24,468 nucleotides of DNA, taken from positions 1 through 24,468 of IMG/VR virus record IMGVR_UViG_3300033553_000177; one strand, written 5' to 3'. The notes below the pieces were generated by a model that was given only the letters and a program-made list of their open reading frames with translations, had not been told where the DNA came from and did no database searches. A program made the position numbers and the translations under genes. Origin of the DNA: a virus. Below, piece after piece: positions 1 through 24,468 of this stretch. Every line of letters starts with the position of its first letter. Positions within the stretch are counted from its first letter, which is position 1.

Positions 1-29
1 CGGCAGCGTCAGATGTGTATAAGAGACAG
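1..29 (+). other. Nextera transposase adapter remnant
   Basis: These bases match the Illumina Nextera read-1 adapter with its first four bases missing, ending in the mosaic-end sequence AGATGTGTATAAGAGACAG. Translated in frame they give the peptide MCIRDR, a familiar contaminant at protein N-termini in metagenome databases. This is library-preparation sequence, so phage DNA begins at base 30 and the real left neighbour is unknown. Confidence 0.97.
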
Positions 30-1200
30 ACTTAAACAGGCGCTCACGATCCAAACCGAACAGCGCGGATTAATTCAGCAATTCATAAAGGATAATTTAT
101 TCGTCGATATAGATTACGGTAAGATCCACGTCGTAAAGAATTGCCAGGCCGAGGACCGCGCCCGGGGGACTTGCGATAAGGACTATCACTACTCGAAATC
201 TATTCTATTCAAACCCGGCCAGGAGAAAATATTCTCACTATTCGGGATCACAGATGAGCTCGAAAAGGACATGGAGGCGTATGAAATGCTCGGCAATATG
301 CCCGGCCTAGTGGCGTACAAATGTATCATGTATCGCGGCGAGAATCGCGTCGGCGAGGGCCGCGGAGCAGCCACACTCGGAGGCTCACAGAACGATCCAA
401 ACTCCACGATCAAAAAAGCCGAAAAGCGCGCTCGAATGGATGCATGTCTGAGCCTCGGATTCTCCGCATACTTTACTCAGGATCTCGACGATCCCGAATA
501 CAAGTCGCAGCGTGAAATGATGAACGAACGGGCCCGCAACGAGGCCGAGAAAATCGATAAAGACGAATTCGGATTATTGCCACGGGACGGCCAGGAGCCT
601 ATTGACGCAGACGAACGAAAGATCCTATTTAAAATGATTCTCGATTACGGGATCGATAAATTCTACGTTATCGACTCGCTCAAATTAAACGGGATCGATA
701 AGCCGGAGACTATGACGAGCGGCCAGGCCCGAGGATTAATGGGACTGATTAAAACCGAAGTATTCAAAAAGCCAGAGCAGCCAGAAATCCCTCAGGATCC
801 AGTAACGGTCCCGGATTCACAACTCCCGGAGGATAACTATCGCATGACACCTCCACGCGCCCAGGCGGCCGATCTCGTCGTAGATGATGAGCTCAAAGAG
901 CACGTCCAGGAGCTCGTCGATTCGCTCGCTCTAAATTTGCGCGGCCGACAGTATTTCATGAAATTCGTTGCCGGCAAGCCGTGGGCTACTTATGAAAAGC
1001 TAACCGGTCCAGAATGGAATCGCGCTTATGAGCACGTCCAGGATATGCTCGAGGGCCGATTCGAGATTGATCCCGATCACACAGAGGATGGCGGTCCAGA
1101 GACTCCGAGTCCTGTCGAGACAGCCGCTCTCAATATGGGAGGTATTCCGGCAAACGTCGACCCGGAAACCGGCGAAATCATAGACGAAGATTTACAATAA
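30..1200 (+). CDS. 5'-truncated phage protein, possible ssDNA-annealing/recombination role
   Basis: The frame is open from the adapter junction to TAA, giving about 389 phage-encoded residues, so the true start is lost. The central part (about residues 107-160 of the open frame) reads GEGRGAATLGG, then an Asn-rich turn, then IKKAEKRARMDACLSLG and a FTQDL motif. A basic helix before an M/VDA-L helix and FTQD is seen in phage proteins often encoded near recombination genes, and it loosely recalls Rad52/Sak-type annealing proteins. That family assignment is from memory of the pattern and is weak. The C-terminal third is acidic and low in complexity and ends with a VDPETGEIID-type motif. The following gene has its own ribosome-binding site 23 bases on. 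Without a database search it is best kept as a conserved phage protein of uncertain function. Confidence 0.6.
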
Positions 1201-1223
1201 TAGTACGATAAGGAGATAAAATT

Positions 1224-1532
1224 ATGCACGATCAAATGACACAATCAGAGCAAATTAAATGGGTATTCGCCGAAACCGGCCGGATGCTCATAGCGCCAAT
1301 CGATGCAACCTGGAGGGCGCTTATGGAGGCTATCTATGATATCCCCCGTAGCATCGCACAGGCCCGCGAGAACCGCGAAAAGCTCGAGAACCTATCGGAC
1401 GAAACCTTGCTCGATCGGATGCTTATAGCGCCGATCCACATCCCGGTAATCTCAACCGATCAGCCACAACGAATTCCGGTCCGGGTTATAATCCGCCGCG
1501 CATTATCGATCGATGGAATCCTAGCACGATGA
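1224..1532 (+). CDS. Hypothetical protein with an internal RMLIAPI repeat
   Basis: A 102-aa protein with a strong ribosome-binding site (AAGGAGATAAAATT just before the ATG). I do not recognise the family. The heptapeptide RMLIAPI occurs twice, near residues 20-26 and 66-72, each followed by a polar or proline-containing stretch, which suggests a duplicated unit. The middle is helical and charged and the C-terminus is hydrophobic and basic. The stop overlaps the next start as ATGA, so the two genes are probably translationally coupled. No transmembrane segment or catalytic motif is apparent. Confidence 0.6.
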   Translation: MHDQMTQSEQIKWVFAETGRMLIAPIDATWRALMEAIYDIPRSIAQARENREKLENLSDETLLDRMLIAPIHIPVISTDQPQRIPVRVIIRRALSIDGILAR

Positions 1533-1747
1533 TCGTAGAGATCCGCGCAAAGCGTGCCCTGGGCGATCAGCCAGAACGAAACGTCATCGATGGTGCAATA
1601 CTCATCGATGGCATCGTTATATCCGGACCATGTGGGCTCACTATCCCGGAACCGAAATTCAAAGAATTTATCGACAGGATTTCCCCTGATACGATTAACG
1701 AAATCGAATATATTCCCACAATGCCTATTGAATTAGACACGTTCTAA
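1529..1747 (+). CDS. Small hypothetical protein
   Basis: A 72-aa acidic protein that starts inside the stop of the preceding gene (ATGA overlap), consistent with coupled translation. It alternates short beta-like hydrophobic segments (AILIDGIVISG) with a charged C-terminal part (KFKEFIDRI). No domain is recognised. Another frame is also open across the same DNA for 60 codons, but it lacks a ribosome-binding site and has unlike composition, so this frame is preferred. The gap that follows (1748-1793) holds a leader motif shared with the endolysin gene. Confidence 0.55.
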   Translation: MIVEIRAKRALGDQPERNVIDGAILIDGIVISGPCGLTIPEPKFKEFIDRISPDTINEIEYIPTMPIELDTF

Positions 1748-1760
1748 TCGTAGACTGGAA

Positions 1761-1791
1761 TAGAATCATAACCATTAAAGGAGCGGCTAAC
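1761..1791 (+). repeat. Leader motif shared with the GH25 endolysin gene, copy 1
   Basis: TAGAATCATAACCATTA followed by a GGAG ribosome-binding site and GGCTAA lies directly before the gene at 1794. The same 17-base core, with one change, and the GGAG..GGCTAA context recur at 21233-21260 before the GH25 gene. It probably holds a -10-like box (TAGAAT) plus a conserved 5' leader. Function is inferred from position only. Confidence 0.55.
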
Positions 1792-1793
1792 TT

Positions 1794-2249
1794 ATGGCAA
1801 AATCTAAAAATTTAGAGGTAACGGTGGAGGTCAAGGTGGACTCCGAAAGTATCGTTAAACTACTTGAGCCTATTCGCGATCATCACGTCGAGGCTCTAAA
1901 AAATATCGACTCAGTGATCGCCAAATATAAAGGCGAGGAGCCAGACGATCACGAAAAGATCTACATCATCGACGCGGCAGCGATACCCGCCGGCTATTAT
2001 TTACGAGCATCAGTCGTCGAGGCAATTACGCTCGAGATCGCGAAAGATTATTTATTAACCGGCGAGCTCGCAGCCGGAGCATCATTAACAAACGAAGTGG
2101 AGGCACGACATGGCAAAACCGATCAAATATCCGATCAGGAGAACGATAACTCAGAGCGTGGAGCAGGATCAGAGGATCCAAACGATAGCGAAAATAATGG
2201 AAGTGGCGCCGGCAGTAGCGATCCGGATCCTAGCGGACCACGCAGCTAA
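1794..2249 (+). CDS. Hypothetical acidic protein; 3' end overlaps the next gene out of frame
   Basis: A 151-aa protein preceded by AAGGAG. Residues 1-105 look like a normal folded domain: a beta-rich start (LEVTVEVKVD), a helix with HHVEALKNI, then a hydrophobic strand and helix. From about residue 106 it becomes a Gly/Ser/Asp/Asn/Pro-rich acidic tail with no hydrophobic core. That tail starts exactly where the out-of-frame gene at 2110 begins, so the second frame seems to constrain it and the tail is probably disordered. Family unknown. It could end earlier only if a frameshift is present in the contig, for which there is no direct sign. Confidence 0.5.
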   Translation: MAKSKNLEVTVEVKVDSESIVKLLEPIRDHHVEALKNIDSVIAKYKGEEPDDHEKIYIIDAAAIPAGYYLRASVVEAITLEIAKDYLLTGELAAGASLTNEVEARHGKTDQISDQENDNSERGAGSEDPNDSENNGSGAGSSDPDPSGPRS

Positions 2250-2322
2250 AGCAATCGTCGGAGCAGATCCTAAAAACGTAAAAGCCATGATCGGAGGGAT
2301 GGATAATGGAGTCAACGCCTAA
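2110..2322 (+). CDS. Small, possibly DNA-binding protein overlapping its neighbour by 140 bases
   Basis: A 70-aa protein starting at ATG 2110 after GTGGAGGCACGAC, a good GGAGG site with normal spacing. It lies in another frame from the upstream gene and shares 140 bases with it, and it also overlaps the dehydratase start by 17 bases. The sequence has a basic N-terminus (MAKPIKYPIRR), a polar strand-like stretch, then two alanine-rich helices (VAPAVAIRILADHAAKAIV), which would suit a small ribbon-helix-helix or similar binding protein. That is inference. Real-gene evidence is the ribosome-binding site and the protein-like composition compared with the low-complexity tail in the other frame. 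Confidence 0.5.
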   Translation: MAKPIKYPIRRTITQSVEQDQRIQTIAKIMEVAPAVAIRILADHAAKAIVGADPKNVKAMIGGMDNGVNA

Positions 2323-3373
2323 GAGAGCATTAATCACCGGGTACACCGGCCAGGATGGGACATTTTTAACAAAGCTATTACTCGATAAGGGTTATGTCGT
2401 GATCGGCCTCATGCGCCGGATTTCAACAGAACCTCCTCGCCGGGTCCGCGGCCAATTCGATTTCTCGGAGGCAATAGCAGACGGCCGATTAATCCTGGAG
2501 GATGGGGACCTCTCATCGATCAGCTCATTAATCAGAATTATTAATAGTTACCTCCCTATCGAAATCTATAATCTCGCCTGGCAGTCGCACGTCGGACTCT
2601 CGTTCAAAGTCCCAGAAATATCGTTCCAGGACTACTCCGGTTATGTGAATTTAATCACCGCGGCCGAAACGATGCGCGCTATGCATGATGGTTACGAGCC
2701 TCGTATTTACCAGGCCTCCACATCCGAAATGTTCGGCGACGTCGAGTCTCTAACGGTCCCAGTCGAGGGATTTAATGAGGAGTGGCCTCTCCGCCCGAAT
2801 TCACCTTATGCAGTAGCTAAAACGGCCGCGCATCACTACGGCCGCATGAAACGCAAACAGGGCCTATTCGTATCGAATGGGATCCTATTCAATCACGAGT
2901 CAGAGATCCGGGGAGCCGATTTCGTTACGCAAAAGATCATCCGAGGCGCGGTGAACTGGCAAAAGACCGGGGAGCCGATCAAACTCGGAAACCTGGACGC
3001 TCGCCGGGACTGGGGATATGCCGGTGATTATGTAAAGGCGATGCATGCCATGTTACAAGCCGATCTCCCAGGAGATTATATTGTAGCGACTGGAACCGAA
3101 AGAACGGTCCGGGAATTCGTAGAGATCGCGTTCAAAGCACTCGGACTCGATATCACATGGGCCTCTCATGGTGGCCTGGGCGAACAGGAATTCGGAGTCA
3201 TTAATGGTGCTCTAGCCGTTGCAGTAGATCCACAGTTCTATCGCCCGAACGAAGTCGGATTCTTGAATGGGGACGCCTCAAAGGCCGCTCGCGATCTCAA
3301 CTGGACCCCGGAAACGTCATTCAGTGAGATGATCCGGATCATGATAAGCGCAGAGCGGGAGAGGACCCGCTAA
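2306..3373 (+). CDS. gmd: GDP-mannose 4,6-dehydratase
   Basis: A 355-aa short-chain dehydrogenase/reductase of the extended type, near the usual family length. It converts GDP-mannose to GDP-4-keto-6-deoxymannose, the branch point for GDP-rhamnose, GDP-fucose and related sugars. Seen directly: NAD(P)-binding GYTGQDG at residues 12-18 (the GMD-typical G-TGQDG form), the catalytic STSE at 138-141, Tyr168 and Lys172 of the YxxxK pair, and GMD signature stretches NGILFNHES (191-199) and LGNLDARRDWG (228-238). It has a GGAGG ribosome-binding site and overlaps the preceding small gene. No reductase or epimerase that would finish the sugar is visible in the window, so the keto product may feed host enzymes or genes outside it. 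It fits with the glycosyltransferase block at 14853-20328. Confidence 0.93.
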   Translation: MESTPKRALITGYTGQDGTFLTKLLLDKGYVVIGLMRRISTEPPRRVRGQFDFSEAIADGRLILEDGDLSSISSLIRIINSYLPIEIYNLAWQSHVGLSFKVPEISFQDYSGYVNLITAAETMRAMHDGYEPRIYQASTSEMFGDVESLTVPVEGFNEEWPLRPNSPYAVAKTAAHHYGRMKRKQGLFVSNGILFNHESEIRGADFVTQKIIRGAVNWQKTGEPIKLGNLDARRDWGYAGDYVKAMHAMLQADLPGDYIVATGTERTVREFVEIAFKALGLDITWASHGGLGEQEFGVINGALAVAVDPQFYRPNEVGFLNGDASKAARDLNWTPETSFSEMIRIMISAERERTR

Positions 3374-3376
3374 TCA

Positions 3377-3556
3377 ATGGCCTCACTCAAAAAACCAAGA
3401 TTCGAGCGATGGAAAGAGATTCAAAACGATATCGAAACCGTCCAAAAACACATCGACAATAGCAAGAATAAGAGCCCGGAATATCGACTCGGGTTATATC
3501 AGCTCCGGAGGATCCTAGCGATCACCGCGGCAAATTTAGAAAAAGGGGGATTTTAA
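3377..3556 (+). CDS. Small helical protein, 59 aa
   Basis: ATG 3377 lies 3 bases after the dehydratase stop with GGGAGAGG upstream, and the frame ends in TAA at 3554-3556, directly touching the next ATG. The product is basic and predicted helical, with a coiled-coil-like stretch (KEIQNDIETVQKHIDNSK) and a second helix (LYQLRRILAITAANL). I do not recognise it. The tight packing in the operon (3-base and 0-base gaps) and protein-like composition support a real gene despite its size. Confidence 0.6.
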   Translation: MASLKKPRFERWKEIQNDIETVQKHIDNSKNKSPEYRLGLYQLRRILAITAANLEKGGF

Positions 3557-4021
3557 ATGTCAGAACAAAAGCCAAAATGTAGCATACTGATCGCACCGGA
3601 AAAGGATTCAAAGAATCTCGCCCGGACCGTGATATCACTATTCACAAAGTCGGACCACATTAAATCGCTCGAGATCATAATCGGGCTCTATCCTGGGGAA
3701 TCAGAGAACCGAGATCTCCAGGCGTTTTTCATGGCGATAGGCGCTCTCACGAGTGGCGTATTTCAGTTCCAGGAGATACCGGAGGACATGACGGATCCAG
3801 ACGATGTATTAAATCGCCTGGCCGAATATTCCCTGGGTGATTTCATTCTCCCACTACGAGATGGCGCTCACATCACGCAGAACCACTGGGACACCGAGTT
3901 TATTAACGGAATAGATGGGACTGTTCTCCGGACCGATTTCACGAACTGGCCCGTTTATTTTGTAACCCGATCCGAATACGAGCGTAATTTCAAAGTCGCA
4001 CCAGTGGAGGATCTCGTATGA
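3557..4021 (+). CDS. Short GT-A-like (glycosyltransferase family 2-like) protein
   Basis: A 154-aa protein. The N-terminus has the order expected of a GT-A nucleotide-sugar fold: a strand (CSILIAPEKDS), a helix with LARTVISLF, then a second strand LEIIIGLYPG. The region around residues 92-105 (LGDFILPLRDGAHIT) sits where GT2 enzymes carry their DxD and following segment, but a clear DxD is missing, and at 154 aa it lacks the acceptor domain of normal GT2 enzymes. It may be a reduced or non-catalytic GT-like protein. It lies between the dehydratase and groES and overlaps groES by 4 bases (ATGA). The fold is inferred; no database check was possible. Confidence 0.45.
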   Translation: MSEQKPKCSILIAPEKDSKNLARTVISLFTKSDHIKSLEIIIGLYPGESENRDLQAFFMAIGALTSGVFQFQEIPEDMTDPDDVLNRLAEYSLGDFILPLRDGAHITQNHWDTEFINGIDGTVLRTDFTNWPVYFVTRSEYERNFKVAPVEDLV

Positions 4022-4272
4022 TCGTCCCACTAGGAGCGCGCATTGTCGCCGTAGCGGAAAAGCCGGCGACCACCACCGCCGGCGGCCTGGAGTTATCCAC
4101 AGGCTCCCAGGATAAGTCATATATCGCAGAAGTGGCCGCAGTCGGTCCGGATGTGTTGCATATCAAAAAAGGCGATCGGATCGTCTATAAAGAGTCGCTC
4201 ACTCATCCGATCAAACTCGAGCAGAGTGAATATATTATTTTAAATGAGGAGGACGTCCTCGGGACGGTGTAG
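4018..4272 (+). CDS. groES: Co-chaperonin GroES (Cpn10), phage-encoded
   Basis: 84 aa, slightly shorter than bacterial GroES (about 95). The family pattern is clear: MIVPLGARIVAV at the start, a threonine-rich mobile loop with GGLEL (residues 22-26), then IAEVAAVGPD, KKGDRIVYK, and YIILNEEDVLGTV at the end, matching the classic -VGDKV-, -EYLILRE-DILG- motifs. It should cap the GroEL ring next door. The mobile-loop tripeptide normally reads I-V/I-L; here it is L-E-L (residues 24-26), an acidic change at the contact with the GroEL apical groove. It starts in an ATGA overlap and its stop lies 2 bases before groEL, so the three genes are probably coupled. An exact TTATCCACA motif lies inside it at 4093-4101. 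Confidence 0.93.
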   Translation: MIVPLGARIVAVAEKPATTTAGGLELSTGSQDKSYIAEVAAVGPDVLHIKKGDRIVYKESLTHPIKLEQSEYIILNEEDVLGTV

Positions 4273-4274
4273 TT

Positions 4275-5855
4275 ATGGGAAAAAAGATTTTTTACAATGA
4301 TGATGCAAGGGCTCGCATCCTAGCGGGCGCAGAGATGCTCTATAACGCGGTGAAAGTAACGTATGGTCCAAAGGGCGGAAACGTTATCATCAGCGGCGAC
4401 TATGGGGGTCCTACGGTTACTCATGATGGCGTAACAGTCGCAGAGTCGATCGATATTCAGGATGTCGACGATAGCACTCTCGGATCCAAACAAGGCGCAG
4501 AGCTCATCAAACAGGCCGCACAGAATCTCAATAAAGCAGCCGGCGACGGGACCACGACTGTAACGATTCTCACATACCAAATCCTCCAGGAGGCTAATCG
4601 ATTGATAGCAGCCGGTGAGAACCCGCAGCAATTACGCAAAGAGCTTGAGGCGGCCAAAGATCAGGCGCTCGAACTACTCGCCAAACTATCAGAGGCAATC
4701 ACTCCAGATGGTGATCGTGTGGCTCAACTCGCATCGATAAGCGCCGGGGATCCTAAGATCGGACAACTGATCGCAGACATTATTAAAAAGATCGGCAGCG
4801 ATGGAGTCGTAACTGTTGAAACTAGCCAGGGGCTCGAGCTAGAATCTGAGATCGTCAAAGGGTATACGTTCGCCCGGGGATTCGTGTCTCAGTACATGAT
4901 GACGGATCAGGCTCGCCAGGAGGCAGTCTACACGAATGCGGATATCCTCATCACTGATAAAAGGCTCTCGAATATTATGGAGATCCTCCCATTTATCGAA
5001 AAACTCGGCCAGGCCGGCAAAAAAGATCTCGTCATTATTGCCGATGATATCGATGGAGAGGTCCTGAGTACGCTTATCATTAACAAGGTGAAAGGCATAT
5101 TTAACGCCGTAGCCATCAAGGCTCCGGCCTATGGTGATCGTCGGGTCCAGACGCTCCAGGACATCGCTATTCTTACCGGCGGGACTGTTGTCAGCGATAC
5201 AATGGGACATAAGTTCGAGGAGCTCGAATTGTCGGTCCTGGGATCAGCCGCGAAAGTGATCGTCGGAAAAGATGAGACAACGATCATCGATGGTAAAGGC
5301 GCCCAGGAGGATATCGATTCTCGCATCGCAGAGATCCGCTCAAAGCACAAACTCGAGGAATACGATAAAGAGTTCGCAGAACAGCGCGCGGGCGCTCTAG
5401 CGGGCCAGGTGGCGGTTATTAGAGTAGGCGGCGCAACCGAAACCGAAATCGAGGAAAAGAAATTCCGTGTCGATGATGCAGTCGCAGCAACAAAGGCCGC
5501 ACTCGCAGAGGGTATCGTGGCCGGTGGTGGCGTAACGCTTGTCAATATAGCCGGGAGTATGACTCGCAAAACAACGGGCGCACAGCTCCTCGTAAAGGCA
5601 TTTAAACAGCCATTCCTCGTGCTTATGGAGAACTCAGGCATTAACGGCCAGGCAGAGATCAATCGAATAACCGCAGCCCAGGGAATGGGAATCGACGTCA
5701 ACCATCCAGACGATGCCGAACTCATCGATCTAAAAGCGGCCGGCGTTATTGATCCGGTCCGAGTAACTCGAGAGGCGATTATGAATGCCGTCTCTATCGC
5801 AGCAACCGCGGCAACAATGGGCGCTCTCGTCGTGGATGTCCCGGAGTCGAAGTAA
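4275..5855 (+). CDS. groEL: Chaperonin GroEL (Cpn60), phage-encoded
   Basis: A full-length group I chaperonin, 526 aa, that folds proteins in a double ring with GroES. Motifs in order: KVTYGPKGGNV (residues 27-37), THDGVTVAESI (49-59), AAGDGTTT (88-95) with Asp91 of the ATP site, an apical domain with intact length, VRVTRE near the C-terminus, and VDDAVAATKAALAEGIVAGGG (399-419) carrying Asp401, equivalent to E. coli Asp398. The protein ends at VVDVPESK, without the Gly-Gly-Met tail of E. coli GroEL. It has little ribosome-binding sequence of its own and starts 2 bases after groES, so coupling is likely. The intact catalytic residues suggest an active enzyme. The most likely clients are the phage coat or other head proteins, as in phages that need or bring chaperonins; that is inference. 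Confidence 0.97.
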   Translation: MGKKIFYNDDARARILAGAEMLYNAVKVTYGPKGGNVIISGDYGGPTVTHDGVTVAESIDIQDVDDSTLGSKQGAELIKQAAQNLNKAAGDGTTTVTILTYQILQEANRLIAAGENPQQLRKELEAAKDQALELLAKLSEAITPDGDRVAQLASISAGDPKIGQLIADIIKKIGSDGVVTVETSQGLELESEIVKGYTFARGFVSQYMMTDQARQEAVYTNADILITDKRLSNIMEILPFIEKLGQAGKKDLVIIADDIDGEVLSTLIINKVKGIFNAVAIKAPAYGDRRVQTLQDIAILTGGTVVSDTMGHKFEELELSVLGSAAKVIVGKDETTIIDGKGAQEDIDSRIAEIRSKHKLEEYDKEFAEQRAGALAGQVAVIRVGGATETEIEEKKFRVDDAVAATKAALAEGIVAGGGVTLVNIAGSMTRKTTGAQLLVKAFKQPFLVLMENSGINGQAEINRITAAQGMGIDVNHPDDAELIDLKAAGVIDPVRVTREAIMNAVSIAATAATMGALVVDVPESK

Positions 5856-6085
5856 TGACACGCATCGCAAATAATAGTCGGGTCCTAAGATACGAGGTGG
5901 TTATGATGCGCGGCGATCAGATCATAGATGAGGGTACTATAGGCGAAGTAGCGGCCCGCCGCGGAGTGCAGCCGGAAACGATCCGATTCTATCTTACTAA
6001 GGCATACGAGAGGCGCCTAGCGCGCGCAAAGGATCTCGAGCGCCGGATAACTGTAACTCGAACAGATATCGAGGACGAGCTATGA
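5855..6085 (+). CDS. Small HTH-like phage protein
   Basis: 76 aa, starting in a TAATG overlap with the groEL stop. It has a short beta-like N-terminal part (RYEVVMMRGDQIIDEGT) followed by a helix-turn-helix-like segment, GEVAARRGVQPETIRFYLT (about residues 31-49), and a basic C-terminal helix. This layout (YEV..GDE..-GT-EIAE-LGV-PETVRFY) is common in small proteins of phages of Gram-positive bacteria and suggests DNA binding, with unknown target. Its 3' end overlaps the nuclease gene by 4 bases. Confidence 0.6.
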   Translation: MTRIANNSRVLRYEVVMMRGDQIIDEGTIGEVAARRGVQPETIRFYLTKAYERRLARAKDLERRITVTRTDIEDEL

Positions 6086-6534
6086 CAGAGGCCCAGGTCC
6101 ATCAAAACGTCGCGGATTATTTAAAGCTCCAGTATAGGGATATCCTGTTCTGGAGCAACGCGGAGGACGGCCGAAAGCGCCACGTTACCGATCAGGCCAG
6201 GATCAAGCGCCTAAACAGCCACAGGGCGCGTCCGGACATCGAGATCATCGCACCTCGAGCCGGATTCCACGGGCTCTATATCGAGCTTAAAAAGGATGAT
6301 AAACAGCTATTCAAAGCGGATGGTAAAACGTACAAAAACGACCACATCCAGGAACAGGCCCTCATGTTGTTATCATTACGACAGATGGGATTCGTTGCCG
6401 AATTCGGCGAGGGATTCGATCACGCGAAACAAATCATCGACGAATATCTGGCGCTCCCGAAACCGAACTATGCGCCGCCACAGTACGAAATGAAACGTCC
6501 GGTCGATCCGGATCCAAATGAATCACCATTTTAA
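6082..6534 (+). CDS. VRR-NUC domain nuclease (PD-(D/E)XK fold)
   Basis: 150 aa, the usual length of stand-alone phage VRR-NUC proteins. Residues 49-70 carry the active site: PD at 51-52 and the E-x-K of IELK at 68-70, with the supporting acidic residue of TEAQVHQNV near the N-terminus. The second half has the conserved helix with Q (HIQEQALMLLSLRQMG) and the typical ending VAEFGEGFDHAKQIIDEYL. In phages such proteins are proposed to cut branched DNA during replication, recombination or packaging. It lies just upstream of the terminase genes. The last 25 residues are a proline- and acid-rich tail. Confidence 0.85.
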   Translation: MTEAQVHQNVADYLKLQYRDILFWSNAEDGRKRHVTDQARIKRLNSHRARPDIEIIAPRAGFHGLYIELKKDDKQLFKADGKTYKNDHIQEQALMLLSLRQMGFVAEFGEGFDHAKQIIDEYLALPKPNYAPPQYEMKRPVDPDPNESPF

Positions 6535-6554
6535 ATTAATCAGGAGATAAGATC

Positions 6555-6932
6555 ATGGCTATAGAATCAATCCAGGAAAAGGTAATTACTAAGCGTCTAG
6601 GATGCACCCTAAAGGATGAGGAGCGCCTGGAATTCGCCGATCAACTGGCAGAGGCGAACGAGCGTGTCGAGAGTAATAAGAATGCTAAAAAATCGATGAT
6701 GAAACAGATGCAATCAGAGATCGACGTCGCCGAGGCCCATAGGGATAATATTAATAATATCGTCGCGTCTAAAACCGAATATCGAGATGTCGATGTCCGG
6801 GTGATCTGGGATTATAACAAGGGTAGTATTCAACAAGTCCGCATCGATACAGGTGAGGTGATCGTCAATCGCCCTATGACTCAAAAAGAAAAGCAACAGA
6901 ACCTCCTCAATGATCCAGAGCTCGACGAATAG
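6555..6932 (+). CDS. Hypothetical coiled-coil protein
   Basis: 125 aa with a strong ribosome-binding site (CAGGAGATAAGATC). Residues 20-70 form a long charged helix likely to coil (ERLEFADQLAEANERVESNK and onward). This is followed by a small beta part (DVDVRVIWDYNKGSIQQVRIDTGEVIVNR) and an acidic end. The RIDTGEVI..R.MT.-E.Q pattern is one I have seen in small phage proteins placed near replication genes, but I cannot name a function. It is the last gene before the promoter of the packaging module. Confidence 0.55.
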   Translation: MAIESIQEKVITKRLGCTLKDEERLEFADQLAEANERVESNKNAKKSMMKQMQSEIDVAEAHRDNINNIVASKTEYRDVDVRVIWDYNKGSIQQVRIDTGEVIVNRPMTQKEKQQNLLNDPELDE

Positions 6933-6938
6933 CACAAG

Positions 6939-6947
6939 TGCTATAAT
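6939..6947 (+). promoter_or_regulatory. Probable extended -10 promoter for the packaging module
   Basis: TGCTATAAT is a perfect extended -10 element (TG-n-TATAAT). No good -35 is visible 17 bases upstream. Transcription should start near 6954 and give a leader of about 55 bases that includes the hairpin at 6966-6995 before the small terminase gene. Confidence 0.6.
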
Positions 6948-6965
6948 GACGCTATAGCAACCTAT

Positions 6966-6995
6966 TAGCGGACACGATACCGCGTTAAAAACGGA
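6966..6995 (+). repeat. Hairpin leader motif, copy 1 (before small terminase gene)
   Basis: The leader contains TAGCGGACACGATACCGC followed by GTTAAAAACGG. A near-identical block occurs at 11915-11943 before the scaffold gene. GCGG can pair with CCGC, and CGTT with AACG just downstream, so two small alternative hairpins are possible. Each copy sits about 15-20 bases before the start codon and next to the ribosome-binding site, suggesting shared control of two late gene groups. Confidence 0.6.
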
Positions 6996-7008
6996 AAAGG
7001 GGAATCAC

Positions 7009-7674
7009 ATGGCCGATCCAACAAATGCACCAGACAATCAACCAGACGAGCCGGAGAACACTCCGGACCTCACAGCCCCTCGATCGGGCCGGCCATTCTT
7101 ATTCACAGATCCGAAAGAGCTCGCGATGAAAATCCAGAACTATTTCGATAATTGTGATCCCCACATCGAAACTCAACAGGTCGAGAACGGCCGTAATAAA
7201 GACAATAAAACGATCTGGGCCGAGCGCGAAGTTATGAGCGAACAAGTTCCTTATGCAATCACAGATCTCGCTCGAGCCCTAAAAGTCTCACGATCAACAC
7301 TCAATAATTATCGTAAACCTGAGCATTATACGGATGAAATACCTTACGACGTCCGTCAAGAATTAATCGACACTATAGAGGATGCAGTCCAAAGGATCGA
7401 GGGATTCAACGAACGACAACTCCACAAGAACGGAATCGCAAACGGAATCAAATTCAACTTAACGAATAATTTCGGATGGGTGGATAAGTCCGTCGTCGAC
7501 TCAAACGTTCGATCAGTGGAGAGTGATCTCGATGATCTCGACGCTATCGATGGCCGGGACACTGTAGCCGATGCAGCAAAGGCAGAACTCGCCGCGGCAG
7601 ACGCTAAGATCGAACCACCAAAAGAGACGGAGGCCCTGGATGATAAAGACCCGGGATCCCCGACTCAGGAATAA
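7009..7674 (+). CDS. Terminase small subunit
   Basis: 221 aa, DNA-packaging gp3/TerS type. After an acidic, proline-rich N-terminus come SGRPFLFTDPKELAMKI (about 26-42), an HTH (residues 83-101, AITDLARALKVSRSTLNNY), and the distinctive later half with RIEGFNERQLHKNGIANGIKF followed by NLTNNFGWVDKS. It should recognise the packaging site and recruit the large subunit. The start has AAAAGGGGAATCAC upstream. Its C-terminal acidic tail overlaps the large-subunit gene by 35 bases in another frame. Confidence 0.85.
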   Translation: MADPTNAPDNQPDEPENTPDLTAPRSGRPFLFTDPKELAMKIQNYFDNCDPHIETQQVENGRNKDNKTIWAEREVMSEQVPYAITDLARALKVSRSTLNNYRKPEHYTDEIPYDVRQELIDTIEDAVQRIEGFNERQLHKNGIANGIKFNLTNNFGWVDKSVVDSNVRSVESDLDDLDAIDGRDTVADAAKAELAAADAKIEPPKETEALDDKDPGSPTQE

Positions 7675-9223
7675 GTGGTGGCGGCTAACACATCTCTATA
7701 AAATTCTCGATAAAGAGGGCCGCCTAGTAACTTTTAAACCGTCCAGGGTCCAATTAATGATCCTGGCCGCTTTAGGCTCCCGTCTCCGAGCCCGGATCCT
7801 GAAATATCGCCAGGGTGGCGTAACGACATTATTTTGCATTCTATACCTGGACGATGCCCTCTGGACCCCGGGACATTCAAGCGCGATCATCGCTCACGAA
7901 CGGGAAACACTCGACAAGATATTCGAGATCGTGGATCGTGCCTATGAGAATATCCCGGAATCGATCAAACCAAAGACACAGCGAAACACTCTACGCATGC
8001 TCAAGTTCGAGCACACGTTCGATGGTGAAAAGCTCGACTCCGAAATATACGTCTCATTGACTCTCCGTGGTGGAACGGTCCAATCACTCCACATCACAGA
8101 GCGCGCGTATATCGAGGGGGATAAGTCCCGGGAACTCGAGGCCGGATCAAAACAGGCGGTCCCTATGACTGGCCGTATTACAGAGGAGACGACAGCGAAC
8201 GGATTCAACGAATACTATGATGCATTTACTGAGGATTTCGATAACCCGTCAGACGAGCTCCTGGCAACACTGGCCCTATTCTATGCATGGCATGAGGACC
8301 CTCAATACACGCTCCCAGGGACCATTCCAGAGCGCACCGCAGCCGATCAGGTCCTCGATCGACTTGTATTCGATAACTATGGGAATCACCTCACAGACGG
8401 TCAGATCCTATGGTATAGGTGGAAAGCAAAGGATCTCGAAAAGGCCGCTCGAGCAAGCGATGACAAGGTGGGACTCTCCGGGATCCAACTCATGCGCCAG
8501 GAGTACCCGTCGACGGTCCTCGAGGCGTTCCAGTCAGGCCTCGGAAACGTGTTCGATTCTGAGATCCTGGCCCTATATACCCCTCCCAAAGTGATCGAGG
8601 AATTTAAGTTCGATGATAAACGCCTCAAAGGTGAGACGTTAAAGATATTCACGAAACCCGTTCCCGGCAAGTTCTATGGCATAGGCGGGGATCCATCAGA
8701 CGGCGGGGCCGGTGGAGATCCGGCGGGTGTTGCCGTGTGGGATGAGGACTATCGCAAAGTGGCCGAGTGGTCCGGATCATTACGCCCGGATATCCTAGCA
8801 CAGCTCATCAAAGAGGCAGCCGAGCACTATAACGATGCATTCGCCGGCGTCGAGAATAATATGCTCTCCACGATCCTAGCGCTCTCGGCGATCTATGCGA
8901 ATATATTCGTAACGGTAAAGGTAGACGAAAAGCGCCAGACTCGAACTAAGAAAATGGGGTGGACCACGACCGGCAAATCTCGCGACATTATGATCGATGA
9001 TTTTATCATGCATTTCGAGGAGGAAACGCTACAGGATCTCAGCGCCCGGACACTCAAAGAGATGCAGACATTCGTCAAAAAAGAGGGTGGCAAGCGGGAA
9101 CACGCGACCGGCAAACACGACGACATGTTGTTCGCAGACATGATCGCGGTCCAGATGGTGAAATATAAGGATAAGTCCCGAGGCAAGCGGAGAGTGTTCG
9201 GAGCAAAGCCAGGCGGGCTCTAG
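7640..9223 (+). CDS. Terminase large subunit
   Basis: 527 aa from the start I prefer. It is the ATPase and nuclease that pumps DNA into the prohead. ATPase part: RQGGVTT (57-63) as a variant Walker A, LHITERA (150-156) as Walker B with Glu154, and TEETTANG (181-188) as coupling motif. Nuclease part: GIGGDPSDGG with Asp352, VENN with Glu406, and KHDDMLFADMIAV near the C-terminus. The frame is open further upstream, to 7571, but that stretch is basic low-complexity sequence with no ribosome-binding site, whereas ATG 7640 has GGAGG at 7629-7633 with 6-base spacing. Its stop overlaps the end of the minus-strand gene at 9220. Confidence 0.92.
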   Translation: MIKTRDPRLRNKWWRLTHLYKILDKEGRLVTFKPSRVQLMILAALGSRLRARILKYRQGGVTTLFCILYLDDALWTPGHSSAIIAHERETLDKIFEIVDRAYENIPESIKPKTQRNTLRMLKFEHTFDGEKLDSEIYVSLTLRGGTVQSLHITERAYIEGDKSRELEAGSKQAVPMTGRITEETTANGFNEYYDAFTEDFDNPSDELLATLALFYAWHEDPQYTLPGTIPERTAADQVLDRLVFDNYGNHLTDGQILWYRWKAKDLEKAARASDDKVGLSGIQLMRQEYPSTVLEAFQSGLGNVFDSEILALYTPPKVIEEFKFDDKRLKGETLKIFTKPVPGKFYGIGGDPSDGGAGGDPAGVAVWDEDYRKVAEWSGSLRPDILAQLIKEAAEHYNDAFAGVENNMLSTILALSAIYANIFVTVKVDEKRQTRTKKMGWTTTGKSRDIMIDDFIMHFEEETLQDLSARTLKEMQTFVKKEGGKREHATGKHDDMLFADMIAVQMVKYKDKSRGKRRVFGAKPGGL

Positions 9224-9366
9224 TGATTCACAAAGAAGTCGTCGATCTTATTACCTAAAATAGACAAACGATTTATCGCTTTTTGCTTTATGATAGGGGT
9301 ATAGGTGGCGACGTAATCAAGTCGTCCCGAGTTGTAAATTTTGAATGTTTTTGTTTCGTTGTTCAT
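9220..9366 (-). CDS. Minus-strand 48-aa orphan protein, leaderless
   Basis: Read on the minus strand from ATG 9366 to TAG 9220. The product is basic and begins MNNETKTFKIYNSGRLDYVA and ends IDDFFVNH. It is the only supported leftward gene. It has the best promoter in the window, TTGACA (9401-9396), a 17-base spacer, and TAATAT (9378-9373) with a TG extension. Only 6 bases separate the -10 from the ATG, so the transcript should start at the ATG itself. No Shine-Dalgarno is present. The DNA is AT-richer than its neighbours and poor in the GATC motif seen elsewhere, suggesting a recently acquired autonomous gene (a moron) between terminase and portal. Function unknown: no signal, membrane segment or known motif. 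An alternative is that the promoter makes an antisense RNA to the terminase gene. Confidence 0.55.
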   Translation of the reverse strand: MNNETKTFKIYNSGRLDYVATYTPIIKQKAINRLSILGNKIDDFFVNH

Positions 9367-9372
9367 AGGTAC

Positions 9373-9401
9373 ATATTAGCACAAATATAGCATTATGTCA
9401 A
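9373..9401 (-). promoter_or_regulatory. Strong minus-strand promoter of the 48-aa gene
   Basis: On the minus strand: TTGACA, 17 bases, TAATAT, with TGC just before the -10. The predicted start is the A of ATG 9366. It lies back to back with the portal promoter, whose -10 is at 9430-9435, so the two promoters diverge from a gap of about 30 bases. Confidence 0.75.
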
Positions 9402-9426
9402 GTATCAACAAGCAAAAGCGGAAAAG

Positions 9427-9435
9427 TGATATTAT
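9427..9435 (+). promoter_or_regulatory. Leaderless promoter of the portal gene
   Basis: TGATATTAT is an extended -10 (TATTAT at 9430-9435). Six bases later comes ATG 9442, exactly where transcription should start. No Shine-Dalgarno precedes this gene. The same TGATATTATA block recurs at 14737 and 21225. Confidence 0.65.
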
Positions 9436-9441
9436 AAATCT

Positions 9442-10917
9442 ATGCAAGATGATAACCCGCTAGTATTCCCTAAACAGATCGATAAGGCGCGACTCGAGCG
9501 CTATCGGCACTATGACGAATTATACGAGGGCGAGCATTTCGAGGCCTTTTCTGTTAAGATCCCGGGAGAATTCTCATCTCAATATAAAAAACTCCGATAT
9601 ATTACGGCCAATTTCGCCGGACTTATGAGCCGCGTTGTTGCCGATATGCTATTCGGTGAGGCGATCACGATCGATGTTGAGGAGGATAAGAATCAGAAGT
9701 TTATCGATGGCCTGGTCCATCAGAACGACCTCATTAATCAGCTTTACGAGAGCTCGATCATCAATTCCCGCCGCGGGATGGATGTCTTTAAAATGCGAAT
9801 CGGCAAACGCAATCCCCTCGATCCTACGGCAAAGGCCGAGATCATTATCGAGCAAGTCGGGGCCCAGATCTATTTCCCTCAATTCGATAACAAGGCAGCC
9901 CGGAACGTAACGACTCAGGATATTATCGCGACGACATTCGCCCAGAACGGCAAAACCTATCTCCACAAGGAAACACATCAGCCCGGCCAGATCACGCATG
10001 AGGTGTTCGAGTATGATCTCAAACAAGGGAAAATCATTTCGGCCGAGATGCCGGAGGATTTCGGATTCCTCCCGATCGAAAAGACTCTCGTCAATCGATC
10101 ACTCGTATTCGCTATCCCAAACTATCGGGATGGTAAATACTGGGGACCATCAGACTATAAGGATCTCGAGTCCCTATTTTTCGCATTGAATAACCGACTC
10201 ACAAAGACCGACAATATCCTCGACAAGCACTCGGACCCTATTCTGGCCGTCCCTCCAGGCGTTATCGATGAGGATGGTAAGGTTAAAAAGGAATCTCTCG
10301 GCATGTTCGAGGTAGATAACGAAAATCCCGGATTCAACAAACCGGAGTATATCGTCTGGAACGCGAACCTCGATAGCGCATTCGTAGAGATCGAGAAATT
10401 GATCGAGATGCTATTCATGTTCTCCGAGATCGCACCGGCAACAATGGGCGCAGACAAAAACGGCCAGGCAGAATCCGGCCGCGCTCTCAAATTCAAACTC
10501 CTCGCCACTATCCGCAAGCGTAACCGAAAGATCTCATATTACGATCTCCTGATTAAAGAGATTCTCCAAACGGCCCAGGAACTCGCGATCGCCTGGAAAA
10601 TTGATATCGATGGTGTACGCCCTAGCGCGGCAGAACGTCCGAAAATTCAATGGGGTGATGGCGTTATTAACGACGAAACCGAGCAAGTCGAGAACGCCAC
10701 AAAGCGTATCGATGCCGGCATTTCATCTCGTGCAGATGAGATCGCTCGCCTGGATGATATCACGCCAGAGGAGGCTCGAAAGAAAGTCCAAGAGATCGAC
10801 GACGAATCAGGTCCTAAACTCCCCGATCTCGGAAATCCTGGCGGCACTCCGAATCCTCCAACTCCACCAACGCCTCCGGGCCCTAACGATCCAACACCGC
10901 CAACACCGGGAGCCTAG
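9442..10917 (+). CDS. Portal protein (SPP1 gp6-like)
   Basis: 491 aa, normal for SPP1-type portals, forming the dodecameric DNA gate at one capsid vertex. The N-terminal part carries RLERYRHYDELYEGEH and a helix TANFAGLMSRVVADMLFGE; the central clip/stem region contains NRLTKTDNILDKHSDPILAVP, and then ESGRALKFKLLATIRKRNRK, which is typical of the family. The last 35 residues form a Pro/Thr/Gly-rich tail (repeated P-T-P-P) not needed for the portal fold. The Pro-rich scaffold N-terminus at 11954 looks similar. Translation probably begins on a leaderless mRNA (see the promoter at 9427). A 3-base gap leads to the minor capsid gene. Confidence 0.9.
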   Translation: MQDDNPLVFPKQIDKARLERYRHYDELYEGEHFEAFSVKIPGEFSSQYKKLRYITANFAGLMSRVVADMLFGEAITIDVEEDKNQKFIDGLVHQNDLINQLYESSIINSRRGMDVFKMRIGKRNPLDPTAKAEIIIEQVGAQIYFPQFDNKAARNVTTQDIIATTFAQNGKTYLHKETHQPGQITHEVFEYDLKQGKIISAEMPEDFGFLPIEKTLVNRSLVFAIPNYRDGKYWGPSDYKDLESLFFALNNRLTKTDNILDKHSDPILAVPPGVIDEDGKVKKESLGMFEVDNENPGFNKPEYIVWNANLDSAFVEIEKLIEMLFMFSEIAPATMGADKNGQAESGRALKFKLLATIRKRNRKISYYDLLIKEILQTAQELAIAWKIDIDGVRPSAAERPKIQWGDGVINDETEQVENATKRIDAGISSRADEIARLDDITPEEARKKVQEIDDESGPKLPDLGNPGGTPNPPTPPTPPGPNDPTPPTPGA

Positions 10918-10920
10918 CTT

Positions 10921-11853
10921 ATGGCAGATCGCGGCCCCGTAAAAGTCAGGGATCAGGCTATTAATGCTCTTATCGAGCTATATAAAAAGACGTTCGCCAA
11001 AATCTCAAAAGAGCTCATCGATGCGACTGAGGGCGGTAAAATCTCTCGCGCAAAATTAATGGTCCGTGTAAATATAGAGCTCGAGGCCCTGGGCGTGGAT
11101 GTGGAAAAGTTCGTCAAAACTGAAATCCCGAAATATTATAACGATGGCGCGTCTATCGCCCTCCAGGATCTCCGGAAACTCGGAGTCGACTTATCTAGCG
11201 CCGGATCGGCCGTAATCAACAGGGCGGCCCTCCAGGCACTCGTGGATGAAACGTCCGGCGCTATTTATGAGGGCATTACTGGGATCTCCAGGAACGTATC
11301 GAATATCATCGGCGAGACTACTCGTAAACAGCTCACCATGACGATCGCAGAGGGCAAGCTCACCGCGGAAACTCGAAAAACGATCGCAGCCGGACTCAAG
11401 CAACAGCTCGAGGAGCGCGGGATCGCAGCGCTCAAAGACAAGGCCGGCCGCGAATGGACGTTCGATCGTTATACGTCAATGCTCACCAGGACCAAAGCCG
11501 TAGAGGCCCGCAATCAAGGGCTCGCAAATAAGATGGTTGAATATGGCTATGATCTCGTGCAGATCTCGAACCACGGCTCAAAGCATCTCGCCTGTGCAAG
11601 GTGGGAGGGCCGCATCGTATCAGTAACCGGCCAGACGCCAGGCTATCCCACACTCGCCGAGGCAACGAATGACGGCCTATTCCATCCGAACTGTGAACAC
11701 GCCGCAAACGTGATTGATCCAAAGCTCGCCAAAAATACGGAAGTCTACGACAATCCATATCTCCGAATGAGTCCGGAGGAACGCGCCGCCGACGATCTAA
11801 AATTCCGTCAGCGCAACCTCAAACAGCCCGTCCCGGACCGGGCCAAAGCATAA
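10921..11853 (+). CDS. Minor capsid protein (MuF/Phage_min_cap2-like)
   Basis: 310 aa. The N-terminal two-thirds is helical; the C-terminal part contains TRTKAVEARNQGLANKM and then a Cys/His-bearing segment: GSKHLACARWEGRIVSV, PGYPTLAEATNDGLFHPNCEH. This is the hallmark of the min_cap2 family, encoded next to the portal and carried inside or at the neck of the head. The product likely associates with the portal and may enter the host with DNA, but its exact role is not settled for the family. Start: ATG 10921, 3 bases after the portal stop, with GGGAG upstream. Confidence 0.85.
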   Translation: MADRGPVKVRDQAINALIELYKKTFAKISKELIDATEGGKISRAKLMVRVNIELEALGVDVEKFVKTEIPKYYNDGASIALQDLRKLGVDLSSAGSAVINRAALQALVDETSGAIYEGITGISRNVSNIIGETTRKQLTMTIAEGKLTAETRKTIAAGLKQQLEERGIAALKDKAGREWTFDRYTSMLTRTKAVEARNQGLANKMVEYGYDLVQISNHGSKHLACARWEGRIVSVTGQTPGYPTLAEATNDGLFHPNCEHAANVIDPKLAKNTEVYDNPYLRMSPEERAADDLKFRQRNLKQPVPDRAKA

Positions 11854-11858
11854 CCCTC

Positions 11859-11890
11859 TTGACTTATCCACACCTTTTCCACAATAATAG
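11859..11890 (+). promoter_or_regulatory. Possible promoter for scaffold and coat genes, overlapping a DnaA-like box
   Basis: TTGACT (11859-11864) is followed 18-20 bases later by AATAAT/TAATAG. An exact TTATCCACA (11864-11872) and a one-mismatch copy TTTTCCACA (11875-11883) fill the spacer. The -10 is ambiguous and a second candidate, TAATAA at 11897-11902, exists. The position before the most strongly expressed structural genes supports a promoter. Confidence 0.4.
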
Positions 11891-11914
11891 TCGATGTAAT
11901 AAGTAACGATCCAA

Positions 11915-11943
11915 TAGCGGACACGGACCGCGTTAAAAACGGA
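11915..11943 (+). repeat. Hairpin leader motif, copy 2 (before scaffold gene)
   Basis: TAGCGGACACGGACCGC then GTTAAAAACGGA, matching copy 1 at 6966-6995 with one base missing and one changed. The GCGG/CCGC pairing is kept despite the changes in the loop, which suggests selection for the stem. The GGAGGG ribosome-binding site follows at once. Confidence 0.6.
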
Positions 11944-11953
11944 GGGAGATCAG

Positions 11954-12664
11954 ATGCCAGAACCTATACAACCAACGCCACCAGTAGCAACACCACCAAC
12001 GGGGACACCCCCTGTTGATCCAGGAGCAACGCCTCCGCCAGCAACGCCGCCGACGCCACCAACTGGAGAGGTAGACCTAAAAACTCTATCAGCGGAACAG
12101 CTACAGCAAGTTTTAGAGAACCCGAATCTCTGGAATCTACCACGCGTCAAAGAATTGCGCGATCAAGCGGCCGAGGCTAAAACCCTCAAGGACGCAGCGA
12201 CCGCCGCAGAGAATAAACGCCTGGAGGATAACAAAGAATTCGAGACACTCGCGGAGTCCCGCAAAACGGACCTCGAGACGGCCCAGGGCCAGATCAAAAC
12301 TATGCGGATCGATCAAGCACTCACGAACAAATTAGTTCCCGAGGGCATTGTAGACCTGGATGCGGCACTCAAGCTCGTAGACCGTAGTAAACTCACGATC
12401 GACGATAATGGAGTGGTAAGTGGTATAGATGAAGTCCTCGCATCTCTCAAAACGGACAAAGCTTATTTATTTAACAATACGGGTACACCTCCAGATCCTA
12501 GTCTCGGAACGCCATCCAATCCAACAGGCGGCACTCCACCAACGGGACCGGCTAAGTTTAAACGAAGTCAGCTCCGGGACGCGAAATTCTACACGGAAAA
12601 TCGCGACGAGATTATAAAAGCCCAAGCGGCCGGACTTATCGAGGATGATATCACGCCCAAATAA
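11954..12664 (+). CDS. Capsid scaffolding protein
   Basis: 236 aa directly upstream of the coat gene, the standard place for a scaffold. Residues 1-38 are a Pro/Thr-rich low-complexity segment; residues 45-120 form a highly charged helix with coiled-coil character (QAAEAKTLKDAATAAENKRL and on), as in GP20/DUF4355-type scaffolds. A second Pro/Gly-rich linker near 176-200 is followed by a short helical C-terminal domain that could bind the coat protein. Scaffolds assemble the prohead and then leave. The ribosome-binding site is GGAGGGAGATCAG. The assignment rests on position and composition more than on motifs. Confidence 0.75.
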   Translation: MPEPIQPTPPVATPPTGTPPVDPGATPPPATPPTPPTGEVDLKTLSAEQLQQVLENPNLWNLPRVKELRDQAAEAKTLKDAATAAENKRLEDNKEFETLAESRKTDLETAQGQIKTMRIDQALTNKLVPEGIVDLDAALKLVDRSKLTIDDNGVVSGIDEVLASLKTDKAYLFNNTGTPPDPSLGTPSNPTGGTPPTGPAKFKRSQLRDAKFYTENRDEIIKAQAAGLIEDDITPK

Positions 12665-12690
12665 GCAAATTCTCGAAAGGAATTAACGTA

Positions 12691-13596
12691 ATGACAGACA
12701 CTCTCGGCACAACACAAAACGCGGTATGGATCCCAGAAATCATCGCTAACGAATCGATCGGCCTTTTAGGCGCGTATCTCAACCTGGGTAAAACAGTATC
12801 AAAGGATAGCGAACTCGTATCAGTTCGTCAGGGTCAGGTCCTACATATCCCTAAGCGCGGCGTCATTGTAGCGCAGCAAAAGTCTGAACACACGGATGCG
12901 GTGTTGCAGCAACCACAGGGCGACGATGTACAAGTTACCGTCGATCAACACTGGTACGTTCGTCTAGCCGAGGAAGATTTCTCAAAGGCTATGCAAGTCG
13001 GATCAACGTTGCCTGGCTACCTGGAGGACGCAGTTATCGTCCTAGCGGAAAAGATCGAGTCAGAGCTTGCCTCACACTCGAGCGAATTCGATAACACTGA
13101 TATTCCGACATCAGGAACAAACGACGCTCTAAAGGGCATCGCGAAAGTTCGCGAATTCATGGTCGGAAACAAGGTCCCTCAATTAGCGCAAAAATTCGGC
13201 TACGTTGCGCCTAGCCTTGTAACCGCGTTGCTTGAATCTCAAGCATTCATCGATCCAAAACTGATTCCTCAAAATCGTGCATTGACAGAGGGAACAGTCG
13301 GACGCGTCGGCGGATTCGACGTATTCGAGGGTCAACTCGTCGAGCAAGTGGGCTCACCGGCTCATTTCCAAAACTTGTTCTACACCAAGAACGCCCTAGT
13401 TTTGGCATCTCGACCGCTTGAAATGCCAGACGCAGCATTAGGCGTCCAGAGCGCAACTGTAAACAGCGAGGCCGGCCTTGCGATTCGTGTGATCCGACAC
13501 TACGATTCAGCAGCTATGGCAACCGTGGGACAAATGGATGTCCTGTTCGGTACAGCCGTCAACGACGAGCGCCAGGGATTCGTCCTCGAGTCTTAA
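12691..13596 (+). CDS. Major capsid protein (HK97-fold, P22 coat-like)
   Basis: 301 aa. The N-terminal region (VWIPEIIANESIGLLGAYLN), the G-Q-VLHIPKRG strand, the QHWYVRLAEEDFSKAMQ strand-helix, the spine-like helix with LEDAVIVLAEKIESELAS and the late VGRVGGFDVFEG strand are those of coat proteins of the P22 gp5-like group. It forms the icosahedral shell and is the likely main client of the phage GroEL. Codon use differs from neighbours: more CTT, TTG, GTT and CGT, and only 7 GATC in 906 bases, against 6-8 per 300 bases in two other regions I counted. This fits strong expression. The AAAGGA ribosome-binding site has good spacing, and an intrinsic terminator follows 20 bases after the stop. 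Confidence 0.88.
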   Translation: MTDTLGTTQNAVWIPEIIANESIGLLGAYLNLGKTVSKDSELVSVRQGQVLHIPKRGVIVAQQKSEHTDAVLQQPQGDDVQVTVDQHWYVRLAEEDFSKAMQVGSTLPGYLEDAVIVLAEKIESELASHSSEFDNTDIPTSGTNDALKGIAKVREFMVGNKVPQLAQKFGYVAPSLVTALLESQAFIDPKLIPQNRALTEGTVGRVGGFDVFEGQLVEQVGSPAHFQNLFYTKNALVLASRPLEMPDAALGVQSATVNSEAGLAIRVIRHYDSAAMATVGQMDVLFGTAVNDERQGFVLES

Positions 13597-13617
13597 TCGA
13601 CCCGGGATCACCTGTGG

Positions 13618-13646
13618 AAAAGTCCTCCAATTTCGGAGGACTTTTT
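13618..13646 (+). terminator. Intrinsic terminator after the coat gene
   Basis: AAAAGTCCTCC, a 6-base loop AATTTC, GGAGGACTTTT and a short T tract. The stem is perfect and is followed by TTTTTC. It ends the scaffold/coat transcript. Confidence 0.9.
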
Positions 13647-13658
13647 CTATTGCGCTAG

Positions 13659-13667
13659 TGCTATGAT
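13659..13667 (+). promoter_or_regulatory. Promoter of the candidate small RNA
   Basis: TGCTATGAT is an extended -10 lying 12 bases after the terminator T tract. Transcription should start at 13674, exactly the first base of a perfect 8-bp hairpin. No clear -35. Confidence 0.6.
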
Positions 13668-13673
13668 TAATGT

Positions 13674-13840
13674 GATAGGTATTCCTCGCAGTTACCTATC
13701 CGCACCTTATTCAAAAAACACACCTCCCAAAAAACTCCACCTCACGGGTAGATGGTCGAATATCTACCGCATAAGTCTCTCTAAAACAAACACATCGAAC
13801 ACCAACAAACGGTCCCCCAATTTTCGGAGGGCCGTTTTTT
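13674..13840 (+). ncRNA. Candidate phage small RNA, about 167 nt
   Basis: This stretch is bounded by its own extended -10 promoter (13659-13667) and its own intrinsic terminator (13808-13840). The predicted 5' end begins a hairpin, GATAGGTA (13674-13681) pairing with TACCTATC (13693-13700). A second stem pairs GGTAGAT (13747-13753) with ATCTACC (13762-13768). Between them lies an A- and C-rich single-stranded part holding CACCTCC (13721-13727) and CTCCACCTC (13735-13743), which resemble the anti-Shine-Dalgarno end of 16S rRNA and could pair with GGAGG sites in mRNAs. A 60-codon ORF crosses it but starts within the -10 box and has no ribosome-binding site. It does not look like a tRNA. No family is recognised; the function is a guess. 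Confidence 0.6.
13808..13840 (+). terminator. Intrinsic terminator of the small RNA unit
   Basis: AACGGTCCCCC, loop, GGAGGGCCGTT then TTTTT. The stem has one wobble pair and one mismatch and is GC-rich, with a good T tract. It overlaps no gene and ends the transcript from 13674. Confidence 0.88.
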
Positions 13841-13842
13841 AT

Positions 13843-13851
13843 TGATATAAT
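13843..13851 (+). promoter_or_regulatory. Extended -10 promoter of the LysM-CHAP gene
   Basis: TGATATAAT is a perfect TG-n-TATAAT element directly after the terminator. A start near 13858 would leave a 30-base leader containing the AGGAG site used by the AUU start at 13888. Confidence 0.65.
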
Positions 13852-13887
13852 GATAAAGCTTAATCAGCATTAAATAGGAGATTTCAC

Positions 13888-14646
13888 ATTAGTATCAAAC
13901 CTGTAATTCTAGCGATCGTAATATCGGTCGCGGCCCTCGTAGCGACTCCGGTCCCGGCGAGCGCTCTCACAAATATTAAGTATAGATCGAGCACGAATAC
14001 TCTCGATTTCTTAACAATGGGATTCGTCCAGGAGCCAACACCGGATCCAGTTATCAAGGTCCAGGAATTGCCGGCGGAACCCTCGCCCACAAAACCACCC
14101 GAACCAAAGCCGGATCGTAAATATACGGTCCAAGAGGGCGACAACCTCTCAAAAATTGCCGATCAGAATAGCACAACCTGGCCTCGATTATGGAATAAGA
14201 ATCTCGATCTCAAAGATCCGAACCTTATCTATATCGGCCAGATTTTAATTATTCCCCCAGAATCGGAAGTCCTAAAGGATCGGGAAGTGCCCGCCATTCA
14301 AGCGCAGACGGCCGCTCCTGGCGTCCGATCGTACAATTCGGCCGGGAACACATACGCGCCCGGGAATTGCACCTGGTACGTTAAAAACAGGCGTCCGGAC
14401 CTCCCGGGAAATCTCGGCAATGCGAACACCTGGCAATATATGGCTCAATCATACGGCCTCCCGACTGGATTAACTCCACGCGCGGGCGCGGTGGGGACGA
14501 CTGGAGCCGGCGATCTCGGCCATGTTGTCTATGTCGAGCGAGTAAATAGCGATGGAACGATCCTCATATCTGAGATGAATTTCGCCGGGCTCTATTCGCA
14601 GCGGTCCAGGACCGCGAATGCCTCCGAATTTCAATACATATATTAA
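13888..14646 (+). CDS. Secreted LysM-CHAP peptidoglycan hydrolase with AUU start
   Basis: The first ATG of this frame is at 14017, but the frame is open upstream and reads a textbook signal peptide: a Lys-containing N-terminus, hydrophobic ILAIVISVAALVA, and an ASA cleavage site at residues 24-26. No ATG, GTG or TTG starts it; ATT at 13888 does, 7 bases after an AGGAG site. The protein is then 252 aa: signal 1-26, a Pro-rich linker, LysM at about 79-123 (KYTVQEGDNLSKIA to GQILIIP), and CHAP with Cys161 (GNCTWYV), His212 (DLGHVVYV) and the polar residue in ISEMN (229-231). CHAP domains cut peptide bonds of peptidoglycan. Because it is exported by itself it could act at entry, in wall remodelling or in holin-independent lysis. 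It is a separate transcript unit from the GH25 lysin. Confidence 0.82.
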   Translation: MSIKPVILAIVISVAALVATPVPASALTNIKYRSSTNTLDFLTMGFVQEPTPDPVIKVQELPAEPSPTKPPEPKPDRKYTVQEGDNLSKIADQNSTTWPRLWNKNLDLKDPNLIYIGQILIIPPESEVLKDREVPAIQAQTAAPGVRSYNSAGNTYAPGNCTWYVKNRRPDLPGNLGNANTWQYMAQSYGLPTGLTPRAGAVGTTGAGDLGHVVYVERVNSDGTILISEMNFAGLYSQRSRTANASEFQYIY

Positions 14647-14655
14647 GGCCATGTC

Positions 14656-14728
14656 TTATCCACAGTTTATCCACGGGGCGATTTCAATCTGTTAGCCCTG
14701 TGGATAACTCTGCTCTATATGGGGATAA
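14656..14728. promoter_or_regulatory. Cluster of DnaA-box-like motifs
   Basis: In 73 bases of gene-free DNA: TTATCCACA exact at 14656-14664, TTATCCACG at 14667-14675 (one mismatch), TGTGGATAA exact on the other strand at 14699-14707, and TGGGGATAA at 14720-14728 (one mismatch, minus). This is the bacterial DnaA-box consensus. It may be a replication origin using host DnaA or a DnaA-controlled promoter region for the glycosyltransferase operon. No adjacent AT-rich unwinding region is obvious. Confidence 0.55.
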
Positions 14729-14736
14729 CTTGCTTA

Positions 14737-14745
14737 TGATATTAT
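14737..14745 (+). promoter_or_regulatory. Promoter of the glycosyltransferase operon
   Basis: TGATATTAT, an extended -10 identical to that of the portal gene. Six bases later is ATG 14752. The transcript should therefore start at that ATG and carry the structured leader. Confidence 0.65.
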
Positions 14746-14751
14746 AGATCT

Positions 14752-14862
14752 ATGCAGCGGCTAAGCAATAAAACGAATCAGATATTTAAATGCCTCCAGG
14801 TCATTAGTTTAGCCGCGAATCCCTGGGGGCATTCAAGTATCGGAGGCGTATCATGCATCTAG
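14752..14862 (+). CDS. Possible leaderless upstream ORF, 36 aa, within the structured leader
   Basis: ATG 14752 lies 6 bases after the -10 box, the spacing shared by the leaderless genes here. The frame runs 36 codons to TAG 14860-14862, passing 10 bases over the start of the glycosyltransferase gene at 14853. The peptide begins MQRLSNKTNQIFKCLQVISL; it has no known motif. Ribosomes reading it would unfold both stems of the leader and end next to the downstream ribosome-binding site, which is what a translational control ORF would do. It may also be fortuitous, since the RNA structure constrains the same bases. Confidence 0.35.
   Translation: MQRLSNKTNQIFKCLQVISLAANPWGHSSIGGVSCI
14757..14833 (+). 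promoter_or_regulatory. Structured RNA leader with two interlocking stems (pseudoknot topology)
   Basis: Stem 1: GCGGCTAA (14757-14764) with TTAGCCGC (14809-14816), 8 perfect pairs, extendable by one wobble and one GC pair. Stem 2: AATGCCTCCAGG (14789-14800) with CCTGGGGGCATT (14822-14833), 12 pairs including one G-U. The order is 5' arm 1, 5' arm 2, 3' arm 1, 3' arm 2, so the stems cross as in a pseudoknot. If both cannot fit together, they would form a two-state switch. The ribosome-binding site CGGAGG (14841-14846) follows unpaired. It matches no riboswitch I can name. Confidence 0.6.
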
Positions 14863-16040
14863 TCAACAAATTCGATAAAGTCGTCGAGGTCAATGATCCG
14901 ACGAGGATCCGCAAATTCTTAAACAATGGGATGCGGGAGGCCACGCTCGAGGAGATCCAGGAGGACCGGGATCGTCGCATGCAGCAAGTCGCCCAGGCGT
15001 CGATCGCAAGCGGGACCGGATTTTATTATCAAACCGTCCGATCATCTCCGGATGGCTACGGCATGAGTCGCGATATCCTCAAACAGGAGCTATTCAGAAA
15101 AGGCGTATTTTTAACTGAGAATTATTCGGGCCAAAAAGTAGGGCTCTTATATTCCTATCCGTATGGGATCCTCCAAATGCGAAACGATATCCGGATCATC
15201 TATACGATGTTCGAGAGCGACAAGATCCCGGACGACTGGGCCGAATATCTCAAAGCGGCCGATCAGGTCCTCGTCCCCTCGAAGTGGTGTAAAGACGTAT
15301 TCGCAAAGGCCGGCATAGATGCTCAAGTGGTCCCTCTGGGCTATAACGATGAGGCGTTCACCTATGTAGATCGCAAGGTCCCCGTCGAGGAGGGCGAGCC
15401 GTTTACGTTTATCCACTATGACTCATTCAATATCCGCAAGGGATTCTCTCAAGTGCTCGAGGCATTTTCGGCCGAATTTAAAGACAATGAGAATGTAAAA
15501 ATGATCCTAAAAACGGTCCACGAGAAATCGCCGATCCCGATCATGCCATCTCAATATCCGAATATCGAAGTGATCCGGCATCGAATGAGCGAGGAGGACC
15601 TCGTGAAACTACTCGGCCGCGCAAATTGCATGGTGTACCCTAGCCTGGGCGAGGGATTCGGTATCACGCCTCTCGAGGCTATGGCAACCGGCCTCCCGGC
15701 GATCGTTCCGAATGCTCACGGAATATCTGAATATTTCCATCCTGAGTATATGCTCGAGGTAGAGATTGAGGAGATGGTCCCGGCCCTCTATCATCGATTC
15801 AAAGGCCAGAGCGTCGGGAATATGACGGTCCCTAGTGTAGAGGACCTCCGGGAGCAAATGCGCTATGCATTCAATCATCAGCGGGAAATGAAATATCTCG
15901 GGCAAAAAGCGAGCGAATACGTCAAAGCCTACACCTATAAAAAGACCGCAGCGAATCTCGCCGAGATCCTCCAGGCGTGGGATAAAAAGGATGTCGTCAA
16001 GCGCGCAGATAGCAAGTTTTTAATGGTGGAGGAGGTGTAA
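14853..16040 (+). CDS. Glycosyltransferase, GT-B fold (GT4-like)
   Basis: 395 aa, ribosome-binding site GGAGG at 14842-14846. The first 50 residues are a charged extension; after this come an N-terminal Rossmann-like domain, with KAADQVLVPSKWCKDVF near 135-150, and a C-terminal nucleotide-sugar domain with FIHYDSFNIRKGFSQVLEAF. The E-x7-E signature is intact in EGFGITPLE (Glu267 and Glu275) followed by AMATGLPAIVP. It should move an activated sugar onto an acceptor that cannot be told from sequence. It is the first gene of a block of four such proteins. Its expression is probably controlled by the structured leader. Confidence 0.85.
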   Translation: MHLVNKFDKVVEVNDPTRIRKFLNNGMREATLEEIQEDRDRRMQQVAQASIASGTGFYYQTVRSSPDGYGMSRDILKQELFRKGVFLTENYSGQKVGLLYSYPYGILQMRNDIRIIYTMFESDKIPDDWAEYLKAADQVLVPSKWCKDVFAKAGIDAQVVPLGYNDEAFTYVDRKVPVEEGEPFTFIHYDSFNIRKGFSQVLEAFSAEFKDNENVKMILKTVHEKSPIPIMPSQYPNIEVIRHRMSEEDLVKLLGRANCMVYPSLGEGFGITPLEAMATGLPAIVPNAHGISEYFHPEYMLEVEIEEMVPALYHRFKGQSVGNMTVPSVEDLREQMRYAFNHQREMKYLGQKASEYVKAYTYKKTAANLAEILQAWDKKDVVKRADSKFLMVEEV

Positions 16041-16041
16041 G

Positions 16042-16260
16042 ATGGTAAATTGTCCCGGACCACTATTCGAGGGCCAGATCCGGCCTATGGAATCATTCTC
16101 AGCACTCGAGATCCTGGCAGTTCACGGGTATAATCCCGAAACGCCAAAAGTAAAACGCGCGGCGGAATATCTCGAGCTATGGCGCGAGAAATCGATCGAG
16201 GCATCAAAGGCGGCAACCTGGCCGCTCGAGCCTGGCGATAATGCGGAGATCCGTCCGTGA
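16042..16260 (+). CDS. Small hypothetical protein between glycosyltransferases
   Basis: 72 aa, starting 1 base after the preceding stop with GGAGGAGG upstream inside that gene. Mostly helical and charged (YLELWREKSIEASKAA), with a Pro-containing N-terminus. Not recognised. It overlaps the next gene by 4 bases (GTGA), which supports coupled translation and a shared operon. Confidence 0.5.
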   Translation: MVNCPGPLFEGQIRPMESFSALEILAVHGYNPETPKVKRAAEYLELWREKSIEASKAATWPLEPGDNAEIRP

Positions 16261-17393
16261 ATGTCGCCTATTGTGGTCCCCTGTTCGATTACTCCGGATA
16301 TGGAGAGGCGAATCGACACGCCGCCGCAGCACTCCACGCGGCCGGCCTGAATGTGATCGCAGAGCCGGTCCACTATACGACTGAGCCCTCCGATTTCGGC
16401 GCCATAGGGCAGCTCATGGAGCAGCTAACGCACAACACGGGCGACTATGGGATTAAGATCATTCACACGACACCGGATCAATACAAGCGCTATATGGAGC
16501 CTGGCAAATACCACATCGGGCATTTTTTCTGGGAGACTGATCGGGTCCCGGAGGAATTCGCAGCCGGCCTCCGACTCGTCGATGAGATATGGACCGGATC
16601 TGAGGCAAATGCGGACGCGATCCGAAAGTCTGTTCCGGATGCAATAATCAGAGTTTATCCACAGGCTATCGAAACGGAGCGCGAGTGGCCGGAGACACCT
16701 TACGAGATCAATAATTTCGATGGTCATTTATTCTATTCGATATTCGAGTGGACCGATCGTAAAAACCCCCAGGGATTGCTCGATGCATACTGGCACGAGT
16801 TCCAGGACGGCGAGAATGTCGGCCTATTGATTAAAACCTATTTCCGCAATTTCGATCTCCAGAATAAGCGTATGATCCGGGAGCAAATCGAGGCGTTCAA
16901 AAAGAAATCAGGCCTAACGAAGTTCCCTCGAGTTTTTCTATACATGGATCTCATGGACCGCTCTCACGTTATGCGATTGCATAAGACCGGCGATACCTAT
17001 GTGAGCCCACACCGCGGCGAGGGATGGGGATTGCCGATCGCAGAGGCTATCCTAGCCGGCCATCCTGTTATTACGACGGGTTATGGCGGGATCTCCGAAT
17101 GGCTCCAGAATATTAATGGCGCGATGATCCTGGACTATGAGATGGTCCCACTCCGGGGAATGGATCACTCGGCCCGATGGTATGGCCGCGATCAAAAGTG
17201 GGCGGATCCCCGTATCGATCAACTCCGAACGTCTATGAGGTGGGCCTATGAAAAGACATCAAATGTCGAGATGCTCCGGCAGCGCGGCGAGGATCTAGTG
17301 ATCTCTCAATTCAACCTCAAAGCGGTAGGCGACGAAATGGCCGGCCGACTCAAGCGGATCGAATCAGCGTTCGCGAATGCGAGGAAACGATGA
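16257..17393 (+). CDS. Glycosyltransferase, GT-B fold (GT4-like), GTG start
   Basis: 378 aa, starting at GTG in a GTGA overlap with the preceding stop. N-terminal glycine motif CGPLFDYSGYGEANRHA (6-22), FFWETDRVPEEF (90-101) and GSEANADAIRKS mark the GT4 N-terminal domain; YSIFEWTDRKNPQGLLDAY (160-178) begins the donor domain. The E-x7-E signature is EGWGLPIAE (Glu255, Glu263) followed by AILAGHPVITT. All expected features are intact, so it is likely active. Acceptor unknown. An exact TTATCCACA motif lies inside the gene (16655-16663). Confidence 0.87.
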   Translation: MNVAYCGPLFDYSGYGEANRHAAAALHAAGLNVIAEPVHYTTEPSDFGAIGQLMEQLTHNTGDYGIKIIHTTPDQYKRYMEPGKYHIGHFFWETDRVPEEFAAGLRLVDEIWTGSEANADAIRKSVPDAIIRVYPQAIETEREWPETPYEINNFDGHLFYSIFEWTDRKNPQGLLDAYWHEFQDGENVGLLIKTYFRNFDLQNKRMIREQIEAFKKKSGLTKFPRVFLYMDLMDRSHVMRLHKTGDTYVSPHRGEGWGLPIAEAILAGHPVITTGYGGISEWLQNINGAMILDYEMVPLRGMDHSARWYGRDQKWADPRIDQLRTSMRWAYEKTSNVEMLRQRGEDLVISQFNLKAVGDEMAGRLKRIESAFANARKR

Positions 17394-17587
17394 GTAGCGA
17401 TAGCCAGGAGTCATACGACGGGAAATATATCCGCAATATGCGCGAGCTCTACGACAGTCCGTATATCGGATCTCGGAAAGCTCGCCGGGAGCGATTCAAA
17501 TCATCCGAGCACACTACCCAGAAAAAAACTAAAGATCAGATCCGAAAGGCCCGAAAGCGGCAACGGAAAAACAGGAGGACAACATGA
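17390..17587 (+). CDS. Small basic hypothetical protein
   Basis: 65 aa, starting in an ATGA overlap with the preceding glycosyltransferase. The C-terminal half is very rich in Lys/Arg (DQIRKARKRQRKNRRTT), suggesting binding to nucleic acid or an acidic polymer; the N-terminal half has tyrosines and serines (SYDGKYIRNMRELYDSPY). No family recognised. Its end overlaps the next start by 4 bases. Confidence 0.5.
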   Translation: MSSDSQESYDGKYIRNMRELYDSPYIGSRKARRERFKSSEHTTQKKTKDQIRKARKRQRKNRRTT

Positions 17588-17778
17588 AAATTACAATCAA
17601 AATGCATGGTATAGAGCACTCGGCGGAGTTCGATCACGAGGATATTACTCTCCCTCTAGCGCTACAAACGATCGTGTTTTTGCTCGAGGCGTCCGGATGG
17701 TCCCGCGACAATATCATCGAATTATTCAATGGTGATGGCGACGGTAAAAATAACCCGTTCGACTGGGAGATCTCATGA
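17584..17778 (+). CDS. Small acidic hypothetical protein
   Basis: 64 aa, in an ATGA overlap with the upstream basic protein and a GGAGGACAAC ribosome-binding site. It alternates strand-like (MKITIKMHGIEHSAEF) and helical (ALQTIVFLLEASGW) segments and ends with a Gly/Asp-rich acidic loop (FNGDGDGKNN). That short loop is calcium-binding-like in appearance only. Function unknown. It overlaps the next gene by 4 bases. Confidence 0.5.
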   Translation: MKITIKMHGIEHSAEFDHEDITLPLALQTIVFLLEASGWSRDNIIELFNGDGDGKNNPFDWEIS

Positions 17779-18197
17779 GTAAAAAACGCATCCTATATCT
17801 ATCGGTCCACGAGATACTGGAATATGACGAGGTGAAACTGTTCTCCGAACTCGGCCACGAAGTCTATTCCCTGGGCGCATATACGCAGCCAGGCGGCCAG
17901 GAGAATCGCAAGCGTCCTCCCCTCCCCGATCTCCCATATAATCCTCATTTTATCGAGCTCTCACTCCAATATCCAAAGGAACGCCTCCACGAGGAAATGC
18001 TCGAGGGAATCGATATCGTTATCATCATGCACGAGACGAAACTCGTTACTAATAACTGGCATCTGTTCAAACCATTTATAGAGCGCGGCGGCCGCGTAAT
18101 CTGGCGATCGATCGGCCAATCTGTCCCGGCCCGTGAGGATGAAATCCGCCAGGCTCGAGCCGAGGGACTGGAGATCGTTCGATACTCACCATCTTAA
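17775..18197 (+). CDS. Glycosyltransferase-like, N-terminal half (split gene)
   Basis: 140 aa forming only the N-terminal Rossmann-like half of a GT-B enzyme: ILYLSVHEILEYDEVKLFSE near the start, IDIVIIMHETKLVTNNW, and GRVIWRSIGQS before a TAA stop at 18195-18197. The next ORF begins at the very next base, in the same frame, and supplies the missing half. So the pair looks like one enzyme of about 345 aa interrupted by one nonsense codon (for example GAA or CAA to TAA). Alternatives are a true two-subunit enzyme or stop-codon read-through. Confidence 0.7.
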   Translation: MSKKRILYLSVHEILEYDEVKLFSELGHEVYSLGAYTQPGGQENRKRPPLPDLPYNPHFIELSLQYPKERLHEEMLEGIDIVIIMHETKLVTNNWHLFKPFIERGGRVIWRSIGQSVPAREDEIRQARAEGLEIVRYSPS

Positions 18198-18812
18198 ATG
18201 ACGATCGCCCGCAACGTCGGCGAGGATGCGATGATTCGATTCTATAAGGATCCGGACGAATTCAAAGACTGGAACGGCCGCAAGGCTATCGTGTTGAATT
18301 TCACTCAAGGACTCCGATCGCGCGGAATGTTCGTCGGACATCAAGCATGGAGGGGCTCCACACGAGGCCTCCCACGCGTTGTATATGGTCCAGGCAACGA
18401 GGATCTCGGAACGGCCGCGGGAGGCCTCCTGAGTTACGAGGAACAGCTCCAGGCCTATCGAGATCACCGCGTCTATTTCTACCACGGATCATTCCCGGCG
18501 AGTTATACTCTCACGCTCATCGAGGCGATGATGACAGGGATCCCGGTTGTAGCAGTCGGCGACGATATCGGTAATGGGGACATGTTCCCGGATCAAAAGA
18601 CATACGAGGCGACATCTATCATCCAGGACGGCATCTCAGGCCTGATCGGCAACACACCGGCAGAACTCCACGACAAAATGGATCCATTATTAAAGGACCT
18701 CAGAAAAGCACAGGCGATCTCGGCATTCGGCCGCGCTCGAGCAATAGAATTGTTCGGCAAAGCAAAGATAAAATCGGAGTGGGAGGAATATCTGAATCGT
18801 GGAAAATCCTAG
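18198..18812 (+). CDS. Glycosyltransferase-like, C-terminal half (split gene)
   Basis: 204 aa continuing in frame after the TAA. It has the C-terminal GT-B features: DAMIRFYKDPDEFKDW, a central strand RVYFYHGSFPASYTLT and LIEAMMTGIPVVAVGD, with Glu109 as the second Glu of the E-x7-E motif; the first Glu is missing. There is no ribosome-binding site close to ATG 18198 (nearest GGAG about 20 bases upstream), so it could be made only by re-initiation after the preceding stop or by read-through. If made alone it lacks the acceptor domain. Confidence 0.7.
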   Translation: MTIARNVGEDAMIRFYKDPDEFKDWNGRKAIVLNFTQGLRSRGMFVGHQAWRGSTRGLPRVVYGPGNEDLGTAAGGLLSYEEQLQAYRDHRVYFYHGSFPASYTLTLIEAMMTGIPVVAVGDDIGNGDMFPDQKTYEATSIIQDGISGLIGNTPAELHDKMDPLLKDLRKAQAISAFGRARAIELFGKAKIKSEWEEYLNRGKS

Positions 18813-18993
18813 CATCCTGAATCAGTTCGTCCTATATTACGAGCACCATGAGGATTGCCCTATGGAGGCCGCCGGCCGTCGTATGATTACCGAAAAGCGC
18901 CGGATCCTAAAGTGGTTCCGGTTCGAGGTCGCATTTATAATATTAACTATGGGAACGAAAGGCCGACATCATGATAAAACCGACAAGAGATAA
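18799..18993 (+). CDS. Small hypothetical protein, GTG start
   Basis: 64 aa, starting at GTG inside the end of the preceding gene (14-base overlap), with GGGAGGAA about 12 bases upstream. The composition is basic with one hydrophobic helix (FRFEVAFIILTM) near the C-terminus, and its end overlaps the GroES-like gene by 23 bases. Not recognised. It could be spurious, although its frame is open in an otherwise tightly packed region and leaves no gap between its neighbours. Confidence 0.35.
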   Translation: MENPSILNQFVLYYEHHEDCPMEAAGRRMITEKRRILKWFRFEVAFIILTMGTKGRHHDKTDKR

Positions 18994-19261
18994 AGTCCTG
19001 ATCGAGATCGTAACGATCGGCGACAAACGAGCCCAGGACGCCGCAGCGCGGATCCCCGGATTCGTCATTCCGGATCCAGAACTCCAGGGGATCCCAAATC
19101 ACGGGAAACTATTCGCGATCGGCGAGGACGTAGATCTCGAGGCGAATGTCGGAGATATGGTTATTTTTAGAGAGACGGCTCCCCGTGGATTCAACCATAA
19201 GGGACTCAAACTTTTTGCGGTCCACCCTCATCAAGTGCTCGCACGAGTGGAGGGCGCATAA
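18971..19261 (+). CDS. Second GroES-like (Cpn10) co-chaperonin
   Basis: 96 aa, the normal GroES length. It begins MIKPTRDKVLIEIV, like the GroES first strand. A longer loop (residues 16-40) ends in GFVIPD, where GroES has the mobile-loop G-I-V/I-L that docks on GroEL. Then come GKLFAIGEDVDLEANVGDMVIFRE, matching VGDKV-F, and LKLFAVHPHQVLARVEGA at the end, matching the family's E/DILA-V ending. It differs strongly from the groES at 4018. It may serve as a specialised cap for the coat protein, as T4 gp31 does, or for the host GroEL. It sits in the glycosyltransferase block, away from groEL, and its stop overlaps the next start by 1 base. Confidence 0.7.
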   Translation: MIKPTRDKVLIEIVTIGDKRAQDAAARIPGFVIPDPELQGIPNHGKLFAIGEDVDLEANVGDMVIFRETAPRGFNHKGLKLFAVHPHQVLARVEGA

Positions 19262-20328
19262 TGGCCCGGGTCCTGGTAGATTTTCATCACTCGAGCCTAT
19301 TACGATCACTCGTGATGTTATTCGAGGATCGTCTGGGGATGGAACTCTATCGCCCGATCGGGATGGAATGGTTCCACGAGGGATTCTGGGGCATTAATGA
19401 CGACATCAAAACAGCCGAGCAATTCCTGGGGATGCATCAGGCCTACTCCCCGGCCGACGGAACTCCGAATCTTAATATCATGAAAAACTATGGCAGCATA
19501 GGCGAGGAGGAGGATTTCGAGCGAGCCGATACGCTATTTATCGTCGAGCCCGGGCGAGTCTCATATCACAAAGCGGCACGACTGAAATTTTTCAAAGAAA
19601 ATCAATTCGATTATGTAATCGCATCAATCCCCGCCCATGTCCCCATATTTCGAGAACTTATCCACAGGTACAATCCCGGAGCAAAGCTCATCGTCCAGGT
19701 GGGGAATAACTGGAATATCGATCAATATGCAGGGATGCCGGTCCTGGCGTCTATTGCGCCGCAGCTCACCGCAGCAAACGCTATTTTTTACCACCAGGAA
19801 TTCGATCTCGAAGTGTTCGAGCCTAGCCCGGTCCCGGAGGAACGTAAGATCTACTCATTCGTAAATGTACTCCGGCAGCAAGGCGTCGCCTGGGAGGATT
19901 ATAAGCAAATGAAACGGCAGCTCTCCGATTTCACATTTAAATCATTCGGCGGCCAGAATGACGACGGTAACACGGACGGTCCACTCGAGACGGCCCGGAC
20001 CATGCGCGAGGCGATGTTTATATTCCACGTCAAACCGGGGGGCGATGGATTCGGCCACGTTATCCACAACGCCTATGCACTAGGACGGCCAATTATCACT
20101 CGCTCGAGCCACTATGAGCATCAACTGGCCGCAGAACTCATGGTCCCCGGGACATTTATCGACCTCGACAAACACGGTCGCGCCGTAGCGAAACGGATGA
20201 TTAATGAGCTATCGAGACAGCCAGAATTATTACAAGAAATGGGAGCAAAAGCAGCGGCCCGGTTCCGCGAGGTGGTAAACTATAAAAAAGAATCACAGGA
20301 GATAAAATCATGGCTCGAAAATCTGTAA
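19261..20328 (+). CDS. Glycosyltransferase-like protein, GT-B fold, signature altered
   Basis: 355 aa. The N-terminal domain includes VLVDFHHSSLLRSLVMLFEDR and the central Rossmann strands (DYVIASIPAHVP, AKLIVQVGNNWNI). The C-terminal donor domain has IFHVKPGGDGFGHVIHNAYALGRPIITR at residues 253-281 in two pieces. The E-x7-E motif of GT4 enzymes is here D-x7-N (Asp262, Asn270), so activity may be changed or lost. Two exact TTATCCACA motifs lie inside (19658-19666, 20060-20068). Starts in an ATAATG overlap with the GroES-like gene and ends inside the next gene. Confidence 0.7.
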   Translation: MARVLVDFHHSSLLRSLVMLFEDRLGMELYRPIGMEWFHEGFWGINDDIKTAEQFLGMHQAYSPADGTPNLNIMKNYGSIGEEEDFERADTLFIVEPGRVSYHKAARLKFFKENQFDYVIASIPAHVPIFRELIHRYNPGAKLIVQVGNNWNIDQYAGMPVLASIAPQLTAANAIFYHQEFDLEVFEPSPVPEERKIYSFVNVLRQQGVAWEDYKQMKRQLSDFTFKSFGGQNDDGNTDGPLETARTMREAMFIFHVKPGGDGFGHVIHNAYALGRPIITRSSHYEHQLAAELMVPGTFIDLDKHGRAVAKRMINELSRQPELLQEMGAKAAARFREVVNYKKESQEIKSWLENL

Positions 20329-20534
20329 AATTACTCATCGAAATAGGCCTTTTTAGTTTAACTATACTCCTCGTCGCCGGACTTTTAGCCGCGACTGGAT
20401 GGGGCCTGTGGATAATTGTCATAACGTGGATCCTCAATTATGACGGCCTGAGAATCACAATAATAGGGACGTCCGTATTCTGGGCCTCTGTGGGAGTTTT
20501 AGCATGGCTAATCCGAACAAACCGAAAGATTTAA
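20310..20534 (+). CDS. Small membrane protein with two transmembrane segments
   Basis: 74 aa, with CAGGAGATAAAATC directly before ATG 20310, inside the end of the previous gene. Two hydrophobic stretches (about residues 8-31 and 48-67) with a short loop and positive ends suggest a hairpin in the membrane. It precedes the lysis genes, so it may be an accessory lysis factor, but that is not shown. An exact TGTGGATAA (minus-strand DnaA-like box) lies within it at 20407-20415. Confidence 0.6.
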   Translation: MARKSVKLLIEIGLFSLTILLVAGLLAATGWGLWIIVITWILNYDGLRITIIGTSVFWASVGVLAWLIRTNRKI

Positions 20535-20791
20535 ATTGTAAAATAATCAATATCGAACAGGACCCGAAACACTCGGCTCGTATGATCGTCAGCCTAGAAA
20601 TCCGGGATGGCGACGGGGATCCGTATATCCGGGCCTATTCACTACTCCCTCCGGATCGTCCGATCTCTCTCGAGGAATTCGCGGTCCAGATTGCCGATAA
20701 AGATCTCTCTCGCCCTAGCAAGCCATTTCACTATCTCCAGGAGGCGATGGATTCCGCGACGGAGTTTAAAGTTACACCTCCAGAGGCCTAG
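20504..20791 (+). CDS. Hypothetical soluble protein
   Basis: 95 aa, overlapping the previous gene by 31 bases, starting at ATG 20504 with GGGAG about 13 bases upstream. Beta-strand segments (MIVSLEIRDGDG, YIRAYSLLPP) alternate with acidic helices. No domain recognised. It ends just before the promoter of the next gene. Confidence 0.5.
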   Translation: MANPNKPKDLNCKIINIEQDPKHSARMIVSLEIRDGDGDPYIRAYSLLPPDRPISLEEFAVQIADKDLSRPSKPFHYLQEAMDSATEFKVTPPEA

Positions 20792-20812
20792 AAAAAAAAC
20801 GACGCCGGGTGT

Positions 20813-20818
20813 TACTAT
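20813..20818 (+). promoter_or_regulatory. Probable leaderless promoter
   Basis: TACTAT lies 7 bases before ATG 20826; the block TATAGAGCTTATG closely resembles TATAATGAGCTTATG at 23261. No Shine-Dalgarno and no -35. This is the weakest of the leaderless set. Confidence 0.4.
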
Positions 20819-20825
20819 AGAGCTT

Positions 20826-21227
20826 ATGGATATAGGATTTTATTTATCAGTGGCCGGCGGCGTGATCGCCCTCGCAGCAATACTCGCAGCCGCGATCGTT
20901 GTGGTCCGGAGCACTACATCAAAAGAAACAGTCTCAAATCAAAAAGCATTAATCGAAACTCTCAAATCCGCAAAGGATGAGGCAAAAGAGCAGATCCTCG
21001 ATCTCCAACAAAAACACATCGACAGCTCAAAAGCGATCGCCGGCCTCCAGGGCCAGGTGGACGTCTTAAAAAATATCCCACTGAAAGAGATCTCGAGCGA
21101 CTTAAAGTCTATCGCCGGCGGTATGAATTCCCTCTCTCAAAATCAAGAAAAGATCGTCCAAATGTTCGCATCTGGAGCATCCTCTCATACTGAAAAGACC
21201 ACTACTACGACAAATATTCCGGCGTGA
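20826..21227 (+). CDS. Membrane-anchored coiled-coil protein in the lysis region
   Basis: 133 aa from ATG 20826. The frame is open further upstream, but that part is Arg/Ser-rich shadow sequence of the preceding gene. Residues 4-27 form one transmembrane helix (SVAGGVIALAAILAAAIVVV); residues 35-110 form a long coiled coil (KALIETLKSAKDEAKEQI and so on), and the tail is Thr-rich. This design resembles holin partners or spanin-like accessory proteins placed just before endolysin and holin, but no motif proves it. Translation likely starts on a leaderless mRNA. Confidence 0.6.
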   Translation: MDIGFYLSVAGGVIALAAILAAAIVVVRSTTSKETVSNQKALIETLKSAKDEAKEQILDLQQKHIDSSKAIAGLQGQVDVLKNIPLKEISSDLKSIAGGMNSLSQNQEKIVQMFASGASSHTEKTTTTTNIPA

Positions 21228-21233
21228 TATTAT
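21225..21233 (+). promoter_or_regulatory. Promoter of the GH25 lysin gene
   Basis: TGATATTAT, the same extended -10 as at 9427 and 14737, partly inside the end of the previous gene. Here a 24-base leader with a GGAGG site follows, so this gene is not leaderless. Confidence 0.6.
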
Positions 21234-21260
21234 AGAATCGTAACCATTATGGAGGGCTAA
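21233..21260 (+). repeat. Leader motif shared with the gene at 1794, copy 2
   Basis: TAGAATCGTAACCATTA followed by GGAGGGCTAA; 16 of the first 17 bases match copy 1 at 1761. Confidence 0.55.
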
Positions 21261-21263
21261 ACG

Positions 21264-22565
21264 ATGTCAGAAATTAAACTTATCGATATATCAGAACACC
21301 AGGGGACGATCAACTGGGACATTCTCCAGGACGCATACAACGCCGGCGAAATCTCGGGCGTTATCATGCGCGGCGGGTATGGATCAGCGACGGGCGTTCA
21401 AAAGGACGCTCAATACGACCGTAACCGATCGGAGGCTCGCAAACGTGGGATCCCGAATCAAACTTATGTATTCGCCTATCCAGGACGATCGACTGGAGCC
21501 ACTCACGCGCGCGGGCTCGCGCAGATCATCGGCCAACTCCAGGCCGGCGAATCAGTCTCTCTCGATATGGAGGATGAGCCAACTTACGGACGTCGACTTG
21601 TCGCATCTGATGTCGACTGGGCCCTCGATTTTATTAAGACCCTCCAGGCAGCACTCGGCCCCGTTCCCCTTACCTATATGAATTCAGATGTCCTCGCTCG
21701 ATTCGACTGGAGCCCGCTCGTCAAGGCAAATTCTGGCCTATGGCTCGCAAACTATGGATCAAACTCTGGCGTTCCGGGGATCCGCCCGGCATCCGGAGAA
21801 TGGCCTTTTATTGCGATCTGGCAATACTCGAGCCGTGGAAACGTTCGAGGGATCACTCCGCTCGACATGAATCTATTCTCAGGCGATAAGGCGGCATTCT
21901 TTAAATATGGCCTCTCAGGCACTCCTCCGGTCCAGGTTCCGGTCCCACAACCAACAGCGCCCGCTCCAGTAGCCGGCAACGGCACGAGCTATGGACTCGG
22001 AAAATCTGTTCCTGGATATGTGAATGCCGGCGATGCAAAAGCTCGAACGAATTCAAACTCGACCGTTCCGGCCGGGACATACTATGTATTTAATCAGGCC
22101 TATGGAATGGTGAATATTTCACGATCTCCTGGCGTTGCCGGATGGTGGATAAATCCTAGCGATGCTCCAGTAGCAAGCGCCCCGGCCGCTCCGTCTGGTA
22201 ATTACAAGGTCGAAAAATCGACTCCTGGATATGTAAATGCATCCGACGCCGCAGCCGGCCGAAACGCAGTAAACACGGTCCAGGCCGGAAACTATCTCGT
22301 GTTCAATACCTATAAGGGCATGGTCAACGTAACGACAAAATCGGGCGTTCCTGGATCATGGATCAATCCAACGGCAGCGAACGGCGCGGCAGCAAATCCC
22401 GCAGCACAAGCAAGCGAGATCAAAATCCCAAGCGGCGCCACACTCGGCATCATCGCCGGCCAGTGGAGCACGACAGTCGATCAGCTCGTGGCATGGAATA
22501 AGGCCAAATATCCAAGCATCACTCCGAACTATATTCAGGCCGGATGGGTTATTCGCGTTCGATAA
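21264..22565 (+). CDS. GH25 muramidase endolysin with wall-binding repeats and LysM
   Basis: 433 aa, no signal peptide. GH25 catalytic domain at residues 1-215: IDISEHQG (Asp8 onwards), VSLDMEDE with the catalytic D-x-E (Asp101, Glu103), and IWQYSSRGNVRGI with DMNLFSGD. Two tandem repeats of about 57 aa follow (243-299 and 313-369), each with PGYVNA-D, a VFN strand, GMVN and the ending W-INP; these look like wall-binding repeats. A LysM domain (386-432) ends the protein. It cuts the glycan between MurNAc and GlcNAc and needs the holin next door to reach the wall. Linkers are Pro/Ala-rich. Confidence 0.93.
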   Translation: MSEIKLIDISEHQGTINWDILQDAYNAGEISGVIMRGGYGSATGVQKDAQYDRNRSEARKRGIPNQTYVFAYPGRSTGATHARGLAQIIGQLQAGESVSLDMEDEPTYGRRLVASDVDWALDFIKTLQAALGPVPLTYMNSDVLARFDWSPLVKANSGLWLANYGSNSGVPGIRPASGEWPFIAIWQYSSRGNVRGITPLDMNLFSGDKAAFFKYGLSGTPPVQVPVPQPTAPAPVAGNGTSYGLGKSVPGYVNAGDAKARTNSNSTVPAGTYYVFNQAYGMVNISRSPGVAGWWINPSDAPVASAPAAPSGNYKVEKSTPGYVNASDAAAGRNAVNTVQAGNYLVFNTYKGMVNVTTKSGVPGSWINPTAANGAAANPAAQASEIKIPSGATLGIIAGQWSTTVDQLVAWNKAKYPSITPNYIQAGWVIRVR

Positions 22566-22595
22566 ATTTAGTGTTCAATAAAAAGGGGAATCGAT

Positions 22596-22844
22596 ATGTC
22601 ATTACAAATATCACCAATCACAAAAGAGCAAGCAACCAAGATCCTAAAGGCTCTATATTATAGCGCAGCATCAGGATTCACAGCCGGATTCGTTCTGGTC
22701 CTGGGAGGCATTCTCCCGGGCGTCCTGGATGGATCAGCTACACTCCAGGGGGCATTCGTGGCGGCCCTTATAACCGGCGGCGTCGTAGGCGCACTCAATA
22801 GCATCGCCGTAACGATAAAACAGTTATTCACACCCGCAGAATAG
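22596..22844 (+). CDS. Holin
   Basis: 82 aa, directly after the GH25 lysin with an AAGGGG site. Two transmembrane helices (about 25-47 and 53-76, the first with FTAGFVLVLGGILPGVLDG, the second with FVAALITGGVVGALNSIAV) separated by a short turn, with charged ends. This is a class II-like holin that makes the membrane hole which frees the endolysin. The assignment rests on size, topology and position. Confidence 0.72.
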   Translation: MSLQISPITKEQATKILKALYYSAASGFTAGFVLVLGGILPGVLDGSATLQGAFVAALITGGVVGALNSIAVTIKQLFTPAE

Positions 22845-23217
22845 CCCTCTTTTACCACTCCCCCGGCCCAAATACACAAGAATTAACGAAATTTTGTGTA
22901 TTAGCGAATTAACAGGGGTGTTGTTCTATTTTTGTTCACTCCCCTACCCTACCGAAAAATAAATTTGACAGGGTGTCAAGGTGTGAAACCCAAAATCGGG
23001 GGACACCCTGGGTAGAGCAGGGGAGTGCCCCATAGCTTATCGATATACTAATCACTCTATGTATTGATAGTCGGTCCAGGCCGTGATAGTTTAAGCAAGT
23101 GGATCCGTCCAACAAAGACCCGGAACACGTCGCAAATGCGCGGCGGCCGACGACAAATCGGGGGGCCGATCGGCGATGATAATTACCCGCGAAACCATCG
23201 CCCGGAGCAACAGTCAG
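22845..23217 (+). other. Gene-poor region rich in inverted repeats
   Basis: No convincing gene in about 370 bases. Inverted repeats: AATACACAA (22871-22879) with TTGTGTATT (22894-22902); a nested structure with CACTCCCCT (22937-22945)/AGGGGAGTG (23019-23027), CTACC (22949-22953)/GGTAG (23011-23015) and CAGGGTGTC (22969-22977)/GACACCCTG (23002-23010); the operator-like palindrome TTGACAGGGTGTCAA (22965-22979); GCCGATCGGC (23165-23174); and GGCGATG (23172-23178)/CATCGCC (23196-23202). A weak TTG-started frame (23064-23276) lacks protein-like composition. It could be a structured RNA, an operator site, a replication origin or a packaging site. Confidence 0.6.
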
Positions 23218-23256
23218 AACTCGACGCAATACTAGAATGTGTCGAGTTTTGTTTTT
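23218..23256 (+). terminator. Intrinsic terminator before head-completion genes
   Basis: AACTCGAC (23218-23225), 15-base loop, GTCGAGTT (23241-23248), then TTGTTTTT. It ends the lysis transcript or any RNA from the repeat region. Confidence 0.82.
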
Positions 23257-23260
23257 GCGC

Positions 23261-23266
23261 TATAAT
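23261..23266 (+). promoter_or_regulatory. Leaderless promoter of the head-completion genes
   Basis: Perfect TATAAT immediately after the terminator. Six bases later is ATG 23273, so the first transcribed base should be the A of the start codon. No clear -35 and no TG extension. Confidence 0.65.
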
Positions 23267-23272
23267 GAGCTT

Positions 23273-23941
23273 ATGAGTACACGACGAAACTATATATCCA
23301 CAGCTCAAGGCAACGGCGCGACGGACGATCAGATCGCCCTCGCGGAGGAAATTATCGATGCTTATGTCGGCCACCAGGACCGATTCGATAAGCACGAGCA
23401 CACGGGCGAGGCGACGTCTCTCGTCGATCAAATCGTTATCGATACGAGCAACCGCGGACATTTAAATCGTGTGAATGACTTTTATAAGGGCGATGTCCTG
23501 GAGATTATTTCCGGGACCGCAGCCGGCGAGATCCGATTCATCGAAAGCTCCGACACGGACGCTCGATCGATCACATATTCCGGGACCGCGATTACTGGAT
23601 TCGCAGTCGGAGACATTTTCAAAATCTATCAGCTCGCAAAGTTCCCACGTCAAAAAGACGTATTCTCCAGGACTAACGATGCCGGCGTCGTTCGTTATTA
23701 CAAAGCAATTCCCCGCCAGGTCGTGGACGCTACGATCGCCCAGGTGGGATATATCATCGAACAGGGCGACGACTATTTCGCCGGCGACGAGTCAGACGTT
23801 ACGAGCGAGAATATCGGCAATTATGGCTATAGCCGTGGATCCGCAGCCGGCAATCAAACAGCGCTTATTAAAATGACGGCTCCACAGGCCCGCCACTTGC
23901 TCAAGGGGATCAAAAACTCGCTAGGCAGAATCGAGGTATAA
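23273..23941 (+). CDS. Probable head-completion or structural protein
   Basis: 222 aa from ATG 23273; the frame is open to 23237 but that part runs through the promoter. The protein begins MSTRRNYISTAQGNG, then a helical region (DDQIALAEEIIDAYVG), a beta-rich middle (VLEIISGTAAGEIRFIES, FAVGDIFKIYQL), and an end with LLKGIKNSLGRIEV. Position before two neck-type genes suggests a head-tail adaptor; the beta part resembles a fibre or decoration fold. Not certain. There is no Shine-Dalgarno. Confidence 0.55.
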   Translation: MSTRRNYISTAQGNGATDDQIALAEEIIDAYVGHQDRFDKHEHTGEATSLVDQIVIDTSNRGHLNRVNDFYKGDVLEIISGTAAGEIRFIESSDTDARSITYSGTAITGFAVGDIFKIYQLAKFPRQKDVFSRTNDAGVVRYYKAIPRQVVDATIAQVGYIIEQGDDYFAGDESDVTSENIGNYGYSRGSAAGNQTALIKMTAPQARHLLKGIKNSLGRIEV

Positions 23942-23942
23942 C

Positions 23943-24278
23943 GTGTCTTTTAAATCGATGCTTAAACAATCGATCGCAGTAGAGAATCCGTCAGGCCAAA
24001 AAGATAAACAAGGCCGGGATGCATTCGGGTCATCGACTACCCTCGCCGCTCGAGTTCAGCGGACTAATAAAGTGATCGTAACGGCAGAGCGTGAGCGCGA
24101 GCCTATCGATGCGATCATTTTCGTAAACAAAGACGCGACGATCGTTAAATCAGCCCGGATTACTTATGACTCCGAACTCTATCGAATCATCAAGGCCGAG
24201 GATGTACCCGGCCGGAACGGCCAGATCCACCACATAGAGATAATGGCTCAACTCTGGAGCTATAAGGCGGGCGCGTAA
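23943..24278 (+). CDS. Probable head-tail joining (stopper) protein, GTG start
   Basis: 111 aa, starting at GTG 23943, 1 base after the preceding stop, with GAGG about 8 bases upstream. A short N-terminal helix is followed by beta strands: TTLAARVQRTNKVIVTAE, IDAIIFVNKDATI, and YRIIKAEDVPGRNGQIHHIE, the small beta-barrel style of head-closure proteins. The DxxPG-ngq-HHIE ending is typical of such phage proteins. Its stop overlaps the next start (TAATG). Confidence 0.6.
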   Translation: MSFKSMLKQSIAVENPSGQKDKQGRDAFGSSTTLAARVQRTNKVIVTAEREREPIDAIIFVNKDATIVKSARITYDSELYRIIKAEDVPGRNGQIHHIEIMAQLWSYKAGA

Positions 24279-24468
24279 TGATCCTGGCGTCTGTAGACGA
24301 TCACGCGGTTATGACTAACCTCCAGAATCTCCAACAGGCGATGGATGGTGGTGTTGAAAAGGCCGGAATGGATGTCGGGTTCGAGATCCTACGATTATCC
24401 CAGGTAGAGGTCCCACACGATGAGGGAACGCTCCAGAACTCCGGGACCGTCGAGGAGGTGGAGGGCGA
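24278..24468 (+). CDS. Minor capsid / neck protein, 3' end beyond the window
   Basis: The first 63 codons of a gene that runs off the window, starting in a TAATG overlap. It begins MILASVDDHAVMTNLQNLQQ and continues with a helix ending in GFEILRLSQVEVPHDEGTLQ and NSGTVEE. The EVPHDxGTLxNSG motif is characteristic of minor capsid or HK97 gp10-like neck proteins. Its presence supports the view that 23273-24468 is the head-completion module. Confidence 0.72.
   Translation, partial: MILASVDDHAVMTNLQNLQQAMDGGVEKAGMDVGFEILRLSQVEVPHDEGTLQNSGTVEEVEG

Follow-up and report, generated by a model that had tools for sequence, protein, structure and literature searches.

Predicted leaderless genes and a putative pseudoknot-bearing leader in a phage that probably infects Patescibacteria

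Introduction

In phage lambda, the cI mRNA transcribed from PRM, which serves a single regulatory gene, starts at a 5'-terminal AUG. The same kind of start is predicted here for phage genes, but in this phage family these are the portal, adaptor, tape-measure, minor-head and glycosyltransferase genes. In phage T4, an H-type pseudoknot in the leader of gene 32, near the 5' end of the mRNA, controls that gene. An H-type pseudoknot is likewise predicted near the 5' end of one leader in the present phage (promoter box at 14740). What sets it apart is the position of stem 1, which starts 4-7 nt from the predicted 5' end, within a short leaderless ORF overlapping the gene that follows.

Among cellular genes, the closest described class is that of the TA-led genes of Zheng et al. 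2011, in which a TANNNT box lies about 12 bp before the start, the Shine-Dalgarno (SD) sequence is missing, and the box text comes near to TATAAT at medium GC (PMC3160421). The box, its distance and the missing SD are alike in the phage. That survey covered 953 bacterial genomes and, in its accessible text, does not name the Patescibacteria; relative to that text, the examples here are phage genes, structural ones among them, and the Patescibacteria would be a new phylum for the list (PMC3160421). A search of the open-access literature, preprints excluded, returned no paper on leaderless genes in Patescibacteria, the Candidate Phyla Radiation or Saccharibacteria. According to the accessible portions of two reports, leaderless transcripts are common in mycobacteria and corynebacteria and have been studied experimentally (PMC4633059, PMC3890552); leaderless genes appear similarly common here, but the phylum differs and the phage genes are predictions only. 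Finally, in termination-reinitiation coupling of overlapping genes, as far as the accessible text describes it, the upstream stop overlaps the downstream start and an SD is present (PMC6728339). Both features are also found at the 14740 locus, where, in contrast to those gene pairs, the upstream ORF is 31-38 codons long, starts right at the predicted 5' end and holds the pseudoknot.

Results

Box-spacing-ATG sites in the phage

The stretch of DNA analysed as a whole, hereafter the window, is IMG/VR record IMGVR_UViG_3300033553_000177, positions 1 to 24,468 (24,468 nucleotides). The first-pass annotation had proposed that several of its genes carry a -10 box 6-7 bases before the ATG, lack an SD and are expressed from leaderless mRNAs. 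Four of the five sites are as follows.

9220-9366, minus strand: 48-aa ORF (MNNETKTFKIY...), predicted leaderless, no function assigned; homologues in relatives
9373-9401, minus strand: putative divergent promoter TTGACA-17-TAATAT, 6 nt from the ATG (box at 9378, ATG at 9366)
9427-9441, plus strand: extended -10 box (TGA TATTAT, box at 9430) and 6-nt spacer before the portal start at 9442
9442-10917, plus strand: portal protein gene, predicted leaderless (phrog_533, E 1.5e-48); SD absent; homologues carry boxes
20813-20825, plus strand: TACTAT and 7-nt spacer, weak candidate (box matches 4/6)
20826-21227, plus strand: 133-aa gene, possibly leaderless; SD absent; apparent N-terminal hydrophobic segment (by eye)
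23261-23272, plus strand: TATAAT and 6-nt spacer before the ATG at 23273
23273-23941, plus strand: head-tail adaptor-like gene, predicted leaderless (phrog_541, E 1.2e-7)

The -10-like boxes 6 nt ahead of the ATGs at 9442, 14752, 23273 and 9366 (minus strand) are present as had been claimed. The TACTAT-7-ATG site at 20813 also exists, but with a 4/6 match it is the weaker one. No SD was found 3-13 nt upstream of any of the five starts (9442, 23273 and 20826 were scanned, and all five were read from the upstream sequence), and most other genes do have one, 24 of the 33 called starts in the window being preceded by an SD. A TG extension accompanies the boxes at 9430 and 14740 but not the one at 23261, and a TTGACA 16-18 nt upstream is present at the minus-strand box (9378) and absent at 9430 and 23261. 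The 48-aa ORF had no PHROG match, and its homologues, 49-73% alike, occupy the same place in four relatives. The 133-aa gene had no PHROG or Pfam match and no homologue among the family contigs compared.

The spacing of 6 nt is enriched among related phages

Within the window alone, when all 328 ATGs that open at least 30 codons were considered, three boxes were found at spacing 6 and four at spacing 8, so that spacing 6 was not enriched. The claim that the spacing exceeds chance was borne out once true gene starts and relatives were used. Gene starts were called by a simple gene caller that is blind to promoters, and a box, defined as at least a 5/6 match to TATAAT, was sought at starts with no SD. 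Across 17 phage contigs, a box lay exactly 6 nt upstream at 48 of 261 such starts (P 8e-42), while the other 44 spacings had 0-9 boxes each at the same starts; a held-out set of 31 further loci gave 18/163. The start codon was ATG in all 66 of these genes (48/48 and 18/18), which fall into 28 homology groups. The defining arrangement of TA-led genes, TANNNT about 12 bp before the start and above chance, is thus found here. Among the 48 genes from the 17 contigs, 18 have a TG extension and 7 have a perfect TTGACA at 16-18 nt, for which about zero were expected in shuffles. The pattern is gene-specific, as no box was found in the capsid (0/37), terminase (0/25) or scaffold (0/39) homologues.

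The predicted leader at 14740

The fifth site lies ahead of a glycosyltransferase (GT) gene and is arranged as follows.

14737-14751, plus strand: extended -10 box (TGA TATTAT, box at 14740) and 6-nt spacer
14752-14862, plus strand: ORF of 36 codons opened by the predicted 5'-terminal AUG; stop inside the GT start region
14757-14766, plus strand: predicted pseudoknot stem 1, 5' strand
14789-14800, plus strand: predicted pseudoknot stem 2, 5' strand
14807-14816, plus strand: predicted pseudoknot stem 1, 3' strand
14822-14833, plus strand: predicted pseudoknot stem 2, 3' strand
14853-16040, plus strand: GT gene, GT4-like (PF00534, E 3.1e-17), with GGAGG (SD) 6 nt upstream

The box and its 6-nt spacing had been read as those of one more leaderless gene; this stands for the box and the spacing, but the site appears to mark a regulatory leader that carries a short ORF. 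An ordinary gene at 14752 was ruled out, since the ORF has no detectable protein homologue among the family contigs compared, an SD-led GT gene comes next and the RNA stems are conserved. Counterparts of the box, read by eye, are TATGAT-6 in relative L199 and TAnnnT-7 in G002 and G005. In all four leaders compared, the ORF (31-38 codons) stays open past the GT start. Measured from the first base of that start, its stop codon ends 9 nt downstream in G000, G002 and G005, which share the same geometry, and 13 nt downstream in L199, where the frame relative to the GT gene is different. An upstream ORF that ends just past a downstream start provided with an SD is the arrangement expected for termination-reinitiation coupling.

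An H-type pseudoknot with two interleaved stems of 10-12 pairs, kept in relatives although their letters have changed, was predicted in 4/4 leaders (14752-14852 in the window). It scored 55-58 in each, a level reached by 0/300 shuffles of each leader, compared with 0-36 in 13 control regions. This scoring used trimmed stems; maximal-length stems left G005 undetected. A search of the window against Rfam (E<=1) gave no matches. Two further ideas were dropped: a frameshift out of the leader ORF and into the frame of the GT gene, which by eye has a stop within the leader in the window, and anti-SD pairing with stem 2, which visual inspection showed for the window and L199 but not for G002 or G005.

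The likeliest role of the leader would be to couple translation of its ORF to that of the GT gene. A lesser but substantial possibility is that 14740 gives a leadered GT mRNA controlled by the pseudoknot alone, the AUG at +1 being a relic of a leaderless ancestor; in keeping with this, 11 homologues have a box (at least 5/6) at 6 nt before the first GT gene itself, and the protein sequence of the leader ORF is not conserved. On the other hand, 4/4 divergent leaders retain an AUG at the predicted 5' end together with an ORF that stays open beyond the GT start. Among 68 GT matches, paralogues included, 16 had an SD and 24 had neither signal.

Portal and adaptor genes and the length of the leaders

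In related phages, which the first-pass annotation had suggested comparing, the box recurs in 28 homology groups and in portal and adaptor homologues. A box matching at least 5/6 lies 4-11 nt upstream in 27 of 33 portal homologues, exactly 6 nt in 17 and at another distance (4, 7-11 nt) in 10, and the remaining 6 have none; a TG extension is present in 20 of the 27 boxes. In the window and four relatives, whose portals are 69-92% alike, the box and the 6-nt spacing are kept while the spacer letters have changed. For the adaptor gene, a box of at least 5/6 was found at 6 nt in 5/8 homologues. The proposed spacing of 6-7 bases is not invariant.

Because the portal box distances vary, many portal leaders would be 1-5 nt long rather than zero. 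It is conceivable, if rather unlikely, that this applies generally, the promoters being real and "leaderless" only approximate. Sigma-70 normally starts transcription 6-9 nt downstream of the -10 box, and 9/33 portal homologues have the box at 7-11 nt; against this, the peak at exactly 6 is sharp across 28 gene groups and spacing 7 is at background.

The probable host

The hint that the host might belong to the Actinobacteria was not borne out; GroEL affinity, the spacing peak in sampled genomes and terminase relatives point instead to the Patescibacteria, and the phage probably infects these ultra-small bacteria. The phage GroEL matched 11 of 192 Patescibacteria genomes at 57-63% and, among the matches listed, the rest at no more than 54%; it reached at most 46% in 58 Omnitrophota genomes. 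The genomes compared were those of Patescibacteria and Omnitrophota; the one wider comparison was with GroEL chains in the PDB, the best of which gave 450 bits versus 674. Three terminase relatives were found in metagenome-assembled genomes (MAGs), two in Patescibacteria and one in an Omnitrophota MAG. Phage contigs in MAGs may be misbinned, and a phage GroEL could come from elsewhere by acquisition.

In two samples of Patescibacteria MAGs, a box stood at spacing 6 at 17/165 and 29/275 no-SD starts, with backgrounds of about 1.3 and 2.1. Across 59 whole Patescibacteria genomes, TATAAT-6-ATG occurred 1213 times, compared with 830 for spacing 10 and 545 for the reversed control; in 15 of the 59, spacing 10 had more boxes than spacing 6. 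The genomes matched by GroEL show a modest, spread peak (7 and 7 boxes at 6 and 7 nt in G086; 5 at 6 nt and 7 at 9 nt in G141). When 100 kb of G086 was compared with Rfam, the matches were to LSU and 5S rRNA only. Codon-usage correlation with the window was uninformative as a host marker (0.46-0.69 for GroEL-matching genomes, 0.54-0.71 for others). An Omnitrophota host was rejected, the MAG sample being without a clear single peak (3, 3 and 2 at 6, 7 and 8) and the contig GC of 0.405 far from the 0.644 of the chromosome sample.

It seems improbable, at about the level of generally short leaders, that the host is another leaderless-using phylum. Leaderless genes are known in Actinobacteria, Chloroflexi and Deinococcota, as the accessible survey text indicates (PMC3160421), and the Patescibacteria link is drawn from GroEL and MAG contigs and is not direct, but the GroEL affinity is to one Patescibacteria group and the terminase relatives lie in two Patescibacteria MAGs.

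A scrambled-consensus control

At 424 no-SD starts, TATAAT was found at spacing 6 in 69 cases, whereas the best of the 19 other orders of its letters scored 31, and TATAAT itself scored 4-27 at the remaining spacings from 0 to 15. Since TATAAT outscores rearrangements of the same letters, AT-richness alone fails as the cause of the peak. That the boxes are AT-rich, unstructured starts for SD-less leadered translation, their -10 likeness incidental, is very improbable given this control and the accompanying TG extensions and TTGACA boxes, even though the no-SD starts of these phages have AT-rich upstream regions and counts are also raised at spacings 0 and 11 (27 and 20).

Discussion

The spacing enrichment and the conservation in related phages support the prediction of leaderless mRNAs. 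We propose that the portal gene, the adaptor gene and the small divergent ORF are transcribed from host-type sigma-70 promoters with TATAAT-like -10 boxes, the portal box having a TG extension and the divergent promoter a TTGACA -35. Transcription would start on, or a few bases from, the start codon, and the resulting mRNAs would be leaderless or nearly so. The 5'-terminal AUG would be recognised directly, allowing translation to start without SD pairing, and such genes would be used beside ordinary SD-led genes in the same phage. This habit appears to be common to the phage's relatives and to the Patescibacteria, the most likely hosts.

At 14740, the promoter would make a leader RNA whose 5'-terminal AUG opens the short ORF; ribosomes loading there may open the pseudoknot and terminate at the GT start, where the SD would permit re-initiation. 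Judged from sequence, we consider this explanation as a whole likely, comprising leaderless or near-leaderless sigma-70 genes, a Patescibacteria-type habit and a coupled leader. A more tentative suggestion, which we hold somewhat less probable than the relic origin of the AUG, is that a leaderless mode shared by Patescibacteria and tailed phages has been turned into a new cis-regulator, in which a 5'-AUG ORF running through an H-type pseudoknot gates translation of the GT operon.

If leaderless genes are common in Patescibacteria, gene starts in their MAGs and phages could be called better, host prediction would gain a marker, and initiation at a 5'-terminal AUG could be tested on late phage genes. 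With its pseudoknot, the leader at 14752-14852 would offer a compact system in which to ask whether loading at a 5' AUG drives re-initiation.

Results

Profile matches across the window, a virus record of 24,468 bases, identified genes for terminase, portal, minor head, scaffold, capsid and a head-tail adaptor-like protein, and the window also encodes a GH25 endolysin, a LysM-CHAP protein, GroEL and glycosyltransferases. The first-pass annotation had reported five ATGs preceded at 6-7 nt by a TATAAT-like -10 box and lacking a Shine-Dalgarno sequence (SD), and had read them as starts of leaderless mRNAs. All five box-ATG pairs were found, with a spacing of exactly 6 nt in four and 7 nt in the fifth, and the SD was absent at all five, compared to its presence at 24 of the 33 called starts in the window.

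9430, plus strand: box of the portal gene (start 9442)
9378, minus strand: box of a divergent 48-aa ORF (start 9366)
14740, plus strand: box of a 36-codon leader ORF (14752-14862) overlapping a glycosyltransferase gene (14853-16040)
20813, plus strand: box at 7 nt
23261, plus strand: box of the head-tail adaptor-like gene (start 23273)

The 24.5-kb window contains 323 copies of GATC and 289 of TCGA, seemingly far above expectation. Positions 1-30 resemble a Nextera transposon adapter, so the record probably has an artificial left end.

When every ATG of the window was counted, no peak at spacing 6 was seen, so the first impression was not provable from the window alone, and related phages were therefore gathered for counting. 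Relatives were collected with portal, terminase and glycosyltransferase queries (capsid and adaptor queries added little), and genes were called by codon usage only, with promoters and SDs ignored in the choice of starts. In 17 contigs, a box matching TATAAT in at least 5 of 6 letters lay exactly 6 nt upstream of 48 of 261 no-SD starts (binomial P 8e-42), and in 31 previously unused loci it did so at 18 of 163 (P 3e-12), P values that overstate independence because the genes are related by descent. Any other spacing from 0 to 44 reached at most 9 of the 261 starts, and the maximum elsewhere in the unused loci was 10, at spacing 0. The spacing exceeded chance among called no-SD starts once relatives were added, and not by the all-ATG count in the window. 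The consensus itself mattered as well: at spacing 6, TATAAT was found at 69/424 no-SD starts versus at most 31/424 for rearranged consensus sequences. The 66 spacing-6 genes form 28 homology groups and all start with ATG. The finding stands and extends further than the window showed, and leaderless starts are a strong prediction from sequence.

The portal genes were the largest group, with a box at exactly 6 nt in 17 of 33 homologues, at 4 or 7-11 nt in 10, and no box in 6. The arrangement is kept in relatives: between the window and four of its close relatives, the portal spacer differs in its letters but is always 6 nt long. Adaptor homologues carried the box at exactly 6 nt in 5/8 cases, and further leaderless candidates in this phage family include a tape-measure gene as well as genes for minor head proteins and for a tail-like protein; the spacing-6 box was never seen in capsid (0/37), terminase (0/25) or scaffold (0/39) homologues. 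The 48-aa ORF has homologues in four relatives, with TAATAT at 6 nt in one, TACATT at 6 nt in another and, by eye, TAnnnT at 7 nt in the remaining two. Two promoter styles were found among the predicted leaderless genes of the family. Portal-type boxes have a TG extension in 20/27 and mostly lack a -35 element, and a perfect TTGACA occurs in 7 of 48 leaderless genes, mostly small ones, which we guess to be early genes.

At 14740, no protein homologue of the 36-codon ORF was found among the family contigs compared. The first glycosyltransferases of three related phages (G002, G005 and L199) are 57-64% alike to that of the window, and these phages repeat the arrangement, with a TAnnnT box (read by eye) 6-7 nt before the ATG, an SD-like GGAG, and leader ORFs of 38, 31 or 32 codons that extend beyond the start of the glycosyltransferase gene. 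Measured from the first base of that start, the leader ORF stops 9 nt downstream in three phages and 13 nt downstream, in a different frame, in L199. Two interleaved stems of 10-12 pairs were present in 4/4 leaders with letters differing between phages, and the pseudoknot score was 55-58, compared to at most 50 in 300 shuffles of each and 0-36 in 13 other window regions. Among phages less closely related, it is often the first glycosyltransferase gene that directly follows the box at 6 nt, as in 11 homologues. We read 14740 as a leaderless start that has turned into a structured, overlapping leader. Its likeliest function would be coupling, with a purely structural role close behind.

Inverted repeats TTATCCACAG...CTGTGGATAA, DnaA-box-like, lie at 14650-14730, just upstream of this promoter, and also occur in G002 and G005. 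The glycosyltransferase cassette (14853-20328) sits between capsid and lysis genes, and a GDP-mannose dehydratase gene (2306-3373) lies apart from it. By eye, the LysM-CHAP lysin-like gene (13880-14646) has an apparent ATT start (AGGAG, then ATT AGT ATC AAA), and a stretch resembling a signal peptide comes next; the counterpart is ATT AGT in G002 and ATG AGT in L199.

Another leader element, made up of a short GC stem-loop and then (G)TTAAAAACG, occurs at 6968-7008 and 11917-11953, 5' of the TerS-like and scaffold genes. Its stem is kept with changed letters in relatives (GCGG/CCGC, GCCG/CGGC, GTGC/GCAC, GTCG/CGAC, GTTGG/CCAAC, CGTGG/CCACG, GTGG/CCAC, GGTG/CACC and CCGG/CCGG), and it is possibly a second pseudoknot.

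Discussion

The leaderless-gene criterion was taken from Zheng et al. 2011 (PMC3160421). In the open-access literature covered, no report of leaderless genes in Patescibacteria, Candidate Phyla Radiation or Saccharibacteria was found; papers found there mention leaderless mRNA for YchF and, in a reference title, leaderless protein secretion. In passages of two recent papers on Patescibacteria phages, the promoter and Shine-Dalgarno terms looked for did not occur, and neither did "leaderless" in those of the second paper. Gene starts of this kind are known, and we found no report of them in this group; the 14740 leader element is apparently new.

The host is probably a member of the Patescibacteria. 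Terminase relatives in sequenced genomes were on contigs of three MAGs, two Patescibacteria and one Omnitrophota, whose binning may mislead because these contigs are phage-sized; at a threshold of E <= 1e-15, the terminase matched in 3 of 379 Patescibacteria genomes, two being the MAGs already found. GroEL of 11/192 Patescibacteria genomes (one on a 909-kb contig) shares 57-63% identity with the phage protein, compared to at most 54% for other Patescibacteria GroELs among the matches listed and at most 46% for Omnitrophota. The GroEL gene (4275-5855) resembles that of one Patescibacteria group, and two small putative GroES-like genes were noted by eye (4018-4272 and 18971-19261).

An SD is present at most starts in the window and in most of its close relatives (G001-G005, G007, G012), whereas distant relatives (G006, G010, G015ph, G016ph, G018) mostly lack it (6/47 in G006, 5/39 in G015ph), which suggests different hosts or initiation regimes.

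Samples of the two Patescibacteria MAGs with terminase relatives had the spacing-6 box at 17/165 and 29/275 no-SD starts (background 1.3 and 2.1), and a mixed sample of 16 Patescibacteria contigs (of 20) had 10/164 at 6 nt and again 10/164 at 7 nt. The GroEL-matching genomes gave 7/110 at 6 nt and 7/110 at 7 nt (G086) and 5/73 at 6 nt with 7/73 at 9 nt (G141); genome G197 gave 2/22 at 6 nt and 3/22 at 7 nt. Over 59 whole Patescibacteria genomes, there were 1213 exact matches to the pattern with spacing 6, compared to 830 with spacing 10 and 545 for the reversed pattern, spacing 6 exceeding spacing 10 in 41 genomes and falling below it in 15. From these counts, leaderless genes therefore appear to be common, yet uneven, across the Patescibacteria.

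Follow-up and report, generated by a model that had tools for sequence, protein, structure and literature searches.

The window, meaning the whole stretch of DNA analysed (IMGVR_UViG_3300033553_000177, 24,468 bases), carries the phage head genes for terminase, portal, minor head protein, scaffold and major capsid protein, and a gene for a LysM-containing lysin comes after the major capsid gene. Between the capsid and lysin genes lie, in this order, a terminator (T1), an extended −10 promoter, a predicted start at about 13674, a hairpin (H1), a G-poor linker, a second hairpin (H2), a second G-poor linker, a second terminator (T2) and the extended −10 of the lysin gene, all within positions 13617-13851 (Table 1). 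A preliminary description of this DNA had proposed a terminator-promoter-RNA-terminator unit here, and T1, the promoter, H1 and T2 were all found in place.

Table 1. Features of the RNA unit and its borders, in window positions
Feature	Position	Strand	Remarks
T1, intrinsic terminator of the major capsid gene	13617..13647	+	Perfect stem AAAGTCCTCC/GGAGGACTTT, U-run
Extended −10 promoter TGCTATGAT, no −35; predicted start ~13674	13659..13667	+	Predicted from sequence
H1, 5' hairpin at the predicted start	13674..13700	+	8 bp; L224 and L232 each have a counterpart at their own predicted start
GCACCUU box	13702..13708	+	Conserved across hosts and most phage copies
Core ACACCUCCCAAAAAACUCCACCUCAC, holding both anti-SD-like segments	13720..13745	+	Near-invariant in Saccharimonadia
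H2, 8-bp hairpin inserted between the core and the AUAAGU box	13747..13768	+	Host loci L182 and L189 have insertions at the same place
AUAAGUCUCUC box	13771..13781	+	In many hosts AUAAGU pairs with a downstream ACUUAU (P3)
G-poor, AC-rich 3' linker	13782..13806	+	Matches host locus L161 (query 125-153)
T2, intrinsic terminator of the RNA	13807..13842	+	Stem 13807-13837, U-run to 13842
Extended −10 promoter of the lysin gene, outside the RNA	13843..13851	+	TGATATAAT

The promoter that had been proposed for the unit was recovered as an extended −10 whose predicted start is the first base of H1 (8-bp stem, GATAGGTA/TACCTATC), though not with a −35 element, and as this element is absent a plain sigma-70 scan does not list it. 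Extended −10 sequences of the TGCTATGAT type occur at only 7 sites on the + strand of the 24 kb. For the RNA spanning 13674-13842 the folding energy is −35.3 kcal/mol, which beats 200 of 200 shuffles (z −3.7). Its middle, previously taken to be unstructured, is unpaired in the core, where the segments CACCTCC and CTCCACCTC start at 13721 and 13735, respectively; the hairpin H2 had been overlooked. T1, which reads AAAGTCCTCC-AATTTC-GGAGGACTTT, and T2 have the sequence TCCnCCAATTT(T)CGGAGGnC in common, which suggests that the insertion of the RNA involved a duplicated terminator.

The sole long open reading frame of the interval encodes 60 amino acids (13663-13845) and was rejected as a gene: its stop lies past the U-run and its codon usage scores −0.10, versus a gene mean of +0.20. 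Two other leads were set aside. The hairpin arms stand in the opposite order to those of a Cas12a-like repeat, judged by eye, and the H1 palindrome used as a search key gave 84 matches, about the chance expectation, with no tie to the RNA family described below.

Two contigs, L089 and L095, span the interval in near relatives, with capsid proteins 62-65% identical to that of the window, and the RNA unit is absent from both of these nearest phage relatives. The slot of L089 holds a single terminator and a single promoter and is otherwise empty. In L095 the coat gene is followed, as in the window, by a terminator and then an extended −10, after which come two small protein genes, a terminator, a promoter and the lysin. 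The genes of L095 are a different cargo and not homologues of the RNA. Because it is empty in one relative and holds protein genes in the other, the capsid-lysin interval appears to be a variable cargo slot, the cargo here being a moron-like RNA: the unit has its own predicted promoter and terminator and lies between genes that are adjacent in relatives. Since the closest relatives are without it, the RNA is dispensable for this phage group. Used as a query against bacterial genomes, the lysin found its top matches in Saccharibacteria. We read the window as a Saccharibacteria phage carrying a moron-like gene for a noncoding RNA.

The lysin gene of the window (13888-14646) has an apparent AUU start (ATT AGT) behind an AGGAG site, as does that of L089 (about 4521). 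The rare start is conserved in these two genomes; the homologues in L093 and L095 have ATG at this place. Directly 3' of the lysin, at 14653-14735 in the window and 5310-5395 in L089, lies a cluster of DnaA-box-like sequences (TTATCCACA, TGTGGATAA), possibly a replication origin. In other contigs the sequence 5' of the lysin has features of its own. L105 and L106 contain a long, similar noncoding stretch bounded by GGGGAGTC...ACTCCCC, without an Rfam match, which is possibly a second structured phage RNA; the lysin leaders of L107-L118 contain a conserved hairpin, GAGCCGCGCC...TTGAGGCTC, placed between an SD-like site and the lysin ATG.

A nucleotide search with the unit against six of the Saccharibacteria genomes matched by the lysin gave matches in five. 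Identity was 93% over 44 nt (E 1.5e-11), accompanied by a second collinear piece, and the matching part is the anti-SD-like linker. A single-sequence covariance model (R1) reached E 3.6e-7 in Saccharibacteria and had matches in 66 of 147 genomes of the class Saccharimonadia. Second R1 matches in genomes G121 and G020, the two cases checked, lack the core and proved to be chance; weak R1 matches were therefore given no weight, and the survey rests on a second profile (R2), made from 24 host sequences of the 78-nt core. R2 matches 343 of 393 Saccharimonadia genomes at E up to 0.01, some of the near-threshold matches possibly being chance. In a sample of the phylum it matched 6 of 116 genomes, all six of them also drawn as members of Saccharimonadia. 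The core itself, with consensus ACACCUCCCAA(A)nACUCCACCUCAC...AUAAGUCUCUC, is pyrimidine/A-rich and near-invariant in Saccharimonadia; its exact form was found in 21 of 380 phylum genomes, all class members, and a reversed-pattern control gave 0. The ACACCUCCCAA(A)nACUCCACCUCAC part is contained in the core of the window. With copies across hundreds of host genomes and five further phage records (see below), the core is more than a chance sequence.

The host element has a fixed position in the dcw cluster, between mraZ and rsmH/mraW. With the two families named by NCBIfam, mraZ was upstream and rsmH downstream, on the same strand, in 42 of 42 host loci in which both genes were detected; in a 43rd locus (L178) rsmH alone was detected. 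The element comprises a long closing helix (P1) and, in this order, a hairpin, the GCACCUU box, the core, the AUAAGUCUCUC box and an AC-rich linker, and in most loci a boxA-like GYTCTTTAACAATT lies ~110 nt upstream of the core. The core is unpaired and lies inside the long P1 helix. Covariation in P1 is marked: 97.4% of cells are paired, a figure biased upward by the picking of P1 3' strands for best pairing, and 13 of 19 pairs are changed on both sides, a number that this choice does not create and that was approached by 0 of 500 shuffles and by no slid control. The length of the A-run within the core differs by several bases between genomes, and L182 and L189 have extra sequence behind the core, where the phage has H2. 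This variable A-run, together with the shared insertion point of L182, L189 and the phage, argues for an element that works as RNA rather than as DNA boxes. In 16 of 42 loci the rsmH start codon is preceded, at a distance of 7-12 nt, by an extended −10, versus 0.8% of random windows; rsmH would therefore often have its own promoter behind the element, and we infer that the element may be an independent RNA and not just a leader. The mraZ-rsmH element is an undescribed, nearly universal RNA of Saccharimonadia. In some host loci (e.g., L172, L175 and L209) an inverted repeat overlaps the extended −10 just before the rsmH ATG, from which rsmH may be transcribed leaderless.

The window scores as a homologue of the core domain of this RNA, with the core, the 5' hairpin and G(C/U)ACCUU box, and the AUAAGUCUCUC box all present. 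The closing helix P1 is absent, its place being occupied by the promoter and T2, so that the phage RNA is a core-domain homologue and not a full-length member; it also sits between capsid and lysin genes instead of mraZ and rsmH.

Two pattern scans of viral contigs showed that L199, L200, L224 and L225 also carry the core, with R2 E values from 2.6e-15 to 1.2e-10, and none of them has mraZ or rsmH. Phage genes were confirmed in all four (terminase and capsid in L199, helicase and endolysin in L200, terminase and portal in L224, primase and exonuclease in L225). Among annotated phages one record has the core, the circular, complete GenBank genome MW202692.1 (L232), where it lies behind the endolysin genes (R2 E 1.8e-15). 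Its annotation calls a short ORF across the core a hypothetical protein, but it is the RNA that is conserved there. No core was found in plasmids. Further matches of a relaxed viral scan (L222, L223 and L226-L229) lie in coding sequence and were judged chance-like from their context and weak R2 scores. At least five phage records besides the window thus carry the core, away from mraZ and rsmH. The plan of the unit also recurs: in the window, L224 and MW202692.1 a −10 box is followed by a hairpin located at the predicted start, then by the core and a terminator. In L200 the promoter is weaker, and core and terminator come after a lysis gene. This recurrence, with a core that is conserved host RNA sequence, strongly supports the earlier view of the unit as a phage small RNA that encodes no protein. 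Because the position of the core differs between phages, we read its distribution as repeated acquisition or repeated relocation. Genes resembling actinobacterial regulators by eye are present at 2826-4911 of L224, on a contig with a Saccharibacteria RNA, as would be expected either of phages in contact with both partners or of a chimeric assembly.

No Rfam 15 family matched at gathering score in the window, in the host loci (cmscan of six loci against all families) or in related phage loci. The mraW RNA motif of Actinobacteria is likewise a structured RNA upstream of the mraW/rsmH gene; it belongs to another phylum, and the six host loci gave no match to Rfam 15 at gathering score. RsaE/RoxS-type sRNAs carry unpaired C-rich motifs that can meet purine-rich ribosome-binding sites, and such motifs are also unpaired in the phage RNA, which differs in lacking an Rfam match and in conserving a 26-nt core as opposed to short UCCC motifs. 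The layout of the unit is that of phage small RNAs and morons, in which a promoter-cargo-terminator cassette is placed between late phage genes; what differs is that this cargo has a near-universal host RNA as its homologue and sits at different places in the genomes of several phages. Conceptually closest is UpsM of Rhodobacter, an sRNA from the long noncoding leader of the dcw cluster that is thought to act in trans (PMC5089854). In Rhodobacteraceae, UpsM is located upstream of mraZ, with its end at a terminator within the leader (PMC5089854); the Saccharimonadia RNA lies between mraZ and rsmH. The mraZ-rsmH element was not found in the openly accessible journal literature on Saccharibacteria, and the main text of a survey of structured RNAs in human microbiomes has no mention of Saccharibacteria, mraW or mraZ (PMC8040213).

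The sequences themselves show the unit and its homology to the host RNA, as well as the constraint that acts on the host element as RNA and the presence of the RNA in several different phages. For the function of the unit we lean, with moderate confidence, toward a predicted free RNA of ~165 nt, made up of the 5' hairpin, the single-stranded core, H2, the AC-rich linker and the terminator, that is a trans-acting mimic of the host dcw-locus RNA, as a decoy or a substitute. A mimic of this type is favored because the phage RNAs keep the 5' hairpin, the core and the terminator and drop P1. During infection the RNA would act in trans, presenting its single-stranded core to an RNA or protein factor that is bound by the host RNA. 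The latter would thereby be titrated or replaced, and expression of the dcw cluster, or of other targets of the host RNA, would shift. In the absence of P1, the phage RNA may not reproduce the whole host function. A wider proposal, which we put forward tentatively and hold to be rather improbable as a whole, is that of a class-wide structured dcw RNA whose core is repeatedly taken by phages as a stand-alone trans RNA, capturing the partner of the RNA and so host division or translation. If true, such a phage takeover of a host RNA circuit at the RNA level would be of a kind not described.

The partner could instead be a set of messengers. CACCUCC and CCACCUC are unpaired and near-invariant in the host family, and given that Saccharibacteria 16S ends ...GGAUUACCUCCUUUCU they resemble an anti-SD, as would suit an sRNA of the antisense type whose two ACCUC(C) segments cover Shine-Dalgarno sites, whether across all messengers or on a few of them. 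We consider this unlikely. With 31 phage gene starts the linker pairs at a mean of −10.4 kcal/mol; composition-matched shuffled linkers reach −10.0 kcal/mol, and 91 of 300 of them are as good. No conserved partner was found near the host locus, and pairing of the core with neighbouring host genes or 16S rRNA is not above shuffles. A global effect would moreover be self-damaging, since SD-like sites are present at most of the genes of this phage, and conservation reaches well past the anti-SD letters, into AUAAGUCUCUC and GCACCUU. The anti-SD-like segments that had drawn attention coincide exactly with the conserved core, but the general anti-Shine-Dalgarno role assigned to them fails the pairing tests, and the idea that the RNA dampens SD-dependent genes and favours leaderless ones is not supported. 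That the core is the site of an RNA-binding regulator titrated by the phage RNA (e.g., Rho, a boxA/NusB complex, MraZ or RsmH) is a special case of the mimic with a named ligand, which we regard as rather unlikely. The core is single-stranded, G-poor and C-rich and its element lies directly between mraZ and rsmH, and the boxA-like GYTCTTTAACAATT upstream of most host cores suggests antitermination control there; Rho sites, however, are not conserved letter by letter, and 27 of 100 shuffles match the 16S substrate region of RsmH (ACACACCgCCC) as well as the core does, so that this likeness does not exceed chance.

Two readings would dispense with an active RNA. MraZ operator boxes copied by phages and transcribed incidentally would account for the constant proximity of the element to mraZ in hosts and for GTG/GGAGG-like repeats on the complementary strand, yet the spacing of these repeats varies, hairpins are inserted, a covarying helix surrounds the core and phages show a promoter-hairpin-terminator plan, which together make an element at the DNA level very improbable. 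We give hardly any credence to a transcriptional spacer that merely insulates the lysin from capsid transcription: the unit does lie between two terminators that look like duplicates, but L089 insulates with one, and a spacer would not preserve 26 nt of host sequence, so that the conserved core already contradicts it.

With the mimic as the preferred reading, these observations point to contact at the RNA level between several different phages, which carry a host-type RNA as a separate gene, and their ultra-small hosts. Saccharibacteria, a huge group of tiny episymbionts whose regulation is little known, gain a nearly universal noncoding RNA at a fixed genomic place. The 26-nt near-invariant, single-stranded core is a usable bait for its partner, in hosts or in infected cells, and a core found outside mraZ-rsmH marks a contig as probably that of a Saccharibacteria phage.

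Other features of the window were observed along the way. The phage encodes a GroEL homologue (4275-5855) and a GroES-like protein (18971-19261), as well as several sugar-transferase-like proteins; a GroEL search aimed at naming the host gave no result. The first ORF opens with MCIRDR (about 13-29), which matches the translated Nextera transposon end and is probably an adapter remnant in the assembly, and hence the start of this ORF is probably artefactual. At 9427-9442 there is an extended −10 whose end is 7 nt upstream of the portal ATG, and given this distance the portal mRNA may be leaderless.

Follow-up and report, generated by a model that had tools for sequence, protein, structure and literature searches.

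A candidate attenuator-like leader with two crossing stems ahead of a phage glycosyltransferase operon

Introduction

In leader-peptide attenuators of the trp/his type, a short ORF lies over stems that are alternatives to each other, and a terminator stands ahead of the first gene. The phage leader described here shares with them the short ORF, the alternative stems and, in a related phage (L029), a putative terminator at that place. It differs in that its two stems, S1 and S2, have no strand in common and would compete only via their pseudoknot order, in that it carries no regulatory codon run, and in that the leader of the phage analysed in full lacks a U tract.

The leaderless polycysteine ORFs of mycobacteria (Canestrari et al. 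2020) are, according to an excerpt of the review PMC9031893, cysteine-dependent attenuators. In that excerpt as in our locus a leaderless short ORF (here a predicted one) stands before an operon, with a proposed role for its translation in controlling the gene that follows; our ORFs differ by having no run of cysteine codons, by the long crossing stems laid over them, and by belonging to phages. Excerpts of PMC12548453 describe translational coupling by unfolding, the efficiency of which falls with longer overlap. Here, too, an upstream ORF overlaps the downstream start and crosses a hairpin beside the Shine-Dalgarno sequence (SD); the difference is that this upstream ORF is a leaderless mini-ORF, as predicted, and that a second stem, S1, crosses the hairpin. 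Its stop lies near the downstream start, at an overlap of 10 bases that is weaker than the common 4-base one (PMC12548453, excerpt).

Two riboswitch systems are also alike in part. The HMP-PP (thiS) riboswitch, in the excerpt of PMC6478431, has a terminator hairpin and an alternative state with a possible pseudoknot. Our leader would share both features, with the putative terminator hairpin in L029, and differs in having no sequence-conserved loop, no thiamin genes and no Rfam match, and in that an ORF covers the element. In M. tuberculosis ppe2, a riboswitch controls a translated upstream ORF that extends over the next start and on which expression of the following gene depends (PMC11260477, excerpt); a structured leader and an upstream ORF overlapping the next start are common to both loci, whereas ppe2, in the same excerpt, has a B12 aptamer, an SD-led upstream ORF and a 4-base AUGA overlap. 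No match to our element was recognised in the open-licence literature, covered mostly at the level of titles and the beginnings of abstracts, and the excerpts of two further papers (PMC13236596 and PMC9373788) do not alter the reading of the leader. A preceding sequence-only reading had been aware of no described element of this form. This holds for the exact combination of features only, as leaderless upstream-ORF attenuators and terminators with a pseudoknot-containing alternative state have both been described.

Results

The window, i.e. the whole stretch of DNA analysed, is a phage contig of 24.5 kb (24,468 nt; IMGVR_UViG_3300033553_000177). It encodes portal, minor capsid, scaffold, P22-type capsid, terminase (named from position, sequence and relatives, with no family search behind the name) and a LysM-CHAP endolysin, followed by a run of glycosyltransferases (GT). 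The crossing-stem leader sits between the endolysin and the first GT, a GT4-type enzyme and first gene of the operon (14853..16040, + strand); a second GT follows at 16257-17393. From the look of their translations, putative GroES- and GroEL-like genes of the phage's own were called at 4018-5855. The first ORF of the window starts with MCIRDR (13-30), which may be a sign of sequencing-adapter residue at contig ends.

On the + strand, 14737..14751 comprises the extended -10 box TGATATTAT and the 6 nt that separate it from the ATG of a predicted leaderless ORF of 36 codons, MQRLSNKTNQIFKCLQVISLAANPWGHSSIGGVSCI (14752..14862, + strand), which overlaps the GT start by 10 bases. Because the box lies only 6 nt from this ATG (7 nt in L029), the transcript is predicted to start at the ATG itself. 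The exact 10-mer TGATATTATA, which starts 15 bases upstream of the ATG with its -10 hexamer at the 6-nt spacing, occurs in 3 copies in the window (0.09 expected), one of which precedes the portal gene ATG at 9442 at nearly equal spacing. Among 37 related GT loci, chosen by hand with start codons set by hand and duplicates omitted (distant loci or those without a clear start, such as L023, L156, L157, L160, L161 and L164, were left out), 24 carry a TANNNT box at a distance of 5-8 nt from the GT ATG and lack an SD, against a background of ~8% of upstream positions for the box. From these 24 loci a leaderless GT is predicted to be the usual arrangement in relatives. An SD precedes the GT in 8 of the 37, including the window and L029, and in these two phages a mini-ORF leader appears to occupy that place, with the GT shifted to an SD-led start. 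The leaderless start proposed by the sequence-only reading is therefore favoured by its context, i.e. by the portal box and the 24 GT loci, and the start at 14752 itself remains a prediction from the letters.

The stems and their crossing order within a span of 77 bases agreed to the base with the earlier coordinates. S1 pairs a 5' arm at mini-ORF codons 2-5 (GCGGCTAAGC, 14757..14766, + strand) with a 3' arm within the S2 loop (GTTTAGCCGC, 14807..14816, + strand) and has 10 pairs, 8 of them Watson-Crick. The main helix of S2, S2a, joins AATGCCTCCAGG (14789..14800, + strand) with CCTGGGGGCATT (14822..14833, + strand), the arm whose counterpart in L029 is followed by TTTTT. Its reported G-U pair (T14794.G14828) was found, as were the connecting loops of 6 nt (14801-14806) and 5 nt (14817-14821), the mini-ORF ATG (14752) and the overlap of 10 bases with the GT ATG (14853). 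Two features had been missed. S2 extends as an AU-rich helix of 7 pairs, S2b, formed by GATATTT (14781..14787, + strand) and AAGTATC (14835..14841, + strand), up to the edge of the GGAGG that serves as SD of the GT gene (14842..14846, + strand). Moreover, ATGCCTCC (14790-14797) can pair alternatively with GGAGGCGT (14842-14849), which includes the SD; ATGCCTCC is thus the strand common to S2a and the SD pairing in the window. Since it has this second partner, S1 and the SD pairing might also be present together, in a looser pseudoknot.

The phage L029 (IMGVR_UViG_3300006805_002624), with a terminase 74% and a GT 58% identical to those of the window, repeats the arrangement: an inverted TTATCCACAG pair, a -10 box, an ATG 7 nt on, and an ORF of 31 codons whose stop lies 10 bases into the GT, the same overlap as in the window. 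S1 (GCGGCAAGG/CCTTGCCGC) is in the same place as in the window, the crossing S2 (GCCCACAG/CTGTGGGC) is followed by TTTTT, and an AU-rich S2b ends at the SD, which it reaches in both phages, ahead of the GT. Of 26 pairs compared between the two leaders, 10 show two-sided changes, 6 show one-sided changes and 0 are broken; S1 contributes 10 pairs (2 two-sided, 2 one-sided), S2a 9 (4 and 2) and S2b 7 (4 and 2). The registers of S2a and S2b were fitted by hand, and the other S2a register (10 pairs) gives 3 two-sided changes instead of 4. Sliding the partner of S1 or S2a by 1-3 bases broke 4 to 7 of 9 pairs. An RNA-level constraint, suspected earlier from the G-U pair and to be sought as compensatory changes in homologous leaders, is supported accordingly: in the one relative that has the leader, two-sided changes preserve both stems. 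By this comparison of structure and conservation, the crossing-stem leader is very probably a real element conserved in the two phages.

The S2 of L029 with its five U looks like an intrinsic terminator, judged by its letters; its loop of 13 is beyond the reach of a simple terminator scan. In the window no U tract follows S2, and a scan of the + strand from promoter to GT found no terminator. The connecting loops next to these stems of 8-12 pairs are 6 and 5 nt in the window and 3 and 1 nt in L029; at 3 and 1 nt, S1 and S2 are likely to be mutually exclusive in L029.

The window leader forms crossing stems of at least 8 and at least 12 pairs, G-U allowed, as did only 2 of 5000 dinucleotide shuffles (107 of 5000 at at least 8 and at least 8). 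Its fold energy has a z of -4.23, with 0 of 200 shuffles equally good. For L029, Watson-Crick crossing stems of 9 and 8 pairs arose in 4 of 60,000 dinucleotide shuffles and of at least 8 and at least 8 in 1 of 5000. When G-U pairs are allowed its shuffles cross often (1030 of 5000 at at least 8/at least 8, 212 of 5000 at at least 9/at least 9), and its fold is moderately stable only (z -2.18; 5 of 200 shuffles equally good). A scan of the window and six related loci (217,904 strand-bases) for a Watson-Crick stem of at least 8 crossed by a G-U-allowed stem of at least 12 found 4 places, two being the leaders ahead of the GT in the window and in L029.

In folds of growing prefixes, S1 appeared at 65 nt and S2 from 82 nt in the window, and at 56 nt and from 65 nt, respectively, in L029. 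The end state of folding is S2 in both phages, and nested ensembles give S2 a probability of 1.0 and S1 one of 0.0. In the full fold the SD is partly paired, and masking the 5' part in silico does not free it cleanly.

Further relatives were sought at several levels. A DNA search of the phage collection gave no match, a scan with the capsid protein gave one distant relative, and a scan with the second GT gave none. The terminase scan yielded four near relatives (L026, L027, L028 and L031), whose contigs stop before the leader. Further GT scans recovered the L029 contig only, and a pattern scan for a DnaA-box pair plus GCGGC matched 81 stretches. When seven window proteins were run by tblastn against L039-L117, with L027 compared separately, the L029 contig was the only full relative seen, and the L106 contig held a 40% identical GT. 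A broad GT profile collected 45 loci, among which the leader was found in L029 only.

In the phylum that includes a Gottesmanbacteria MAG, 2 of 379 genomes had GT relatives, as did, in sets overlapping with the phylum set, 1 of 373 genomes of the MAG's class and 1 of 8 of another class. GT relatives 44-46% identical (L037; G001, G097) belong to two genomes of one phylum, one being the Gottesmanbacteria MAG itself, and the leader is absent from both genomes with GT relatives. Gottesmanbacteria belong to the Patescibacteria. Since few genomes have GT relatives and neither of the two has the leader, a patescibacterial host for the phage is suggested only weakly.

Discussion

With a probability of about 0.5, we read the element as an attenuator-like leader in which a ribosome on the leaderless mini-ORF decides between S1 and S2 and thereby gates the GT operon. 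We infer the order of events, the ribosome footprint and the direction of control, as we do the leaderless start. Transcription would start at the ATG of the mini-ORF. The first S1 arm occupies codons 2-5 and would therefore be hidden under an initiating ribosome. During transcription S1 would form first, and S2, arriving 10-20 nt later, is predicted to displace it. A ribosome on the first codons would block S1, so that S2 would form and GT output would fall. In L029 S2 would act as an intrinsic terminator with the second arm of S1 in its loop; in the window it would act as a long hairpin that abuts and partly pairs the SD. The window having no U tract, shut-off there would be translational, an OFF step unlike that of L029. 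A ribosome running through the mini-ORF would melt S2 and reach the overlapping GT start, and with no ribosome S1 would delay S2. The earlier suggestion of a two-state switch run by ribosomes or a ligand may hold for ribosomes; nothing in our analysis favours a ligand.

Several points weigh against the attenuator reading: it is drawn from two phages, the OFF step would differ between them, shuffles of the L029 leader often cross once G-U pairs are allowed, the L029 fold has moderate stability only, the nested ensembles are all S2, the SD does not open cleanly, the codon score of the mini-ORF is not gene-like, the mini-ORF has no run of codons for a single amino acid, and an overlap of 10 bases is poor for reinitiation in the excerpt of PMC12548453.

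It is a tentative and rather doubtful further step to see here a new type of attenuator, in phages possibly infecting Patescibacteria: the shut-off hairpin would capture the transcript's 5' end in its loop, stems sharing no strand would thereby exclude each other, and the switch would be read by a ribosome at a leaderless start. Another phage, L030, would hold an ORF-free version of this loop capture. If the attenuator reading is true, it would give a compact switch design, with competition arising from topology instead of a shared strand. It would tie a topology-based switch to leaderless translation, frequent in this phage group yet little known in its control, and would show how a phage times glycosyltransferases that modify surface or capsid. 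At ~110 nt the leader is small enough to be rebuilt in a reporter, mutation by mutation.

Plain translational coupling is an unlikely account of the same features. The mini-ORF would be a ramp: ribosomes loaded at its leaderless ATG would open the hairpin ahead of the SD and then reinitiate where the mini-ORF overlaps the GT, and S1 would be incidental or would tune the leaderless start. The equal 10-base overlap in the two phages and the abutment of S2b on the SD in both agree with this, and unfolding of a hairpin over a downstream start is a described mechanism (PMC12548453, excerpt). Coupling leaves unexplained, however, why S1 is retained, crosses S2 and covaries (of its 10 pairs, 2 changed on both sides and 2 on one), and why L029 has a terminator with five U.

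The codons of the mini-ORF bear on a second alternative, an RNA switch independent of the ORF. The codon score is -0.165 per codon, below that of all 36-codon pieces of the window's genes (mean 0.348, minimum -0.098); protein-level selection was rejected on this ground, and the mini-ORF is not an ordinary small protein gene. It contains no run of one amino acid's codons, and its cysteine codons (2 of 36; 2 of 31 in L029) are non-adjacent in each phage. Such codons would fit a regulatory ORF in which RNA structure dictates the letters and, equally, an untranslated leader. In the ORF-independent switch a protein, a small molecule or an RNA would pick S1 or S2 and the ATG would be mere first bases of the transcript. 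We consider this quite unlikely. It gains from the HMP-PP riboswitch, with an aptamer and a possible pseudoknot inside a terminator (PMC6478431, excerpt), and from L030, where another gene is preceded by a promoter, an arm at the 5' terminus and a crossing terminator with seven U, and no ATG was seen at the predicted 5' end. It loses by the ORF, open with an equal overlap in both phages, and by the lack of aptamer-like conserved sequence common to the window and L029. Rfam matches at the gathering threshold numbered 0 for the window, L029 and L030, and a tRNA or known RNA family was rejected.

L030 is a related phage with a loop-capture layout like that of the window leader. At L030:1190-1283 a strong -10 box is followed by the 5' arm TAGGATTAGT, which pairs with ACTAATCCTA inside a hairpin loop; the hairpin has 25 pairs, TTTTTTT comes after it, and it lies just upstream of an ATG, with an ORF of 71 aa at 1281. 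The fold of this leader has a z of -7.17, and no relative was found among the collected loci or in the phage collection. A loose scan for a terminator plus crossing arm, covering 2,604,668 strand-bases with redundancy left (eight identifiers omitted as duplicates), gave 21 hits, mostly weak or repetitive.

That the stems are chance repeats without function is very improbable. In 16 loci, Watson-Crick crossings of at least 8/at least 8 within 100 nt have a frequency of about one in 34 kb (6 places, both strands counted for each, in 403,974 strand-bases), and the leader was one pick among many features; its recurrence with different letters at the same place in L029 nevertheless speaks against chance.

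A DNA-level element, for instance an origin of replication or a regulatory palindrome connected with the DnaA-box-like repeats that lie 50-100 bases upstream, is hardly credible: TTATCCAC does have 12 copies in the window (0.64 expected) and the leader has an inverted TTATCCACAG/CTGTGGATAA pair in front of it in the window and L029 alike, yet the motif is scattered across the whole window with no sharp turn of GC skew at the leader, crossing repeats that change letters and stay complementary fit RNA better than a protein-binding site, and the setting of the element between promoter and SD is that of an mRNA leader. A replication origin was rejected for the dispersal of the motif. The repeats next to the leader are TTATCCACA (14656-14664, + strand), TTATCCACG (14667-14675, + strand) and TTATCCACA again (14699-14707, - strand). 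The DnaA-box form TTWTNCACA occurs 14 times in the window (0.67 expected); TTATCCAC/DnaA-box copies lie, e.g., at 4093, 11864, 14656, 16655, 19658, 20060 and 20415, many of them inside genes, and several DnaA-box-like copies read TTATCCACAGG.

A separate element, AGCGG(N)ACG..ACCGCGTWAAAAACGG, was seen at 6967-6994 and 11916-11942 of the window, in two 5' leaders, that of the gene at 7009, ahead of the terminase, and that of the scaffold gene at 11954; it has no Rfam match in the window. There are 8 copies across the window, L026, L027, L028 and L031, and the element is better conserved than the surrounding genes, with blastn pieces of 88-90% (L027, L028, L031) versus ~70%.
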